64,000 nt of DNA. It comes from Brasilonema sp. CT11. GTDB lineage: Bacteria > Cyanobacteriota > Cyanobacteriia > Cyanobacteriales > Nostocaceae. The notes beneath the pieces are model-generated. The model searched no databases and was not told the DNA's origin. It saw only the letters and a program-made list of their open reading frames with translations. Location: positions 1 to 64,000 of the forward strand of contig NZ_JABXYX010000026.1 of the NCBI RefSeq assembly GCF_017982655.1. The letters run 5' to 3'. Position numbers and translations under genes: made by a program. Within the stretch, counting starts at the first letter, position 1. Every line of letters begins with the position of its first letter. This document shows, piece by piece, positions 1 to 64,000 of this stretch.

Positions 1-756
1 ACCTGCATTCACCCTCCTACACCCTGGATTATCCTCTGCTTTTGCCTTGGATATTTCTGCGGACTTCCATCAGATAAGTATTTTACCTGCTTCTCTATGC
101 CTTTCTTAAATACCTACCCTTGAAAGGAGGGGAGGAGGGTGCTCTTCGCAGGGGGAAATAATTGTAGAAAAATCACTTGTATAGGATTCCTATTTGATTT
201 TTGAACTGAACTTAGTACTGTTAAACCTCTCTAGTTTGTGATTCACTAAATTAAACCGGGTTCCTATATCAAACCCGATCGTGAAATGGTATAACAGTCG
301 GTTTTTTATTTTATTATAACAATTAGTAATAACTTTTCTATTTTCGTTGTTATCATTGTTAAGTTTTGTAAATATTGGCGTAATTTATCAAAATAAAAGT
401 GACTAAATATATAGGTAGAAGTATTTGATTTTCGGAGGAAAAGCGTATTTAATATTGAAGGCGAACCAAAAAGTAAAATTATTTAAGATTATTCGTTAAT
501 AACCGTATCAACTTTTATAAGTATTTATGCTCTGCCATCTAGACTGGGCAAAGCTTGTGGATGTTATGACGCTCAAGTGCCTTAGTTAGCAAAAAAGCGC
601 AAAATCAATTTTCCTTTGAGTGCTTTAACGCAATCAATTTGTTAGATTAGACGAAAGGAAAACAATTTGCTGAAGTTAAAAACTCAAGTTCATAAGGATT
701 TTCTCAACAGACTTATAGAAAATAATCGTAGTTATTTTTAGGATTAAGTAGTAATT
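1..756. other. Intergenic leader region without a recognised gene
   Basis: No convincing gene is seen. Frames open from the left edge for about 35-41 codons could be the tail of a gene outside the window, but they match nothing I recognise. An imperfect hairpin with arms CGGGTT (257-262) and AACCCG (272-277) has no T-run after it. The rest is AT-rich and probably contains the promoter of the orthocaspase gene. Confidence 0.4.
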
Positions 757-2817
757 ATGTGCCCCCTCGGTATTGGTTCTAGTGACTCAACTACTATACT
801 AAAAACAGGAGAAGCCAAGCTTTGGATTCTCTTGGTAGGCGTTAACGAATACCAAGATCAAAACTTGCCTTCTTTGCGCTACCCAGCGTTAGATTGCCAA
901 GGGTTAGGAGAAGCGCTTAGCAAAGCCACCCAGGGATTTCCTAATAAAGAAGTGATTGTTCATCACGATTTTGCAGCACAATCTCCTACCTTGCAAATGA
1001 TTCGTGGGAGCCTGCAAAAAATTGTTTCACAATCGAAATCCCAGGATACCATCCTGTTATATTTCTCAGGGCATGGAATGTTAGAGCCTAATACTCAGCA
1101 GTCTGTCCTGTGTTTGGCAGATACCCATCAAGATAACTTGCTGGGTACAGGCTTAGGTATGCAAAATCTATTGCAGATGTTAGGGGCTAGTTCCGCTAAT
1201 CAACAGTTACTTTGTTTAGATACCTGTCATAGCGGTGACTTGAGGTTGTTGGGGGGAAACCGTGGTAGCGCCAGAGATGGAAATGTCCCTAATACTTCAC
1301 TCACTCCTACAACACAAGTAATGATGAATGCCTTGAGACAACGTGCTGCTCAAAGTAAGGGATTTTGTGCCTTGCTATCTTGTGATCAAGGACAAAAGTC
1401 TTGGGAGTTCCCAGAATTAGGACATGGAGTTTTCACTTACTATTTAATGCGGGGAATATTGGGTGAAGCGGCTGATTCATATGGAATGATTGAAGCAGAC
1501 GGACTTTACAAATATGTTTACCGCAAGACGCAGCAATATATAGATAAATTAAATCAGCAACTGCGTTTGATTAATCAACAAAAACTCAACCGTGGAGATC
1601 ATCAATTATATCCAGAATATCCTCAGCAAACACCTAAACGAATTGTAGAAGGAGTAGGAGAATTAATTGTTGGATTCAAGCCGACAAAAGTTGAATCTAA
1701 CAAGCAGCGACGTGCGGTTGTGATTGATGGACTTTCAAACAGTAAAACAACTATTGAGTTGAGTCGATTATTTGCTGGTGCTGGCGGTTTTGAAGTAGAG
1801 TATCTTCCAGGGCAAGGTAAAAGTTTGTCAGAGATACGGGGAACTATTCAAGAATTAACTCGTTGGCATAATCATTCAGAAATTAAATCTTTTTCACCGT
1901 CCAAAATCGTCAGAAATATACCAACATGCTTATTATATTTGCGCGGGCGCATCGAAGAAATCGAACACGAAGAAGCCTGGTTAGTTTTGGGTGATGGAAC
2001 ACGCTTGAGTCGTTCTTCTTTAAGACAAGAATTACGCCGTGCTCAAAAAACTCAACAAATAATTATCTTAGATTTGATGATTTCAGATTCTTCTGAAGCT
2101 ACTTCCGTGGAGAATTGGATAGAAGATTTGCAATGTGACACAGAGTATGGACAATGTTTAATAGCTGCCGCAACATCGGCTAACCAACCAGAGTTATTTT
2201 CTCAAACGCTTTTAGAAACCCTTGTTGCAGCAAATTCGCAAGCTGGCTTATCAATTGTTAAATGGATTGCTCAATTACAAACCTTTTTCCAAGCTAAAGG
2301 TATTAATCTGCATGTTTGGCTATCAGGTACACAAGCAGTTATAGATATTTTACCTGGTAATATTGCCACGATTTTTCAAGATTTCCAGAAGTCAAAAGAA
2401 ACTGAGAATGAGAAAAACAAACAGGAAGATGATGCTTGCGTGTTGCTGAACAAGCCTGACTTCAAATGGCAACACAACGAAAATTTCTTCTCCAATCCAC
2501 CTTCTCCAATTCCTCCCTTTTCTTCACCAGAGCATTCACAAATGCAGAAGTCTTTTTCTCGTTCTAATTCTGATGTTCGTGTTTCAGCAACAAAACAATC
2601 CCAGCTAAATTTCTTCCCAGGTATTGATGCCAACTTTATTACCAAATGCGAGCGTGAGTTGGCTTATTCAATTGGTCCAATTGCTAAATTTATCGTTAAA
2701 GATATTCTACAATCTCACCCGCAGATTTCCTTAGCTGAATTTATCAGTAAATTAGCGAAGAACATTCCTGAAACTAAACAAGCTTTAGAATTTGAGCGGC
2801 GCATGCTCAGTCAATAG
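757..2817 (+). CDS. Orthocaspase (caspase-family peptidase C14) with C-terminal DUF8082-like domain
   Basis: A predicted cysteine peptidase of the prokaryotic metacaspase (orthocaspase) group; such enzymes usually cleave after Arg or Lys. The p20-like domain is at about residues 20-290. The catalytic histidine is in YFSGHGM (His106) and the cysteine in LDTCHSGD (Cys157). A long middle region (about 300-550) is of unknown type, and a Ser/Pro-rich linker lies near 570-620. The last 55 residues, with ELAYSIGPIAKFIV and a run ending FERRM, resemble the small C-terminal domain of many cyanobacterial Ser/Thr kinases (DUF8082). That suggests recruitment into a signalling complex, which is inference. 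No signal peptide is seen, so the protein is likely cytoplasmic. The ATG is weakly supported: AGGA lies about 14 bases upstream. The gene stands alone. Confidence 0.85.
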   Translation: MCPLGIGSSDSTTILKTGEAKLWILLVGVNEYQDQNLPSLRYPALDCQGLGEALSKATQGFPNKEVIVHHDFAAQSPTLQMIRGSLQKIVSQSKSQDTILLYFSGHGMLEPNTQQSVLCLADTHQDNLLGTGLGMQNLLQMLGASSANQQLLCLDTCHSGDLRLLGGNRGSARDGNVPNTSLTPTTQVMMNALRQRAAQSKGFCALLSCDQGQKSWEFPELGHGVFTYYLMRGILGEAADSYGMIEADGLYKYVYRKTQQYIDKLNQQLRLINQQKLNRGDHQLYPEYPQQTPKRIVEGVGELIVGFKPTKVESNKQRRAVVIDGLSNSKTTIELSRLFAGAGGFEVEYLPGQGKSLSEIRGTIQELTRWHNHSEIKSFSPSKIVRNIPTCLLYLRGRIEEIEHEEAWLVLGDGTRLSRSSLRQELRRAQKTQQIIILDLMISDSSEATSVENWIEDLQCDTEYGQCLIAAATSANQPELFSQTLLETLVAANSQAGLSIVKWIAQLQTFFQAKGINLHVWLSGTQAVIDILPGNIATIFQDFQKSKETENEKNKQEDDACVLLNKPDFKWQHNENFFSNPPSPIPPFSSPEHSQMQKSFSRSNSDVRVSATKQSQLNFFPGIDANFITKCERELAYSIGPIAKFIVKDILQSHPQISLAEFISKLAKNIPETKQALEFERRMLSQ

Positions 2818-2893
2818 ACTTCTGTAGAAAATAGCAGAAGGAAGTCAACTAAATAAATTTTTGACGTCTGCGGGTGAACGCAATTTATGAGGG

Positions 2894-3799
2894 CTAATTA
2901 CGATTTTTATTTAACATATTCATAGCCATTTCTAAACTGTACTTCATTCGATTGAACGCTTCTGCTAAATCTCCAACTTCATCTTTAGATTGTTTGTCAA
3001 AATTGGCATTCATATCACCGACACTAACTTGTTCTGCCACATTAGCAATTTTTTTAATACGCATTAGCACAGTTTTTCTCAACAACTGATTTACGACAAG
3101 AAGGATGACTGTAAAAATAATCCCTACAACTGCCATCATTAGAACCCATGATCTCTGAGCATTGCTCAAAATACTTGAAGCTGGAACATAAATTATTTGC
3201 GCTCCCATAATTTTATTGAGCTGCCATCCAAAACCATGCTCTTTTCCGTAAGTTGCTATTTGACTTTTTGGAGCTTGTTCGGGAGTGTTATGACAGCGCA
3301 AACAAGTCTGTTGTTCTATTTTAAAAGGTCGGGCGATATAAAATTGTTTTTCTCCAGATATCGTTCGGTAATCATGTTGCGGTTTTGAATCCGGCTTTTG
3401 AATAAATTGTTCAACGATTTTAGTTTCAAAATCGTCAGCTTTATCTCGCAAATTGGTTGGATTTAGTGTAGCGTCTTTGTAGATAAATTTCTCAAATTCT
3501 TTGTTTTTACGGAAAAGTTCAAATACCTCTCTAACGGAAAAAGATGGTATGGATTCTGGGATGAACTGCTGTTTAGTGTCTAACTGCGGTAATAGTAAAG
3601 GTTGTACACGATCATTGGTATACTTCCTAACCGAGTTGGCAATTTGCATGAGAATCTCGGCTTGAGAAGTTACCTCATTCTCTGCTTTTTGTACAAGTAA
3701 ATTGTTTAAAAGTAATCCACTACAAGAAATACCAATAATAAAAACTATTATTAAGATGAGATTAACCTTACTTTGTATTTTCATGCTTTGTATTTTCAT
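2894..3799 (-). CDS. DUF3365 (Tll0287-like) haem-binding sensor protein with HAMP domain
   Basis: A membrane-anchored sensor. An N-terminal hydrophobic segment (about residues 12-33) is followed by an extracytoplasmic DUF3365 domain. This holds one CxxCH haem-attachment motif, CLRCH, near residues 165-169, as in the c-type haem protein Tll0287. A second membrane segment (about 217-238) leads into a HAMP domain (about 240-292) with the EVGDLAEAFNRM signature. There is no kinase or cyclase output domain, so it probably works with a separate partner. The first codons are a 15-base tandem duplication encoding MKIQS twice, giving two possible ATG starts (3799 or 3784); neither has a clear Shine-Dalgarno. 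It is divergent from the PhnD-like gene at 4200, and the two may form one sensing unit. Confidence 0.8.
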   Translation of the reverse strand: MKIQSMKIQSKVNLILIIVFIIGISCSGLLLNNLLVQKAENEVTSQAEILMQIANSVRKYTNDRVQPLLLPQLDTKQQFIPESIPSFSVREVFELFRKNKEFEKFIYKDATLNPTNLRDKADDFETKIVEQFIQKPDSKPQHDYRTISGEKQFYIARPFKIEQQTCLRCHNTPEQAPKSQIATYGKEHGFGWQLNKIMGAQIIYVPASSILSNAQRSWVLMMAVVGIIFTVILLVVNQLLRKTVLMRIKKIANVAEQVSVGDMNANFDKQSKDEVGDLAEAFNRMKYSLEMAMNMLNKNRN

Positions 3800-4199
3800 G
3801 GTTTTTATTGCTACATACAGTTTTTTCTGTATTCAAGTATAACTAGACTAAGGCGGAAATAAAAAAGGTTACCATCTAATTGTAATTTTAATTGTAAATA
3901 TGTAAATATTTCAACTGTCTCAGAAAAATTTACCTGATAACACCAGAGTCGATCTCAATCAAATCTTTAAATATTAAAGATATACCTAAAGACAGAAGTA
4001 AAAAGCCGAGAAGAAAATCATCTGTGTTACTAAATGTAAAAATCCTGAATTTTGCTTCTAGCAGGGCTTAAGCGCTTAGGCGGTATTACAAATTAAGAAT
4101 GATTTCTTAATGCCTACCTACGGATATTCCCGTCGCAAAATGCTTAATCTTATTAGATAATAACAAAGTATCCAGAAAAAGATTTACGAAAAAATTTTG

Positions 4200-5057
4200 A
4201 TGTCATCTCAACTTTCCCGACGTTTATTTCTTTTACAGACACTGCTCCTATTCACCGCTTGTGCTGGACAGGAAACATCAAATCAAGAATTTGAGTTAGT
4301 GATTGGCGTGATTAGCTATGGAGAAGAAGAACAAGCGCTAGAACAATTTGTTCACTTTCGTGAATATATGGGTAAAAAGTTAAGGGCAATTATTCAATTA
4401 GAACCAACTTTGAATGAGAATATAGCGATTGAGCGCATTCAGCGTGGAACTTGGTCATTAGTTTTTGCTCCTCCAGGTTTGGCTGCAATTGCAAGTGCTA
4501 ATTATCAATATTCACCAATTTACCCTCTTGAGATGGAGGACTATCCACGAGCGATATTTGTTGTACGCGAAGACAGTCCTTTACGACAATTGAAAGATTT
4601 ACAGGGTAAAACAGTTGCCTTAGGTCAACCAGGTTCCGCCACTGGATATTATATTCCACTGCGCAATCTTTCTGGTTTCACATTGGCAGAAATTTTATCT
4701 GCTGCTACACCAAAAACAGTGCTTGAATTGGTGGCACAAGGAAAGGCTGCTGCTGGTGCGATTTCGTCGGAAGAATATAATTTTTATAAAACAAAATTAG
4801 GTGCAGCAAAATTTCGCATATTATTCACTGATTCTCAAAATGTTCCATCAGGATCTGTTTTGATTGGACCAAATATCGAAACAAATCGTCAACAGTTGAT
4901 TCGTAATTATATGAAAGATGCTCCTCCTAATGTAGTTCAAGACGTTGGATATGTACCAAATGCAGAACCCCCTGATTATAAAAATATGATTTCTTTAATT
5001 AAGCAGCTAAAACCTATTGCTGACCGTCTTAATTCCAAACCTGTTCGTCTATTTTGA
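4200..5057 (+). CDS. PhnD-like periplasmic substrate-binding lipoprotein
   Basis: A solute-binding protein of the phosphate/phosphite/phosphonate (PhnD-like) family. The N-terminus has an arginine pair, a hydrophobic stretch and a lipobox-like LFTACAG, indicating a lipoprotein. The domain shows VIGVISYGEEEQ near the start, then FAPPGLAAIA, and the hinge region LKDLQGKTVALGQPGSATGY. The track start is a TTG immediately before this ATG; the ATG at 4200 is preferred. No ABC permease or ATPase gene is adjacent, so it may be an orphan receptor feeding a sensor, possibly the divergent DUF3365-HAMP protein. That link is inference from position only. The ligand cannot be told from the sequence. Confidence 0.8.
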   Translation: MSSQLSRRLFLLQTLLLFTACAGQETSNQEFELVIGVISYGEEEQALEQFVHFREYMGKKLRAIIQLEPTLNENIAIERIQRGTWSLVFAPPGLAAIASANYQYSPIYPLEMEDYPRAIFVVREDSPLRQLKDLQGKTVALGQPGSATGYYIPLRNLSGFTLAEILSAATPKTVLELVAQGKAAAGAISSEEYNFYKTKLGAAKFRILFTDSQNVPSGSVLIGPNIETNRQQLIRNYMKDAPPNVVQDVGYVPNAEPPDYKNMISLIKQLKPIADRLNSKPVRLF

Positions 5058-5155
5058 TGAACTCACCCAAACTAAAGCGAATGCCTGATTTTTATCGGCA
5101 AAAACGAATACTATTTGATAAATACAAATCAAAGTCTTGTGAGCACCGATAATAG

Positions 5156-6790
5156 CTACTCATCAAGCGCAAACATGAATGTTATCGTGTCTCGCCGCCC
5201 AATACCAATGCGAATACCTGGTTTTAACTTGTACCAAACACCTGGTATGACTGGGTAATTATTAATGTAAGTCCCGTTAGAACTGTTCAGATCTTGGATA
5301 TAGTATTCCTTTCCGTCGAAACGAATCTGGGCGTGAACACGTGAGACAAGTTCAGAATTAGGTAAATCTGAAAGATCCACCTCGGGAATAATGCGATTGC
5401 TCGACTTGCCGATATTAATCACCTGAAAATGATCCGGCAATTCAAATACTCTGTTAGTTTGGACATGCAATAGCTGTGCAATGGATGGTTGAAGAATTGT
5501 TGGAGATGCAGTTTGTGGTGGGATTAAAGTTGTTTCGTCGGTATTCACCGGAAGCTCTAGCTGTACGGTTTTGGCAGTGAAATTGAATATTTTAGTTGTT
5601 AGGAAATAATTGAAAATTGCAAATGAAATAACGGCAAAAACTGCGCTGGAGTAAAAGACTGCTGGTAGTCCCCAAAATGTAATGGCTAAACTACCGAGAA
5701 ACGGACCAAGTGTTTGTCCCCATGACATAATTGAGGTATTTACCGCCATAAATCCCGCCCGAGAATCTTGTGCAGAAAGTCCTCCTAACAGTGCTTGGGA
5801 GGATGGAAGAGCGATACCTTGAGCAGCACCCAATAAAAACATTGGGATGAATATCAACCAAAAGTTAGGAATAATAGGAAGAATCAACAGCGCGATTGCA
5901 AAGAGAATAAAAGAAAGTTTGATGAGTTTAATTTCCGAGAGACTCTGAGTCAAACGTCCCAATTGAGCAGCGAATAACGCCAGCGCAATTGACATACTCG
6001 TCAGGATAATCCCATTTTGCCAATCTGATGTTTTGAACTTCTCTGTCGCCAAGAATGGGATATAAGTTAAACATAAAGTTTGCAGCAAGAACAGAGACAT
6101 GACTGCGAACAACAGCCCTAGTACGTGACGATTGTTTATGCTATTCCAGGTACTTTGTAGATAAGATTTGAGTTGAAATTTCTCTGTGTTCTGTGGTTGT
6201 CTTGGTAATCCTAGTGTCAGGAGTACCAAAAGTGCGATTGGAATGGCAACCAACCCTGGTAAAAACGTATATTGCCAGTTAATCTCGCCTAATATCCCAC
6301 CAATAAGGGGAAAAAGTGCCCCACTCATACCAATCAAACCGGCATTAAATGCCATTGCAGTCCCTAGTTTTCTGCCTTGGTAAAGATCGCTAAGAATGGT
6401 AAGTTGTAGCGGTTCTAAGCTAGCAGCACCAACACCCTGTACAAATCGCCCTCCTAAATGGGTCCTGAAATTAGATGTCCAGCCGCTTAACCCAGCACCA
6501 AGGGCAAACACCAGCAGCGAAGGAATCAGGACTTGCTTTCTGCCTAAAACGTCAGCTAAAATTCCAAATATTGGAGTAATAACCGCACCAGGCAACTGGA
6601 AAAGTGTTGAGATCCATGAAGCATCCTGTTCTGTAACTTTAAAAAACTTTTGTATGGTTGGTAGTGCGGGGTTATAGAGGGTTCCCCCTAAAATTCCCAC
6701 AACTGTCACAAGATTTATGATGTAAAAATTCTTATCTCGGAAGATATTTGTTGAACTTTTTGGTTGGCTTCTTGTGGTTGACTGATTCAT
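5156..6790 (-). CDS. MFS transporter with C-terminal FHA domain
   Basis: A fusion of a drug-type major facilitator transporter (about residues 25-405) with a forkhead-associated domain (about 455-540). The MFS part has the loop 2-3 motif GILADVLGRKQVL and about twelve to fourteen hydrophobic segments, and resembles proton-driven efflux pumps. The FHA part carries the usual SRVHAQI and LNSSNGTYIN signatures of phosphothreonine-peptide binding. This suggests that a Ser/Thr kinase target docks on the pump's cytoplasmic tail. The MFS part is a paralogue of the exporter at 18560, sharing DLY-G and GVGAASLE blocks. It sits at one edge of the indole gene region and could export its product, though this is not shown. 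ATG start at 6790. Confidence 0.9.
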   Translation of the reverse strand: MNQSTTRSQPKSSTNIFRDKNFYIINLVTVVGILGGTLYNPALPTIQKFFKVTEQDASWISTLFQLPGAVITPIFGILADVLGRKQVLIPSLLVFALGAGLSGWTSNFRTHLGGRFVQGVGAASLEPLQLTILSDLYQGRKLGTAMAFNAGLIGMSGALFPLIGGILGEINWQYTFLPGLVAIPIALLVLLTLGLPRQPQNTEKFQLKSYLQSTWNSINNRHVLGLLFAVMSLFLLQTLCLTYIPFLATEKFKTSDWQNGIILTSMSIALALFAAQLGRLTQSLSEIKLIKLSFILFAIALLILPIIPNFWLIFIPMFLLGAAQGIALPSSQALLGGLSAQDSRAGFMAVNTSIMSWGQTLGPFLGSLAITFWGLPAVFYSSAVFAVISFAIFNYFLTTKIFNFTAKTVQLELPVNTDETTLIPPQTASPTILQPSIAQLLHVQTNRVFELPDHFQVINIGKSSNRIIPEVDLSDLPNSELVSRVHAQIRFDGKEYYIQDLNSSNGTYINNYPVIPGVWYKLKPGIRIGIGRRDTITFMFALDE

Positions 6791-6846
6791 GGTCTTTATT
6801 CTTTTGTGACTAATACTTTGCTTGACAATTCTGGTAATTTAACTAT

Positions 6847-7254
6847 CTAACGAGAGTTGACTGTGGCTATACATTCTATTTCTACTCGTGCATTTAAAGC
6901 TAAACCGCTTGCTGCTAGTGCACTTCTTGCAGGTAATTGTGACGGTGAAAAATAAGTAAGATAAACCTCGTTCATAGCGCCCCACTCTTTTATATCCGCA
7001 AGCATCACCTTACATTGAATAATCCGGTCAATTGATGAACCATGTCTCTCAATAATACGTTTAATATTCTCCATAGTTTGCTTTGTCTCAGCTTTTATTC
7101 CACCAGTGACAAGCTGTTTGTTTCCAGGGATGTTTCCGATAACTCCTGAGAGGTAAAGTATGTTACCAACACGTACTGCTTCCGAAAAGGGAAGATTCAT
7201 AGATGTGGTCTCAGGAGAGGTTAGATATTCTACAGAATCTGGGGAATATGACAT
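6847..7254 (-). CDS. RidA-family (YjgF/UK114) imine deaminase
   Basis: A small soluble protein of the Rid family. Archetypal RidA hydrolyses reactive 2-imino acids, including those released by amino-acid oxidases, to 2-keto acids and ammonia. Visible family blocks are PFSEAVRVGNILYLSGVIGN near the N-terminus, the central IIQCKVMLADIKEW, and the C-terminal block PARSALAASGLALNARVEIECIA, whose arginine (PARSA) is the typical substrate carboxylate-binding residue. The longest frame starts at a TTG at 7293; the ATG at 7254 gives 135 residues, the normal family length, and is chosen here. Its place beside a pathway built on an imino-acid intermediate is suggestive. It could be ordinary housekeeping. 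Confidence 0.85.
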   Translation of the reverse strand: MSYSPDSVEYLTSPETTSMNLPFSEAVRVGNILYLSGVIGNIPGNKQLVTGGIKAETKQTMENIKRIIERHGSSIDRIIQCKVMLADIKEWGAMNEVYLTYFSPSQLPARSALAASGLALNARVEIECIATVNSR

Positions 7255-7482
7255 TATGTAGATTTTGGCTAAGTTTTGATTGTCTCGCTTCAATACTATA
7301 AGTTAAAGCAGTACCCAATCAGATCATAGTAATTAACGAAGATAAAAACTTCATTGAATTCTCCCTAAACCAGTGTTGAAAAATAATAGATATCTTTGAA
7401 AATAAGACGTTACTCCTTCTTTTGCTTGAGTTAAAATCTAATTTTCGCAGAAGTCTATTATTGTGTTATGACATCGCAATGA

Positions 7483-8010
7483 CTAAATAGATTCTTCTGG
7501 TGAAGCGGAACCACTTTTAGTTTGCCTTAAGCCATAGAGAATAACAAAACAGGCTAAAAGGAGAAAAGTGGTCATGAGTTTGGTAGGTATTTCGACAGCG
7601 GTCTCCAACCAAGCAGGACCTTCGGGAAGTCCCTGTCCTGTCATCGGAAAAATCCTCACTAAAGCAAATGCTGCTGCCAGAATCTGACCAATCACACCAA
7701 CATAAGCACTGATGAGAAACGACCAAAAACTTGCTCTAGCAATCCACAATGGTAACTTGAGATATGGATAAGATAAACCGATGATTGCTAAGAACATTCC
7801 CTGTGTGATTGAAAGTGCATGGGCTGCTAGCCCCGCACGTGGATTGGCATACAAAGGGATCAACAAGCCAAGGATAAATCCTAAGGTACAGAACAAAATA
7901 CCATGCCACAGAAGACTGCGTTTAAAAGCCTCACTCTGAATGCTATTCATTCCAGAAGATGGTGGTTTTTCTAACAAATTAGATTCAGAAGTTTTCTCAA
8001 GGGTACTCAT
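7483..8010 (-). CDS. Four-helix membrane protein resembling hydroxylaminobenzene mutase / styrene-oxide isomerase
   Basis: A 175-residue integral membrane protein with four hydrophobic helices (about residues 35-55, 70-90, 97-123 and 142-165). The block LWHGILFCTLGFILGLLIP, followed by NPRAGLAAHALSITQGMFL, matches what I know of hydroxylaminobenzene mutase (HabA) and the related haem-dependent styrene-oxide isomerase StyC. Both catalyse redox-neutral isomerisations in the membrane. Histidines in the WHG and LAAH blocks could be haem ligands. The start was moved to the ATG at 8010 because GGAG lies nine bases before it; the longer frame to 8043 lacks such a site. Function here is unknown. A tailoring role in the nearby indole pathway is only a guess. 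Confidence 0.55.
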   Translation of the reverse strand: MSTLEKTSESNLLEKPPSSGMNSIQSEAFKRSLLWHGILFCTLGFILGLLIPLYANPRAGLAAHALSITQGMFLAIIGLSYPYLKLPLWIARASFWSFLISAYVGVIGQILAAAFALVRIFPMTGQGLPEGPAWLETAVEIPTKLMTTFLLLACFVILYGLRQTKSGSASPEESI

Positions 8011-8052
8011 TTTTTTACTCTCCATCTCTTTAAAGTAAAACACTATAGAACA

Positions 8053-8072
8053 CGGGTTGAGTAGTCAACCCG
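8053..8072. promoter_or_regulatory. Perfect palindrome upstream of the HabA-like gene
   Basis: An 8-base perfect inverted repeat, CGGGTTGA and TCAACCCG around GTAG, lies 43 bases upstream of the HabA-like start and downstream of the first peptidoglycan-binding gene. It is not followed by a T-run on either strand. It could be an operator or a weak terminator. A related palindrome lies at 9221-9241. Confidence 0.35.
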
Positions 8073-8107
8073 CGTTGTTGTCATAATTTAAGTTATACGA
8101 GTTTAGG

Positions 8108-8332
8108 TTAGACAGGAGGACCACCTAATTTTTGACCGGTTTGCGGTCCAACAACTCCATCTGCTGTTAAACCATTGTCCTGTTGAAATGCTTTAACTGC
8201 TTCTTCAGTGGCTTCATCAAATGTGCCACTAACTGCACTGGTGTCAAGATATCCCTTTGCAGAAAGGTCGCGTTGCAGTCCTTGTACAAAATCACCTGTG
8301 GAACCACGACTTAAGGTTGGAGGCATACCCAT
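8108..8332 (-). CDS. Small peptidoglycan-binding-domain protein, copy 1
   Basis: A 74-residue protein made almost entirely of one PG_binding_1 domain (PF01471-like). Visible blocks are LSRGSTGDFVQGLQRDL, then FDEATEEAVKAFQQDNGL, then TADGVVGPQTGQKLG. Such domains bind peptidoglycan in hydrolases and secreted proteins. This one has no catalytic domain and no signal peptide, so how it would reach the wall is unclear. A GGAG lies about ten bases before the ATG. It is the first of three tandem paralogues at a spacing of about 383 bases and is nearly identical to copy 2 in its middle and end. Confidence 0.8.
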   Translation of the reverse strand: MGMPPTLSRGSTGDFVQGLQRDLSAKGYLDTSAVSGTFDEATEEAVKAFQQDNGLTADGVVGPQTGQKLGGPPV

Positions 8333-8340
8333 TGTTCTAT

Positions 8341-8860
8341 TTCTCCTAAATGAACGACAAAATCAATTGCTGTGTGAAATTGAGATTTTAAAAACAAGTA
8401 AGAAGGTATGAAGTCCAAAAAGAAATATAGATTTGTGATTATTCAACTTTCATCCTTCCTACTTTTTTTATAGGGTCTTGTTTTAAGTTTTATGCAGGAG
8501 GACCACCTAATTTTTGACCAGTTTGAGGTCCAACAACTCCATCCACTGTTAAGCCATTATCCTGTTGAAATTTTTTGACTGCTTCTTCGGTTGCTTGATC
8601 AAATGTGCCGCTAACTGCACTGGCGTCGAGATATCCCTTTGCAGAAAGGTCACGTTGCAGTCCTTGTACAATTGGATCTGTGGAACCACGACTTAAATTT
8701 GGAGGTGCGCTCATTTCTGTGTTTCTCCTGAATGAATGACAAAATCAACTGCTGTGTGAAATTGAGATTTTAAAAACAAGTAAGAAGTATGAAGTCGGAA
8801 AATAAACAAAAAGAGCGTGATTTTTCAACTTTCATCCTTCCTACTTTTCTATAGGGTCTG
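8341..8860. repeat. Duplicated intergenic DNA within the peptidoglycan-binding trio
   Basis: The spacer between copies 1 and 2 (8341-8489) recurs between copies 2 and 3 (8723-8870). Shared stretches include TGCTGTGTGAAATTGAGATT, AAAACAAGTAAGAAG and CAACTTTCATCCTTCCTAC. Gene plus spacer therefore duplicated as a unit of about 383 bases. Confidence 0.8.
8490..8714 (-). CDS. Small peptidoglycan-binding-domain protein, copy 2
   Basis: A 74-residue paralogue of the genes on either side, again a single PG_binding_1 domain ending in GVVGPQTGQKLGGPPA. It differs from copy 1 at only a handful of positions, for example MSAPPN at the start and AVKKFQQDNGLTVDG in the middle. AGGAG lies about ten bases before the ATG. 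The intergenic DNA on both sides is duplicated too, so it arose by segmental tandem duplication. The role is unknown; no enzyme domain or export signal is present. Confidence 0.8.
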   Translation of the reverse strand: MSAPPNLSRGSTDPIVQGLQRDLSAKGYLDASAVSGTFDQATEEAVKKFQQDNGLTVDGVVGPQTGQKLGGPPA

Positions 8861-8870
8861 GTTCTGAGTT

Positions 8871-9098
8871 TTATGCAGGAGGACCACCACCTAATTTTTG
8901 ACCAGTTTGAGGTCCGACGACACCATCCACTGTTAGGTCGTTGTCCTGTTGAAATTTTTTGACTGCTTCTTCGGTTGCTTGATCAAATATGCCGTTAACT
9001 GCAGTCGCATCGAGATATCCCTTTGCAGACAAATCACTTTGCAGTTGTGAGACAGATGCATCTACGGAACCAAGTTTTAAAATTGGAGGCATACTCAT
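8871..9098 (-). CDS. Small peptidoglycan-binding-domain protein, copy 3
   Basis: The most diverged of the three paralogues (MSMPPILKLGSVDASVSQLQ at the N-terminus), with the same domain end, GVVGPQTGQKLGGGPPA. The longest frame starts at 9179, but the ATG at 9098 aligns with the other two copies and has AAGGAG ten bases upstream, giving 75 residues. Upstream comes a palindrome (9221-9241) and then the 3' end of the P450 gene, so this copy may be the promoter-proximal gene of the trio. Confidence 0.8.
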   Translation of the reverse strand: MSMPPILKLGSVDASVSQLQSDLSAKGYLDATAVNGIFDQATEEAVKKFQQDNDLTVDGVVGPQTGQKLGGGPPA

Positions 9099-9220
9099 TG
9101 TTGTGTTTCTCCTTGAAACTACATATGAATGAACATTTTGAAGCTCAGTTTTTACTGAATAGCTTCGATTCAGTGGCACATAGGTACTGTAAGCAGGCTA
9201 CGTTACCAAAGCTTTTTATG

Positions 9221-9241
9221 GACGGGTTGACTCAACCTGTC
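9221..9241. promoter_or_regulatory. Palindrome between P450 gene and peptidoglycan-binding copy 3
   Basis: GGTTGACTCAACC forms an inverted repeat, extended by flanking GAC and GTC, at the stop codon of the 418-residue P450 gene. Its core resembles the palindrome at 8053-8072 (GGGTTGA and TCAACC). It may be a terminator stem or a shared protein-binding site; there is no T-run. Confidence 0.3.
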
Positions 9242-10496
9242 ACGCGACATCCCACTCCACCTCTAGGTGTGAGTAACCACGGAATATCATATTTGGAGAG
9301 TGGGTTAGTTCTTGGTTGGGGCGTAGTCGCAGATTTGGCAATCTCTTAGATAAGATCTCCAGCCCAATCCTTGCTTCCCGACGGGCAAAGTGGGAACCAA
9401 TGCAACGATGGGTTCCATGACCAAACGCTAGATGGTTGGGGGTAACCTCTTTAAAGCGTTCTAAATCAAGACTATCAGCATTGCTGTATTTAGTTTCATC
9501 CCGATTGGCAGAGCCATATATCAAATAGATTCGAGTACCCTTGGGCAGCATGACTCCCGCTAACTCAACTTCTTGGGTAGTTGTGCGAGTCATTGATGTG
9601 ACAGGAGCATCATACCTTAGTATCTCTTCAAGAGCAACAGGAATGAGTGCAGGATTGTCACAAATAGTCTGCCATAAATGAGGCTGCTCTAGCAAGTGTT
9701 TTAAAGCATTCCCAATTAGATGAGAACTCGTTTTATGTCCTGCTTGTACTAACCCACATAAAATACTGACTAACTCTACCATGTTCAGGTCAGAAGACAG
9801 CACATTGCTAATTAGGTCGTCTTGAGGTGATTTCCGTCGCTCCTCAATGAGACTGGCAACGTAGTGCTGCATTGACACAAAACTTTGAGCGCATTCTAAC
9901 TGACGTTCCGCTGTCATTGGCGTTGACAGCAACTCATCCATGTCATAGCACCACTTCTTAAGATCTTTCATCCTGTCTGAAGGAATACCATACATGGTGA
10001 GGATGGCTTCAAGCGGCAGTGGATAGGAAAATTGCTGTATTATGTCGGCGTGACCATCATTAACAAAATTGTCTACTAATCTGTTAGCAATAGTGTGAAT
10101 TGGTCTTTCCATTGCCTCAATCCGCTCTGGTGCAAATACTCTCATGAAAGGAGCACGCAAGCGTTTGTGTTCTTCGCCGTCGCTATTCACCAAATCACGA
10201 ACTTTCGGGACACCTTGCTTGAGGGCTTCAACTGTTTGAGGCGTGAATTTGATGACTGGAGCGAGAGTATCCATTGAAGAATATCTTGCTGGATCTTTGA
10301 GTACCTTCAAGATTTCATCATAGCTAGTCAGAACATAGCCGTTTAACAATGGGCTATAAAATAGCGGCTCTTCTTGTCTTGCAACTTTATAAAACGAATA
10401 TGGATCGTCAAGTTGTGGGTTGACAAATGGTTGGTATTTTTCCCCAAGATGGGGGCAAGTTTTCTTTTCAGGTTGTGTTGAATGTTGTCCCATCAT
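9240..10496 (-). CDS. Cytochrome P450 with an atypical I-helix (AGHKTSS)
   Basis: A soluble bacterial-type P450 of 418 residues that would need separate ferredoxin and reductase partners. The ExxR motif is in EEILRY. The haem-binding loop is FGHGTHRCIGSHFAR, with cysteine as the thiolate ligand. The I-helix reads LVQAGHKTSSHLIG. In most P450s this position is acidic (AGHETT), and the acid-alcohol pair helps deliver protons to oxygen; here it is lysine. This P450 is clearly diverged from the StaP-like one at 11125, so it is not a recent duplicate. It probably acts as a tailoring oxidase in the neighbouring indole cluster, which is inference from position. The start is MMGQHS with a weak GAGA upstream. 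Confidence 0.9.
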   Translation of the reverse strand: MMGQHSTQPEKKTCPHLGEKYQPFVNPQLDDPYSFYKVARQEEPLFYSPLLNGYVLTSYDEILKVLKDPARYSSMDTLAPVIKFTPQTVEALKQGVPKVRDLVNSDGEEHKRLRAPFMRVFAPERIEAMERPIHTIANRLVDNFVNDGHADIIQQFSYPLPLEAILTMYGIPSDRMKDLKKWCYDMDELLSTPMTAERQLECAQSFVSMQHYVASLIEERRKSPQDDLISNVLSSDLNMVELVSILCGLVQAGHKTSSHLIGNALKHLLEQPHLWQTICDNPALIPVALEEILRYDAPVTSMTRTTTQEVELAGVMLPKGTRIYLIYGSANRDETKYSNADSLDLERFKEVTPNHLAFGHGTHRCIGSHFARREARIGLEILSKRLPNLRLRPNQELTHSPNMIFRGYSHLEVEWDVA

Positions 10497-10545
10497 AGTT
10501 TATATGTTTCTCTATTTTGGTTTTATTTATATTGCTGACAATCAT

Positions 10546-10920
10546 TCATTTTTGACAATCAATACTGAACGGATTACCTTCTGGATCTACACCTTCGGCA
10601 ATTTTTAACCCAGGCGAGGGAGAACGAATTGCGCTAAGTTTAACGCCGCGTTCTGTTAATTCTTTATAAGCTGCATCAATATCATCTACGTGAAATGCTA
10701 AGAGTGTGGGTTTATCTGTACCAATTTGCTTCTGCATATTGCCGTGCAAAACCAAGGTGCATTCGCCGGTGATAAACTCCACCCATTGTTTATCAATGCG
10801 TCCTTCTATACTTTGCCGACATTTGATTGTTAAACCCAATTTATTTTGATAAAAATCGATTTGTTTGTCTATGTCTGTGACGTAGACGAGAGCTTTTGTC
10901 AAACCTTGTATAACGTTCAT
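10546..10920 (-). CDS. VOC-superfamily (glyoxalase/bleomycin-resistance-like) protein
   Basis: A 124-residue protein with one vicinal-oxygen-chelate fold. It starts TKALVYVTDIDKQIDFYQNK, has the central TLLAFHVDDIDAAYKELTER, and ends DPEGNPFSIDCQ. Family members are metal-dependent lyases, dioxygenases or ligand-binding immunity proteins. The metal-ligand positions are not complete enough to name a reaction. It lies between two P450 genes on the same strand, 49 bases before one and 204 after the other. A role as a binding or self-protection protein for the pathway product is possible but unproven. AAGG lies about 11 bases before the ATG. Confidence 0.8.
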   Translation of the reverse strand: MNVIQGLTKALVYVTDIDKQIDFYQNKLGLTIKCRQSIEGRIDKQWVEFITGECTLVLHGNMQKQIGTDKPTLLAFHVDDIDAAYKELTERGVKLSAIRSPSPGLKIAEGVDPEGNPFSIDCQK

Positions 10921-11124
10921 GATGATTGTACCTTATTTGCAATTTTTTTATGGGCAGAGTTTGTATGATTTGAGATTTGAGATTTGAGATTTAGGCGTTG
11001 CTGATTAACGGTAAGGCGTGAAGGCACTGCGGAACTGGTGTTTTAGACATTTGATTTTTTTGTCATACTTACTCGGAAGCAACGCCTAAATTTTAGATCC
11101 GCTCTAAAATCTAAAATTTGTGAA

Positions 11125-12378
11125 TTAAGCGATCGCAGGCTTTTTAAAACTCACCTGCAAATGATTAGGACCATGAAACACAATGTTGTTTGCCCACTCA
11201 ATCTTGTCATCTGCCAAACGAAGCTCAGGCAAACGGTTGAGCAAGACATTCATGGCAATTTGACCTTCAGCACGAGCTAGGGATGAACCAAGACAGTAAT
11301 GAATACCGCCGCCATAGGCACTGTGTTTGTTTTCTACACGCTGTATATCCAGAACATCAGGGTTCTTGAATTGGGCGGGATCTCGGTTGGCTGAGCCAAG
11401 CATGACTCCTACGCTATCCCCGCGCTTAATCAACTTACCCCCAACCTCAACGTCTGCATAAGCCCAGCGTGTAACCATCTGGATTGGGGTGTCGTAGCGG
11501 ACGAACTCCTCTATTGCAGCAGGAATCAGTTCGGGGTGAGAGCGTAACTTTTGGAGTGCTTCTGGATGCTGGAGTAATGCCAGTGTCCCCTTGGCAATCA
11601 GGTTAATTGTGGTTTCGTGTCCTGCAGTCAGCAGGTGGGTGCATGTGGCGACGATTTCAAAGTCGCTCAATTTGTCGCCCTCATCAGCAGCTTTGACTAA
11701 AGCCGAAATCAAATCTTCACGTGGATTGGTACGTCGTTCTGTGATTAAAGGCGTGAAATAATCGACGAATGATTGAGCAGCCTTGTTTGCACGTTGATAG
11801 ACTTCTGGTGGTGGTTGCAAACGGGAGGCACTGGCATGTTGCATCGCTAATGCCCATTCACGGAACAATGGCAAATCTTCTGGATCGGCACCAAGCATAG
11901 TGGCGACAACTTTTGTTGGCAGAGGAAAAGCGAACTCCTCAACTAAGTCCATCTCTCCACGGTTCTGGACTTTATCCAACAGATTGTCTGCAATTTCGTA
12001 GATCGCTGGACGGATGTTTTCAACAATTCTTGGGGTGAATGCTTTGCTAGCCAGCGATTTTAGCCGTGTGTGATTGGGTGGTTCCCGGAAGACTATCCAA
12101 TTACTAACGAGAGCCAAGAACGCGTTATATGCTGTTGGCACTGGGGTGGTTTCAACATCTTCTCGTTCGTTCAAAGTCTCGCGACCAAATCTCCGGTCTT
12201 CGAGAACTTTCATTACGTCTTCATGACGGAAGATGTACCAAGCACCAGGCAACTTGGGATTCGCTGATACCCCCCAATGAACGGGGTCTTCTTCTCTGTA
12301 GCGACGATAAACGGTGTAGGGGTCTTGGATAACTTCTTTTATAAAGGGGTTTAATCTTTCAATCGTTGAACTAGTCAT
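11125..12378 (-). CDS. StaP/RebP-like cytochrome P450 (putative chromopyrrolic-acid oxidase)
   Basis: A 417-residue P450. Motifs are the I-helix LLTAGHETTINLIAKG, ExxR in EEFVRYD, and the haem loop GGGIHYCLGSSLARAEG. Long stretches recall CYP245A1 (StaP) and RebP, which couple the indole rings of chromopyrrolic acid: DPYTVYRRYREEDPVH near the start, QMVTRWAYADVEVGG, GSANRDPAQF, and the ending IVFHGPNHLQV. It would work after the RebD-like enzyme at 13342 and with the RebC-like flavoenzyme at 22830. The start was moved to the ATG at 12378 because GGAG lies nine bases upstream; the longer frame begins at a TTG. A relic of a second copy's 3' end lies at 22796-22850. The assignment is from memory of StaP, not from alignment. 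Confidence 0.85.
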   Translation of the reverse strand: MTSSTIERLNPFIKEVIQDPYTVYRRYREEDPVHWGVSANPKLPGAWYIFRHEDVMKVLEDRRFGRETLNEREDVETTPVPTAYNAFLALVSNWIVFREPPNHTRLKSLASKAFTPRIVENIRPAIYEIADNLLDKVQNRGEMDLVEEFAFPLPTKVVATMLGADPEDLPLFREWALAMQHASASRLQPPPEVYQRANKAAQSFVDYFTPLITERRTNPREDLISALVKAADEGDKLSDFEIVATCTHLLTAGHETTINLIAKGTLALLQHPEALQKLRSHPELIPAAIEEFVRYDTPIQMVTRWAYADVEVGGKLIKRGDSVGVMLGSANRDPAQFKNPDVLDIQRVENKHSAYGGGIHYCLGSSLARAEGQIAMNVLLNRLPELRLADDKIEWANNIVFHGPNHLQVSFKKPAIA

Positions 12379-12415
12379 TTTTATTATCTCCAAGAAAAAG
12401 TTTTGAATCAGGGGT

Positions 12416-12470
12416 TAGAAGTAGGGAATAGGGAACAGGGAACAAGGAACAGGGAACAGGGAAAATAGTG
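12416..12470. repeat. GGGAACA short tandem repeats
   Basis: Degenerate 7-8 base tandem repeats of the form GGGAACA lie between the P450 and GST genes. The same short repeat appears near 18180, 43865, 44030, 56370 and 56425, and is typical of Nostocales intergenic DNA. No function is seen. Confidence 0.7.
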
Positions 12471-12515
12471 TTTTTTCATATGTTGCTTGCAGTTTCCTGC
12501 GCTAGTTAGAAATCT

Positions 12516-13190
12516 CTAACTTTCCAAGGGCACTAGTTGCAGGGGATTGCGCAGTTCAGACAACATCTGTGTCATCTGCTTGCGTCCGGAGTTGAAAACT
12601 TGTGCTACGGATGGTCTGGATTCCAAACGTTTGACGTAATTTGTCAAGTTGGGAAAGTCGTTGTAGTTGTAGACCATACGCAGGTAAGCGAGGGTGGGGG
12701 CAGCAGCACAATCAGCGATTGTAAACTCTTCGCCTCCTAGCCAGGTACGAGTGGCGAGTTTTTCATCAAGCATGGCGATCGCTGTTTCCAATAATCGCTT
12801 TGCTTTGATAACTTCTTTTTTGCCTCGTTCCTCAATTGGACGTTGGGTATCAGCAAACAACGCCTCCCGTCCACTGTTGATGTACACATCAATCATCCGT
12901 TCCACCATCCGCACCTCTAGGGCTTGTTCTGAATCACCAGGAATCAGGCGGGATGTCTTTGGAAAATGTTGGTCAAGGTATTCAATGATTATATTAGCCT
13001 CAAAGATGACGTTTCCTTTGTCAGTTACTAAGGTGGGTATCTTGGCAAAAAGGTTAATTTGCATATACTCTTCACGGCTTTCGGGGTCAAAAAGATTTAC
13101 CGGAATCGCTGTAAAATCAACTCCCTTCTCGTACAGGGCGATTAGGACTCGTTGGGAATAAGATGATGCAGGAGCGTAGTACAGTTTCAT
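12516..13190 (-). CDS. Glutathione S-transferase family protein
   Basis: A 224-residue GST. The N-terminal thioredoxin-like domain (about residues 1-80) has YYAPASSYSQRVLIALYEKG, the cis-proline block KIPTLVTDKGNVIFEANIII, and the usual EYLDQHFP. The helical C-terminal domain (about 90-215) has the N-capping-type EFTIADCAAAPTLAYLR. A serine in SSYSQR is the likely thiol-activating residue. It lies between the StaP-like P450 and the RebD-like gene on the same strand. It may conjugate or reduce a reactive intermediate of that pathway, or serve general detoxification; the sequence does not decide. The next gene starts after a 151-base repeat-filled gap. Confidence 0.85.
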   Translation of the reverse strand: MKLYYAPASSYSQRVLIALYEKGVDFTAIPVNLFDPESREEYMQINLFAKIPTLVTDKGNVIFEANIIIEYLDQHFPKTSRLIPGDSEQALEVRMVERMIDVYINSGREALFADTQRPIEERGKKEVIKAKRLLETAIAMLDEKLATRTWLGGEEFTIADCAAAPTLAYLRMVYNYNDFPNLTNYVKRLESRPSVAQVFNSGRKQMTQMLSELRNPLQLVPLES

Positions 13191-13193
13191 GAC

Positions 13194-13340
13194 TCAGTTC
13201 TCCAGTTCTCAGTTATCGGTTGATAGTTATCCATACGGTCGGAAAAATGAGTTTATGCATTTTTTTTGTACTCGTGGACAAGAAATTTTGATAACCGATA
13301 ACTGATAACCGATAACTGATAACTGTTCACTGTCCATTGA
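13194..13340. repeat. GATAACTGATAACCGATAACTG short tandem repeats
   Basis: Repeats of the form TAACTGA and TAACCGA fill the GST-RebD gap, for example around 13290-13325. The same type recurs at about 42305-42330 and 60640-60790. These are common cyanobacterial short repeats with no visible function. Confidence 0.75.
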
Positions 13341-13341
13341 C

Positions 13342-16300
13342 TCAATGCAATAACGACTGGGGATGACGAGCTAAATCATCAAAGAATCTGGCGTAGAAAT
13401 CAAAGATTTCGCAGACACTGTTGGGGATGACTCCGCACTCACGCGATCGCTGTCCTAGTCGCTCAAATCGACGGGCGATCGCACTCATTGCAATTTCTGG
13501 CGTGGGGATATAACTGGGGGATTCTATCTCAAAGGATGGTCCGGCTGTTTTACCGCTTTTGCCCGAAGGCATACTCATAAGCAACTCTCCTAAAGGACGC
13601 ATCATACCCGTCATCACGTCAATGGCAGCATTCATCAGCTTTGAGCGCCGCAGACTACCAGTGGGCATTAACCCAAAGTGTTGTACCATAAGTTGCGTCA
13701 TTAGGAAATAAGTTTCGTTAAATATCTCCATGACTGCTCTGGTTTGGGGGACTGTAACAACGTTGGTATTGTAATCTCGGTAATGTAAGGAAGGATTACG
13801 CAAAGCAGGGTAAGAAGGGTTCCACGGGGCTTTGTGTTTCGTCTCGCCATTACTCACCTGCTCATGGGAAAGTGCTTCTGCTAAACGACGAAATTGCTGA
13901 TAGTGAGAACGGTCAAATTTCGGTGATTGAGCGTGACATCCCTCTCCCTGCTCAACAATCAGGTCAACGGCGAAAAGTGCGCTGTTGAGGTCATCTACCT
14001 GAAACTGGTAATCTGGGTGAACTTTGTTAAAGTCATCGCGTAAAAATAAACGATGCTCGCCACCGACTTGACCCTTCTTGACCATGAATAAATCTGGAAT
14101 ATTCTTCAGCCCTTCACGAATCTGATGGTACAGTTCGCTTAAAGAACCATAACCGTGTAGGCGGTGAACTGTCGGATCGCCTCCTACAGGTTCGTCGCTC
14201 AAGTTTTCTTCCAAAAAGTCGGGCATCTCCAAGCGCAGAAAACGCTGTAGGGAGGTAGCATTCAATGGCTCTAGGGCAAAATCTACATCAATGGGAAAAC
14301 GTCCGTTGAGTTCTTTGAAGTTGGGGACTGCTGGATAAAATGGTTCCCCGATCGCCATCAATATATTATTAACCATCAAAAAGTGAATCATTTCCTCGCG
14401 GGAGATTTCCAGCAGTACACCCCGCATTCCGTAACTTCGGACTTCTTTCCCGTCGCCACAAGCTAAATGTAACTGTTCGGGAGTCCACAAACCCCGACGC
14501 ACGTATTCCTCACCCGTGACGTAGTTGGGAACAGAGTATCCTGCATAGACATATTGCAACATTACAGCAACTTCCAACTCCGCCGCCTGTTTCAAGGCGC
14601 TGACCAACTCCTCTCGTGTTTGGAGTGTGCGTTGAGTCCGCTTTAGTTCTGGAGTCGGACTTGGGACATAGCCAACTCGCTGCTGATTTTGCAGAAACTT
14701 CAGTAAAAGTATCGACTTGGCTTGGGACATATCACGCGTTGGGGGCATATAGTAAGTTTTATATTTGTTGCGCGGGTCAGACATCTGCCACATCAATCGC
14801 GCATAGGTTTCTACCTTGCATTGGTCGGCGAGACTAAAGACATCTACTTTCATGAACGAGAAACTTAACTCGTAGAAAGCTAGAACATGTTCGTAGATTA
14901 AGTTAAAATCTACTGCTTCATTCGGAATCTCATCCAAGTGCCAGTCATCACTTAGCACTCGCACAGCAAAGAAACCAGCACCTGACCAGAAGCCCAGTTT
15001 ATCATCATTGTCGTAAGCAATTTCCGCTTCATCCAAGTTATGAGAGTCACAAGGTAACTCATCATAGTTAGCAGATAGCAGTACCCGTGTCGTTCCTGCT
15101 CTAGCACCACGCACAGTAACCCAAGCACGCCCCTCATGATTAGTGGAAATTGCACATGTGGGGGCAAACTCACCCTCAGACTCCTGCTTCCCAACTTTGA
15201 AATGGACAATTTCCATTTCAGAGTTACGGGGAAAGTGGAAAGTCTTATTTACGTTGGTAGGGTTCACCCTGAGCGCAGTCGAAGGGTTGCTTTCAAATTC
15301 GTAGCGTAGTTGGGGGAATGCTCTTGGGTTGTAGAACTGACGCAGGTATACAGACTCAACAGGTGCAGGACGTCCTCGGACAAAAGACCGCACTTCCAAC
15401 TCTACTGCATGGTCTTGGTTCTGCTTCCAGTTGGGATGTTCGATAAATAAAGACGCGTCATCTACCTGAAGATTGATTTCTTCTTCTTGAACAAGAATTT
15501 GCTGTTGTCCGTTAGGTGATGTCCCGATGATACACAAACCTTGCTGTTCTATCTCGTCGCGCAGGTTCTCAAACTGTTCAGCTAAAGGAACATCTACAAT
15601 TCCACTCGTGCGTTGATGCGCCTGGTGTTGGTATTCTTCTTTGGGTATCCGTGCTATCAGCCGTTGGCTGTGAACAGTACGCAGTTCCAAATCACCAAGG
15701 TCGAGTTTGGAGGCGATCGCATGAGTTAGTCCGGGTCCCGGTTTGGGGGCGCGTCCGACACAAGGTACTGCTGTGACCATATTTAAGCTGACACCTTGGG
15801 GAGTAACTTGCAGCGTGAGGTTAGACATTTGTCCAGATTTTGTTTCCGACTTAGCAGCACGTCGAGGAGTGAGTAACCGTCCGTGGGGATAAGTGCTGAG
15901 TTCGTCTTTGCACCACAAACCGATGGTTCCGTGTAGTTCCCAGAATGTTGGTGAGTCGGGTTGCACTGGTGCACACATATTACTAATGCCCAATTGCACC
16001 ACCAGTCCCAACACATCGTTACGATTCATTGCTTCCCGCAGTAAAGATACAGTTGGTGATTTCGCCGCTTCTTCATCCCAAAGGAAGTCTTTGGCATCTT
16101 TGGGGATAGTAAACTGATAAACTGATGCTCGTTTAAATTCACTGTTGAGGCAGTGTTGAGGTAATTCGCGGATATGGTCGAAATTTTGCCAACGGGCTAA
16201 CTGCATACCAGAAATTGGCGCAGAAAGCATATATGGAACTTCGTGGGAAACACCTTGACGTCCGAAGGCTAGCTGTCCCAACATAATTGTGTTAGTCCAG

Positions 16301-16725
16301 TTGGAAGCTGGGTCGGATTCAAAGAAACGGGCGCGATTGAAACTTGTTTTGACGTATTCGTTGTAATGACCCCACAAATCAACACTGCGTCCTACCACTG
16401 GATCACGTTGGTCGATTTGTCCAAACTCGCGTTGTGTGCTGACAATTTGTGCTTCGATGGAAAAGTGACCGTTACCGCCAAAGTCCGATCCCATCGCCAT
16501 ACTGAACGGACCATTTTCATCCAATTCCCCTTGGGCGTTAAACCGAGGTCCCAATTTATAAAGGTATTCATGATACTCAGATGCTCCACGGTGGTCGTCG
16601 AAGGGCTTACCATTCATGTACACTGTGTTGCTACTGACATCTACCAGACCGTTTTTATGTCCTGTCGGCGCGTGGATGCGGGCGAAACCGAATAAGTGTA
16701 GGCGAGGAAAATCTAAGATACTCAT
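13342..16725 (-). CDS. RebD/StaD/VioB-type imine-dimerising haem enzyme (putative chromopyrrolic acid synthase)
   Basis: A giant 1127-residue enzyme. Family members couple two molecules of indole-3-pyruvate imine into chromopyrrolic acid (RebD, StaD) or its precursor dimer (VioB). The N-terminus, MSILDFPRLHLFGFARIHAP then GLVDVSSNTV and SEYHEYL, matches the diagnostic start of VioB and RebD. A ferritin-like domain at about residues 700-1000 has ELEVAVMLQYVYAGY and ISREEMIHFLMVNNIL (near 780), with likely iron-ligand glutamates and histidine. It is longer than RebD or VioB, both near 1000 residues; the extra length is spread through the middle. It heads a same-strand run with GST, the StaP-like P450, VOC and a second P450. 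The matching oxidase gene upstream is truncated. No clear Shine-Dalgarno precedes the ATG. Confidence 0.88.
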   Translation of the reverse strand: MSILDFPRLHLFGFARIHAPTGHKNGLVDVSSNTVYMNGKPFDDHRGASEYHEYLYKLGPRFNAQGELDENGPFSMAMGSDFGGNGHFSIEAQIVSTQREFGQIDQRDPVVGRSVDLWGHYNEYVKTSFNRARFFESDPASNWTNTIMLGQLAFGRQGVSHEVPYMLSAPISGMQLARWQNFDHIRELPQHCLNSEFKRASVYQFTIPKDAKDFLWDEEAAKSPTVSLLREAMNRNDVLGLVVQLGISNMCAPVQPDSPTFWELHGTIGLWCKDELSTYPHGRLLTPRRAAKSETKSGQMSNLTLQVTPQGVSLNMVTAVPCVGRAPKPGPGLTHAIASKLDLGDLELRTVHSQRLIARIPKEEYQHQAHQRTSGIVDVPLAEQFENLRDEIEQQGLCIIGTSPNGQQQILVQEEEINLQVDDASLFIEHPNWKQNQDHAVELEVRSFVRGRPAPVESVYLRQFYNPRAFPQLRYEFESNPSTALRVNPTNVNKTFHFPRNSEMEIVHFKVGKQESEGEFAPTCAISTNHEGRAWVTVRGARAGTTRVLLSANYDELPCDSHNLDEAEIAYDNDDKLGFWSGAGFFAVRVLSDDWHLDEIPNEAVDFNLIYEHVLAFYELSFSFMKVDVFSLADQCKVETYARLMWQMSDPRNKYKTYYMPPTRDMSQAKSILLLKFLQNQQRVGYVPSPTPELKRTQRTLQTREELVSALKQAAELEVAVMLQYVYAGYSVPNYVTGEEYVRRGLWTPEQLHLACGDGKEVRSYGMRGVLLEISREEMIHFLMVNNILMAIGEPFYPAVPNFKELNGRFPIDVDFALEPLNATSLQRFLRLEMPDFLEENLSDEPVGGDPTVHRLHGYGSLSELYHQIREGLKNIPDLFMVKKGQVGGEHRLFLRDDFNKVHPDYQFQVDDLNSALFAVDLIVEQGEGCHAQSPKFDRSHYQQFRRLAEALSHEQVSNGETKHKAPWNPSYPALRNPSLHYRDYNTNVVTVPQTRAVMEIFNETYFLMTQLMVQHFGLMPTGSLRRSKLMNAAIDVMTGMMRPLGELLMSMPSGKSGKTAGPSFEIESPSYIPTPEIAMSAIARRFERLGQRSRECGVIPNSVCEIFDFYARFFDDLARHPQSLLH

Positions 16726-17502
16726 TTTAAAAAACCACTTTTATGACTTTGGATAAAAAAGAGGAAATTAGGAAACAAAAAAAGACTTTACTAAATCATT
16801 GTGTACATCTGGCAAGTCGGGAAAGTGTGTCAATTACTGGAGTTGAAAGAAAGAAAGATTTCGTTTTCCCGATAAATGCTGATTTATCTTGTAAATGTAA
16901 CAAAATGTGAAAAATTCGTTAAATTATACTGTCTTTGCAAAGCTTTCAGCCCATATTTCTGTTAAAAAACACATCATTGACAGCAACCTTGTGAAGTATT
17001 AGTTTTATTTCTAAGCATTTGGCTCTGTTAATTTTCATACATTAATTAACTGACTGTCATATTTCGTTTTAGGTATGATTCTAGATACGTTTTCATTGTG
17101 CTCCCAAATATATTCTGTTTGTTTGAAATACTACTATCGTGTTTTCTTTCGTTTTTCTTCATAAATAGCGCTCCTTGAATGAGTCAGGGTTGACAGCCAG
17201 AAAGTCACCATAAGTATATAGAGTTGAGTGAATTGAACTTATGCAGTCACAGATTTGAAGAGTTTGTGCGTGAAGCACCGGGACGAAGCACAGAGCCAAG
17301 AAGAGAAAAAAGCAGGATTTGAAAGCGCTTGGTTGTGTGATCAAGTTATGGAGTCAACTCCTGTAGAACAACATAAAGCTGTAAACTCTATAGAATTTGT
17401 GACATTTCTTAAAATTTTTTTAAAATCCACAATTGTTTATTTTTGAAAAGAAACTTAATGTGCCTCCCCATCCAAACCTGTTGAGGGGGCGAGTCGAGAT
17501 GA
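16726..17502. other. AT-rich intergenic region upstream of the RebD-like gene
   Basis: No credible gene is seen. It should hold the promoter for the RebD-like operon. A copy of ACTTATGCAGT (17237-17247) resembles sequences upstream of trpB, trpE and the lipoxygenase. A short AT palindrome, ATTAATTAA, lies near 17041. Confidence 0.4.
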
Positions 17503-18106
17503 TTAAGCTGCAGGATATTCCAGATGTTGATTGTTTTGTAGAGTCTTGACATTTACGTTGTTGGTAACGGGGTATTTTCTTGTCGCTTTCTTTGGCTGTT
17601 GGTGAGAAACAATATCGTACACAGCTAAGAGTGCAGACTCAATAGAACCCTGAAGCCAAGCAGGATATTTAGAACAATGTTCGCCAGCGAACAAGAGAGT
17701 GTTTTGGGGTCTGGTAGCTTCTAAGTAACTGATTGTATGGTTAGACTCATCAGACATATCATCACTCCAATGAACAGTGCATCCACCCGCACTCCACTGG
17801 TAGTTACCCCAGGCAATAGAAGCCACATCTAAAACCATACCAGGAGTTTGGAGTTCTGGGTGAACTTTGCTGAGGACATTCTTGACGTAAGCGTGACGTT
17901 CTTGCTCAGACATCATTCCCAAGCGTTGTGCATCGTCACCGATGGTATAACTCGCAAGCATCGTACTACCACGTTCGGGGTTGAATTTCACAGAAGGATA
18001 GTATGTTTGACGAACGCCATCACCGCTAAAGGATGCACCACCCTTGATACCTTGTTTTTCCCAAAAAGCTTGTTCTGTGTGAAGTGCGACTTTGGTTGCT
18101 GGACAG
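17503..18106 (-). pseudogene. 3' fragment of a flavin amine oxidase (RebO/StaO/VioA position)
   Basis: This is the C-terminal third of an FAD-dependent amine or L-amino-acid oxidase. Readable blocks are PATKVALHTEQAFWEKQG, GNYQWSAGGCTVHW, and the terminal FAD-binding block TLLFAGEHCSKYPAWLQGSI. The frame is open upstream of the first ATG-like codon to about 18106 and then meets the inverted end of a MITE, with an in-frame stop just beyond. The N-terminal dinucleotide-binding GxGxxG domain is absent from the next several hundred bases, so the gene is truncated and not merely interrupted. In indolocarbazole and violacein clusters an oxidase of this family makes the imine used by RebD or VioB. 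That this fragment was that oxidase is inferred from its family and position. Confidence 0.75.
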
Positions 18107-18204
18107 TATAGCAGTCGCCAGGTAGATTAGGACACGAACTAATGAGAAAACACGGTCACCAAGAGACTTTCAACTCTGTTCCCTGTTCCCTGTTCCCTGC
18201 TATA
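18107..18204. repeat. MITE-like element with TATAGCAG ends, copy A
   Basis: About 98 bases starting TATAGCAG and ending CTGCTATA. It is homologous to 63143-63260: both contain GTAGATTAGGACA and AACTAA or AACTAAC followed by GAGAAAA. No coding potential is seen, so it is probably moved in trans. Its left end marks exactly where the amine-oxidase homology stops. The right part contains TTCCCTG tandem repeats. Confidence 0.7.
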
Positions 18205-18540
18205 TATAGTTTCGACTGAGCGTTCGACTGAGATCACGCCGAAGTCTCACGGCCGAAGCCCTACCAAGAGCGCGCTTACTCACCTCACTCCGCCCTCGGG
18301 GACACCTCTCCACTCGCGAGTGCGCTTTGCGCTTACGCTCAAATTCGCTGATAAAAAAAAAGATTTTTATTCTTCATTTTAAACGAGCGAATTCAGTGAA
18401 AAGGCACCTGGTAAGCTCATTGAGCCGCAACGCGCCTATCACTCTAGAAAAAAAATGTGTTTGTTCTGAGTTGGGGCTGCATAATCATCGTTTTCTACTG
18501 GTAATGAACTCATAGTTAATCAATCAAAGGTAAGCAAAAA
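18205..18540. other. Repeat-rich spacer upstream of MFS gene
   Basis: Patches of GC-rich interspersed repeat (about 18218-18345, including CACTCGCGAGTG and GCGCTTTGCGC) occur in otherwise AT-rich DNA. No N-terminal part of the truncated oxidase is found here. No gene is seen. Confidence 0.5.
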
Positions 18541-18559
18541 GAAAAAAGGAGATAAAAAT

Positions 18560-19786
18560 ATGACTTCATCACTCAGTAAAATTAACAATACAAATGGAAA
18601 GAGCATACAGATTGATGGTAATCTTTTACTGATTGTTTCTATATCGTTAGTCGCAATTAGTGGAGTGGTTGGTATTAATCCTATCATGCCAAATATTGCA
18701 AAATCTCTCAACATTCCAGCGCAAGAAGTTGGACTAATAATGACAACTTTTTTGATGCCGACTACAGTTGGAACTTTGATTTTTGGAGCATTAGCTGATC
18801 GTATTGGTAGAAAGAAAATCCTGATTCCTTCTCTTTTACTGTTTGGAGTTGGCGGAATATTATGTGCGAGCGCCAATAATTTCCACAGCTTACTAGAGTG
18901 GCGCTTTTTGACAGGTGTAGGTGCTGCTAGTTTAGAGTCTTTAGAACTCACTCTCATCAGCGATTTATATAGCGGTAAAATGTTGACTACTGCGATGGGT
19001 TTTAACTCCGCAATGATTGGCGTTGCAGCTACAATTTATCCTCTCATTGGTGGGTTTTTAGGAGAGTTGAGTTGGCGATATCCGTTTTTACTATCAATCT
19101 TAGCCTTCCCTGTTGCACTGTTTCTTTATAAAAATCTGAAAGTACAAACCAAGCAAAAAAACACTGGCAATTTGAATCTCAGCAATTATCTCAAAAATAC
19201 TTTTAACAATGTCAAAAATCCTCAAGTATTTGGGCTACTGTTTGCGGTGTTTTCCCTCTTTGTCATTGAGTTAGGTACTTTCTATACCTATGTCCCTATC
19301 TTTGCAGCAACTCAATTAGGGGCTTCTGGAGTAGAAATTGGTATTATCATTTGCTGTCAGTCACTCGTTTTTTCCTTTGCTGCTTCCCAGGTGGGATTTT
19401 TGGCAAATCGGCTTTCAGAAAAGAAGTTAATCATGTTAGGTTTTCTTCTGTGTGGTTTGTCACTACTGATTATGCCTGCAATGAATAACACTTGGTTGCT
19501 GATCATTCCCTCTGCTATATTTGGTGTTTCTGTAGCCTTGATTTTTCCACCTCTGCAAGCAACGTTAGCAGGAATTGCCCCAGAAGGTTACCGCGCTGGA
19601 TTTATGGCACTCAATGTTACAGTTCAATCACTAGGAAGAGCATTAGGCCCGTTATTCGCAGGTCTTGCTTACGGTGCTTGGGGAATACAAGGAGTCTTTT
19701 ATGCGAGTGCTGTTCTTATTATCATCACAGTTGTTGTGTTTGGTTTGCTGCATACTTCTAAAAAATTGAGAGTTGTGAATGGCTAA
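18560..19786 (+). CDS. MFS drug-efflux-type transporter
   Basis: A 408-residue major facilitator protein with about twelve membrane helices. It has the antiporter motif GALADRIGRKKILIPS between helices 2 and 3, and the block GVGAASLESLELTLISDLYS. It is a close paralogue of the MFS part of the fusion at 5156 but lacks the FHA tail. It is likely a proton-coupled exporter of small hydrophobic compounds in the inner membrane. AAGGAG lies about nine bases before the ATG. It is transcribed against most of its neighbours and converges on the porin gene, with a hairpin at 19830-19860 after the stop. Export of the indole product is plausible from position only. Confidence 0.88.
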   Translation: MTSSLSKINNTNGKSIQIDGNLLLIVSISLVAISGVVGINPIMPNIAKSLNIPAQEVGLIMTTFLMPTTVGTLIFGALADRIGRKKILIPSLLLFGVGGILCASANNFHSLLEWRFLTGVGAASLESLELTLISDLYSGKMLTTAMGFNSAMIGVAATIYPLIGGFLGELSWRYPFLLSILAFPVALFLYKNLKVQTKQKNTGNLNLSNYLKNTFNNVKNPQVFGLLFAVFSLFVIELGTFYTYVPIFAATQLGASGVEIGIIICCQSLVFSFAASQVGFLANRLSEKKLIMLGFLLCGLSLLIMPAMNNTWLLIIPSAIFGVSVALIFPPLQATLAGIAPEGYRAGFMALNVTVQSLGRALGPLFAGLAYGAWGIQGVFYASAVLIIITVVVFGLLHTSKKLRVVNG

Positions 19787-19829
19787 AGCTGTAAAACTAA
19801 TTTTCAACATGAAGCGTTTTTATAATGTT

Positions 19830-19860
19830 AGGGTCGAGAGAAATATAACTACTCGACCCT
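19830..19860 (+). terminator. Hairpin terminator after MFS gene
   Basis: A nine-base perfect stem, AGGGTCGAG and CTCGACCCT, with a 13-base loop lies 44 bases past the MFS stop. Only a short TTT follows, so it may be a weak or assisted terminator. Confidence 0.6.
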
Positions 19861-19895
19861 TTGCATTGGAAAAACTATATATAAGTCCCAGCATG

Positions 19896-19932
19896 TATCC
19901 CAGTGCTAACCCGCAAAGTTGGCACTGGGATA
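19896..19932 (-). terminator. Hairpin downstream of the porin gene
   Basis: An eleven-base perfect inverted repeat, TATCCCAGTGC and GCACTGGGATA, with a 15-base loop lies 15 bases beyond the porin stop on the minus strand. Its position suggests termination or 3'-end protection of the porin mRNA. Confidence 0.55.
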
Positions 19933-19946
19933 AATGGCGCTTTAAG

Positions 19947-21686
19947 CTAAAAAGAGAATACCGTCCGAAGTGTGCCTGTTACAATTGTGCCGTTGCTTTC
20001 TTCATTTGCAGCATGGTTAATCACTTGAATTGATGGTGTTATTTGAATCTCTCGACTAAACGGATAGTTATAAAACGCCTCGAAATTGGTCTGAGTTGAA
20101 TTCCCGATTTGATTGACAATAAATGGCTGACCGACAGCAACCCCAGCTAAAGCACCGCGCGTAAACAAGTCTCGCACCCCAACTCCCGCCATCCAGTAAT
20201 TGGGTTTAATGTCGCCAAAGGCGGTGTTATCAAAGCTACCGTAACCGTAGCGACCAAAAATACCAAACTTTTGTGCAAGGGTTAGTTCAACATTCACGCC
20301 ATAGCTATCAAAACGGTTTTTGAATAGTTCGCCACCACTGTATTGCAGACGCAAAGCAAAAGCCTTGGAGGGTGCGTATTCTACTTCCACCGTACCTTGA
20401 TAGGTATCTCCAAATAAGCCGCGATCGCCTGTAATATTGGGATCACTATTAGGAACACCATTAGCAGAAGCAAATTGCCTGGGATATAGTAGGCTTGTGA
20501 ATGGTGAAAGACCCTGAATGACTCCCCCTCCCTGTTGGATAGGATTTGCTGGATCTGATGCAGCATATACAGCCCGCAAGGAAAATGCTCCATTACGTGG
20601 TTTCCAGTCAATTGCTGCACCTGCATTCTGACCGTTAACTGGGAACAGAATAAAGTTATTTACAAAAGCTAGAGTGCTAAAGTCCCGGAAGCTGAGGTAA
20701 GCGTAACTGTTGAAGTCAACAAAATCGGTTGGGAAAATACTTGGACCAACAGTGACTTTAAAGTCATTAGCGAGTTGAAAGCTGTAATACAGTCTGCTCA
20801 GACCTAGCTTACCATTTGTGGGTGGCTTGACTGAGTAGTCTATAACACTACCAAAATTTGGCTCCAGCAAACCTGCAGCATTGTCTTTCCCACCATTAGC
20901 TACCTCACCATCAGGACCACTTCCAGTATCAAGGCGAATTTTTAGTAAGTCAGTTCCACGGAAGCTAGTGTTTAAATCTACACCTGCTCGATACAACACC
21001 GTGGTATTGGGTTGGTTGGTAATTCTGCCTGTGGGGTTATCAGGGGTGCGATTAGGGTTAATTATGCGATCGCCATTAAACCCACCAGAATTTACAGAAA
21101 CAATAACCTGACCTTGCAGCTTGGTCGTTGTGGAAAATTGATTAGCTTCCAGTTCAGCTGTACGTGCTTCTAGAGTATCTACCCTACCTCGTAAAGTTGC
21201 TAACTCAGCAGTAAAGTCTTCCTGTAGCTTTTGCAAAGTTGCTAAGTCTTCTTTTCTCACCAAATCTGTTGTTGCGGTAGCTACGAGTTCATTGACACGG
21301 TTTAAGCACGCATTCAGTCCAGCTGCAAACTCATAACGCGTCATTGCCCGATTTCCGCGAAAGGTACCATTCGGATATCCAGCAATACAACCATAACGTT
21401 CAACCAGAGACTGCAACGCCTGAAATGCCCAATCAGTGGGTTGAACATCACTCAGTTGATTCACATTTGTCACCTGATTCATTCCAGATGTACTTTTTTT
21501 TCCCTGGTTTTGACTGACAAAATTTGGTGTACCACCTGAAGTGGGAGGCATTTGAGCCTTTGTTGAACATGTTCCTAAAAGTAATAAACTGAGCAGGCTG
21601 ACTCCAGAAGCAATTGTATGAGTCAAAAATCTTTCGTAAACTTGAGTTTTTACAGTCGTATTCTCAGACACTTTTTTCTTCTGCAT
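19947..21686 (-). CDS. SLH-domain outer-membrane porin (iron-uptake porin type)
   Basis: A 579-residue outer-membrane protein. After a signal sequence (about residues 15-45, ending TCSTKAQM) comes an SLH domain (about 75-140) with LSDVQPTDWAFQALQSLVERYG and YPNGTFRGNRAMTRYEFAAGLN. A coiled-coil stretch (about 160-205, LATLQKLQEDFTAELATLRG) is followed by an OprB-like beta-barrel ending in TLRTVFSF, with the terminal phenylalanine typical of BamA substrates. Cyanobacterial homologues are annotated as iron-uptake or general porins. The SLH and coil probably bind the cell wall. The longest frame begins at 21752; the ATG at 21686 just before KKKVSENT gives a normal signal peptide. It splits the indole cluster and may be an insertion. 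Confidence 0.88.
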   Translation of the reverse strand: MQKKKVSENTTVKTQVYERFLTHTIASGVSLLSLLLLGTCSTKAQMPPTSGGTPNFVSQNQGKKSTSGMNQVTNVNQLSDVQPTDWAFQALQSLVERYGCIAGYPNGTFRGNRAMTRYEFAAGLNACLNRVNELVATATTDLVRKEDLATLQKLQEDFTAELATLRGRVDTLEARTAELEANQFSTTTKLQGQVIVSVNSGGFNGDRIINPNRTPDNPTGRITNQPNTTVLYRAGVDLNTSFRGTDLLKIRLDTGSGPDGEVANGGKDNAAGLLEPNFGSVIDYSVKPPTNGKLGLSRLYYSFQLANDFKVTVGPSIFPTDFVDFNSYAYLSFRDFSTLAFVNNFILFPVNGQNAGAAIDWKPRNGAFSLRAVYAASDPANPIQQGGGVIQGLSPFTSLLYPRQFASANGVPNSDPNITGDRGLFGDTYQGTVEVEYAPSKAFALRLQYSGGELFKNRFDSYGVNVELTLAQKFGIFGRYGYGSFDNTAFGDIKPNYWMAGVGVRDLFTRGALAGVAVGQPFIVNQIGNSTQTNFEAFYNYPFSREIQITPSIQVINHAANEESNGTIVTGTLRTVFSF

Positions 21687-22114
21687 TTCGTTATTTATTT
21701 TTGAGAGCAAAAATTCAACTTTTACTTGAACAAAAATCACAAGATAAGACACTTTGGTTTCAAGTTCGGATTTTTCACCACGATTTCACAAAGACTTATC
21801 TGACCTAGATGAACGGCAAAATAAGCCATTCAACACTTTGTCAAAATTTGGTGCATCGTCAAGGGTGCCCCAAATTTTCTCTGTGTAAAGCTTATCAAAA
21901 TTGCGATCGCCCAAAGGGCGATCGCATAACTTGTGACAAACGCGGGTCAAAGTTTCTTCTAGCCCTTTTCAACTCACTCAAATACACATATTGTGTAGGG
22001 GAGCCACTGCCGTGCGCGGGTTCCCCGCGTTGAGGCATGTGGCGTCAGCCAGTGCTGCGGACATTGCAATCCTCACCCTATTCATTTTGAGGGTGTATTG
22101 CACCTGTATTTTTG

Positions 22115-22298
22115 TATAGCAATCCTGAATCATACCTGAGAAAATACTAAACCCAAATATAGTACTCTTTTTGCTAAGTATATATTGCTTGTATGGCTAC
22201 AATGCTTAATTTCTCGTAAAAATTAAGCGTCAAATATTTAACTTAGTTTTCTAGAAAGAAGTACAGTATCTTCTCAAAAATCATCTAGGATTGCTATA
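22115..22298. repeat. MITE-like element with TATAGCAATCCT ends
   Basis: A segment of 184 bases bounded by the perfect 12-base inverted repeats TATAGCAATCCT and AGGATTGCTATA. There is no coding potential. The same ends bound the 105-base element at 36798-36902. The interiors differ, so the two may be different members of one mobile family. Confidence 0.65.
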
Positions 22299-22615
22299 TT
22301 CTATCCGATTGCAAACCACTGTAAGTTGAAAAAAGTTGTTCAACAACAAGCTTATTATCCAATAAAAGTAACTGAAAAAAAAGCAGATAAAGTGTTTAGA
22401 TTACAAATTAGAATATCTTGTATGAGGCTTTAAATATCAGTACCAATTATCTATCAGCTTTGATAATTCAAACCTATGAAAATAAGTTCGTAGTAAGCGT
22501 AGCGCTTATATGAGCACTACACTTATTACAAACCCTGGGGCGCTCTGTTACAAATCTACACAGTAACGAAGGTGACACCCTTGTTTTGAAGCCACTTACG
22601 GTAAATAACAATGGC

Positions 22616-22651
22616 GCGATAGGCCAAGCGTCAAGCAAGCGGGCTTATCGC
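22616..22651. repeat. GCGATA...TATCGC interspersed repeat
   Basis: A minus-strand copy of a roughly 36-base repeat whose consensus begins GCGATAAGCC, contains GCTTGACGCT, and ends TATCGC. Other copies lie at 42484, 45677, 51006 and (partial) 56519. Confidence 0.7.
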
Positions 22652-22795
22652 TTGGCAGATGATACTCTAAGCTTAAGTCCAAGGGTAGACGTAGTGGTTT
22701 TTGGGATTCCATAGCTTCAATATCTTGATCAATAATCGTATGTGTGAAATCTTTGAACTTTGAATTTTCACCACTCAAATAGGACTTCCACACCA

Positions 22796-22850
22796 CAGGT
22801 TTTTAAAAGTAACCTGCAGGTGTTTGAGTTTATGAAACACAACTCTCTAC
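22796..22850 (-). pseudogene. Relic of the 3' end of a StaP-like P450 gene
   Basis: The minus strand reads VFHKLKHLQVTFKN in one frame. This matches the end of the intact P450 at 11125 (VFHGPNHLQVSFKK) at roughly 70 percent of bases over about 50 bases. A one-base shift near the end and a stop upstream show that it is dead. It overlaps the last codons of the RebC-like gene in another frame, so deletion joined the two. A P450 probably once followed the RebC-like gene. Confidence 0.6.
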
Positions 22851-24521
22851 TGTTCTGGACTTTATCGAGCTGAGTGTCCGCGATTTGGAATATAACTGGG
22901 ACGAATTCTGATCAAAAGCCCCTCTAACTCGGTCAATCAGTGCCTCTGAGTCCACAGGCAGAGTGTCACCTCTCCAAGCTACGTGTCCATCAGGTCGTAC
23001 CAAAACATAGGCACGTTCATAAAGCTTGGCAATTTCAGGCTTATCGATGCGATGGATAATCATTGGCACTCCTTTTTGTTGACAAATCTTTGTTAATGTT
23101 TCAACTCTGTGTGTGGAGTCGAAGCACATCAGCACAAAAGAATGACCGAACAAATCCAGAGTAGATTTTCCAGGTTCCAACCAGGCATGTGGTGCCCGAT
23201 TCCCAGGGTAACTACTTTGTTGCCACTCGAAGGGATCATCGCTCGGAGGTGTACCGTCAGCAATGATGGCAGGGGACTCATAGCGGAACCCGAAGTGAAC
23301 CCCAGGGGCATCAAACTCGCGCTTGACGTTACCACGTTCCATGCCAACAGCCATTTCTTTGCGGATTTGTTCACCTTCTTTTGAATCACTCATAATAACT
23401 GGAGGGACGGTGCGTTTCTGAGTGCGTTGCAAATTGGCGTTTGCTGCTTCAAGGTTTCGCACTGCGATCGGACGCCGTTCCATTTCATAAGTGTCCAGTA
23501 AGTTGGGACCAGCCCAGCCTTTGAGAGTGGCGGCTAGTTTCCAGCCCAAATCACCAACATCACCCATGCCAGTATTCATTCCAAAACCGCCAGAAGGTGA
23601 AAGTGTATGAGCGCTGTCACCGACGAAGAAGATATTTCCCACTCGGTACCTCTGTGCCACTCGGTGGGTGAGACGCCATGGAACGTTGGAAACAATCTCA
23701 AAAGGGGTATCAATTGATATGGCGGCACGGATGGCCTCTTCGGCGTCACGCACACTTCCGTCTTCATTTGGCTTCAAAATCAGGCGATATAATGAGTCTC
23801 CGTCTACAGCACGGAGTGGCTCTTGAATAATTGGGTTGACCAAAAAATAGACCATTGCATGGTTTTTTCCCATCACAGTTGCCAGTTCAGGTGCCTTGAA
23901 CACAACACTCTGATACGCCTGGGTGGGGTGAAAGCTAGGAGCGTCAACATTACAAGCCTTACGTACCGTACTGCGAGCACCATCGCAAGCTACCATGTAT
24001 TGGGCGTGGATGACTTCTGTGCTTTGTGTTTCTAGGTTTGTTACATGGGCAACGACACCCGAATCTTTCTGCTCAAAACTATCCAAGCGAGAGAGAAGCC
24101 GAATTGCTCCATTTGGATATACTCCCAAGAAATTTAGGAATACTGGAGCAAACCAGTTTTGCGGACAGACTTGCTCTGGTTCTGGTGTGTAGTCAGGTAG
24201 CAATCGCTCGGCATAGGAGGGAAACTTAGCTCGGTATATTTCGTGTCCACCAACTGATGTAACCCAGGCAACATCTAGAGTATGCTCACTAGGCCAACCA
24301 GCATTGCGTATTTGTTGAGCAATGCCCCAACGGCGGCAAAACTCCATTGATCGGGGTCCAACTGTACTTACCTTGGGGTCACTAACCACCCCATCAGTCT
24401 GGTCTATAAGAATGCAATCGATACCTTGGTAGCGTAGTTCCACCGCCATTGCTAGACCAACAGGTCCGCCACCGACTATTAGTACATCTGTTTTAATGTT
24501 GTTGTTCATGGGATTTATCAT
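22830..24521 (-). CDS. RebC/StaC-like FAD-dependent monooxygenase (indolocarbazole biosynthesis)
   Basis: A 563-residue aromatic-hydroxylase-type flavoprotein. FAD motifs are VLIVGGGPVGLAM near residue 17, the DG motif MVACDGARSTVRK, and the GD motif FFVGDSAHTLSPSGGFGMNT near 300. The stretch QTDGVVSDPKVSTVGPRSME and the later AGWPSEHTLDVAWVT recall RebC very closely. In that family RebC and StaC act with the P450 (RebP, StaP) to close the carbazole and set the oxidation state of the pyrrole ring. The C-terminal thioredoxin-like part ends VRPDGHVAWRGDTLP. Homology to RebC stops about 30 residues before the end; the extra tail (ending VESCVS) reads into the P450 relic at 22796. No strong Shine-Dalgarno precedes 24521; an internal ATG at 24509 is an alternative. 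Confidence 0.9.
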   Translation of the reverse strand: MINPMNNNIKTDVLIVGGGPVGLAMAVELRYQGIDCILIDQTDGVVSDPKVSTVGPRSMEFCRRWGIAQQIRNAGWPSEHTLDVAWVTSVGGHEIYRAKFPSYAERLLPDYTPEPEQVCPQNWFAPVFLNFLGVYPNGAIRLLSRLDSFEQKDSGVVAHVTNLETQSTEVIHAQYMVACDGARSTVRKACNVDAPSFHPTQAYQSVVFKAPELATVMGKNHAMVYFLVNPIIQEPLRAVDGDSLYRLILKPNEDGSVRDAEEAIRAAISIDTPFEIVSNVPWRLTHRVAQRYRVGNIFFVGDSAHTLSPSGGFGMNTGMGDVGDLGWKLAATLKGWAGPNLLDTYEMERRPIAVRNLEAANANLQRTQKRTVPPVIMSDSKEGEQIRKEMAVGMERGNVKREFDAPGVHFGFRYESPAIIADGTPPSDDPFEWQQSSYPGNRAPHAWLEPGKSTLDLFGHSFVLMCFDSTHRVETLTKICQQKGVPMIIHRIDKPEIAKLYERAYVLVRPDGHVAWRGDTLPVDSEALIDRVRGAFDQNSSQLYSKSRTLSSIKSRTVESCVS

Positions 24522-25354
24522 TGTTCAAAATTTGGTTGTTATTATTTTTTAAAATTGGCATTAAACTCTTGACTTGTGCAGAGTGCAGTATTTCTCAGGC
24601 TTCTGTTAGGTAAGAGTTTGAAGCAATTTTCTGACGTCGAACTCAGGTTTATTTATGTTCTTGTCTCTCAATTTATTCCCAAACACCCTTGCTCCACATC
24701 TAATAAATGTCATCTCCAAACCATTACATTTGTCATGAGGTTATATTGTTGATCGATCGTTGTAATCTAGCAGTCGTTGTTGCAAGCGATCGCCCAGAGG
24801 GCAGACGCAAGGGGCGCGCATCGCAAAGCGCGTATCAGAAGCAGGGCGCAGGGCGCTTTCTTGAGAGGGTTTGAAGGTTTTTGCACAAGACAAGATTAAT
24901 AACTAATCAACCGGAGTTGATATAATACAAGCTCTTTACTTTATGTTTTTCATATTAGAGAGTTCTCGGGAAGAACTAGGGAACACAGATCGCTATTTCT
25001 CAAAAGACTGTACTCAACCTAATTAAACGTAAAATGTCCGCCGCGAAGCGCCTGTTTGTGCCTGCAGGGCGATCTTTGGTATTGATATACTAGCGTGGTT
25101 GATAGTTGCTCATACATCCTTTCGTTATGCAACGTCATCAGCCAGTTTGTTGAGGCAACTACCTTATTTGATAGCAAGTCAACTGTCTTTAGCTAGTTGT
25201 TTGAGAAGGTTTAAAAGTTACAATATTTACCAAAGTAGTATTTCTACTTAAAAAAAATGACTTGCCCCTATTTATGAATTGGCTCCCGCTCTTAGCGAGA
25301 TAGTTTTTTGCTGCTTTTCTAAAAAATTAATAAACTTTTTGAGGTCACAGATTC
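24522..25354. other. Intergenic region with interspersed repeats
   Basis: The spacer between the divergent RebC-like gene and the secreted-protein gene has no gene-like frame. Repeat patches include GCGATCGCCC with a GCGCGCATCGCAAAGCGCG run (24786-24865) and a CCGCGAAGCGCC segment (about 25039-25070). The promoter of the RebC-like gene should lie near 24525-24700. Confidence 0.45.
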
Positions 25355-25916
25355 ATGGTCAACATTCGGACAATACTCGTTCGTCGCAGAGTGTCAGTTG
25401 TTGTTTGGGCTATTGCAAGCGCAATATTTGGCATTGAGTTTAGTCTAATTGGGCAAACGGCTCGCGCTGATGATCAAAAACTTCTCACATGCGCTTTCTA
25501 CACAAACCATCAGCTACTCTCCTGGACTCACGTTAACTTCGCGACAAACCACTTTCACCGCAACCGGTTCATTTTCTCCGTGTGTATCGAGTGACCCGAC
25601 ATTAAAAGCAGCTACTTTCCGATTCACGGGTCAAGGACAGTATAGCTGCCTTTTGAACTCTGCAGGACCAAGCACCGTTACCTACAACTGGAATGACGGA
25701 AGATTTAGTACTGTGAGTTTAGACGCAACAGTCAGCAACAGAGTTGGTTCTGAAACTATATATACCTCCACCGGACTCGTTACTGCTGGAGAATTTCTTA
25801 ATGCCAGAGTTGTATTACAAGCCGTCAGCGTCTCGCCGCAACCTGACAAATGTCTCACTTCTGAAGGAGTCACTGACCTTGATGGTGCCTTGACGTTGAC
25901 GTTCACTCGTCAATAA
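25355..25916 (+). pseudogene. Secreted protein of unknown function, frameshifted
   Basis: Two overlapping frames form one protein. The first (from 25355) gives a signal peptide, with hydrophobic VVVWAIASAIFGIEFSLIG and then ARADDQKLLTCA. The second continues with STQTISYSPGLTLTSRQ, CVSSDPTLKAATFRF and a C-terminal beta-rich end. Removing one T from GCTTTCT near 25502 joins them as CASTQTISYSPGL. The mature part has several cysteines and resembles small secreted hypothetical proteins I associate with actinobacteria, but I cannot name a family. It is either a real frameshift or a sequencing error. Only a weak purine stretch (GAGG at about 25340) precedes the start. Confidence 0.6.
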
Positions 25917-25998
25917 ATAAGATAGATCGTGTTTTAAGCTATGCTATCGAAAAGATGTATTAGTACAGAATTAACCGTTCACAGTAGTGTTTCAACTC

Positions 25999-26138
25999 CT
26001 GTAAACGGTTACTATGAAACTGACGGAGATTGCCTCCGTCAGTTCTTTTTTATTAACAACACTAACTACGAACCTGTTTCAAATCCTTCAACACATTTAA
26101 AAAGTATTCAAAAATTTTGCAACAGTATGCACATCGTA
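25999..26138. repeat. Duplicated trpB 3' end and terminator, copy 1
   Basis: Direct repeat of 26941-27080. Both begin CCTGTAAACGGTTACTATGA, contain the AACTGACGG hairpin, then ACCTGTTTCAAA and ATTTTGCAACAGTAT. In copy 2 this is the true 3' end of trpB. Here it is a decayed relic, reading (minus strand) an imperfect version of the [10 protein letters not shown] tail. Confidence 0.8.
26018..26044 (+). terminator. Rho-independent terminator
   Basis: An eleven-base stem AACTGACGGAG and CTCCGTCAGTT, loop ATTGC, followed by CTTTTTTATT. It terminates plus-strand transcripts from the secreted-protein gene about 100 bases upstream. Confidence 0.85.
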
Positions 26139-26181
26139 GATAATGGTTTTTCTTAAGAATCAAAGCAATGTAGGTATTTTA

Positions 26182-26937
26182 ATGGCAAATAACTTTAAGC
26201 AAAGACTGAAACAAAAAGAAACTCTGATCGGTATTGTAATCAAACTCCCAAGCTCAGAAACTGCTGAAGTGTTGTCACACATCGGATTTGACTGGTTTTG
26301 GATAGATATGGAACATGGTGCTCTCAGTTTAGAAAAAGTCCAGTTAATTATGCAAGCAAGTGGCGGGCGCTGTACAAATTTAGTCAGGGTACCTTGGAAT
26401 GACGCCATTTGGATAAAGAGGGTACTAGATACGGGATGTGATGGGATAATTCTGCCTCAAGTCAAAACACCTCAAGAGGTCAAATATGCCCTTGAAGCTT
26501 GCTTATACCCTCCACAAGGAAGTCGGAGTATTGGAACTGGAAGAGCACAAAACTATGGAATGAGTGTTCAAGAGTACTTGAAGACGGCAAACGAAAACAT
26601 AGTCATTATTCTACAAATTGAACACATTGATGCAGTGAAAAACATTGAATCCATAATTGATGTTCCTGGTTTCGATGCTATACTTATTGGCCCATTTGAT
26701 CTTTCCGGCAGTATGGGACTGCCTGGTCAGATTAATCATCCTGATGTACAGAAAGCAATTAATTCCGTTAAAGAAGCATGTTTGAAGAAAAATATACCAG
26801 CAGGTATTTTTACTAGTGATTCTAAGGGTGCTTTATCTGCAAAAAAAGCAGGATATAGCTTGATCGGGGCAGGTGTTGACGCAGTGTATCTCTGGAAATC
26901 GGCAAAACAAACTCTTGAACAGATTAATTCAATCTAG
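26182..26937 (+). CDS. HpcH/HpaI-family (class II pyruvate) aldolase
   Basis: A 251-residue TIM-barrel aldolase of the HpaI, 2-keto-3-deoxy-rhamnonate aldolase and macrophomate-synthase family. These enzymes use a divalent metal to form or cleave bonds between pyruvate enolate and an aldehyde. Blocks seen are FDWFWIDMEHGALS, LVRVPWNDAIWIKRVLD, GCDGIILPQVKTPQEV, YPPQGSRSIG, and the metal-binding IILQIEHIDAVKN and AILIGPFDLSGSMG. The longer frame to 26143 was trimmed to the ATG at 26182, which has AGG eight bases upstream. It is transcribed towards trpB. Duplicated trpB 3' sequence lies on both sides, so the gene looks inserted there. A role in the indole pathway is not evident. Confidence 0.82.
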   Translation: MANNFKQRLKQKETLIGIVIKLPSSETAEVLSHIGFDWFWIDMEHGALSLEKVQLIMQASGGRCTNLVRVPWNDAIWIKRVLDTGCDGIILPQVKTPQEVKYALEACLYPPQGSRSIGTGRAQNYGMSVQEYLKTANENIVIILQIEHIDAVKNIESIIDVPGFDAILIGPFDLSGSMGLPGQINHPDVQKAINSVKEACLKKNIPAGIFTSDSKGALSAKKAGYSLIGAGVDAVYLWKSAKQTLEQINSI

Positions 26938-26940
26938 GCT

Positions 26941-27080
26941 CCTGTAAACGGTTACTATGAAACTGACGGAGATCGCCCCCGTCAGTTGTTTTTGAATAAC
27001 AATGTTTACTACAAACCTGTTTCAAACCCTTCAAGACATTTAAAAAATATCCAAGAATTTTGCAACAGTATTCACATCCT
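26941..27080. repeat. Direct repeat, copy 2, containing the live trpB 3' end
   Basis: The partner of 25999-26138. The two copies flank the aldolase gene, consistent with a duplication that left the aldolase between old and new trpB ends. Confidence 0.8.
26961..26987. terminator. Bidirectional terminator between aldolase and trpB
   Basis: Arms AACTGACGG and CCGTCAGTT around a short loop, followed by GTTTTTG on the plus strand. It lies 23 bases past the aldolase stop and about 50 bases past the convergent trpB stop, so it can serve both. Confidence 0.75.
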
Positions 27081-28266
27081 TGTCACCACGTCCAGAAAAA
27101 TTGATGACAATTTTAGGAGAACCAGTCAGTTGTGGACAAAGAGTTTCCAACAAAGCGATCGCATGAGAAGTCTCCAGTGCTGGAATAATCCCCTCCAGTA
27201 GCGACACACGTTTAAACGCTTCCAACGCCTGCTGGTCAGTCACACTGTAGTATTCAGCACGTTCTATATCTTTCAAATAACTATGTTCTGGACCGACACC
27301 AGGATAATCTAACCCAGCACTGATAGAGTGTGCTTCTGTGATCTGACCATCCTCATCTTGCAGAACATAACTCATTGCGCCGTGCAAAACACCGACTTTG
27401 CCTAGTGTCAAAGTTGCCGCGTGTTTTTCAGTATTAATTCCTTCACCCGCCGCCTCAACTCCAATCAGACGTACAGATGCTTCATTGACAAATTCATGGA
27501 AAAGCCCCATTGCATTGGAACCTCCGCCAACACAAGCAAGCAGAATATCTGGTAGTCCACCCCATTTTTCTTGAGACTGGCTGCGAGTCTCTTTACCAAT
27601 GATTGCTTGAAAGTCTCGCACGATCATCGGGTAGGGATGGGGACCTGCAACGGAACCTAAAATGTAATGGGTAGTTTCGACATTCGTTACCCAATCGCGA
27701 ATCGCTTCTGATGTTGCATCCTTAAGGGTTCCAGTTCCTGCTTCCACTGGACGAACTTCTGCTCCCATCAAGCGCATCCGAAATACATTCAAGGCTTGCC
27801 GTTCCATGTCATGGACGCCCATGTATATCATGCATTTTAAGCCAAAACGAGCGCATACTGTAGCGGTTGCAACACCATGCTGACCAGCTCCAGTTTCGGC
27901 AATAATCCGCTGTTTGCCCATACGTTTGGCGAGTAATACCTGAGCTAAGGCGTTATTAATTTTATGTGCGCCTGTATGGTTTAAGTCTTCTCTTTTTAAG
28001 TAAATTTGCGGTCCAGTTCCATCTGGTTTAGCGTAGTGTGCTGTCAGGCGTTCGGCAAAGTATAGGGGAGTAGCGCGTCCTACGTAGTCGCGTAGTAGTC
28101 CCTGTAGTTCATCCTGAAAATCTGGATCGTTGCGGTATTTTTGATACGCTGTTTCTAATTCCGAAAGTGCAGGCATTAATGTTTCGGGTACATACTTGCC
28201 CCCAAATTGACCAAATCTGCCTAATGCATCGGGTTGCTGAGTCGTTCTAGGTGTATCTGCTAACAT
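27040..28266 (-). CDS. trpB: Tryptophan synthase beta chain
   Basis: A 408-residue PLP enzyme that joins indole and serine to make tryptophan and works with the TrpA chain. The start [20 protein letters not shown] is the family signature. The PLP lysine is Lys102 in [11 protein letters not shown]. The cofactor-phosphate loop is [11 protein letters not shown], and the end is [20 protein letters not shown]. The length is normal. ACGGAG lies eight bases before the ATG. It is last of the series trpE-trpC-trpA-trpB on this strand, with a 195-base gap after trpA that contains a copy of ACTTATGC. It is probably a second, pathway-dedicated copy, as trp genes in Nostocales alkaloid clusters often are; that needs the rest of the genome. 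Confidence 0.97.
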
Positions 28267-28461
28267 GGAATCTGCTCCGTAAAACTTATTTAAAATTGAT
28301 CACTTTCTCATTAATTTCTTGCTTCACCAAAGGAGTCGGCTCCTGATGCGTGAAATTTGGAACTGAATTTTCAGGACTTATGCTAAAACTATCAAAAAGT
28401 TCAATTAATTTCACTGCAGCAGGTAGAGAGAAAAAGATGAAAATGCGTAACTCCGAAAATG

Positions 28462-29277
28462 TTACTTTCTAATTCCCGCAGTGGGGGTAATTGCTGCTTT
28501 CAAATCGGTACAGAAATCTTTAATAACTCGCAGTCCTTGGTTCGGTGTGTTTTCTCCCAAGCGTTGCACAAACGCGCTTCCCACAACCACTCCATCTGCG
28601 CCCCAGTCTTGAACTTGATGAGCTTGTTCTGGGGTAGAGATACCAAAACCAACGGCTATTGGCTTGTTTGTGACGCTGCGGATTTCTTTGAGCACATCTT
28701 TTACGCGTGTTTGCACTTGAGAGCGTACACCTGTTACACCTGTGACACTGACTAAGTAAATAAACCCACGAGATTGACGAGCGATCGCCTCAATTCGCTG
28801 TTTGGGAGTGTTGGGAGTGACTAATAGTGTGACTTCAATTCCTACAGCATCAGCAGATTTCAATAAATTGTCTGCTTCTTCTAAGGGTAAATCCGGTACG
28901 ATTAACCCCTTGATTCCAGAATCAGCAGCTCGCTTGAGGAATTGTTGGATGCCGAGATTTAAAATTGGGTTGTAATAAATGAAGAGGATGATGGGCGATC
29001 GCACACTCTTAGTGGCTGTTTGCGCCATTTCTAAAACATGAGCTAGTCGAGTTCCCCCCTTAAGCGCACGAGTAGCAGCCGCTTGAATCACTGGTCCATC
29101 CGCCAAGGGATCTGAGTAGGGAACTCCTAGTTCTATGAAATCTGCACCATTAGCGTCTAATATTTTTAGGGCTTCGGCTGTTGTTTCCAAATCTGGATCG
29201 CCTGCTGTGATGAAGGGCATTAAAGCACATTGGTTTTTTGTGCGTAAATGTTCAAACTGTTCTGAGATAGAAGTCAT
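28462..29277 (-). CDS. trpA: Tryptophan synthase alpha chain
   Basis: A 271-residue TIM-barrel enzyme that splits indole-3-glycerol phosphate to indole and glyceraldehyde 3-phosphate. The catalytic residues are Glu49 and Asp60 in [17 protein letters not shown]. The later [12 protein letters not shown] and [11 protein letters not shown] are the phosphate-binding loops, and VVVGSAFVQ ends the barrel. All catalytic motifs are intact. AGGA precedes the ATG. It lies 88 bases after trpC and 195 before trpB on the same strand. Confidence 0.97.
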
Positions 29278-29365
29278 CTTAATTAAATCCTAAAAGTGGA
29301 CAATAAGTTAATAGAGGAAAAGCAGAATGAAAAATGCAAAATTCACGATGAAGTCAAGAATGATT

Positions 29366-30214
29366 TTACTTTCTTAATTCCTTGACAGCTTGCTCTAAAT
29401 CAGCTTGCTTGATTAAAGATTCTCCTACCAACACAGCTTTAGCTCCCGCCTGGGCTACAAAAGCTAAATCAGAAGATGTGTACAAACCAGACTCACTCAC
29501 GACTGTTATATCTAAATCACTTAACTTTTGTTGACGTTCTCTCAACAGGTGTTTCGTGATTTCTATGTCAAGGGTAAAGTCTTCCAAATTGCGGTTGTTA
29601 ATTCCGACAAGCTGCACATTTGATAATGCCAGTACTCGGTCAAGTTCAGTCAAGGTATGCACTTCCACCAATGGAGTCATGCCCAAATGCTGAATAATGT
29701 TTAGAAAATGTTGCAGTGTTTCGTCGTTTAAAATAGCAGCAATGAGTAGCACTGCATCTGCACCGTTGACTCGCGCTAGATAAATTTGGTAAGGATCGAT
29801 AACAAACTCTTTGCAAAGTAGCGGCAACTCTACATGATTTCTAATGAGTCGCAAATTCTTAAAACCGCCCTGAAAAAATTTCTCGTCAGTTAGCACAGAA
29901 ATACAAGTCGCGCCGCCTCGCTCATATGCTTGGGCAATTTTTACGGGTTCAAAATCAGCACGAATAACTCCTTTACTTGGTGAGGCTTTCTTGACTTCTG
30001 CAATAATGCTGGGAGGAGTAGAATTTTGCCGTATGGCATTCAAGAAATTTCGTACAGGGGGAGCAAGACTGATCTGATGTTTTAACTCGGCTATTGGCAG
30101 TTGCTCTTTCATGAGCGCAACTTCTTGTTGTTTATGCTCAACAATTTCTTCGAGAATATGGCGGGGTTTGGTAGACGCAGTTGCTTGAGTTGGTTGCTGG
30201 TGAATATTTAGCAT
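29366..30214 (-). CDS. trpC: Indole-3-glycerol phosphate synthase
   Basis: A 282-residue enzyme that closes the indole ring from carboxyphenylamino-deoxyribulose phosphate. Motifs are [19 protein letters not shown] with the catalytic lysine, [47 protein letters not shown] and AVLVGESLI. It is monofunctional, with no TrpF domain attached. No trpD or trpF is visible in the window, so those steps must be encoded elsewhere. It lies 78 bases after trpE, with a hairpin in the gap. Confidence 0.97.
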
Positions 30215-30252
30215 CTTTTTATAGTGGTTATTAGTTCAACAAAGGGAGAGTC

Positions 30253-30279
30253 AACCCTCTCCTACAACTAGAGAGGGTT
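30253..30279. promoter_or_regulatory. Hairpin in the trpE-trpC gap
   Basis: A nine-base perfect inverted repeat, AACCCTCTC and GAGAGGGTT, with a nine-base loop lies between the trpE stop and the trpC start. No T-run follows. It may set the relative levels of the two mRNAs by processing or partial termination. Confidence 0.4.
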
Positions 30280-30292
30280 ATAACAGAGGTGA

Positions 30293-32488
30293 TTATGCAA
30301 GCGCTGAGGAGGGAATTGTAGCCATGAATTCATGGACTACATTTTGAACAATTGTTAAGCCTATTCCGCCTGCTAAAGTCATGATAGATTCTGGATGGAA
30401 CTGAACAGCAGCAATTGGTAATGTGCGATGCTCAATGCCCATAATCACACCATCTGCAGACATGGCGGTTACTTTGAGTTCTCCAGGCAAGCTTTCGGGC
30501 AGTGCATACAACGAGTGGTATCTACCAACTTCAAACGATTGTGGTAAACCTTTGAAGGTCACAGAATCTGGATCAACGACAGATACCATAGATACCTTAC
30601 CATGCTGGGGATAATCCAGAACTCCCAGTTTTCCGCCGTGTGCCTCGACTATTCCTTGTAAGCCCAAGCACACACCAAATATGGGAATTTGCCGTTTTTT
30701 ACAGGCTGCGATTGTGTCTGCAACACGAAAGTCACTTGGTTTTCCAGGACCAGGAGATAATACAACCAAGTCAGGTTTTTCTGTATCAAAAACTGATTCT
30801 GCAAAACCATGCCGTAGTGTTGTGACTGTGGCACCAGTTTGACGGATGTAATTTGCTAGGGTATGAAGAAATGAGTCTTCATAGTCAACTAGCAAGACAC
30901 GTTTGCCCGCCCCTACATTGGCTTGTTGAATGTCAATGTTTGACATTTTTGACAATTGGACTTTTTTATGGTCTGCTTCTTTAAGGGTTTGGAATAAGGC
31001 ACTAGCTTTAGTAATAGTTTCTTGTGCCTCTGCTTCTGGCTCTGAGTCATAAAGAACTGTTGCACCAACTCGTACCTGTGCAATTGAGTCTTTTAGTCGG
31101 ATAGTTCTCAAAATCAAACCAGTATTCAAGTTGCCTTTAAAATTTAAGCCTCCAACTGCTCCACCATACCAACGTCTGGGACTGCGCTCATTTTGTTCTA
31201 GAAACTGCATGGCTGAGCGTTTTGGTGCTCCAGTGACTGTGACTGCCCATAAATGTGTCAGGAATGCATCCAAAGCATCAGCTTCTGGTTGCAGCACGCC
31301 TTCTACATGGTCTACCGTATGGATGAGATGGCTGTATAATTCAATTTGGCGACGACCTATGACTCGCACACTTCCTGGTTCACAAATTCGCGACTTGTCG
31401 TTGCGGTCTACATCAGTACACATCGTGAGTTCAGATTCATCTTTACGCGAGTTCAGCAGCTTCTGGATTTGTACCGCATCGTCAATTGCAGTTTCTCCTC
31501 GACGGATTGTACCACTGATTGGGCAAGTTTCAACACGTCTGCCCTCAACACGCACAAACATTTCTGGAGATGCACCAATCAGATATTCTCCACTTAAATT
31601 AAAGATGAATCCATAGGGACTGGGATTAATTTCCCTGAGTGTGCGGAAAAGTTGGGTTGGGGATTTTTCACAGGTTTGAAAGAAGCTTTGACTGGGAACA
31701 ACTTCAAATAAATCACCGCGACGGAAATAATCGAGTGCTTTGGTGACTTGTTGTTCATATTCACCTGGTGCATGATCAGAGGTTTGAGCCGCACTTAAAC
31801 GCTTACCTCGGTAATCTATCACTTCACCCGTGCGAGGTAAATCCCGAGTGCTACCATTGTTAGTGACGAAATCATATTGCACTCTGAATGCCTGTTGCAG
31901 GTGGTAGTCAACAACTAACAACTCATCAGGTAGATATAGTACCAAGTCTCTTTGGTCTGCTGAACGTTCCAGATGCTTTGGCATTTGCTCAAATTGGAAA
32001 ACTAAGTCATAGCCAAATGCACCATAAAGCCCCAAGTTTTCATCTACTGGACTGTGGAAGACAGATAATATCTCGCGAACAACGCTGAAAACAGAAGGTT
32101 GTCTACTGCGTTCTTCTTCTGAGAAGAGACGTTCAGTTGGTTTGACAGAGCCGATAATACGCTTGTTTTCTTTATTAACAGCTTGAAGATATGGTTGATC
32201 CAACAGGTTCTGTGCTAGATAATCTAGCAGTATCTTGCCTCGCTCATTATGAGCCGTAATCGTAAAAGTGTTATCGCGGGTAACAAGTTCTAAAGGTGGA
32301 TTAACAAAACCGATCGCCCAGCGTTTGTAGCGTCCTGGGTATTCATAGCTACTTGCCAACAACCCTCCGCGTTGGGAATCCAGACGTATCAAAACCTCAT
32401 CAATTGCCGACTCTATAGAAGTATTCGTTACGGAGCGTGATACAAATATTCCACCTTGAGTTGTGTAGGATTGTGTGTCAGAATACAT
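30293..32488 (-). CDS. trpE: Fused anthranilate synthase TrpE-TrpG
   Basis: A 731-residue fusion making anthranilate from chorismate and glutamine. The TrpE part (about residues 1-515) has ETCPISGTIRRGE, SELTMCTDVDRNDKSRIC and the block VTVTGAPKRSAMQFLEQ. The TrpG amidotransferase part (about 535-725) has VLLVDYEDSFLHTLANYIRQ, the nucleophile-elbow cysteine in FGVCLGLQGIVEAHGG, and the histidine-glutamate pair in AVQFHPESIMTL. The N-terminal GGLLASSYEYPGRYKRW is the version usual in fused enzymes, unlike the LLES of enteric TrpE; whether feedback inhibition is retained cannot be told. GAGG lies nine bases before the ATG. The 523-base gap upstream makes it the likely first gene of a trp transcript. 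Confidence 0.96.
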   Translation of the reverse strand: MYSDTQSYTTQGGIFVSRSVTNTSIESAIDEVLIRLDSQRGGLLASSYEYPGRYKRWAIGFVNPPLELVTRDNTFTITAHNERGKILLDYLAQNLLDQPYLQAVNKENKRIIGSVKPTERLFSEEERSRQPSVFSVVREILSVFHSPVDENLGLYGAFGYDLVFQFEQMPKHLERSADQRDLVLYLPDELLVVDYHLQQAFRVQYDFVTNNGSTRDLPRTGEVIDYRGKRLSAAQTSDHAPGEYEQQVTKALDYFRRGDLFEVVPSQSFFQTCEKSPTQLFRTLREINPSPYGFIFNLSGEYLIGASPEMFVRVEGRRVETCPISGTIRRGETAIDDAVQIQKLLNSRKDESELTMCTDVDRNDKSRICEPGSVRVIGRRQIELYSHLIHTVDHVEGVLQPEADALDAFLTHLWAVTVTGAPKRSAMQFLEQNERSPRRWYGGAVGGLNFKGNLNTGLILRTIRLKDSIAQVRVGATVLYDSEPEAEAQETITKASALFQTLKEADHKKVQLSKMSNIDIQQANVGAGKRVLLVDYEDSFLHTLANYIRQTGATVTTLRHGFAESVFDTEKPDLVVLSPGPGKPSDFRVADTIAACKKRQIPIFGVCLGLQGIVEAHGGKLGVLDYPQHGKVSMVSVVDPDSVTFKGLPQSFEVGRYHSLYALPESLPGELKVTAMSADGVIMGIEHRTLPIAAVQFHPESIMTLAGGIGLTIVQNVVHEFMATIPSSALA

Positions 32489-33011
32489 AGATGTGACCCT
32501 CTTAAAGTTTACTTAAAAATCATCACCAGAATAATTTGACGACTTGCTGACAAAGTTGAGTGCAGGACACTGTTTTTTTGAGTGATTGTTGGTTGACAGC
32601 AACTACCCGATATTAAATAGATGTAGTTCAATTTCACTTATGCAGTTTTGAGAAGTACAAGCTTCTGGAGCGTTCAGTATCAAAATATCTATTGCGCCTG
32701 TAGTCATTTTGGTATCTACAAAAGATTTGGTTAGAAAATCAGGAGTTTTGTCAAGTTGTTGTCGGTATAAAATTTCTTAAGATTTAACAGCAGTGTCAAT
32801 TATAGTTTTAGAATGAGAAAATGCGAGTAAATTAGTTTGTGCGTATTTTCCTACTGTATTTTTAGTCAAGCTGAAAGAATAATACGCACACATGATTGCC
32901 TTAACGAAATAATTTCAGAATGATTAAAGAATTTGAGGTAGGCAAATCGATGAGTCATTGGTGTAAACATGATATTACCTACCCTAGAGAAACCACTGAT
33001 GATTGCTCAAC
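32489..33011. other. Upstream region of trpE
   Basis: No gene is seen. It contains ACTTATGCAGTTTTGAGAAG (32636-32655), which resembles elements upstream of the RebD-like and lipoxygenase genes. I saw no Trp-rich leader peptide of an attenuator. Confidence 0.4.
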
Positions 33012-34106
33012 TTAGACACCTACAGTCGAAAGAGTTTTGGTAGCAGATGATGTAGTTGTGAAAGCAGACTTTGTTCCACGTCCGAAGAATTGGGCAAGGG
33101 AAGCAAGTTCCTGCATGAGTTCCACAAAATCCGGTGGTGTTAGAGATTGAGGACCATCTGATAGTGCTTTGGAGGGATTGGGGTGAACTTCAATCATCAA
33201 GGAATCTGTACCAGCGGCGATCGCTGCCTTTGCCATTGTTGGTACAAACTTAGAGTAGCCGGTGGCATGACTGGGATCAATCATAATTGGCAAATGGGTC
33301 AGTCCACGCAATACAGGTACCACAGATAGATCTAGAACATTTCTTGTATACTGCTTGTCAAAGCTGCGAATTCCGCGTTCACACAAAATCACATTTGGAT
33401 TACCAGCAGCCAGAATGTATTCAGCAGCCATCAACCATTCTTCAATTGTCGCAGACAGCCCCCGCTTGAGCAGAATTGGTTTACCAGTAGCGCCTGCTTT
33501 CTTCAGTAAGGAGAAGTTCTGCATATTGCGAGCACCAATTTGCACCACATCTGCAACTTCTGCAACTTTGTCTAAGTCGGCTGTATCCATCACTTCTGTG
33601 ATAATCCCTAGTCCAGTGACTTCGCGGGCTGTTGCTAACAGAGATAAAGCGCTTTCGCCATGTCCTTGGAAAGCATAAGGTGAGCTACGAGGTTTGTATG
33701 CTCCTCCCCGGAGAAACTGTGCACCTGTGGCTTTTACGACTTGTGCTGTTTCCACAATCATTTCTTCGTTTTCGACTGAACAAGGTCCAGCGACTACAAT
33801 TAAAGGATGATTTTGACCAAAAGTGACTGGACCATTGGGAGTTGGGACAACGACTTCGCTTGGTTCACCATAGCGATATTCTAACGAAACCCGTTTGAAA
33901 GGTTGTTTCACGCGAATCACCTGTTCGATAAATGGACTGATTTGTTGGACGTGTTCAGGAGAAATAACACTTGTATCACCTACCAAGCCGATAACAACTT
34001 TGTCTTTACCGACAACTTTTTCGGTTGTTACGGGATAATGGCTCAGTTCTTGAATGATTCTTTCGATTTCAGATGCGGGAGTTTGGGATTTGATGACGAC
34101 AATCAT
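33012..34106 (-). CDS. 3-deoxy-7-phosphoheptulonate (DAHP) synthase, type I-beta with N-terminal ferredoxin-like domain
   Basis: The first enzyme of the shikimate pathway, condensing phosphoenolpyruvate and erythrose 4-phosphate. The N-terminal 75 residues (VVIKSQTPASEIERIIQELS) form the ferredoxin-like regulatory domain of the I-beta class. The barrel has VVAGPCSVENEEMIVETA, FLRGGAYKPRSSPYAFQG, ILLKRGLSATIEEWL, LCERGIRSFDKQYTRN and PIMIDPSHATGYS. The longer frame to 34286 was trimmed to the ATG at 34106, where GAGG lies eight bases upstream, giving 364 residues. It is upstream of trpE on the same strand. It would raise chorismate supply for tryptophan, as in other Nostocales indole-alkaloid clusters. 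Confidence 0.95.
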   Translation of the reverse strand: MIVVIKSQTPASEIERIIQELSHYPVTTEKVVGKDKVVIGLVGDTSVISPEHVQQISPFIEQVIRVKQPFKRVSLEYRYGEPSEVVVPTPNGPVTFGQNHPLIVVAGPCSVENEEMIVETAQVVKATGAQFLRGGAYKPRSSPYAFQGHGESALSLLATAREVTGLGIITEVMDTADLDKVAEVADVVQIGARNMQNFSLLKKAGATGKPILLKRGLSATIEEWLMAAEYILAAGNPNVILCERGIRSFDKQYTRNVLDLSVVPVLRGLTHLPIMIDPSHATGYSKFVPTMAKAAIAAGTDSLMIEVHPNPSKALSDGPQSLTPPDFVELMQELASLAQFFGRGTKSAFTTTSSATKTLSTVGV

Positions 34107-34684
34107 TTTCTTTACCTCATGAAATAGTTTTGGTTTTGGTTCGTGTCTTTGTCCGCCGTAAGTTTGTTTGGCGTCTTGGACTCGTTTTTTGCTTCTGCAT
34201 TTTGATAGGGATAGGGGTTGAAGGTTTATGCACGCTTCTGTGAACTTTAAATTAGTTTTGATCGCCAAAGGCGAGAAAAGGGTCAAGGATTCAGGTTAAA
34301 TACGACAGGCGTGAGCGAACGCGACTGCGAACAGACACCCCTCCGGGCGGGTGACACCATCCTCACGGTTCTTTGTTCGACATAATCAATACATAGATGA
34401 ACAGGTGCATAAACAGATACATGGACAGGCTTATCATATAGATCAACAAGGTCAATACATAAACGAACCGTTTACTGACTTCACTTGGTTCGATAGTTTT
34501 AAGATTAGAAATGAATCGGGAAGAACTAGGGAAAGTTTTGGATCAGCCGAAGATTTTTTTCTCGTTCCCAGGCTGAGCCGGAGAACGAGCGCTGGCATGT
34601 TTTTCGTTGGCACAAACGCAAACGACAAATCCCCAACTTCTTGAAGAAGTCAGGGATCTTGTTTCTCACGAATATTTAGAATTG
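34107..34684. other. Intergenic region with interspersed repeats
   Basis: No gene is supported. Patches include GC-rich repeat at 34310-34355 (CCCCTCCGGGCGGG) and the ATACATGAACAG-like tandem stretch near 34395-34460. At the lipoxygenase end lies half of a MITE-like element (34623-34689). Confidence 0.45.
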
Positions 34685-34689
34685 CTATA
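34623..34689. repeat. Partial copy of the 105-base MITE
   Basis: Contains a GATCCC-type hairpin core (AACTTCTTGAAGAAGT) followed by TTTCTCACGAATATTTAG and AATTGCTATA. It matches the right two thirds of 36798-36902 in the same orientation. It overlaps the last codons of the lipoxygenase gene. Confidence 0.7.
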
Positions 34690-36370
34690 TGTTTAAGCTA
34701 TTGGGTAGATTCGAGGGTAAAAGAAAGGTGTACGGTTCAAGGCGGTTTTGATTCCGCTCATGAATCACTTGCTCAATTTCTTGTAATCTTGCCTGGAATT
34801 GCAGCAAAACCTTTTGAGCGCGGACATCAACAAAGTTCTTGTCTGGATAGCCCAGACGATTTGGCAAGAAAACAGTGAGAGTTTTCATCAACTCCAATTG
34901 CTTTGCCGCTAGCTTTTGTGGAGGGAGAATCTTCAGGATTGTGGCTTCATCAATTTCTTGATCACGACTGGGAGGGGGCGCATACGTAGCTAACGGCATG
35001 TTGGGGGCAAAGGCGATGTAGTCGTACTGGGGATAGTTCACCGCACCGTGCTGAGGTCCACTAAGAAAAATAAGCTGGGTGGCGATCGCCACTAACTGTT
35101 CCACAGTATCCAGTTTACCATTGGGCACTAATCCTTTGACATGACCCCCCTCTGGAGATATGAGCTTTCGCACCCAATTCTGTAGCTCTGTATCTTCCAA
35201 AATCTGGACTGGAGATGTGTAGTAGAGATGTAGATAATCGCTAACGTAAGACTCAATTGCTCTCCACAATAACAAAGCATCATCCCGATAGGGGTAGTCT
35301 GGCAAAAAGTTTTCTCCCTTTCCATCAAGATCAGTTTCTCCGACTCCTCGCCGACTTAGCTCTTTAGGTAGGGCAAACTCACTGAAGTTTTCTAGATATT
35401 CTTTGATGGCTCCTTTAATAACGCCGATGGAGGCTTCTAAAGTTCCAGCTAACAGAGTATCTGCATAGCCACCTGGGCTGATCAATTGTTCTCGTGCTAG
35501 TTCATTGATTGCCAGAGTGAATTGAAAATGGGGTTTAAGTAAGACTGACAGAGGATGATTGGGCGCTAGTTCATTGGCAGTTGCCATTACAAATGGTTCC
35601 AACACCAGATGGGTTCGTCCCAGATGGCTGATGGCTTCGTGATAGTTACCATCAGCCATCTGAGCAAAGATTTTTGCCATAAACCAATGCATGCCATCAA
35701 TTGGTGTATAAATGGGATTTTTTTCTGGATCAGGTTGCTGATTGAGTTGAATGGCAATCGGAGCTAAAGTCCCGCGATAATCGCCATAACCTACAGGTTT
35801 CCAGCAGTACAACACCAACGGGGCAGCAATGGTTTTTGTTCCTTGTTCGTATTTTCCTGGAGTTAGTCCATCAAGCCCTTTGTAATTGGTGAGGAAGATT
35901 TTGCCCTCTGCGATCGCCTCTGCCAATGTCTTTTTAGTCAGCATGATTTTTTGAAACATGGCATCTGTCACTGGAAAGTTATCAGGCAATTTCCCAACTA
36001 CGCGCTCAATCACCATCGGGTTCGCACCAGCAATGCGCTGACGAGCAAAGACAGTATCGTTGCGGAATGTTTGCAACGTTGAAGGTTTGCGCAGGAGTGG
36101 AAACATCTCCTGGTAATCTTTCAAGCTATCGAATGGATCGAAAACATTATCGATATTGGTTGCTAAGGTATTCGCAATTAATGATATTAAGCCCTGATCT
36201 CGCTCCAGTGAGTATTGAAATGAGAACATTTCTGACTGTGGCAATTTTTTAATCAACAATATCCCCGCTGTTTCGCCGTATTGGTAATCTTCTCGCTGGC
36301 GGGCGATCTGTTCATTTCGCTGCTGCTGTTGTTCAGGGGTATCGTCTTGAGGTAAACTTGGCTGAATCAT
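34685..36370 (-). CDS. Lipoxygenase (mini-lipoxygenase type)
   Basis: A 561-residue non-haem iron dioxygenase that would add oxygen to polyunsaturated fatty acids. The iron site is visible: histidines in YHEAISHLGRTHLVLEPF (about residues 245-255), then GPQHGAVNYPQY (His near 440, Asn near 444), and the invariant C-terminal isoleucine in NSLNI. It lacks the N-terminal PLAT domain of plant enzymes, so it is a short, catalytic-domain-only form like other bacterial ones. The stop codon lies inside a repeat end, yet the terminal isoleucine is kept. It stands alone, between two copies of one repeat family. A link to the neighbouring indole cluster is not established. Confidence 0.92.
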   Translation of the reverse strand: MIQPSLPQDDTPEQQQQRNEQIARQREDYQYGETAGILLIKKLPQSEMFSFQYSLERDQGLISLIANTLATNIDNVFDPFDSLKDYQEMFPLLRKPSTLQTFRNDTVFARQRIAGANPMVIERVVGKLPDNFPVTDAMFQKIMLTKKTLAEAIAEGKIFLTNYKGLDGLTPGKYEQGTKTIAAPLVLYCWKPVGYGDYRGTLAPIAIQLNQQPDPEKNPIYTPIDGMHWFMAKIFAQMADGNYHEAISHLGRTHLVLEPFVMATANELAPNHPLSVLLKPHFQFTLAINELAREQLISPGGYADTLLAGTLEASIGVIKGAIKEYLENFSEFALPKELSRRGVGETDLDGKGENFLPDYPYRDDALLLWRAIESYVSDYLHLYYTSPVQILEDTELQNWVRKLISPEGGHVKGLVPNGKLDTVEQLVAIATQLIFLSGPQHGAVNYPQYDYIAFAPNMPLATYAPPPSRDQEIDEATILKILPPQKLAAKQLELMKTLTVFLPNRLGYPDKNFVDVRAQKVLLQFQARLQEIEQVIHERNQNRLEPYTFLLPSNLPNSLNI

Positions 36371-36587
36371 CGAATTAATCTTCCAATTCTAAATAGTTTG
36401 ACAATGTAAATAATTTCATCTGTAAATTTTTCATTCATGATCATCTCAAGCCTTTATCAAAGATTCACACTTCGATTGGCTCATGGTTTGTTCTCCTTTG
36501 TAAACGTAGTCTTGTGTTTGAGTATTAATGGAAGTTTGATTATGTGATCTCAGTACTACCTCTTTACTAAAAGGACGTTAAGCTTGT

Positions 36588-36740
36588 TTACTTTCCTTGT
36601 TTTATTCATAGTTGTAAGCAAAATCGACTTATGCACTCTTGAGATAGAAACAGAAGTCAAACTTGTTTGCTTTCCTTGTCTTATTCATAGGTGTAAGCAA
36701 AATCGACTTATGCACTCTTGAGATAGAAATTGAAGTGAAC
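36588..36740. repeat. 79-base tandem duplication upstream of lipoxygenase
   Basis: Two copies offset by 79 bases, each with TTTCCTTG, TTATTCATAG, TGTAAGCAAAATCG and ACTTATGCACTCTTGAGATA. They differ at only a few positions. They lie about 220-370 bases upstream of the lipoxygenase ATG. Confidence 0.85.
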
Positions 36741-36797
36741 TACCCAGCATCAATCCTTCGAGTGGTTGTGTTGAGGTTATAGCGTTCCTGAGAACTT

Positions 36798-36902
36798 CTA
36801 TAGCAATCCTATTTGATTTGTAAGAATTAAAAACGACAGATCCCCGACAACTTCTACGAAGTCGGGGATCTTGGTTCTCACGAATATTTAGGATTGCTAT
36901 AG
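36798..36902. repeat. Complete 105-base MITE-like element
   Basis: Perfect 13-base inverted ends CTATAGCAATCCT and AGGATTGCTATAG enclose a hairpin core (GATCCCCGAC and GTCGGGGATC). There is no coding potential. Related partial or complete ends lie at 22115-22298, 34623-34689 and 43819. Confidence 0.8.
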
Positions 36903-36909
36903 AGAAGAA

Positions 36910-36940
36910 TATGTCCCGTTATAGCGCAAGCTATAACGGG
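36910..36940 (-). terminator. Inverted repeat downstream of msrA
   Basis: A palindrome of about twelve bases per arm, TCCCGTTATAGC and GCTATAACGGGA, lies just past the msrA stop on the minus strand. No strong T-run follows. Confidence 0.45.
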
Positions 36941-36956
36941 ACATAATGTCACAGAC

Positions 36957-37619
36957 TTAACCGTTGAGTTGAGCAATTCCCACAGGACAAGCAACATTTG
37001 TCCCGCCTAACCCGCAATAGCCATTGGGGTTTTTCGCCAGGTACTGCTGATGGTATTCCTCGGCATAGTAAAATTCAGGAGCATCCAGAATTTCAGTGGT
37101 AATTTTCCCATAATCTGAAGCACTGAGAGCTTTCTGATAAGCTTGTTGGGATGCTTCTGCTAGCTTTCTTTGATTTTCAGAATATACGTAAATTCCTGAA
37201 CGGTACTGAGTACCCACGTCGTTACCCTGACGCATTCCTTGAGTGGGGTTGTGGTTTTCCCAGAAGACTTTTAGTAACTCGGAATAACTAATGACTTTTG
37301 GATCAAAGACGACTTGTACCACTTCATTGTGACCTGTGCGTCCAGAACACACTTCTTTATAAGTAGGGTTAGGAGTCACACCAGCAGCATAACCGACTGC
37401 TGTGCTGTAAACTCCTTCTAGCTGCCAGAATTTGCGTTCTGCACCCCAAAAGCACCCCATGCCAAACGTTGCAATTTCCATTCCTTCTGGAAATGGTGGC
37501 TTGAGGGGATGACCGTTAACATAGTGACGATCCGGTACTGGCATTTTTTCTGCTCGTCCTCGCAAAGCTTCTTCAGGAGTGGGTAGGCTTAACTTTTTAC
37601 CAAATCCAAATAGTACCAT
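36957..37619 (-). CDS. msrA: Peptide-methionine (S)-S-oxide reductase
   Basis: A 220-residue repair enzyme reducing methionine-S-sulfoxide in proteins. The catalytic cysteine is in [14 protein letters not shown] (about residue 55), preceded by an unusually long N-terminal lead of about 45 residues. Further blocks are [49 protein letters not shown] and QYRSGIYV. C-terminal cysteines in [15 protein letters not shown] fit the recycling positions. It is a single gene, convergent with nothing and divergent from the CpeT-like gene. Confidence 0.96.
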
Positions 37620-37810
37620 TGATTTTTACTCTGGGTTTTTATGAGAGTGTTGTTTACCTTACTTAATATTTTAAAGATTTTGAAGGGTGTTTGTCCTGTA
37701 CTGTGAAGTTTGTATTTAAAGAAACTTTAGAAATTGATTTTGCACTAGGTTTTATGATTTTTTTATCAAAAGACCATGAGCTAGGAACTTCTAACATTGT
37801 TCATTGAATT

Positions 37811-38551
37811 ATGAAGAAATTAAAAGCCTATACTCTTACAGTTATTCTTGCAGCATTGACATTTCCCCAAGCAAGTCGTGCTGCTGTTGCTCCACCAGTT
37901 GATGCACAAGTTAAGGAGGTGGCGCAGTGGTTTACTGGTTTGTTCAACAATACGCAGCAGATCAGTAGCAACCCTTCTGTTCCATTTGTCAGTATGTCCA
38001 ATTGTAAAGTGCAAGTGGCGGGTGTTAATCCTGCTAATGGCACAGAAAATATTTATCTTGAACAGGAAAGTTCTGCTTTTAAACGTACTGCCTTTTATTC
38101 CTACAGTAAGGGAAACTCTGCTGTTAATCTCAGCGTGAGTTCCATTGTCAATGGAGGCAATTTGGGTGGGTTGTGTAACAAACCTGAATCAGAGCGAATC
38201 ATTGATATTAGCAATATATCTACAGGTAGCTGTAACCTTCTACTTATGTGGGAACCTAGTCGCTATGTAGGGACTAATAGTCCTAGTGGTTGTCCGACAA
38301 GTACTGGAGGCAAGATCGTTAGCAACGTAGGCATATTTGAGAACGGTGTGGATGCGTTAGATCAAATTTTTGATGCTAAAGGTAATTTGCTTGTCGCCAC
38401 GCCAATCGAGTTTCGCCGGATTAACTCTATCCCTGAACCCTCCTTAACTATAGGACTTTTAGCTTTTGGTGTGTTGAGTGTGAGTTCGGCACAAAGGTTA
38501 AAACAGATACAGTCTTCAATTAAGAAGCAGAAAACTTTCAACTCGCTTTAA
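37811..38551 (+). CDS. Secreted CpcT/CpeT-family protein with PEP-CTERM tail
   Basis: A 246-residue protein with a signal peptide (about residues 1-24). The domain is of the CpcT/CpeT type: VAQWFTGLFNNTQQ at the start, IYLEQESSAFKRTAFY in the middle, and SCNLLLMWEP with GIFENGVDALDQIFDAKG near the end. Cytoplasmic relatives attach bilin to phycobiliproteins. Here the export signal, and a C-terminal SIPEPSLTIGLLAFGVL followed by basic residues (a PEP-CTERM sorting signal), place it outside the cytoplasm. A lyase role is therefore doubtful. Four cysteines in the mature part could form disulfides. It ends 15 bases from the convergent helicase gene. Confidence 0.75.
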   Translation: MKKLKAYTLTVILAALTFPQASRAAVAPPVDAQVKEVAQWFTGLFNNTQQISSNPSVPFVSMSNCKVQVAGVNPANGTENIYLEQESSAFKRTAFYSYSKGNSAVNLSVSSIVNGGNLGGLCNKPESERIIDISNISTGSCNLLLMWEPSRYVGTNSPSGCPTSTGGKIVSNVGIFENGVDALDQIFDAKGNLLVATPIEFRRINSIPEPSLTIGLLAFGVLSVSSAQRLKQIQSSIKKQKTFNSL

Positions 38552-38566
38552 TACCAGGAAGATGAC

Positions 38567-40777
38567 TTAAGCGATCGCAGGATCAGAAACAACTGAAACG
38601 CAAGCATGTACCAAAGGTAGCAAAGGACCAAGTTGCTCTTGCCCATTAACCGCTAAATCGCTATGACATAAATAGACTCTCTGGGACACGCGAGCAAGCA
38701 AATCTGCCAGAATTGTTCGCAGTCTTTGTTCTTCTGCTAACTTTTCATCTTCTACTGTCCAAGGTTCGCCCAACCTTTCTTGGAGGAAGAATGGTGCACC
38801 GAATAAAGTTGCCGCACCGCCTTTTGCCCACAAAGGCGAACCTGTATCCAGCCAGAACTGCCAACGGTGAGACCGTCTAGAAGAGCGATATTGGAAGATG
38901 GTAGCCAATGTGACAGCATTTGATTTTGGCCCGATGGGATGAACCGGGTAGGGATTAGCGGTAATCGTACCACGCCGCAGTAGTTGGATAAATTCGCCAA
39001 TTGTTGAGTGAGGTGAAGTGCTCTTGTTTTGAGTTTCCTCTTTTAATGGGGGAGAAACAAAAGGGGTTCGTTGCAATCTCGTATCAATTTCCCAGTAGTG
39101 CTGTGCGGTTTCCAATAGTTCCCGCAGTGCTGCCAATTGGTCGTAGGGGAGATTGTTGCCATTCCACAAGAAACGCTGAATTGCCCTATCTAAAAGAGAA
39201 ATGGGACTGGGAATCAAGCGCAGTTCTTGTTGTGTTTTTTGGGTTTCTAACCACTGCAATATATTACCATAAGCTGTGGTCGCTGCGTAGCCCAGTCTAT
39301 CCCAGCGGTCAAACGCCGTGACAGGTAGCAACTTGGGTTGGTCTGGATGGGGTACAAAGCAGTAATCTGCTATCAAGCCAGCGCGGACGGGGTCAATCTG
39401 GGGAAAGGAGGGGGAAATTTCTCCTTCGATTCCAGAAACTTCCTTGCTTAACACAACTAACATCTCTGCCACAGCATCGCGATCCACTAAGCGTCCTAAG
39501 CCGGGATAAACTAAGGCAAGAACGGTGAGCAATCCTCTGATGATCGGCGAACTTATCAAGGGGCGTTGGTCGTTGAGAGGTTGGACTTGGATGTTTTGCT
39601 TGGTGAGGATTTCTGTGAGGGTGTAACGGGCGATAGCATCTAAACCAGGTGCAATGATCGCCACTTCGTTTGGCTGTACCTGCTTCTCCTTAACAGCTTT
39701 AACAATCACCTCTGCTGTTTGCCGCAATAATTGGGCGCGGGAGGTGGTTTGAATAGATTGCACTGCTGCTGGTAAGCTTAAAGGCATGACCTGTTCTGTT
39801 ATCAGCTCCTGCATCGGTATGGTGCTAGCTTCTCCAAGGCATGAAAAGGGACGCTGAGTCAAAACTTCTTGCCGACAACGTGCTGATAATCCTTCTAAAT
39901 AATTCGGGTCAGATCCTAGTCCCAAACGCACTACACTATCGGGATTGTAGCTAAATGCCCCCACTGCACCGTTATTTAGAAGCAACTCAAACAGGTGGCG
40001 CGATAAGGCAGGATAATCTTGGACATCATCAACCAGCACTGCTTGATAGCGTTTGCTAAGCTGTTGCTGATAAATTGGATCGCTTAAGAGGTATTTGCCA
40101 TAAACTTCGGTCATGATTCCATAGGTGAGAAATCCTCTTTCTAGACACCAGTTACGCCAATTGAGTAGTAAAGATGTTATGAGTTCAGGTTCTAGGTTTG
40201 TACTATTCTCTTGCTGAGCGATGGCGTTGAGCAAAACGTCATTAATGTTCTCACAGGCTATGCCACTATAAGCCCCTAGTTGCAATAAATCCAAGATACG
40301 ACGTACTAATCGGTACTCCGGTTCTCCCGCGCGACGCAAAATTCCCTCGTCCAATTGGGAACGCCAAAGTTTGGTTGCTAGTTCCTGTTCAGTTTCTGGA
40401 CGCAGCCGTACTGGAAATTGCGCCTTTAACTCCAATAACTGAATAAGCAAAGGCCAAAACAAACTCACTTCATCCTGAATAAAGCCCAAGGGTGTCTTAC
40501 AACGTACTGGATATTTTCCGGAAGTTGCTGTAACAATTTTATCCGCTAACTCCCGACGATTTTCATCATTGGCTGCCAAAACTAAGACTCCTGGTTCTGT
40601 TTGATGAAGATACAAGGGTCTTGGTATATTCTCGCTATTTTTTTGCCCTTGGTTTTTCGTATAATATGACTCTTTGCAGCTAGTTTCACTCAACACCCAA
40701 TTACAAAACTGCTTTACCAAGCGAGCAGTCTTACCACTGCGGCTAGGTCCTGTTACCCAAAGGGAATCCCAAATCAT
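38567..40777 (-). CDS. UvrD/AddB-like superfamily 1 helicase-related ATPase
   Basis: A 736-residue protein. A Walker A motif, TGPSRSGKTARLV, is at the very N-terminus, and the motif II equivalent is VLVDDVQDYPALSRHLFELL. Further helicase-like blocks are VAIIAPGLDAIARYTL with PLISSPIIRGLLTVLALVYP, then VTLATIFQYRSSRRSHRW, and near the end RVSQRVYLCHSDL, which resembles motif VI. No nuclease domain is seen. It is probably a DNA repair or recombination ATPase conserved in cyanobacteria, often annotated simply as recombinase family; the exact role is unknown. AAGGAG lies seven bases before the ATG. It is divergent from pxcA, with 87 bases between the starts. Confidence 0.75.
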   Translation of the reverse strand: MIWDSLWVTGPSRSGKTARLVKQFCNWVLSETSCKESYYTKNQGQKNSENIPRPLYLHQTEPGVLVLAANDENRRELADKIVTATSGKYPVRCKTPLGFIQDEVSLFWPLLIQLLELKAQFPVRLRPETEQELATKLWRSQLDEGILRRAGEPEYRLVRRILDLLQLGAYSGIACENINDVLLNAIAQQENSTNLEPELITSLLLNWRNWCLERGFLTYGIMTEVYGKYLLSDPIYQQQLSKRYQAVLVDDVQDYPALSRHLFELLLNNGAVGAFSYNPDSVVRLGLGSDPNYLEGLSARCRQEVLTQRPFSCLGEASTIPMQELITEQVMPLSLPAAVQSIQTTSRAQLLRQTAEVIVKAVKEKQVQPNEVAIIAPGLDAIARYTLTEILTKQNIQVQPLNDQRPLISSPIIRGLLTVLALVYPGLGRLVDRDAVAEMLVVLSKEVSGIEGEISPSFPQIDPVRAGLIADYCFVPHPDQPKLLPVTAFDRWDRLGYAATTAYGNILQWLETQKTQQELRLIPSPISLLDRAIQRFLWNGNNLPYDQLAALRELLETAQHYWEIDTRLQRTPFVSPPLKEETQNKSTSPHSTIGEFIQLLRRGTITANPYPVHPIGPKSNAVTLATIFQYRSSRRSHRWQFWLDTGSPLWAKGGAATLFGAPFFLQERLGEPWTVEDEKLAEEQRLRTILADLLARVSQRVYLCHSDLAVNGQEQLGPLLPLVHACVSVVSDPAIA

Positions 40778-40864
40778 AAATCATCTCCTTGGAGGTTTTT
40801 TCAGACATTTCGTACGTTAACTTAAGTTTAAGAGTCACAAAACTATGCTGGATGATTACCAACA

Positions 40865-42190
40865 ATGATTATTTCTATTTTTCGCCAAAAAATATACCCT
40901 TTTTTAGTAGCCTCTTACAGATGGTACTTACGCACCTCGGAGCGTTCTCTAGACGAGGCTTACAAAGCGGCATTGCAGATTAAGGCAATAGAAGATAAAG
41001 ATTTTAATGGTAATAAAATAGACATTACATCAAATAAGTACAGCCGTAATGTCATGGATTATTTTGAGTCATACCTAAAAAAACAATTAAAAATTGTCCG
41101 AATGCGGCTTACAGAATTTAAGGCAAGCCGTTTTTTTCTGAGCGAATCTAATCAAAAAGCTGCAAATGAATTCGGTATACAGTTTCCACAGCCTTCTGTG
41201 ATTTTACAAAAACTCACATTCATTGATGAAATCACAGCAAAATACACCAATTTGGACGAATTACATTCCCAAGTTCAAATCAATAAAGATAATAGTTTAA
41301 TAAGAATACAACCCTCAAGTAATCAATTAAAACAACAGAATTTATCAACTCAGAGGTTAGACAATAATATACCTCAAAATAAGGCAAATGCGACAGGGGT
41401 TCTACCGCGTTCGATTCTTAGTACTTTTACTCGTCTGCAAGTTGAGTTAGACCCCCAAGCAGAACAAGATGTCGTTAAAAATTTCCGTAATACACAAAGA
41501 AGAACAATAATATCTGTCAAATTTCTGCTTCTGCTTATTATAGTTCCTATTTTGACTCATCAATTGTCAAAAACTCTGGTAGTTGGACCAATTGTTGACC
41601 GTACTTTTCAGAAAAACTCTGCGAATGAAGCTGGTCTGTTCCTGAATTTTGAAATGGAAGAAGAAGCTCTAGAAGAGCTAGAAAAATTTGAAGAGAGAAT
41701 AAAATTTGATAACTTGCTGCTCAATGCCGAACCATTATCCCTTGAGCAGATGGAAAATCAGATAAAAACAAAAGCTCATGAAATTTCTGAGGAATTTAGT
41801 GAAACTAGTTCTAATGCCCTGAAAAATGTTTTTGCTGATATATTGTCTGTTATTGCTTTTTCCTGCTTGTTGCTTGTGAGCAAAAAAGAAATAGCGGAAC
41901 TCAAAGATTTCTTTGACCATATTGTCTACGGTCTTAGTGACAGTGCCAAGGCATTTATTATAATTTTGTTTACCGATATTTTTGTGGGTTTCCACTCTCC
42001 TCATGGTTGGGAAGTTCTTTTAGAAGGTGTTTCGCGCCATTGGGGATTACCAGCAAATCACGGTTTTATATTCCTATTTATTGCTACATTTCCAGTGATT
42101 TTAGATACGATATTCAAATACTGGATCTTCCGTTACTTGAATCGTGTATCGCCCTCTGCTGTTGCTACATATCATAATATGAACGAGTGA
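40865..42190 (+). CDS. pxcA: Proton extrusion protein PxcA (CemA-like)
   Basis: A 441-residue inner-membrane protein of the PxcA/CotA family, homologous to chloroplast CemA and involved in light-driven proton release. The N-terminal region has YRWYLRTSERSLDEAYKAAL and a variable Gln/Asn-rich linker (about residues 150-175). The conserved membrane part has VKFLLLLIIVPILTHQLSKT, a charged stretch (about 255-300), then VIAFSCLLLVSKKEI, FIIILFTDIFVGFHSPHGWE and the end FKYWIFRYLNRVSPSAVATY. All the conserved helices are present and the length is normal. It is a single gene with a hairpin 33 bases after the stop. Confidence 0.93.
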   Translation: MIISIFRQKIYPFLVASYRWYLRTSERSLDEAYKAALQIKAIEDKDFNGNKIDITSNKYSRNVMDYFESYLKKQLKIVRMRLTEFKASRFFLSESNQKAANEFGIQFPQPSVILQKLTFIDEITAKYTNLDELHSQVQINKDNSLIRIQPSSNQLKQQNLSTQRLDNNIPQNKANATGVLPRSILSTFTRLQVELDPQAEQDVVKNFRNTQRRTIISVKFLLLLIIVPILTHQLSKTLVVGPIVDRTFQKNSANEAGLFLNFEMEEEALEELEKFEERIKFDNLLLNAEPLSLEQMENQIKTKAHEISEEFSETSSNALKNVFADILSVIAFSCLLLVSKKEIAELKDFFDHIVYGLSDSAKAFIIILFTDIFVGFHSPHGWEVLLEGVSRHWGLPANHGFIFLFIATFPVILDTIFKYWIFRYLNRVSPSAVATYHNMNE

Positions 42191-42222
42191 GATAGCACTC
42201 TTAGAGGATTTGTGAAAAAATA

Positions 42223-42256
42223 AGATGTCCAACTTTGTAAGAATTGTCGGACATCT
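42223..42256 (+). terminator. Hairpin after pxcA
   Basis: AGATGTCC and GGACATCT form an eight-base stem with an 18-base loop, 33 bases past the pxcA stop. No T-run follows, so the strength is uncertain. Confidence 0.45.
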
Positions 42257-42411
42257 GAGATCAATTCTCCAAAAATCAATTCATGGGGCTGAATGCCTGA
42301 CAATTGGCAGTTGATAACTGATAATTAAATGGTCATCAGTGGTTACGGGTAAGATGTAAGCAATTTTCATCACACCCCACGCTTGCCGATCGTTGCTTAA
42401 ACATATGCCCT

Positions 42412-43788
42412 ATGTCACGCAGTTTAGAAAAAATGATCAAAAAGACATTTGTCGCAATGGGGCAAAGTGCCGTACCCTTAGGAGCGATCAGCCGGAGGCT
42501 TGACGCTGAGCGTATCGCCATAAGTCTCCCTATAGCCCCTATAATTGTGTTATTACTTATGCAACCTTTGGGGCATTTAGCACTGAGTCCACCACAGTGT
42601 CGGGTGACAAAATGGCAACTACCAGTATCCTCTCAAGCTCAATTACAGGACAAAATTGTTCAACAGCAAACAGCGCCACCTCCATTAGTACCCATTGCGA
42701 AGTCACCGTTTCCTTGTTGCGAGGGCGATACTTCTTGTTTAGATAGTCAATTATGGGGCGAAAACAGTCAATCACCAGATAAAAAAGCTTTGTTGACGGC
42801 TGTAGATCGCAGTTTGCAGTACCTTTTTTCTAGCGATGCGGCGGGGGTGTATCAACAATATCCGGTGGTGGGAATGACACGCGATCGCGTTATCAAAAGT
42901 TTGCAAAGATTCCGAGAGTTGGTATTAAAATCTAAATCTGCTGTAGAACTTAATGCCGCAATAGCAAAGGAATTTGTTTTTTACCAGTCAGTGGGGGGAG
43001 ACAAAAAAGGCTCGGTGCTGTTTACAGCATACTATGAACCAGTTTATGCTGCTAGTCGTGTTCCAACTCCAGAGTATCGCTATCCTGTTTATCGCATACC
43101 ACCTGATATTAGCTCATGGCAAAAACCTCATCCCACACGCTTGGAACTAGAAGGTGCCGATGGGTTGCAAGCTTCAATTGGTAGATTGCGGGGGTTAGAG
43201 TTGTTTTGGTTTCGTGATCGCCTAGAACCGTATTTAGTGCAGATTCAAGGTTCAGCCAAACTTCAGCTTCCTGATGGCACTCAAACAACAATAGGTTATG
43301 CTGGTAACACCGCTTACAACTACAAGAGTATCGGGCGAGAACTGGCGAACGATGGTAAGTTACCGCTTGAGGGTTTGACGATGCCGAAGATCCTCAACTA
43401 TTTTCAGAAGTATCCACAACAGTTAAATGTTTATATCCCTCGCGATCCCAGCTTTGTGTTTTTTCAAGAAAACCACGGTGCACCCGCCGAAGGTTCTATC
43501 AAAGTACCACTAACAGCAGAACGCTCAATTGCAACAGATAAATCGCTTATGCCTCCTGGTGCTTTGGCGTTGATTCACGCTCCTTTCCCTTTTGTTAATT
43601 CTGTTACTAAACAAATGGAGCATCGAATTGTCAGTCGGTATGTTCTTGATCAAGATACGGGAGGTGCAATTAAAGGTGCGGGGCGAGTAGATTATTTTTT
43701 AGGTTCAGGTAAGATAGCAGGCGATCGCGCTGGTGTGACTGTTAGTCATGGGCAGTTATATTATTTGTTGCTTAAATCTCATCAATAA
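42412..43788 (+). CDS. mltA: Membrane-bound lytic murein transglycosylase A (MltA)
   Basis: A 458-residue peptidoglycan-cleaving enzyme forming 1,6-anhydro-muropeptides. The N-terminal segment has a membrane or signal stretch (about residues 42-60). The MltA barrel domain (about 175-335) contains GSVLFTAYYEPVYAASR, LFWFRDRLEPYLVQIQGSAKL and TIGYAGNTAYNYKSIGREL. The C-terminal 3D domain (about 350-455) has the aspartates in VLDQDTGGAIKGAGRVDYFLG. The first 40 residues include GAISRRLDAERIAIS, encoded by a 36-base interspersed repeat at 42484-42519. The true start may therefore be further in; a start at 42412 has only weak ribosome-binding support. Confidence 0.92.
   Translation: MSRSLEKMIKKTFVAMGQSAVPLGAISRRLDAERIAISLPIAPIIVLLLMQPLGHLALSPPQCRVTKWQLPVSSQAQLQDKIVQQQTAPPPLVPIAKSPFPCCEGDTSCLDSQLWGENSQSPDKKALLTAVDRSLQYLFSSDAAGVYQQYPVVGMTRDRVIKSLQRFRELVLKSKSAVELNAAIAKEFVFYQSVGGDKKGSVLFTAYYEPVYAASRVPTPEYRYPVYRIPPDISSWQKPHPTRLELEGADGLQASIGRLRGLELFWFRDRLEPYLVQIQGSAKLQLPDGTQTTIGYAGNTAYNYKSIGRELANDGKLPLEGLTMPKILNYFQKYPQQLNVYIPRDPSFVFFQENHGAPAEGSIKVPLTAERSIATDKSLMPPGALALIHAPFPFVNSVTKQMEHRIVSRYVLDQDTGGAIKGAGRVDYFLGSGKIAGDRAGVTVSHGQLYYLLLKSHQ
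42484..42519. repeat. GCGATA-type interspersed repeat inside mltA
   Basis: A 36-base copy starting GCGATCAGCC, containing GGCTTGACGCT, and ending TATCGCC. It is in frame in mltA and encodes ISRRLDA. It is nearly the same sequence as 51006-51041, inside the beta-lactamase-like gene. Confidence 0.8.
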
Positions 43789-44896
43789 TAGTAATTATTA
43801 GTCAGACTTTGTAAAAAACTATAGCAATCCGATTTGATGAGTGTGAATCACTCCTGGAGACAGGCAACAGGGAACAGGTGAGACCAGCCCCCGTCTTGGA
43901 CGCCACTTGCTTTATGCCGGGAGACCCGTCCACCGCAGTGGCTCCGGTCTCCGTCACGTTAGCGTAGCGTCTCCGCAGGAGATTGGGGGACTGGCGTTAG
44001 CGCAGCGAGACCGGAGGTCTTCCCCGAAGGGCAACAGGGAAGAAGGAATAAAGGTGTATGGAGTTTTTTTCAAAAATAAAATAGGAGTCCTATATGTTTT
44101 AAATAACCTCAAACGTAATAGCTGGCAAAGTTTTTATATTAATTAGGCGTCTATCCTCAACATAACTCGATTTGAGGCATTTTTATCCATATCAATATAC
44201 AGCTTAATAAAAGCGTTAATCGTCATAAATCACAAGTAAAACAGGCTTTATATCTAGTTTTTAGACCTACGTTTTGTACCTCACACTCGTTGCAAACTGC
44301 TGTATTTTTCTTGTCCAGCAAGAGTTTTATCTCTAACACGGACTTTATTTATTTAGCTGTGACTTTAGTCATGGGTTTTGGACTCTCACTAAGTGTTACA
44401 TTAATATCAATCCTTCTTTAGATATAAATTTGTAATTTTGTTTTTAAAGAAGAGTTTATACATTTCATTTATAAAAATCAAAACACTTCATAAATTTTTA
44501 TTAGTTGATTGAATTCTTTTATGAGATATTAGTGATATCACGCTTATCACCTTGTTATTTTTATAACTTCTAGGTTAGAAGCATTTATTAACTTTGTAAA
44601 AATTCAAGATATGATGTTATATTGACTGAAATTTTGGGTATAAATAACTTTTACTCTTGTTTGGAACTACAAAAATTTATCTGGCGTCTTACGTAGGTAG
44701 AGTATTAGCCACTCAACCAAAAGTTGCTCATCTTAGCCAGACAACAGTAGAGTGGTGCGAAAGCTAGTTTATATTTCTCATTGATTGTGCGTAAATCCGA
44801 AATACTATCTTTTCAGTTTGTATATAAGTATATTCATGACTCAGTGAGTCTAATATCTTATTTCTCCGCAATATATTGATAGGTTAATAATGGGGT
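43789..44896. other. Long intergenic region with a composite repeat block
   Basis: 43819-43830 is a left end of the CTATAGCAATCC MITE. 43865-44050 is GC-rich composite repeat (GGGAACAGG, TAGCGTAGCGTCTCC, GAGACCGGAGGTCT). From 44050 to 44896 the DNA is AT-rich and I see no gene or RNA. The PIN-gene promoter should lie at its right end. Confidence 0.5.
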
Positions 44897-45355
44897 TTGA
44901 AAGTGTTCAGGATATTAGTTGATGCTGATTTAATATTAGAGGCTTTGATGAATCGTAATAACTCTGTAGGAGATGTCAGTGAGTTATTAGATAGAGTACA
45001 TCCGTGGGTTCAAATGTACATAACAGATATTGGTTGGCAAAAAATTCACACATATGCAAGTCGTTTGCGAAATACAAATATCGCTGAACTAGTGATTAAT
45101 TGGCTGCAAGACAAAATCCAAGTCTGTACTATCGATCAAACTATTCTTCAACAAGCACGTTTTTCACCTCTTCAAGATTTTGAGTCTGCTGTAGAACTCG
45201 TTTGTGCCACTGATGAAAAACTCGATGCAATTGTTACCCATAACTATGATGATTTTGCCCAAGTACGAAATAAATTTTGGATTTGGTCTGTTGCAGAATT
45301 GTGGATGCGTGCAAATCTGGAAAGCCAAATAGGTACAACTAGATCTATTTTATAG
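44897..45355 (+). CDS. PIN-domain protein
   Basis: A 152-residue putative Mg-dependent ribonuclease of the PIN (VapC-like) fold. It starts ILVDADLILEALMNR with the first acidic residue. The second is in FESAVELVCAT and the third in LDAIVTHNYDDF, followed by VRNKFWIWSVAEL. No ATG is available in frame. Translation must start at the TTG at 44897 or the GTG at 44903; the GTG has GGGG seven bases upstream and fits better. No antitoxin-like gene lies upstream, so it may be an orphan. Such orphan PIN proteins are common in cyanobacteria. Confidence 0.78.
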   Translation: MKVFRILVDADLILEALMNRNNSVGDVSELLDRVHPWVQMYITDIGWQKIHTYASRLRNTNIAELVINWLQDKIQVCTIDQTILQQARFSPLQDFESAVELVCATDEKLDAIVTHNYDDFAQVRNKFWIWSVAELWMRANLESQIGTTRSIL

Positions 45356-45763
45356 TAATTCAAAATACCCTACCCTACAAGAAGCCGACTACGGGGTCTA
45401 CGGGAAGTCTTATGCCTATAGTACACTCCCTTGACGCGCTTGTCGGACTCGTGTCAAGGGAGGAGATACGGGTATGTCTTTCGTATGGTACACCAGCAAC
45501 AGATCCAAAAAATACGAAAAAACTCGCTACTAGTCCGCAAGCCAAAGAACGATAGTTATAAATAGCAGAACCTTTACAAGGCAGCCATTAAGCTATTGGG
45601 GCGAATAAGTGACTACGAGTTCGTGTGCTTGTTTATAGATTCAGTGAATGAATTCAAGATTAGCTGCACAATTGACGATAAGCCGGAGGACTTCGGCGTG
45701 AGCGCGGTCCCTGAGCTTGCCGAAGGGCAGTCGAACGCTTGACGCTGCGCGTATCGCATGACC
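45356..45763. other. Repeat-rich intergenic region
   Basis: No gene. It holds mixed interspersed repeats. At 45677-45757 a GCGATA-type repeat appears split by a nested CCCTGAGCTTGCCGAAGGGC-type repeat, then resumes GCTTGACGCTGCGCGTATCGC. Confidence 0.5.
45677..45757. repeat. GCGATA-type repeat interrupted by another repeat
   Basis: CGATAAGCCGGAGG at 45677-45690 and GCTTGACGCTGCGCGTATCG at 45737-45756 together make one full repeat. The roughly 46 bases between them are a different family that also has inverted arms (GAGCTTGCCGAAGG). Confidence 0.6.
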
Positions 45764-46432
45764 TTAGCGTACGTTAACATCCATAGTGTAGTTTAAGGCA
45801 CCATTACCACTATTTTGTTGGGCTACGTTAGTACCAGGACCGCTCAGTTCTACACTCACAGAAGATGATGGGGGATTGTATCGTGCTGATACTTCCACCT
45901 TGTGTTCACCAACAGACAAATAAGGTGACAAATTAACCTTAACGTTTTTATCGTTGTTAATTTGCTTGACAACTTTACCATTTACAGTAACTTCGCCTGT
46001 CATTTGAGCATTTGATGTATTGATGCTCAAGATATGCGGTTGACTTAAATTCGCTGCACTTAGCTGAAGTGAACTTTTTTGATATCCAAAGGAATCACCA
46101 AAGCTAGATTGCTGGCTAGTGAATGTTGTGGATCTGTTCATATCTCTACTCCTGTGTGTTGGAACAACAACGGAAAAATCTTCGCTACTTTCCTCGTCGT
46201 CATCGTCATAACTGTCTGTTGGAACAACAACGGAAGAATCGTGAAAATTTTCGTCATCGTTGTCTGTGTGAACAATAACAGAGGAAGTCCTCTGGCTGCT
46301 ATGTCCGCTATTGCTGTCTGTCTGAATAATAACAGAGGAAGTTTTCTGGCTACTACGGACGAAATTTTGTGCAAAAGCTGTACTAACACTTAGAAGCACT
46401 AGACAGCTTGCAAGAATCACTAATTTACTCAT
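45764..46432 (-). CDS. Secreted repeat protein of unknown function
   Basis: A 222-residue exported protein. The signal peptide is MSKLVILASCLVLLSVSTAF ending AQN. Then come four or five degenerate copies of a unit like SSVIVQTDSNS or DSSVVVPTDS (about residues 28-95), visible in DNA as repeats of GTTGGAACAACAACGG on the plus strand. The C-terminal half contains GEVTVNGKVVKQI and SVGEHKVEVSARYNP, a PEGA- or Ig-like beta fold. The longer frame to 46549 was trimmed to the ATG at 46432 because it begins a normal signal peptide. It is the last of five small secreted proteins on this strand. I do not recognise a named family. Confidence 0.65.
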   Translation of the reverse strand: MSKLVILASCLVLLSVSTAFAQNFVRSSQKTSSVIIQTDSNSGHSSQRTSSVIVHTDNDDENFHDSSVVVPTDSYDDDDEESSEDFSVVVPTHRSRDMNRSTTFTSQQSSFGDSFGYQKSSLQLSAANLSQPHILSINTSNAQMTGEVTVNGKVVKQINNDKNVKVNLSPYLSVGEHKVEVSARYNPPSSSVSVELSGPGTNVAQQNSGNGALNYTMDVNVR

Positions 46433-46671
46433 GATGACATAACCAGATTGAAGTAACAGCAGGTACACAATTAGCCAATTCAATTGTTTGAAAAATTGTA
46501 TGACCTGCTGATAGCTGGAGAAGATGTTAGGCGGGAAGAAAAATTTCACTCACTACTGTAAACTCAGCAGAAGTTTCTGCGTTCACAAAAGTGATCCCTA
46601 GCAATGAAACCGAAGTTCCCGCCTGCTAGGGACTTCGGAAAGGTGAGAATTTTGAAATCAGTCGTTTAGGA

Positions 46672-47040
46672 CTATAAAGAAGGTGCTTTTGGTGTTTTTA
46701 CGTGCACAGGAACGTTGACATCTACATTAATGTCTTTTACAGGGTCATAACCCCTGCGGTTACCACCTTCAAACCTTTGATTGACGTTACGACTTTGTTC
46801 GCAACGACCATCACTGATACAAACTTGCTTTCCTGTGCTGACAGCACTGCTACCGCTACAACCTGGAGAACTTTGACGATTGACTCTTGTAGATTGACTT
46901 GCTTGTTTGGAGATCGCTATTTGTGTCCCAGCAGTAACCCCAATACATCCTGCTGATGCAGAAGGGGTTAAGGAAGGAATAAAGAAGGGGGATACAGCTG
47001 TCAGAGAGAACAAGCTGAGAGAAAGTAGTTTGGATTTCAT
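46672..47040 (-). CDS. Small secreted protein of unknown function
   Basis: A 122-residue exported protein with a signal peptide at residues 1-30 (LLSLSLFSLTAVSPFFIPSL, then SASA). The mature part is rich in Ser, Gln and Arg, and has four cysteines, including a pair spanning GKQVCISDGRC. It ends VDVNVPVHVKTPKAPS. The longer frame to 47115 was trimmed to the ATG at 47040. Its start is 16 bases after the stop of the next upstream gene, so the two are probably cotranscribed. Confidence 0.6.
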   Translation of the reverse strand: MKSKLLSLSLFSLTAVSPFFIPSLTPSASAGCIGVTAGTQIAISKQASQSTRVNRQSSPGCSGSSAVSTGKQVCISDGRCEQSRNVNQRFEGGNRRGYDPVKDINVDVNVPVHVKTPKAPSL

Positions 47041-47056
47041 GTATGTACCCTTGGTA

Positions 47057-47431
47057 TTATTGACAAGTTGTTGTGGTTGTTGAACTGTAAGTACTATTTG
47101 CGCTGTTAGAGCCACTGCGTACAGTGTTTGTTCGGACTACTCGTCTGCCGTTACAGTAGCTTTGTGTTGTGCGAGGATATCTCAAACTCCTCAGACGCTG
47201 ATCAAGACTGTATTGTCGAATGTTTCTTCTAGAATTGGGTACCCGACGAGAAGGATAGGTGGTTCTGTAAGTAGGTCTTCTGTCTCTAATTGTGATACCA
47301 CCATCTTCATCGATTGTTACCCTACTAGTACTACCTTCGACATCAATGTCATCTGCGATCGCAATTTTCGCAGGTAGTGCAATCAGCGCGGAGAGTACCA
47401 CTAGTAATGAAATAGTTTGTCTGGCAGGCAT
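47057..47431 (-). CDS. Small secreted arginine-rich protein of unknown function
   Basis: A 124-residue exported protein. The signal peptide is about residues 1-27 (ISLLVVLSALIALPAKIAIA), and the mature part starts DDIDVEGSTSRVTIDEDGG. It is rich in Arg, Ser, Thr and Tyr. Two cysteines, in QSYCNGRRV and at the end in TTTTTCQ, may pair. The gene lies 16 bases upstream of the gene at 46672, suggesting a two-gene operon. No family is recognised. Confidence 0.6.
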   Translation of the reverse strand: MPARQTISLLVVLSALIALPAKIAIADDIDVEGSTSRVTIDEDGGITIRDRRPTYRTTYPSRRVPNSRRNIRQYSLDQRLRSLRYPRTTQSYCNGRRVVRTNTVRSGSNSANSTYSSTTTTTCQ

Positions 47432-47738
47432 GGCTTAATTCCTCTGTTCCTAAAATACAACCGACTTTCATATAGTAAAACTAGGAAATCGGTAACATTT
47501 ATATCAACTCCTCACCAATAACACACCACCGCACTGTTAACAGACACTAGTAATTTTTTGTAAGCTGGTGAGTTATTTGGGGTTGCTTTGTTATATAGAT
47601 CCAGCAACACCCAATGGCTAATTAGCAGGAACTGCTATATATTTCCGGAGTTGAACTCATCAGGAGTTTGGCAGATGCATAACCCAACACCAACAGCAGC
47701 TTGAGACGGCAAACTAAATACAGACTGGTACTTGAGGC

Positions 47739-48074
47739 TTAACGGTGGTAAGGAATATAAGATCCTCTGTTTTGTCTATTTCGTTGCAGTTGCTCGCTTT
47801 TTTGAGAAGCATACTGGTCAACAGTACTGTTATCGATCGCGGCACCATTTTGGTCGATGCGCTGCTTAGCATTTTGTCTTCCAGAACGGGGGTGACCAGT
47901 TTTTTGCTGAATGCTGTATTGGTCAGCTGCCTGATTCACTCGGCTATTTTCACCACCAACTGTAGAGTTTTGATTAATCTCCTGCTTGGTCACGGCTTCG
48001 CCAGCGAAAGCTACAGTTGGTATTACCATCACAGCAGCGACCAAAAGACCCAGGGTCAAGGTTTTTTTCACCAT
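47739..48074 (-). CDS. Small secreted protein with curlin-like QNG repeats, paralogue 1
   Basis: A 111-residue exported protein with a signal peptide ending VAFAG (residues 1-25). Two repeat units follow: QEINQNSTVGGENSRVNQAA and QRIDQNGAAIDNSTVDQYAS. They share the pattern Q-N-x-x-x, N or D, S-x-V-x-Q, which resembles but does not exactly match the curlin repeat of CsgA. It is a paralogue of the next gene upstream (48188), with the same layout. It is possibly a matrix or amyloid-type surface protein; that is inference. No csgG or csgB is visible. Confidence 0.65.
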   Translation of the reverse strand: MVKKTLTLGLLVAAVMVIPTVAFAGEAVTKQEINQNSTVGGENSRVNQAADQYSIQQKTGHPRSGRQNAKQRIDQNGAAIDNSTVDQYASQKSEQLQRNRQNRGSYIPYHR

Positions 48075-48187
48075 TTTTAACTACGTCCTAAATTATGAAT
48101 TGATTGTGAAACAGTGGCGTTGCTTAAGTAGTAAAAGAATTAACTGATACCAAAGACTAGGCAACGCCTTTTGATGTCATCAGTATA

Positions 48188-48574
48188 TTAGTAGCGACGG
48201 TAGACGCCACTGCGATCACGAACATTTTGACGCTGGTTGTTGTTGGTTTCGCTGTATTGGTCAGTGCTAGAACCATCGACAGCCGAACCATTTTGAATGG
48301 TGGTTTGACGAGCACCTTGGTCTTGAGGAGTTCTGCGGGAATTACCGTAGTTGCCATAGCCATAGCCATAGCCATAGCCAGTGCGAGGGCTTCTTGCACT
48401 TTGCCCTTGATGACTGTTGGTGATGGAAGTTTGGGTTACGCTACTACCGTTAACAGCAGCACCGTTTTGCTCAGTATACTGGTCAGAATTCTGTGATTGA
48501 CCTGCAAATGCGGCGGTTGGAGCAATCATCAAACCTGCAGCGAGTAAACCGAAAGCAATAGATTTGTTCAACAT
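48188..48574 (-). CDS. Small secreted protein with curlin-like QNG repeats, paralogue 2
   Basis: A 128-residue exported protein with a signal peptide ending AAFAG. The repeat units are QYTEQNGAAVNGSSVTQTSI and QTTIQNGSAVDGSSTDQYSE. Between them is an aromatic stretch with GYGYGYGYGNYGN, encoded by a six-base tandem repeat at about 48352-48385. It is a paralogue of the gene at 47739, separated by 113 bases on the same strand. Gly-Tyr and Gln-Asn repeats fit an aggregating extracellular protein, but the function is not known. Confidence 0.65.
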   Translation of the reverse strand: MLNKSIAFGLLAAGLMIAPTAAFAGQSQNSDQYTEQNGAAVNGSSVTQTSITNSHQGQSARSPRTGYGYGYGYGNYGNSRRTPQDQGARQTTIQNGSAVDGSSTDQYSETNNNQRQNVRDRSGVYRRY

Positions 48575-48885
48575 AATTTTTTAACCTTGTCAGTTGTGTG
48601 TGTTGTTTTTGTATTTGTTGTTTTTTGTGAGAGTGAACACCGTTGTCACTGTACCTAGGTATTTAGATGTATTTCTACCTTAAGGAGTTCCTTGTGGTGT
48701 TTGTTTCTCTGTTTGTTTTGCTATTGAGAGCTACATTGTCGAGTTACATCATTCCGCAATTATCCAAAAGATTTTTGAAAAATATTTGAAGCCGTTTATT
48801 TGCCCTCTGGTTCACCCTTGCCCCCTACAGATCACTATAGATAGAAGTGAATTCTATACCTTAATGTTTTAACCAAAGATATTGA

Positions 48886-49317
48886 GTGCGTCAAGAGCTG
48901 GACAAAAGTTTTTGGACAAAATTTTTTGGGCACAAGTTTTTTTTGGTGCTAGGATCTACGGCTAAAGGTTATATACATACGCGCTTAGCTGTGAAACAAA
49001 AGGCAAAACCACGGATAGCTTTTCTACGTGAAAAGGCAGGACTGACCCAACTTGAGCTTTCACGCCTCGTGGGCGTGACTGAAAGTACTATTCAGAACTG
49101 GGAAAGCGGAAGGACGGGGACAGAACATATTGAGAGAATTATTAGATTTTGCAAAGCTCTGAATTGCCAAGTGGAAGATTTAGTTCAATACATAAGCGAT
49201 TCACCAGAGGAGCCTGCTGCAAAACCTAGTTCATTAAGCGAGATACATCATTTATTAGGGACTGAGGAGGTTTCCCTCACTCCCAGCTTTGAATCTGAAG
49301 CTGTTCCAAAACGGTAA
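48886..49317 (+). CDS. XRE-family helix-turn-helix regulator
   Basis: A DNA-binding protein with one HTH_3 domain: LREKAGLTQLELSRLVGVTE and STIQNWESGRTG, then IERIIRFCKALNCQVEDLVQ. The C-terminal 40 residues are acidic and probably disordered. The start is uncertain. The GTG at 48886 gives 143 residues but an unusual N-terminus (FWTKFFGHKFFLVLG); the GTG at 48991 just before KQKAKPRIAF gives a compact 108-residue protein more like the family, though it lacks a Shine-Dalgarno. It is divergent from the curlin-like genes, which it might regulate; that is unproven. Confidence 0.75.
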   Translation: MRQELDKSFWTKFFGHKFFLVLGSTAKGYIHTRLAVKQKAKPRIAFLREKAGLTQLELSRLVGVTESTIQNWESGRTGTEHIERIIRFCKALNCQVEDLVQYISDSPEEPAAKPSSLSEIHHLLGTEEVSLTPSFESEAVPKR

Positions 49318-49359
49318 GTTAGTCATTACTCAAAAATCAAGCTCAAGGGTCATCAGTTA

Positions 49360-50076
49360 TTATTTCTGTAACCCATCCCCAAAGAAGACGTCCATTGCCC
49401 CCACCCCCCTCAGTTCCTGCCAGAGAGTGTCTACCGTTACAAATTGATACCCTTGTTCCATAAGTTGAGGAATGAGGATTTCTGTCGTTGCGGTGACATC
49501 TTGTCCGCCGCACATACCGTCATGCAAAACAATTAGTGAACCATTACAGACCTGCTGGAGAATTCGCTGCACCACTGTGGCGATTCCTGGTCTTACCCAG
49601 TCCTCCGGTACAACGCTCCACATAACAGGTCGATAGTTCCATTGATTTAGTAATTTTAATGTTGTAGGTGTAAACAAACCATTGGGTGGACGGACATCGC
49701 GCACTTTATCGGGTGTCAGATCACAAGCATTGTAAATAGCAGCTTGGGTTTTTTCTAAGCTCTGTTGAAGTTCTGTTGGGGACAGCATGGGAAAATTTTG
49801 ATGATCATAGCCATGCAATCCGATCCAATGTCCGCGATCGCACACCTGTTTGGCTATACCTGGCGATCGGTTAACGCAAGCACCTAGCCAGAAGAAACTT
49901 GCCCTAACATTGTAACGCTCTAAAACTTTCAGCAGTTGTGGCGTGTATTGAGGATGTGGGCCATCATCAAATGTCAGTGCGATCATTTTGGAATTTGCAT
50001 CACCACACCAAAGACAGTTAGGAAACGTTGGTTTGAGGATGCGATAGAAAATCGGAAATAATGGAGCCAGTTGCAT
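49360..50076 (-). CDS. Polysaccharide deacetylase (NodB-homology, CE4)
   Basis: A 238-residue metal-dependent deacetylase acting on N-acetylated sugars such as chitin or peptidoglycan. NodB motif 1 is IALTFDDGPHPQYTP, motif 2 is GLHGYDHQNFP (H-x3-H type), and motif 3 includes VRDVRPPNGLFTP. Later come VMWSVVPEDWVRPG and SLIVLHDGMCGG with the C-terminal histidine. No clear signal peptide is seen, but the N-terminal 15 residues are hydrophobic. The family length is normal. It is a single gene. Confidence 0.9.
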   Translation of the reverse strand: MQLAPLFPIFYRILKPTFPNCLWCGDANSKMIALTFDDGPHPQYTPQLLKVLERYNVRASFFWLGACVNRSPGIAKQVCDRGHWIGLHGYDHQNFPMLSPTELQQSLEKTQAAIYNACDLTPDKVRDVRPPNGLFTPTTLKLLNQWNYRPVMWSVVPEDWVRPGIATVVQRILQQVCNGSLIVLHDGMCGGQDVTATTEILIPQLMEQGYQFVTVDTLWQELRGVGAMDVFFGDGLQK

Positions 50077-50130
50077 CTCGGCTTACTTGCTGCTTTTGGT
50101 TTTATGTACTGTAATATAACGAAAGCTTAG

Positions 50131-50394
50131 TCATCTGTTCCGGACTTTTCCAACTTTTTTATCAGATCTTCTTTTGCTGTATGTCCAGAAGAGCACGCTG
50201 GTTGTAGCAAGAGTGGATCGTCGATTGATTTGTGCCGCTACCGCCATTCCCGCTACACCCTGTAGCTGCGCATCCCAGATTGGCGCACCACTAAAACCAG
50301 GCTCTAATGCATAGCCCTGTTGTTGCACGTCCTCAAGCTGTACCCAACCGTTACCTATGCCCGCCCGTAACTCTCCACCAAGCCCAAGCCCCAT
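50131..50394 (-). pseudogene. Fragment of a trypsin-like serine protease domain
   Basis: The 87-codon frame contains LEPGFSGAPIWDAQLQGVAG, the active-site serine region (GFSGAP) of the trypsin-like domain that cyanobacteria often fuse to STAND or TPR proteins. The histidine and aspartate parts are missing, and the upstream DNA does not continue the fold. The C-terminal residues (YSKRRSDKKVGK) look unrelated. It is best read as a relic. Confidence 0.6.
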
Positions 50395-50723
50395 TAGGTT
50401 GCTTTAGCGGAAAGCCTATATGCGCTTCACATGCTCACCTGTATGAATCTTTGTGAGAATATCTATTAGTTCTAGCTGAAAGTTCCTAGTTTACTGTCCA
50501 TCAACTACTCATACCTAAGACGGTTCTGAATCTATCAATAACCATTGCTAATATTTATGGGGATACCCAACTGCGTTAGTGCGTTGGTGCCTTCTTCTTA
50601 AGCTTTATGTATCTTGATTTAAAGTCTATTGATTTTAATATTTGTGAGAAATTAGATCCTTCTGCTAAAATTTAGCAGATTAACGATTTTTTCCTTCTAA
50701 AAACAAAATATAACTCAGACATA

Positions 50724-52019
50724 ATGCCGAAAAGGCGTCAATCTCAAAAATTCCGGAATAGATCTCCCAAGCGAAACTTTGCTGTCAAAGTAAACCATGT
50801 GACAGTAAGAGTGGTAACTTTAGGTGTATTACTAGCTGTTTTGATAACTAAATATCCATCAAAACAATTTATCAAACCATCTACCCAACAATCGTTACAT
50901 GCACCAACAGTCACTTCGCCAATTCCTGTTATCCAAGTTGCTGTCAAATCATCCAGCAAACAAAATTCTAAATCAGTAACTCCAGCTGTGCCAGTTCCTG
51001 ATTGGGCGATAAGCCGCAGGCTTGACGCTACGCCTATCGCCAAATCACTGTCTATTCCCTCTCGTCAAGCTGGGAAACAAAATTCAGAAGTCGTCTACAA
51101 TCTCAAAAAATCTCCAAAATTTAAAGAATCTCAACAGTTGCAAGCAATTGTTAACAATCTTGTGGAGCTTGCTGCTGACGAAAATCTGCCTAAAGAGGCT
51201 TTATCTGTTACCTTAATAAATGCAAAAACTGGTGAAACAGCCGGATATCAACAAGATATACCAAGATATCCAGCTAGCGTAGTTAAGATGTTTTGGATGG
51301 TGGTTTTATATGCCCAAATAGAGAGCGGTATTTGGCAAAATGAAAGAGATTTTGCTCCTTATTTGGCAAAAATGATTCAGGAGTCTGATAATGAGGCTGC
51401 TAGCTTTATTATTGATCAAGTCACAGGAACACGTTCGGAATCAGAACTAAAGAGCGAAAAATTTCAGTTGTGGAAAAACAAACGCCAACAACTTAATCGA
51501 TTTTTTCAAGAAGCAGGTTACAAAAATCTCAATATTATTCAAAAAACATTTCCCATTGACTATCTTAATCTTCAAGAGCCTGAGGGAAGTGAATCGCAGC
51601 TACTTAATAACCCAGTTGGAAATTGGAATAAGATAACGACAAAACACGCAGCCAGACTATTGTATGAAATGTGTTACGCTGAACAAGCTGTCTCTTTGCA
51701 AGCCAGCAGAAAAATGTGTGGATGGCTCAAAAGAGATTTAAATCCTAAAATTTGGCAACCACCAGATTCTTATGATTTCAACCCGGTACGCACTTTTTTT
51801 GGTGAATCTTTACCCGACACTCGTGTTCGATTCTATTCTAAAGCAGGGGCGACTTCTGCTTCTCGGTCAGAAGCAGCAATGGTTGTTACAGAAGATAACA
51901 AAGCTGCTTATATTTTGGCAGTTTTTGCTCCAGATTCGGCATACGCTGATGATGGACAGATTTTCCCCAAGATGTCTGCTCTTGTCTATAAACGTATGAC
52001 TTCTCGCAGTTCAAGATAG
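50724..52019 (+). CDS. Class A beta-lactamase-like serine hydrolase
   Basis: A 431-residue protein with an N-terminal basic and hydrophobic segment (about residues 20-42, a likely membrane anchor). A linker follows, then a penicillin-binding/class A beta-lactamase-type domain (about 145-425). The nucleophile motif SxxK is SVVK (Ser185, Lys188), in a block YPASVVKMFWMVVLY. The SDN-type motif is Ser221-Asp222-Asn223 in QESDNEAASFI. The third motif is degenerate: SKAGATSAS instead of KTG. It is therefore probably not an antibiotic-resistance enzyme but a cell-wall or regulatory hydrolase. Residues 95-106 (ISRRLDATPIAK) come from an interspersed repeat inserted in the linker. Confidence 0.82.
   Translation: MPKRRQSQKFRNRSPKRNFAVKVNHVTVRVVTLGVLLAVLITKYPSKQFIKPSTQQSLHAPTVTSPIPVIQVAVKSSSKQNSKSVTPAVPVPDWAISRRLDATPIAKSLSIPSRQAGKQNSEVVYNLKKSPKFKESQQLQAIVNNLVELAADENLPKEALSVTLINAKTGETAGYQQDIPRYPASVVKMFWMVVLYAQIESGIWQNERDFAPYLAKMIQESDNEAASFIIDQVTGTRSESELKSEKFQLWKNKRQQLNRFFQEAGYKNLNIIQKTFPIDYLNLQEPEGSESQLLNNPVGNWNKITTKHAARLLYEMCYAEQAVSLQASRKMCGWLKRDLNPKIWQPPDSYDFNPVRTFFGESLPDTRVRFYSKAGATSASRSEAAMVVTEDNKAAYILAVFAPDSAYADDGQIFPKMSALVYKRMTSRSSR
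51006..51041. repeat. GCGATA-type interspersed repeat inside the beta-lactamase-like gene
   Basis: A 36-base copy beginning GCGATAAGCC, containing GGCTTGACGCT and ending TATCGCC, in frame and encoding ISRRLDA. Compare 42484-42519, which has the same reading frame and peptide. Confidence 0.8.
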
Positions 52020-52166
52020 TAGTTATCAATTTACATGAAACCATCATTTTCAGTGTATTATTTTAAATGGTGTAATAAGCCTCACAGTACTTTCATACTC
52101 CCTCATCTCAAAATTGCATATGCATGATAAGGTGTTATGCACTGTTTTTTCCTAGCGCCGTAACTA

Positions 52167-55100
52167 ATGCATTTGTACTATCTAGAGTCCCAACACCTTG
52201 AGGAATTAGTTCAAGGTAGCGGTATAGATTTAAACCTTGCAAAACTCAATTTTCTGTCTTTAAAAGGCAGAACCACTTATGATTACCTGCTAATTTCTGA
52301 ACATATTCCCCGCACAAATACTGGGATGGTCAAAAGTGGGTGGTTACAGCGTTATGCCCACATCACTGAAGGTGGTTGGTGGTGTTCTGGACTTGACTCC
52401 CTAAATCATTGGCAAGCGATGGAGTGGGGGTGTTTTAAACCCAACCAACCTCGATTAAATGAAAATGGCAAGTTGATAAAGTACGAACATCCCCCTACTA
52501 CACCAACGCGAGTATTTTGTCTGCGAGTATCACTGGATATCTGGCAGCAAGTGGCTCAACGTTACAATGTACCCATGCCCAACAGTATCAACATTGCTGG
52601 CAATGGTGAAGCTGAAAGCTTTTGGCAATGGGTGATGGAACGGAACATCCCCATCATTATTTGCGAGGGTGTTAAGAAAGCTGCAGCACTGTTGACACAA
52701 GGATATGCAGCTGTTGCTATCCCTGGAATTACCAGTGGTTACCGCGTCATCAAGGATGGTTTTGGCAAAATTATCAGTCGCCAGCTTATCCCAGATTTAG
52801 CAGCGTTTGCGAAGACTGGGCGTATCTTTTACATTTGCTTTGATTTTGAAACTGAACCTAAGAAAATTGCAACAGTCACTAATGCTATCTCCCAGCTAGG
52901 GTTTCTATTCCAAGAAAAAAATTGTTCCGTCCGAGTCATCAAACTTCCAGGAATAGAGAAAGGGATTGATGACTTTCTCGTCGCCAAAGGTGCAAGTGCT
53001 TTTGAGACAGTCTACCGCCAAAGTGTTGATTTAGAAGTTTACCTTGCTCAAACCAAGCCTCATACCGAGTTAACCATTCCAGCTGCACTCACCGTCAACC
53101 GCCAGTATTTAGGAGAAATACCGTTCCCCTCCTCTGGATTAGTTGGAGTGAACTCTGCAAAAGGAACTGGGAAAACCACAACACTGCAAACTGTTGTCAA
53201 CCAAGCTAAAAGCACAAATAAACCCGTATTACTCATTACTCACAGAATCCAACTGGGACGTTTTTTGTGCGAAAAAATTGGCATTCAGTGGGGAATGGGA
53301 AGGAGAGAGAGAGGGAAAGAGGGAAGGAGGGAAGGAGGGAAGGAAAGATATTTTCCCACACTCCCTCACTCCCACACTCCCTTATCTCCTGATTCTCTTG
53401 GATTATGTATTGATTCTATTTGGAAGCTAAATCCAGAGGATTGGCGAGGGGCAATCATAATTTTGGACGAAGTCGAACAGTCTTTATGGCATTTACTTAA
53501 CAGCAACACTTGTAAAGATAAACGCGTCAAAATTTTAAAAGTCTTCCAGCAGCTTATTTCTACCGTGTTGATAAGTGGAGGATTAGTGATTGCCCAAGAT
53601 GCAGATTTATCAGATGTTTCCTTAGAATATTTACAAGGATTGGCAGGAATGAAAATCATTCCTTGGGTTGTTGTAAATCAGTGGAAACCCCAGCAAGGTT
53701 GGGATGTGACTTTTTATGATTCTCCTAACCCAACTCCCTTAATTCATCAGTTGGAATTGGATTTAATCACAGGACAGAAATGTTATGTGACGACGGATAG
53801 TCGATCTGGACGTTACAGTTGTGAAACGATTGAACGTTATCTTCAAGAGCGTTTAGAAAGATTGCAAAAGCAATTTCCTAAAACTTTGGTTGTTAGTAGT
53901 CACACAACAAATACAAGAGGTCATGAAGCGGTAGATTTTGTTGCAGCTATAAATCAAAAAGTAACTGAATACAACGCTGTTTTTGTGACTCCTAGCCTTG
54001 GTACAGGAATTAGTATTGATGTTAAACATTTTGACCGGGTTTATGGTATTTTTCAAGGGGTTATTCCTGACTCGGAAGCACGACAAGCTTTAGCAAGAGT
54101 ACGCGACGATGTGCCGCGTATTGTCTGGTGTGCGAAGCGAGGAATTGGCTTAATTGGTAGTGGTAGTACAAATTATCGTTCATTATCTTATTGGTATCAA
54201 GAAAATCAAAAAGAAAACATAGCTTTGCTCAGTCCACTACATAAAGTTGATGTCGATTTACCATTGGTGTATGATCCTATTCATCTACGAACTTGGGCAA
54301 AATTGTCTGCTAGAGTCAATGCTTCTATTACGCTTTACCGTAAATCTCTGAAAGACGGTTTGATAGCTGATGGACATCAAATTCATGTACGAGGTAATGA
54401 TGTTCAAAAGAATATTATCCGAGATTTACGCCTTGCCTTTTTAGCAACTGAACCTAGCGACATAATAACCCGTAAAAGATTAATCCTAGAAATCTTCAAA
54501 GTTCAAAAAGATTGGTTTAAAAGCCGTAGAAAATCAAAAGATATTGATGAGAAAATAAAAGAAATTAAGCAACGCAATCAATTAGTATCTGCAACTACTG
54601 TAGCTGATGCTAAAGATATTGATTATGTAGAATATGACCAGCTATTGCTTAAACACTCGTTGACTGAAGAGGAACGTAATCAAATTCATAAATATATTCT
54701 GAGACAAAAGTATGGTGTCGAAGTCACTCCCTTACTGAAATTACGTGACGACAAAGGATATTATTACCAACTATTAATACATTATTATCTAACTCATGAA
54801 AGCGAGTATCTCTGCCTGAGAGACAAGCAAGAATGGTATCAGCAATTAACTTGGGGTGAAGGTAAAGTTTTTCTGCCAGATTTGAAGACTTATAAACTTA
54901 AAGTTGAAGCTTTGAGAGCATTAGGAGTGCTACAGTATCTCGAACCAAAACGAGTTTTTAGTGAAAATGATGCAGATTTATTATTGTTGAGAAATGTTAC
55001 TTTTCAATGTAGTCAACATATCAAAAGATCCATTGGTATTAATCTATTGCACCAAAAAGAGTATATTTCACCTATAAAAATACTTAAGCAACTGTTGAGT

Positions 55101-55274
55101 TTATTAGGGTTAAAGCTGAAGCGGATAAATAATGCAGTTTATCAAATTGACTCTGAAACACTCTATGATGGTAGGCAAAAAATATTTGACGTTTGGCATC
55201 AACGTGATGAGTTGATGTTGGCAAATTTTAAGAGTATTGGTTTTGAAATAGCGGATATTCCAGTTCTCGCTTGA
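52167..55274 (+). CDS. CyRepA1-family plasmid-type replication protein (DUF3854 plus helicase domain)
   Basis: A 1035-residue protein like the replication proteins of cyanobacterial plasmids. The N-terminal part has KGRTTYDYLLISEHIPRTNT and GGWWCSGLDSLN. A DUF3854 (Toprim-like) region lies at about residues 165-290, with PIIICEGVKKAAALLTQGYA and FYICFDFETEPKK. An ATPase domain follows, with Walker A GVNSAKGTGKTTTL (about 330) and Walker B IIILDEVEQSLWHLL (about 432). Helicase-type blocks VFVTPSLGTGISIDVKHFD and EARQALARVRDDVPRIVWC come later. Residues about 375-407 are a low-complexity insertion encoded by a purine-rich repeat. No parA, partition site or iterons are seen nearby. It may mark an integrated plasmid or a chromosomal homologue. 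Confidence 0.8.
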   Translation: MHLYYLESQHLEELVQGSGIDLNLAKLNFLSLKGRTTYDYLLISEHIPRTNTGMVKSGWLQRYAHITEGGWWCSGLDSLNHWQAMEWGCFKPNQPRLNENGKLIKYEHPPTTPTRVFCLRVSLDIWQQVAQRYNVPMPNSINIAGNGEAESFWQWVMERNIPIIICEGVKKAAALLTQGYAAVAIPGITSGYRVIKDGFGKIISRQLIPDLAAFAKTGRIFYICFDFETEPKKIATVTNAISQLGFLFQEKNCSVRVIKLPGIEKGIDDFLVAKGASAFETVYRQSVDLEVYLAQTKPHTELTIPAALTVNRQYLGEIPFPSSGLVGVNSAKGTGKTTTLQTVVNQAKSTNKPVLLITHRIQLGRFLCEKIGIQWGMGRRERGKEGRREGGKERYFPTLPHSHTPLSPDSLGLCIDSIWKLNPEDWRGAIIILDEVEQSLWHLLNSNTCKDKRVKILKVFQQLISTVLISGGLVIAQDADLSDVSLEYLQGLAGMKIIPWVVVNQWKPQQGWDVTFYDSPNPTPLIHQLELDLITGQKCYVTTDSRSGRYSCETIERYLQERLERLQKQFPKTLVVSSHTTNTRGHEAVDFVAAINQKVTEYNAVFVTPSLGTGISIDVKHFDRVYGIFQGVIPDSEARQALARVRDDVPRIVWCAKRGIGLIGSGSTNYRSLSYWYQENQKENIALLSPLHKVDVDLPLVYDPIHLRTWAKLSARVNASITLYRKSLKDGLIADGHQIHVRGNDVQKNIIRDLRLAFLATEPSDIITRKRLILEIFKVQKDWFKSRRKSKDIDEKIKEIKQRNQLVSATTVADAKDIDYVEYDQLLLKHSLTEEERNQIHKYILRQKYGVEVTPLLKLRDDKGYYYQLLIHYYLTHESEYLCLRDKQEWYQQLTWGEGKVFLPDLKTYKLKVEALRALGVLQYLEPKRVFSENDADLLLLRNVTFQCSQHIKRSIGINLLHQKEYISPIKILKQLLSLLGLKLKRINNAVYQIDSETLYDGRQKIFDVWHQRDELMLANFKSIGFEIADIPVLA
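53291..53388. repeat. Purine/pyrimidine interspersed repeat inside the CyRepA1-type gene
   Basis: A GGGAAGGAGG-type purine run followed by a CTCCCTCACTCCCACACTCC pyrimidine run can fold back as an imperfect hairpin. It is in frame, adding about 33 residues (RRERGKEGRREGGKER and then PTLPHSHTPLSPDS) between Walker A and Walker B. Confidence 0.8.
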
Positions 55275-55330
55275 GTGTAAGATAAATCTTGTGGGGTAAG
55301 CTTAGAGTTACTTGTGTCAACTTAAGCCAG

Positions 55331-55359
55331 AGAGCCGACTATTTAAAGAAGTCGGCTCT
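55331..55359 (+). terminator. Rho-independent terminator after the CyRepA1-type gene
   Basis: AGAGCCGACT and AGTCGGCTCT form a ten-base stem with a nine-base loop, followed by TTTTAG, 57 bases past the stop. It also lies past the convergent gene at 55395 and may serve both. Confidence 0.75.
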
Positions 55360-55394
55360 TTTAGACAATATTTTGGGATTCAATTAAGTTCCTC

Positions 55395-56267
55395 TTACCA
55401 TAAACGTTGGTTGTACCGCCTTTGTGTCTCTTCTATAAAAACCTCTAAAGTTTCGCCTGGAACTTCTTCTTCAACTAAAGATTTATAAAACTGCTGAGCC
55501 GTATTTCCAATTTGATAAACTAAATAAGTATCAGTTCCTGTATTAATAAATCCTCCTGCTACTGGAATCATTTGTGTTGCACTTAAACCGATTGTGGCTA
55601 ATCTATTGGCTCTCAGTACGCGATCAAGAATTGCAAACGCTTCATTTTTACACTCTGGAATTTGTAGTTCAAAACCGTAAGCGACTGCGATCTGAAAAAT
55701 AATTTCAGCTTGGATCAGAGCAATTTCAACATGATCAACCCCGACAGACTCTGCCATTTTGGACGGAACAACACTCATGACTACAGAAGTTCTGCTGACG
55801 CGGAAAAGCTGTCGGCGAAGCAGACGCTGAGTCATTTGTTCAGGCGTTGCGTTTGGAAATTTTGTTAAAAGAAGAGTGACAAATTTCTCAACTGCATCTA
55901 GATCAATCAGTTCGATATGTGCCCTTGCAGCAGCTTCCTTTGCTGTTTGGTTCTCGTCTAGTTTCTTCCTGAGAGATTCTTGATTCTGTTCCAGCTTGTC
56001 TCCAAAAAACTGACGTGTTTCCTGTTGTGCTGTTTTCCCTCGTTTGATCGCAGATTGCACCACATCTTGTCCAAAATCTGTAGCTGACTTAACTGATTGG
56101 ACAATGTCTCGCTTTAACTTTGTTACCTCGCTAACCATATCCTCACTGATTTGAGAACTTACTTCACCTAAAGTTCCGCCAAGTTCTTGCAGTGTTTTAA
56201 GAAAGGACGGTTTCTTTATATTTCTTGGGGTATCACGACGTGATTGCCTACGGTGGAAGTTACTCAT
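55395..56267 (-). CDS. EcsC-like protein of unknown function
   Basis: A 290-residue protein. The first 110 residues are charged and helical (SEVTKLKRDIVQSVKSATDF; QQETRQFFGDKLEQNQESLR), probably a coiled coil. The rest has HVEIALIQAEIIFQIAVAYG, a Glu-rich segment, and a hydrophobic hairpin (TIGLSATQMIPVAGGFINTG, then TDTYLVYQIGNTAQQFYKS). This resembles the EcsC family, whose function is unknown. Residues near 150-160 (RLLRRQLFRVS) are encoded by a GC-rich patch that may be a short repeat. It is a single gene, convergent with the CyRepA1-type gene. Confidence 0.5.
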   Translation of the reverse strand: MSNFHRRQSRRDTPRNIKKPSFLKTLQELGGTLGEVSSQISEDMVSEVTKLKRDIVQSVKSATDFGQDVVQSAIKRGKTAQQETRQFFGDKLEQNQESLRKKLDENQTAKEAAARAHIELIDLDAVEKFVTLLLTKFPNATPEQMTQRLLRRQLFRVSRTSVVMSVVPSKMAESVGVDHVEIALIQAEIIFQIAVAYGFELQIPECKNEAFAILDRVLRANRLATIGLSATQMIPVAGGFINTGTDTYLVYQIGNTAQQFYKSLVEEEVPGETLEVFIEETQRRYNQRLW

Positions 56268-57188
56268 TGCTCTACTATAAAGGTTTTAACTTACTTATAG
56301 AATAAATTTTTTTGAAAAAATCTGACATGTTTCCCATAATCAAACTATTACTAGTTAACTCTGAAGATGCACAGGGAACGCTTAACAGGGAACACTTCGA
56401 CCGCGCTCAGTGCATCGCAGGAAACAGGGAACAGGCAAGAAGAGAAAGAGTGTTTCTTTCATTCGTAGCGGGTTGCGATACGCCTAGCAGCGTCTCTTGC
56501 TTTGCGCGATACGCACCTGCGATAAGCCGGAGGCTGATCGCAACCCGTGGGGCGGGCTTAAGAAGTAGATTTTATAACCCTTATACAGCAGGGCTTTCAC
56601 CAAAGCTAACTAATACCAATTCAAAAAATGTTTGCGACAGATAACCCCACCCGCCCTATCCTTACAAACGTTGAGGTGTCGCTGAGGAATTTAACACAAG
56701 CCAAAAACTTGGTTTCTTTCATCTACTTACATAAGTTCTGAATCTATCCCAAGTGCGCTGATTTGTCACAGAAGCCTGAAATCCCTGTATGCACAGCTTG
56801 AGGTAGCGGTTGCAGTGAGAGTTTGTGTGTTATCTCAACGCAACTTAGTATTGTTTTGTAGCTTAAGAATTTACAATATCTTTATCAAAGTAGCAGTAAA
56901 TTTAAAAGTTTATTTTGAGCTTAATCATTTACAATATCTTTATCAACCTTTGGTAGTTAATTGTGTTAGCTACCAGCCACATGTTTATGTATTTTTCGGA
57001 AATGCCGCGCTTCAGAATTGTGTAATTGCTATTTCCAAATTTGGTACTTAAGTTTGCACAAAAAGCGAATGACTTAGCTAGTTGCTTGCGTATATCGTAT
57101 TAATTAAGCGAGGAGTTGAGCAGCCAAAAAGAGGCAATCAACGACAAGCGACAAGTCAATCCAACACAAACTTAAGAGGTTTTCAACC
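56268..57188. other. Repeat block and upstream region of the peptide-secretion locus
   Basis: 56365-56440 has GGGAACA-type tandem repeats. 56468-56545 has GC-rich repeats, including a partial GCGATA-type copy (56519-56541) and an inverted GCGATACGC partner. From 56640 the DNA is unique and AT-rich and should hold the promoter for the precursor peptides. Short frames here are repeat translations, not genes. Confidence 0.5.
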
Positions 57189-57407
57189 ATGTCTAACGAA
57201 ATTCTTTTCACCGATTTGTCTGTAGAGGAACAAGAAGTTGCAGCTGGTGGTGCAGGAGCTTACATAAGCCAATACCAAAATTTCTATGATAACCTCTACT
57301 TCAACCCCTTATACATTAGTAATGGTCCTAACGGTAGCTACCTTTCCTTCCAAGGTTTCTCAAGAAACACTAGCTCGAATGTTTCTGCTACCGCAAATTT
57401 TCCCTAG
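57189..57407 (+). CDS. Double-glycine-leader precursor peptide 1 (bacteriocin-like)
   Basis: A 72-residue secreted peptide precursor. The leader, MSNEILFTDLSVEEQEVAAG then G, has the LSxEEQEV...GG consensus recognised by C39 peptidases. Cleavage after Gly-Gly would release a 51-residue core beginning AGAYISQY, rich in Tyr, Asn, Ser and Phe. There is no cysteine, so lanthionine or disulfide crosslinks are excluded. AAGAGG lies ten bases before the ATG. It is followed by a strong hairpin (57584-57611), by the second precursor at 57952, and by the exporter at 58453. It is probably a class II-type unmodified bacteriocin or signalling peptide; activity is unknown. Confidence 0.82.
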   Translation: MSNEILFTDLSVEEQEVAAGGAGAYISQYQNFYDNLYFNPLYISNGPNGSYLSFQGFSRNTSSNVSATANFP

Positions 57408-57583
57408 TTAATTCAATAAATTGAATTACCGGGAGAGAAATTCTAGAGTTTCCCCTAACCTCTCATTTTACATAAACTGATTTTCTGCTCAGTGTGTAAG
57501 TAAGATAAGTTAGGTGGAGTAAAACTTTGGAATCCTCTATCGAATTCTGCCTACATCCACATGGATTTTTATCCTGACATCAG

Positions 57584-57611
57584 TTAGCTGTTAACTTTAG
57601 TTAACAGCTAA
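57584..57611 (+). terminator. Perfect 12-base hairpin after precursor 1
   Basis: TTAGCTGTTAAC, loop TTTA, GTTAACAGCTAA. It lies 176 bases past the precursor 1 stop. No T-run follows, so it may stabilise the short precursor mRNA rather than fully terminate it, allowing some read-through. Confidence 0.6.
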
Positions 57612-57634
57612 TTGGCTGACAAAACTAGAAGCAC

Positions 57635-57783
57635 GCTACCGCCATTACCTACCATGTACATCAGTCCGGACTGATAGCTAAGATTGGTTCAAACTGACTC
57701 AAAACGCAAGTTTTCGAGTAAGTTTCGACGAGCTTTAGCCACAAGGTGAGCCAATTTATTTACTCGTGCAATGGCGGTGTAGC
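57635..57783. repeat. Possible small element with inverted ends between the two precursors
   Basis: GCTACCGCCATT at 57635-57646 and AATGGCGGTGTAGC at 57770-57783 are inverted repeats (12 against 14 bases, a two-base gap). They bound about 149 bases without coding potential. It could be a MITE or a long-range RNA stem. Confidence 0.4.
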
Positions 57784-57951
57784 AGTCAGGTTTGAGACTT
57801 TTTCAATATAGCGTCACAATTTAACGCTAGTAACAATGCCCACCATTTCTGTATATGCTGGGTATTATCCGTGATTCTAAAGTCTAACTAATTTTTTTGT
57901 GTTCACGGAGTTGTTAACTCTTAGAAACTGCTGACTCGCAAAGTTAATACT

Positions 57952-58251
57952 ATGTCTGACAAAATAAAACCATACAACTCCGAATTACTAATACATTTAT
58001 CTGAGCAGGAACAGGAGGTTGTGTCTGGCGGACGTTCATCTTTCTTACAATTCACAAACATAAATAGTTATGCAGAATCTCAGATTTCAGTGGGTGACGT
58101 TTCCATCAGCCAAAAATCTGCATATACATTGACACAACTTACCTTGGGATTGGATTTTTCTTCTGGAGGTAGTAAAGGTCGCAAAGGTAGTTCAAGAGGT
58201 TGGAGTGACAGAGATTTATTATATTTCGTACTGAGGTCTCTTTTTTCTTAA
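57952..58251 (+). CDS. Double-glycine-leader precursor peptide 2 (bacteriocin-like)
   Basis: A 99-residue precursor. The leader contains LSEQEQEVVSGG, which aligns with the first precursor's leader. The predicted core of 72 residues starts RSSFLQFTN. It has an Ile/Ser/Gln-rich middle, a basic Gly-Ser-Lys-Arg stretch (GGSKGRKGSSRG), and a hydrophobic end LLYFVLRSLFS. It lacks cysteine, like the first, but the two cores are otherwise unlike. The basic-plus-hydrophobic C-terminus suits a membrane-active peptide; this is inference. No clear Shine-Dalgarno precedes the ATG. It lies 201 bases before the exporter. Confidence 0.78.
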   Translation: MSDKIKPYNSELLIHLSEQEQEVVSGGRSSFLQFTNINSYAESQISVGDVSISQKSAYTLTQLTLGLDFSSGGSKGRKGSSRGWSDRDLLYFVLRSLFS

Positions 58252-58452
58252 AGATGTTTGATGTATTTGTTGACATCGGCACACTCAAAACTGTTAGTTC
58301 ATCTAACAGCAGTAGTTAGAAATAGCATATATATTTCTAGTGATGCTTTTTTCACTTACGAATATAGAAATCAGGGCAAGGGTTCTGGGTTTGTCAATAA
58401 TCCACGACTAAAAATCGATGGGTTATTCTAGCCCGCTCTCTCATTGACAGTT

Positions 58453-60603
58453 ATGAAATATCCTCACGTTTTACAACATAGTGAAGAAGATTGCGGTGCA
58501 GCTTGTTTAGCTTCGATAGCCAAACATTATGGACGTACTTTTACTGTAAATCATATCCGTGAAGCCGTAGGTACTGGACAATTAGGTACAACTTTATTGG
58601 GGTTAAGGCGAGGAGCAGAAACACTTGGGTTTAATGCTCGTCCAGTCAAAACTTCTCCCGAATTGTTGGATCGGATAAAAGAAGCGCCCCTTCCAGCAAT
58701 TATTCACTGGAGGGGAAATCATTGGGTTGTACTATATGGTAAGAAAGGCAAAAAATGTGTCGTCGCCGATCCTGCTGTAGGAATTCGTTATCTCTCTAAA
58801 CAAGATTTAGCAGAGGGTTGGACAGATTGGTTGATGCTGTTATTGGAACCAGATCCAATACGCTTTTTTGCTCAAGAGAATGATCAAGTTGGTGGGTTTT
58901 GGCGTTTCTTCAAGCGCGTTTGGACTTTTCGCTCAATTCTGGCGCAAGCTTTCCCCTTAAACCTCATCTTGGGACTACTCTCTTTAGCTTCGCCTTTTCT
59001 GCTGCAAATCCTCACTGATGATGTACTGGTTCGCGGTGACACAAAGCTCCTCACAACTGTAGCAATTTGTGTGGTTGTGATGCATTTTATTTCCAGCAGC
59101 CTTTCTTATGTCCAGTCTCATTTAATCGCTCACTTTGCCCAACGTTTGCAACTAGGGTTAGTTCTGGAATTTGGAAGATCTATTCTGCACTTACCTCTTT
59201 CTTATTATGAATCTCGTCGCAGTGGAGAAATCGTTAGCCGTCTGCGGGATATTGACCAGATTAATCAGTTAGTTGCTCAAATCATTGTTGGTTTACCCAG
59301 TCAATTTTTTATTGCGCTGGTTTCTTTTGCTTTCATGGTTTTTTATAGCTGGAAACTGACGTTAGTGGCTGTATTGATTGCTGTGGTTATGTCAATATCT
59401 ACAGTGATATTCCAGCCTACTTTGCAGCAAAAAACTCGTGAACTTTTAGTCACAGAAGCAGAAACACAAGGCGTTTTAGTAGAAACTTTTAAAGGCGCAC
59501 TGACCCTCAAAACGACGACAGCAACACCACAATTTTGGGATGAATTTCAAAGCAAATTTGGTCGTCTTGCCAGCCTGACATTACGCACAATTCAGATTAG
59601 CATTATCAATCACACTTTCTCTGGCTTAGTTTCTGCAGTTGGAAGTGTTATTTTGCTCTGGTGCGGTGGGAATTTGGTGATTAACCCAGCGGAAAATTTG
59701 AGTATTGGACAACTCTTTGCCTTTAACTCAATGAATGGTAACTTTCTAGGCTTGATTGCCAGTCTTATCAGTTTTGTCGATGAATTTACTCGTGCAAAAA
59801 CGGCAACTCAACGCTTAACAGAAGTTATAGATACCACCCCAGAAAATAAAGGCGATGGGAAAAGACCTTTCGCTAATCTTCCTGGAGATGCTGACATTGT
59901 TTGTACAGATGTGAACTTTCACTATGCTGGTCGGCTTGACTTGCTACAGGACTTTTCACTAACAATTCCCGGTGGTAAAGTTATCGCCCTTATCGGTAAG
60001 TCTGGTTGTGGGAAAAGTTCTTTGGCTAAGGTGATTGCTAGTTTATATCCACTGGAATCTGGCAATATCCGCATTGGAATTTATAACCTGAATGATCTTT
60101 CTCTTGATTGTCTACGTCAGCAGGTAATTCTTGTTCCCCAAGATGCTCATTTTTGGAGCCGTTCTATTGTAGAAAACTTTCGCTTAGGAACGCCCTACGT
60201 TACTTTTGAGCAGATTGTTAGAGCTTGTGAAATTGCTCATGCTGATGATTTTATTAGTAGACTTCCTGAGAAATATCAAACTATTTTGGGAGAATTTGGC
60301 GCAAATATCTCAGGTGGACAACGTCAACGATTGGCGATCGCACGAGCCATTGTCACAGATCCACCAATCCTGATTTTAGATGAATCTACTTCTGGACTAG
60401 ATCCAGTGAGTGAAGCACAGGTGCTAGATAGATTGTTTGAGCACCGTCGCGGTAAAACGACAATTTTGATTACCCACCGTCCCAAGATAGTTAATCGCGC
60501 TGATTGGATTGTCCTGTTGGATCAGGGTAAGTTAAAACTTCAAGGTTCTTTGGAGGAGCTACATTCCAAATCAGGGGATCATATGGATTTTTTAATTCCT
60601 TGA
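58453..60603 (+). CDS. Peptidase C39-ABC transporter (PCAT) for double-glycine peptides
   Basis: A 716-residue inner-membrane exporter that cleaves Gly-Gly leaders and exports the core peptide. The C39 domain (about residues 1-130) has the catalytic cysteine in SEEDCGAACLASIA (Cys14) and the His/Asp in HWRGNHWVVLYG and VVADPAVG. The membrane domain is about 150-440. The ATPase domain (about 480-715) has Walker A LIGKSGCGKSSL, signature ISGGQRQRLAIARAI, Walker B ILILDESTSGLD and the H-loop histidine in LITHRP. All catalytic residues are intact. The track start is a TTG at 58444; the ATG at 58453, directly before KYPHVLQH, matches the family. It works with the HlyD protein at 60797. Confidence 0.95.
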   Translation: MKYPHVLQHSEEDCGAACLASIAKHYGRTFTVNHIREAVGTGQLGTTLLGLRRGAETLGFNARPVKTSPELLDRIKEAPLPAIIHWRGNHWVVLYGKKGKKCVVADPAVGIRYLSKQDLAEGWTDWLMLLLEPDPIRFFAQENDQVGGFWRFFKRVWTFRSILAQAFPLNLILGLLSLASPFLLQILTDDVLVRGDTKLLTTVAICVVVMHFISSSLSYVQSHLIAHFAQRLQLGLVLEFGRSILHLPLSYYESRRSGEIVSRLRDIDQINQLVAQIIVGLPSQFFIALVSFAFMVFYSWKLTLVAVLIAVVMSISTVIFQPTLQQKTRELLVTEAETQGVLVETFKGALTLKTTTATPQFWDEFQSKFGRLASLTLRTIQISIINHTFSGLVSAVGSVILLWCGGNLVINPAENLSIGQLFAFNSMNGNFLGLIASLISFVDEFTRAKTATQRLTEVIDTTPENKGDGKRPFANLPGDADIVCTDVNFHYAGRLDLLQDFSLTIPGGKVIALIGKSGCGKSSLAKVIASLYPLESGNIRIGIYNLNDLSLDCLRQQVILVPQDAHFWSRSIVENFRLGTPYVTFEQIVRACEIAHADDFISRLPEKYQTILGEFGANISGGQRQRLAIARAIVTDPPILILDESTSGLDPVSEAQVLDRLFEHRRGKTTILITHRPKIVNRADWIVLLDQGKLKLQGSLEELHSKSGDHMDFLIP

Positions 60604-60796
60604 AATGGGGAATAGGGATTGTTAGTTGTTGTCCTAACCACTCTTGAAATCAGTGAACAGTGAACAGTAAACAGTGAAAACTGCTAACTGATAACTGAGG
60701 ACTGGTAACTAATAACCCTTCGGGTTCGCAGTCGCCTACGGAGGGAGACCCTCCTGCAGCGCTGGCTCACTGATAACTGATAACTGGTGATAATAT
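60604..60796. repeat. Short-repeat spacer between PCAT and HlyD genes
   Basis: A dense array of AACAGTGAACAG, TAACTGATAACTGA and a GC-rich insert (TTCGGGTTCGCAGTCGCC, then GGAGGGAGACCCTCC). It lies inside a probable operon. No gene. Confidence 0.7.
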
Positions 60797-62203
60797 ATGC
60801 TCTACACCCACAATCAAAAACTCCTCCCTAGTATTCAAACTGACGAGTTTCTTCCCCCTATTAGTCCCTGGACATCAATGGCTGGAATGTTTCTTGTTGG
60901 GACTGTTGGTACTGCAATTGGCGTATCTTCATGGGTGAAATACAATGTCACGGTGAAAGCCCCTGCAACTGTGCGTCCTGTGGGAGACACCCGACTGGTG
61001 CAGCCGGAAATGGAAGGTACTGTTAAAAGTATCCTTGTCAAAGAAAATCAGCTTGTTAAGCAGGGAGATGCGATCGCTCGCCTTGATGATGAGCAACTAC
61101 TCATCAAAAAGAGCCAGTTGCAAGGTAATCTCGAACAAGGTAAGTTACAACTCATTCAAATGTATGCCCAAATTAAGAGTTTAGAAGTTCAGATTCTGGC
61201 TGAAAAGAGAGTTATAGACAGAACAGTTGCTTCTGCTAAAGCAGATTTTGAACGCAATCAACGGGAGTATCAAGAACGTCAAATTACAACAACAAACGAA
61301 TTACTAGTAGCACAAGCAAGTTTGGAAAAAGCACAGACGGATGTGGAAAAAGCTCATGCTGATTTAGAGTTTGCTAAAGTAGATAGCGATCGATACAAAC
61401 AGCTTTCAGAAATCGGAGCGATCGCTCGGCGTGAATTTGAACAGAAAAAACTCGCTGTTGAGCAGGTAAAAGCAATATTAGAGGGTGAACAAAAAGCTGT
61501 TGACATTGCTAAAGCTAGGGTGAAATCAGCCGAAGCTGCACTCAATCCCAGTACAGCAATGATTAAGATTGCCTCTGAACGTATTGCCCAAGAAACTGCC
61601 AAAGGTGAATCAACTATTGCCACTTTGAGAAGAGAAAGAGAAGCTTTAAAGCAGCGGCAAGTTGAAGTGCAAAGTCAACTCAACCAATCTCAAAAAGAAA
61701 TTCAACAACTTGATACTCAATTAAAAAGTAGCATTGTTCGTGCTACAAGTGACGGAACCATTCTCAAGCTAAACTTACGAAACCCTGGTCAAGTAGTACG
61801 ACCGGGCGAAGCAATTGCTGAAATTGTACCTCAGAATGCTCCACTGGTTATCAAAACAATGGTTTCTGCTGCTGATATTAAAAAAGTCGAAGTTGGTCAA
61901 AAAGTACAACTGCGAGTTGATGCTTGTCCCTATCCGGATTATGGTACTCTCAATGGTGTTGTCAGCGCCATTTCTCCAGACGCAATTACACCTCAAGCTA
62001 ACAATACAGGTAGCACAACTGGAACAACGCCTGCTGTTGGCTATTTTGAAGCTACAGTTAAACCCCAGGCGCTAAAATTTGGTCAACATCAGCATCAGTG
62101 CTCTATTCAAGCAGGAATGGATGCCAAAGCTGATATTATTTCCAAAGAAGAAACAGCCTTGCAATTCTTGCTGAGAAAAGCGAGGCTAATAACAGATTTA
62201 TGA
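60797..62203 (+). CDS. HlyD-family periplasmic adaptor of the PCAT exporter
   Basis: A 468-residue membrane-fusion protein. It has one N-terminal membrane segment (about residues 28-48, MAGMFLVGTVGTAIGVSSWV) and a lipoyl-type half (VQPEMEGTVKSILVKENQLVK; VKQGDAIARLDD). A long coiled-coil hairpin at about 105-320 is rich in Gln, Glu and Lys (LEKAQTDVEKAHADLEFAKV). The second lipoyl half and beta-barrel follow (ILKLNLRNPGQVVRPGEAIAE; KKVEVGQKVQLRVDACPYPD). It links the PCAT pump to an outer-membrane TolC-type channel not encoded in the window. A good terminator follows the stop. Confidence 0.93.
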   Translation: MLYTHNQKLLPSIQTDEFLPPISPWTSMAGMFLVGTVGTAIGVSSWVKYNVTVKAPATVRPVGDTRLVQPEMEGTVKSILVKENQLVKQGDAIARLDDEQLLIKKSQLQGNLEQGKLQLIQMYAQIKSLEVQILAEKRVIDRTVASAKADFERNQREYQERQITTTNELLVAQASLEKAQTDVEKAHADLEFAKVDSDRYKQLSEIGAIARREFEQKKLAVEQVKAILEGEQKAVDIAKARVKSAEAALNPSTAMIKIASERIAQETAKGESTIATLRREREALKQRQVEVQSQLNQSQKEIQQLDTQLKSSIVRATSDGTILKLNLRNPGQVVRPGEAIAEIVPQNAPLVIKTMVSAADIKKVEVGQKVQLRVDACPYPDYGTLNGVVSAISPDAITPQANNTGSTTGTTPAVGYFEATVKPQALKFGQHQHQCSIQAGMDAKADIISKEETALQFLLRKARLITDL

Positions 62204-62222
62204 GATGCTCAGTAGGTAAAGC

Positions 62223-62260
62223 AAAGTCAGAAAAAGTACTTTTTCTGACTTTCTTTTTTT
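62223..62260 (+). terminator. Rho-independent terminator after the HlyD gene
   Basis: A long inverted repeat, AAAGTCAGAAAAAGT with ACTTTTTCTGACTTT, followed by CTTTTTTT. It ends the PCAT-HlyD transcript. Confidence 0.88.
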
Positions 62261-62436
62261 GGTTAACTCAAGTGCATTTACAATATATGTATTTTTTTGA
62301 TGAATTTTTAGGAAATAAAAATAGTATTTTTAAACAATTAAGTTGGCATAAATATACAATGTCTTACTTAGCTTTTATGTCTTAAAATTAAGACAATAAA
62401 TAATTACAGTGGTCACCCGTAGTCTACTTACTACGT

Positions 62437-63141
62437 ATGCAAATTATACTTGTCGTTGTCTGCATCATAATTTTCATTTGGTTTGTCAGGTCTTATTATA
62501 GAACTCAACATGCCTTGCAGTGGTGGTCTTGTAGGCAGTCTCTGAAACTTTTTCTAGAAGCAGAGATTATTCGGGACAATTTACTACAAGAATTTTTCAC
62601 TATACGCCGCAGCCTAGAACTTTTACCAGTAGAAAATCAGGGGTTATCATTCTCCCAAACTCAAGAATGCTTAACTAAGACTAATAGTTTTCATCTATCC
62701 TTAGCACAATTGAGCGATCGCTTGTTCCCGGCATACCTTCAAGATAGCTTGCCATTGGCGATGGAGTCCACAATTGAACCGTGGGTACACTCCCATCCTC
62801 ATCTCTATTTTGATATAGATATGCCTAAGAGTTGGCGACATGAGCCAGCCGAAACCAGTCTGATAGTTTTAAGAACCTTAGAAGAGTTACTAGCAATAAC
62901 TGTGCCAGAAGTTGTGACTGAATTATGTATCTATATAAGCTTGAAACAACTGGGAAATCTTGGTCAACTTATGGTTAAAATTACTTATCCAGATGTATCT
63001 ACACTTACCTTTTATTCGAGTCTACCAGAATTAAGTTATCTTTGTGAAACTTTTCGATTCTTAACATCAGGAAAAACTTTTCGTCAAAGTAATAGTAACA
63101 GCGTTGCTTGGTACTTCTGCTGGTCAGTACCAGTTTTATAG
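62437..63141 (+). CDS. Membrane-anchored protein, possibly a degenerate NarX-type histidine kinase
   Basis: A 234-residue protein with one N-terminal membrane helix (about residues 2-20, IILVVVCIIIFIWFV). Then comes a helical stretch, EAEIIRDNLLQEFFTIRRSL, placed where NarX/DesK-type kinases have their phospho-histidine helix; no H-box histidine is visible. The C-terminal part (LRTLEELLAITVPEVVTEL; LGQLMVKITYPD) has a weak resemblance to the ATPase domain but lacks the usual N and G boxes. It is directly before a response-regulator gene. It may be a scaffold or inactive kinase. I do not recognise a firm family. Confidence 0.45.
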   Translation: MQIILVVVCIIIFIWFVRSYYRTQHALQWWSCRQSLKLFLEAEIIRDNLLQEFFTIRRSLELLPVENQGLSFSQTQECLTKTNSFHLSLAQLSDRLFPAYLQDSLPLAMESTIEPWVHSHPHLYFDIDMPKSWRHEPAETSLIVLRTLEELLAITVPEVVTELCIYISLKQLGNLGQLMVKITYPDVSTLTFYSSLPELSYLCETFRFLTSGKTFRQSNSNSVAWYFCWSVPVL

Positions 63142-63142
63142 T

Positions 63143-63260
63143 TATAGCAGTTGCCACGTAGATTAGGACATAAACTAACGAGAAAATACGGAAATCACCA
63201 GACTTTCACACGTCTGTTAAGCGTTAAGCGCTCGGGTGCTCCCTACTCCCTACTATATTG
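63143..63260. repeat. MITE-like element with TATAGCAG ends, copy B
   Basis: A homologue of 18107-18204. Both share GTAGATTAGGACA, AACTAA and GAGAAAA, and their ends are TATAGCAG with CTACTATA (one mismatch). It lies between the kinase-like gene and the response regulator, and may push the latter onto its own promoter. Confidence 0.7.
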
Positions 63261-63271
63261 TGAGGATGTTG

Positions 63272-63952
63272 ATGATGACTCAAGCTTTAATAGAGCAAGC
63301 ATTATTAAAAATTCTTGTGGTTGATGACCATGAATCTGTTTTGGGGGGAACAATCTGGGTACTTAAGAGTAAGTACCCAGATGCTGAAATCATCACTGCT
63401 CAAACTGCTGAAAGTGTTCTAAATGTAGTGAATAGCTTGCAGCCTGATCTTGTTGTCATGGATCTTTCTATTCCAGAAAGCCTAGGGATGATAGCACGAC
63501 CTGATACAGGTCTTCAACTGTTAAGGAATTTGATGACAAACTATCCTAACCTGAATCTGGTTGTTCAAAGCGCTCACGTCAAAACCCTCGTGCGGATTAG
63601 ACCTGAAATTGATGCTCATAAAGGAGGCTTTACAGTTGCTGATAAAAGTCTCTCTAGCAACGAAATGTTGACTAGAGTTGACTGGGCATTACAGGGATTA
63701 ACTCATACCAAAGATATTAAAGGAACATTCGTAGGACTAGAAGTTAAACCAGAGTGGCTGCAAGTGCTGAGGTTAGCATTTGAAGAAGGATTACAAGATA
63801 AGGCGATCGCTGAACGCCTGTGTGTTTCAGAACGGATGGTACGTCACTACTGGAGTAAACTGCAAGACGCTTTAGGCGTTTATCCTGAAGAAGGAAAAAA
63901 TATCCGAATTCAGACTGAAATGGGAGCAAGAGTTGAAGGATTCATTGATTGA
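63272..63952 (+). CDS. Response regulator with C-terminal helix-turn-helix (NarL/LuxR-like)
   Basis: A 226-residue two-component output protein. The receiver domain (about residues 10-135) starts LLKILVVDDHESVLGG and has the phospho-acceptor aspartate in DLVVMDLSIPES. The C-terminal HTH (about 165-215) reads EGLQDKAIAERLCVSERMVR and then HYWSKLQDALGV. The start is ambiguous: ATG at 63266, 63272 or 63275, after TGAGG at 63261-63265; 63272 is used here. It is the last gene of the peptide-secretion locus on this strand and may control it together with the kinase-like protein at 62437. It ends 48 bases before the right edge of the window. Confidence 0.9.
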   Translation: MMTQALIEQALLKILVVDDHESVLGGTIWVLKSKYPDAEIITAQTAESVLNVVNSLQPDLVVMDLSIPESLGMIARPDTGLQLLRNLMTNYPNLNLVVQSAHVKTLVRIRPEIDAHKGGFTVADKSLSSNEMLTRVDWALQGLTHTKDIKGTFVGLEVKPEWLQVLRLAFEEGLQDKAIAERLCVSERMVRHYWSKLQDALGVYPEEGKNIRIQTEMGARVEGFID

Positions 63953-64000
63953 TAACTTATCTATATTTATTCTTTCAAAAAGATATTAATGAGTTCCGGA

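Follow-up and report, generated by a model that had tools for sequence, protein, structure and literature searches.

An indolocarbazole-type gene locus with a truncated tryptophan oxidase gene in the Brasilonema sp. CT11 assembly

A locus in the soil cyanobacterium Brasilonema sp. CT11, read with the full scheme proposed below, probably represents a branch of the indolocarbazole pathway found in cyanobacteria. Compounds of this class inhibit kinases and topoisomerases and serve as drug leads. The window, by which we mean the whole stretch of 64,000 nucleotides analysed (positions 1 to 64,000 of contig NZ_JABXYX010000026.1), encodes three core enzymes, a dimerase, a cytochrome P450 (P450a) and a RebC-type flavoenzyme, which on sequence grounds are correctly assigned, chance being excluded. 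Directly observed are the gene content, homology, clade placement and a conserved neighbourhood, together with a truncation in the assembly sequence. The first-pass annotation had proposed an indolocarbazole-type pathway here; the core enzymes bear this out but do not establish a complete pathway at this locus, and because the tryptophan oxidase gene is truncated, we file the locus in the assembly as an incomplete copy of an indolocarbazole cluster.

Core enzymes and gene content

The full-length dimerase scored 968.6 bits against TIGR04492 and was 40–50% identical to actinobacterial homologues. Because this score is below the curated violacein VioB cut-off of 1250, we assign the protein by its profile to the VioB family and do not call it violacein VioB. 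A PDB search with it gave no match. In the dimerase tree, all 35 cyanobacterial sequences formed one group beside 45 actinobacterial ones; sequence and tree together point to a chromopyrrolic acid synthase (RebD/StaD). The RebC-type protein matched RebC in the PDB with 628 bits and its variant 4eip with 625, versus 179 for the next other protein, and was placed in the RebC/StaC clade, where 20 cyanobacterial rows were nested among 31 actinobacterial rows, apart from 10 distant homologues.

The closest PDB match of P450a was StaP (390 bits, versus 318 for the next), and its cyanobacterial clade was sister to 36 actinobacterial StaP rows (joint branch 99), separate from StaN and from P450b, the second P450 of the locus. 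Its identity in the StaP comparison was 46.2%, and it retained the HETT motif as well as His-250, which we take to be an important residue of StaP; His-250 and His-256–Glu-257–Thr-258–Thr-259 were retained in 57 of 57 rows. These features suggest that P450a is an indolocarbazole synthase P450 (StaP/RebP). Its start was set at the ATG at 12378, instead of the TTG at 12393 in the ORF list. The first-pass annotation had called these three enzymes diagnostic (RebD/StaD/VioB-type, StaP-like and RebC/StaC-like) and had set their clade placement beforehand as the refuting test. Profiles, PDB matches and trees agree with its calls, all three enzymes lying within or next to the RebD/StaD, StaP and RebC/StaC clades. 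The O, D and P genes are said to be preserved in each bacterial indolocarbazole cluster, according to a passage in PMC10851217.

Profile searches were performed with Pfam and NCBIfam, and all ORFs named in the first-pass annotation were present where it had placed them (Table 1). Its RidA call agrees with the Pfam family. Its label "HabA-like" found no backing, since the small protein concerned matched no NCBIfam family up to E 0.01, and its only Pfam match at E ≤ 1, to another family, was sub-threshold (E 0.042). Judged by profiles, the genes at 27040–34106 are a tryptophan-supply block (DAHP synthase, TrpEG, TrpC, TrpA and TrpB). The genome holds two close copies of the fused TrpEG; the other, 71% identical, lies on the contig that carries the scytonemin genes (C225). 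This block and the oxidase fragment at 17506–18126 had been missed by the first-pass annotation, both being inside its interval.

Table 1. Features of the locus, with window positions, strand and supporting evidence
Feature	Position	Strand	Evidence
MFS exporter with C-terminal FHA domain	5156..6790	-	MFS_1 + FHA
RidA-type enamine/imine deaminase	6847..7293	-	PF01042
Small protein, probably membrane ("HabA-like" in the first-pass annotation)	7483..8043	-	conserved in relatives
Small protein with peptidoglycan-binding domain	8871..9179	-	PF01471; more copies near 8111, 8493
P450b, second cytochrome P450	9240..10496	-	PF00067; AGHKT motif; own clade
VOC-fold protein, possible product-binding immunity protein	10546..10920	-	PF00903; Foldseek
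StaP/RebP-type indolocarbazole synthase P450 (P450a), predicted	11125..12378	-	best PDB match StaP; tree
Glutathione S-transferase (GST)	12516..13190	-	GST_N/GST_C
StaD/RebD/VioB-type indole-pyruvate imine dimerase (predicted chromopyrrolic acid synthase)	13342..16725	-	TIGR04492 + ferritin-like domain; tree
Truncated L-tryptophan (L-amino-acid) oxidase, C-terminal ~200 codons	17506..18126	-	PF01593 profile positions 281-442
Oxidase-truncation junction with ~100-bp dispersed repeat	18107..18260	.	comparison with Brasilonema angustatum
Second MFS exporter	18560..19786	+	MFS_1; syntenic in close relatives
SLH/OprB porin	19947..21752	-	PF04966, NF033921
RebC/StaC-type FAD monooxygenase, third specificity state (Val216/Arg239, RebC numbering)	22830..24521	-	best PDB match RebC; tree; residue table
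HpcH/HpaI aldolase-family protein	26143..26937	+	PF03328
TrpB, tryptophan synthase beta	27040..28266	-	TIGR00263, 628 bits vs cut-off 392
TrpA, tryptophan synthase alpha	28462..29277	-	TIGR00262, 318 bits vs cut-off 102
TrpC, indole-3-glycerol-phosphate synthase	29366..30214	-	PF00218
TrpEG, fused anthranilate synthase	30293..32488	-	PF00425 + GATase
DAHP synthase (AroG type)	33012..34106	-	NF009933, 655 bits vs cut-off 486

Truncation of the tryptophan oxidase gene

Eleven of 20 comparable cyanobacterial loci carry an intact oxidase gene close to vioB, and in those eleven, as in at least 41 of the 45 actinobacterial loci, it lies directly before the dimerase gene. At the window, no intact FAD-dependent tryptophan oxidase (RebO/StaO) was found: residues ~315–517 are left, and the start and the FAD-binding N-terminal half are gone. 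Comparison with B. angustatum indicated that ~1.57 kb of sequence, including the oxidase start, is replaced here by ~150 bp. Both a real loss and an artefact are possible explanations. The CT11 genome is reported to come from MDA-amplified filaments assembled with SPAdes in single-cell mode (PMC7503407), and short-read assembly of such material across a dispersed repeat could have produced a truncation that is absent from the living strain, whose cluster would then be complete. We rate this explanation as quite possible, at somewhat under even chances. The junction falls on the ~100-bp repeat, for which at least 42 genomic matches were counted, the junction stretch itself among them, with 40 of 218 candidates scored, and the fragment has no internal stop and a w of 0.18, similar to that of intact copies (0.26, from genomes G002 vs G004). 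However, the missing 5′ half was found on no contig, the junction is interior to an 82.8-kb contig, the stated insert size of 350 bp exceeds the length of the repeat, and S. tolypothrichoides likewise has no close oxidase, group II intron ORFs being present at its expected place.

Since S. tolypothrichoides has lost its oxidase gene, this gene can go while other cluster genes stay. The truncation in CT11 might thus be real and recent, with the cluster on its way out and making nothing, which we consider rather unlikely. A search of the assembly for the missing N-terminal part or a close full-length oxidase found neither, as expected of such a loss, but the remaining ORFs are open, and all genes compared are under purifying selection (w 0.04–0.30), a test that averages over time before the loss and therefore cannot show decay after it. 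Alternatively, in a real truncation, indole-3-pyruvate might be supplied in trans by ScyB, the tryptophan dehydrogenase of scytonemin biosynthesis, ammonium giving the imine; the dimerase is expected to accept this pairing of pyruvate and ammonium. A scytonemin cluster is present (G000:C225), with ScyB scoring 677.8 against a curated cut-off of 600, together with ScyA and ScyC. For the family as a whole, supply in trans is plausible, because all eight other genomes searched for want of an intact oxidase beside vioB contain a close oxidase match off-locus (seven full length, one split in two with a stop). These off-locus sources, however, are oxidases and not ScyB, and the RidA protein of the locus would destroy the imine; we regard supply by ScyB as unlikely.

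Accessory genes, aglycone and proposed pathway

We found dimerase homologues in 34 cyanobacterial loci from 31 genomes (35 loci with the window). A StaP-like P450 gene was near the dimerase gene in 19 of the 34, giving 20 loci with the window. The family is sparse: of 386 genomes drawn evenly from the phylum, 2 carry it, CT11 being one. Relatives share the order VioB–(RebC)–GST–P450a–VOC–P450b–...–MFS. Among the 20 loci with a StaP-like P450, GST was present in all 20, the VOC protein, the MFS-FHA exporter (near the dimerase) and the peptidoglycan-binding small protein in 16 each, the small probable membrane protein in 12, RidA in 11 and P450b in 10. Searches for GST and VOC homologues in 49 non-cyanobacterial loci found none. 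The StaP-type loci of cyanobacteria carry accessory genes not seen in the actinobacterial loci.

P450b has an intact heme motif, and Lys replaces the usual I-helix acid (AGHKT). It was rejected as a StaN, the sugar-linking P450, since the two form separate clades in the tree and are 24% identical. A Foldseek search with the VOC model gave the antibiotic-binding proteins TnmS1 and TnmS3 among the best matches (22–29% identity to TnmS1–S3), with glyoxalases and dioxygenases, which are metal enzymes, ranking equally high. At positions 9 and 77, which we take to be metal-ligand positions, Lys-9 (the first) occurs in 17 of 17 rows and His-77 in 10 of 17. From its modelled fold, the VOC protein is a possible drug-binding immunity protein of the TnmS/TioX type; a ring-cleaving dioxygenase is disfavoured by the invariant Lys, the varying His and the closeness of the fold to small glyoxalase-like and drug-binding proteins, although dioxygenases are in the same list.

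The RebC-type enzyme carries Val-216/Arg-239 in all 20 cyanobacterial rows versus 5 of 31 actinobacterial rows, and these five form the nearest actinobacterial RebC branch to the cyanobacterial rows (support 87). They include S. gardneri and S. narbonensis, which we take to be near relatives of S. venezuelae. An arcyriaflavin cluster is reported in S. venezuelae (PMC8788739). PDB 4eip, presumably RebC-10x, differs from RebC (PDB 2r0c) at ten positions, which we compared. The window enzyme is StaC-like at 36, 46, 48 and 216, RebC-like at 37, 38, 117, 231 and 239, and neither at 241, a mixed pattern that does not decide between a RebC and a StaC product. An aglycone at the oxidation level of arcyriaflavin (imide) is more likely than one at that of K252c, and the product is perhaps of the arcyriaflavin type, a guess that rests on two residue positions, one unstarred branch and one presumed kinship. 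RebC lies outside the flanks (≤10 kb) in 8 of the 20 loci with a StaP-like P450, including that of S. tolypothrichoides, where it is farther off from the dimerase. Because 3 of 11 relatives (G004, G011 and G017) have no close RebC genome-wide and keep P450a, RebC is inessential to the cyanobacterial family.

The reactions in the following scheme are all inferred, as are the functions given to GST, VOC and P450b and the final product, which the first-pass annotation had likewise presented as inference. DAHP synthase, TrpEG, TrpC, TrpA and TrpB would provide more tryptophan, from which the adjacent oxidase would normally generate indole-3-pyruvate imine. The StaD/RebD-type dimerase would convert the imine to chromopyrrolic acid, and the StaP-type P450 would link the C2 atoms of its two indoles. 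A stable aglycone would then arise from the reactive dicarboxy intermediate through the RebC/StaC-type flavoenzyme, acting together with GST or ahead of it; this aglycone is what P450b may modify, the VOC protein may bind for self-protection and the MFS proteins may export. With the oxidase cut, indole-pyruvate would come from elsewhere, or the pathway would be silent, or the cut would be an assembly artefact.

It is doubtful, but conceivable, that the cyanobacterial loci form a class of their own, in which GST, fully or in part, deals with the unstable compound formed by the StaP-type P450, and P450b reshapes the pyrrole ring. GST occurs even in some StaP-type loci without a close RebC/StaC in the genome, and pyrrole ring opening, if true, would lead to compounds like the 6-cyano-5-methoxyindolo[2,3-a]carbazoles known from Nostoc; a literature search found no gene cluster for these. 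As the first-pass annotation had noted, no halogenase, glycosyltransferase or methyltransferase was found in the 64 kb as far as searched (two actinobacterial queries each, E ≤ 1e-6), and the 25 ORFs scanned with Pfam (2894–37619) contained none of these domains; a halogenated, glycosylated or methylated product of the locus was rejected for want of such genes. The product could instead be another bis-indole, violacein-like or derived from chromopyrrolic acid. No StaP-like P450 is in the flanks of 15 of the 35 cyanobacterial dimerase loci (window included). In two of those 15 (L082 and L085) its place is taken by a flavin oxygenase, accompanied in one case by a type III PKS. The StaP-type P450 and RebC of the window, and the lack of a VioE-like match in it, make such a product very unlikely here, and the violacein reading was rejected. 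Together, the indolocarbazole loci of cyanobacteria perhaps offer a class of new aglycones, a GST that may act as gatekeeper and a candidate immunity protein, ideas made directly testable by intact clusters in strains such as B. angustatum HA4187-MV1.

Comparison with known systems

The tjp cluster is the one cyanobacterial indolocarbazole cluster that we found described in the literature, and others may be in print. It is described from Symphyonema bifilamentata 97.28 ("Fischerella ambigua 108b") in a review, with a tryptophan oxidase, a chromopyrrolic acid synthase-like protein, a P450 and an FAD monooxygenase (PMC10300848), and a 2021 screen is reported to have found it in a single strain (PMC8065813). 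A PRISM "maleimide indolocarbazole" match is mentioned for Chlorogloeopsis (PMC11392904), and the CT11 paper reports one "indole" cluster (PMC7503407). Unlike tjp, here compared by description, the window gave no tryptophan halogenase with two actinobacterial queries. Because no halogenase, glycosyltransferase or methyltransferase was found, we do not file the locus as tjipanazole. The first-pass statement that tjipanazoles lack the pyrrole ring is wrong in general, since tjipanazoles J, K, L and M are described with one (PMC10300848). Indolo[2,3-a]carbazoles other than tjipanazoles are reported from Nostoc sphaericum (PMC6572111).

In the violacein cluster of Pseudoduganella violacea, VioB is 38.6% identical to the window dimerase. 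An ORF there that we take to be VioE, by gene order and length, has no match in the window, which has a StaP-type P450. The locus on S. clavuligerus pSCL4 (L072), judged staurosporine-type by its gene set, shows the same oxidase–dimerase order as the window, and the homologues are 42% (StaD), 40% (StaP) and 49% (StaC) identical. Unlike L072, the window has no StaN, StaG, sugar genes or methyltransferases, its RebC-type enzyme has Arg-239 rather than Asn/Thr, and it adds GST, VOC and P450b; a protein annotated "VOC family protein" ~12 kb from L072 did not match the window VOC. Compared with rebeccamycin, searches of the window yielded neither a halogenase nor a RebG homologue, and its RebC-type enzyme is 52% identical to RebC (PDB 2r0c), its best PDB match, and differs in having Val-216, Lys-46 and Ser-48 instead of Phe-216, Arg-46 and Gly-48. 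The Streptomyces loci L140–L145, which perhaps make arcyriaflavin, have no GST or VOC homologue, unlike the window, but share with it Val-216/Arg-239 and form the nearest RebC branch.

Core enzymes of the window locus

The first-pass annotation had claimed three diagnostic indolocarbazole enzymes within 9240-34106; the ORFs were found where it had placed them, and domain searches assigned them to the families named. Among solved structures, the flavoenzyme matched RebC best (628 bits), followed by a RebC variant (PDB 4eip, 625 bits); the best match beyond these two scored 179 bits. StaP was the top solved relative of P450a, the StaP-like P450 (390 bits; next 318), with 46.2% identity. The 1127-residue protein is a VioB-family imine dimerase that scored 968.6 bits against the family profile, compared with a violacein-VioB cut-off of 1250; a PDB search with it gave no match.

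Features of the window locus
Feature	Coordinates	Strand
RidA	6847-7293	-
HabA-like protein	7483-8043	-
Peptidoglycan-binding protein	8871-9179	-
P450b (second P450)	9240-10496	-
VOC protein	10546-10920	-
P450a (StaP-like)	11125-12378	-
GST	12516-13190	-
Dimerase (StaD/RebD/VioB-type)	13342-16725	-
Tryptophan oxidase remnant	17506-18126 (first listed from 17991)	
RebC/StaC-type FAD monooxygenase	22830-24521	-
DAHP synthase, TrpEG, TrpC, TrpA, TrpB	27040-34106	
Lipoxygenase	34685-36370	

A species-genome scan using an eight-row dimerase alignment confirmed 151 relatives. We used the best 80, comprising 34 loci from 31 cyanobacterial genomes, 42 loci from actinobacteria and 4 from Oxalobacteraceae, and added one annotated plasmid locus each from Nocardiopsis, Pseudonocardia and S. 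clavuligerus. In a quick dimerase tree, which carries SH-aLRT support only and was flagged for long branches and letter composition, 35 cyanobacterial rows lay on one side, 45 actinobacterial rows on another and 4 violacein rows on a third. The 20 cyanobacterial RebC rows formed one clade nested within the RebC/StaC group, closest to five Streptomyces rows (support 87, unstarred). In the P450 tree, 20 cyanobacterial StaP-like rows and 36 actinobacterial rows were sister groups (joint branch 99), and StaN and cyanobacterial P450b formed clades of their own apart from them. His-250, His-256, Glu-257, Thr-258, and Thr-259 were invariant across 57 aligned StaP-clade rows. The phylogenies of all three enzymes thus agree with the earlier assignments.

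A dimerase match was present in 13 of 59 genomes drawn by kinship (CT11 included), at full length in CT11 and 11 relatives, and in 2 of 386 genomes from an even draw of the phylum (E <= 1e-100), CT11 being one of the two.

The truncated tryptophan oxidase and tryptophan supply

The oxidase ORF of the window matches the amine-oxidase profile only at its end (positions 281-442). In relatives, an intact oxidase (about 515 residues) directly precedes the dimerase, an arrangement also seen in 41 or more of the 45 actinobacterial loci. Gene content was scored by tblastn (E <= 1e-6) in flanks of up to 10 kb, often shorter, so presences are lower bounds. An intact oxidase was nearby in 11 of the 20 cyanobacterial loci with P450a (L073, L074, L076, L077, L080, L084, L092, L101, L102, L110, and L126). 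In L081 and L083 the contig edge interrupts the gene; in the window the truncation is internal; in L104, a partial oxidase at the contig edge leads into a dimerase that is itself incomplete; and Tolypothrix campylonemoides (L078) retains a remnant of at most 50 residues. L075, L079, L086, and L087 had no oxidase within the flank examined (<=10 kb). In L104 (Fischerella muscicola PCC 7414, 2-3142), oxidase residues 170-414 lead into a dimerase starting near residue 300 and split in two ORFs, reflecting either decay or misassembly.

The gap in the window may be a real loss or an artefact. Compared with Brasilonema angustatum, the oxidase region has about 150 bp in place of about 1.57 kb, and the stretch by the breakpoint is a repeat for which the CT11 genome holds at least 42 matches, itself included (40 of 218 candidates scored). 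The missing half was not found on any other contig of this genome (8,789,847 bases, 411 contigs). CT11, a terrestrial strain from Costa Rica with a draft of ~8.79 Mbp in 411 scaffolds, was sequenced from MDA-amplified filament DNA, and SPAdes was run in single-cell mode for the assembly (PMC7503407). If the loss is real, indole-pyruvate may be fed in trans by ScyB, the scytonemin-pathway tryptophan dehydrogenase. A genome search of S. tolypothrichoides revealed no close oxidase; group II intron reverse-transcriptase/maturase ORFs lie there between the exporter and dimerase genes. We also searched eight further genomes with a dimerase locus lacking an intact adjacent copy, Calothrix HK-06 being included because of a contig edge. 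All eight had a close oxidase match outside the locus, seven at full length and one (the genome of L090) split in two with a stop. Scytonema hyalinum carries five full-length proteins of the tryptophan-oxidase family (73-86% identity to the query).

Pairwise NG86 dN/dS was computed between the window and B. angustatum. Biosynthetic and tryptophan genes gave 0.04-0.25, the exporters 0.06 and 0.18, RidA 0.30, and the oxidase remnant 0.18. These values show constraint over the branch between the two and give no date for the oxidase loss. The tryptophan block, which lies wholly or partly close to the dimerase in several relatives, would serve the indolocarbazole pathway; a second copy of its fused TrpEG (71% identical) is on the scytonemin contig. 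The lipoxygenase gene adjoins this block here and in one relative (G004). The scytonemin cluster (contig C225, L173/L174) encodes ScyA, ScyB, ScyC, and two ScyD/E-family proteins, with that second fused TrpEG on the same contig. The CT11 paper describes one unnamed antiSMASH 'indole' cluster (PMC7503407), which may be either the window locus or the scytonemin cluster, since the genome has both.

Flavoenzyme residues and accessory genes

In our alignments, PDB 4eip, which we take to be RebC-10x, differs from RebC at ten positions. RebC-10x is described as a RebC variant with StaC-like activity (PMC10851217). The window enzyme is StaC-like at positions 36, 46, 48, and 216, RebC-like at 37, 38, 117, 231, and 239, and neither at 241. 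Val-216 and Arg-239 occurred together in 20/20 cyanobacterial and 5/31 actinobacterial RebC rows; the remaining actinobacterial rows had V216 with N/T239 (18), F216/R239 (7), or C216/R239 (1). S. gardneri and S. narbonensis are among the five actinobacterial V216/R239 rows, and S. venezuelae is presumably a near relative of these two. Since these rows share V216/R239 and an arcyriaflavin cluster is described in S. venezuelae (PMC8788739), a product at the arcyriaflavin level is weakly favored for the window locus. In Scytonema sp. RU_4_4 (L075/L034), P450b lies in two overlapping frames and the genome's RebC match has one in-frame stop, possibly through decay or sequencing error.

Among cyanobacterial loci with and without P450a, respectively, GST was present in 20/20 and 4/15, VOC in 16/20 and 1/15, P450b in 10/20 and 1/15, and RebC in 12/20 and 8/15. 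In the 49 non-cyanobacterial loci, tblastn detected no match to the window GST, VOC, RidA, HabA-like, or peptidoglycan-binding proteins; a protein annotated 'VOC family protein' ~12 kb from the S. clavuligerus dimerase is unrelated to the window VOC. P450b matched there only as other P450s do, being the best query for just two P450s (24-25%, L135); it keeps the heme motif, and the usual I-helix acid is replaced by Lys in 8/9 rows and by Ala in 1/9. The AlphaFold model of VOC (pLDDT 84.3) first matched glyoxalase-like proteins, with the antibiotic-binding proteins TnmS1 and TnmS3 among the closest and Ni-glyoxalase and dioxygenases also on the match list. GST has a Ser-rich N-terminal motif, conserved in 24 rows, which we take to resemble that of zeta/theta-class enzymes. 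In other systems, the reactive StaP product is handled by RebC/StaC and RedE (PMC10851217). P450a and GST are both retained in three relatives (G004, G011, and G017) that lack a close RebC, which makes GST a candidate for this role.

Variant loci and known systems

Other cyanobacterial loci differ in content. L084 (Nostoc paludosum FACHB-159, 1984-13232) encodes an oxidase, dimerase, HabA-like protein, Rieske oxygenase, methyltransferase, GST, O-methyltransferase, and StaP-like P450, with no RebC within the stretch examined. Cyano-indolocarbazoles reported from Nostoc sphaericum bear methoxy and N-methyl groups, with which, speculatively, the two methyltransferases and the Rieske enzyme of L084 would be consistent. 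L100 (Pseudanabaenales MAG.87, 110-10305), with an oxidase, dimerase (two ORFs), P450, methyltransferase, StaG-like glycosyltransferase (50%), and O-methyltransferase, is possibly a glycosylated variant. L082 (Anabaena azotica contig16) and L085 (Nostoc flagelliforme) pair the dimerase with a flavin oxygenase/halogenase-like protein, L085 adding a type III PKS and a cytochrome-b5-domain protein; neither had StaP or RebC within the stretch examined, and they perhaps follow a different bis-indole route. In L102 (A. azotica contig49), an O-methyltransferase (15078-16223) lies between RebC and GST.

Tryptophan oxidase is described as among the genes preserved in each indolocarbazole cluster (PMC10851217). 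Because the oxidase is broken in the sequence analysed, we do not file the window locus as a complete indolocarbazole cluster; going by the homology of its other core genes, it would work like one. Nor is it assigned to the tjipanazole clusters, two actinobacterial tryptophan-halogenase queries having given no hit in the window, or to the violacein clusters, no VioE-like match having been found in the window. Earlier hints of cyanobacterial indolocarbazoles include the tjipanazole cluster (PMC8065813, PMC10300848) and a PRISM match in Chlorogloeopsis (PMC11392904). The locus combines known core chemistry with a cyanobacterial accessory set, and loci of this kind are widely but patchily distributed.
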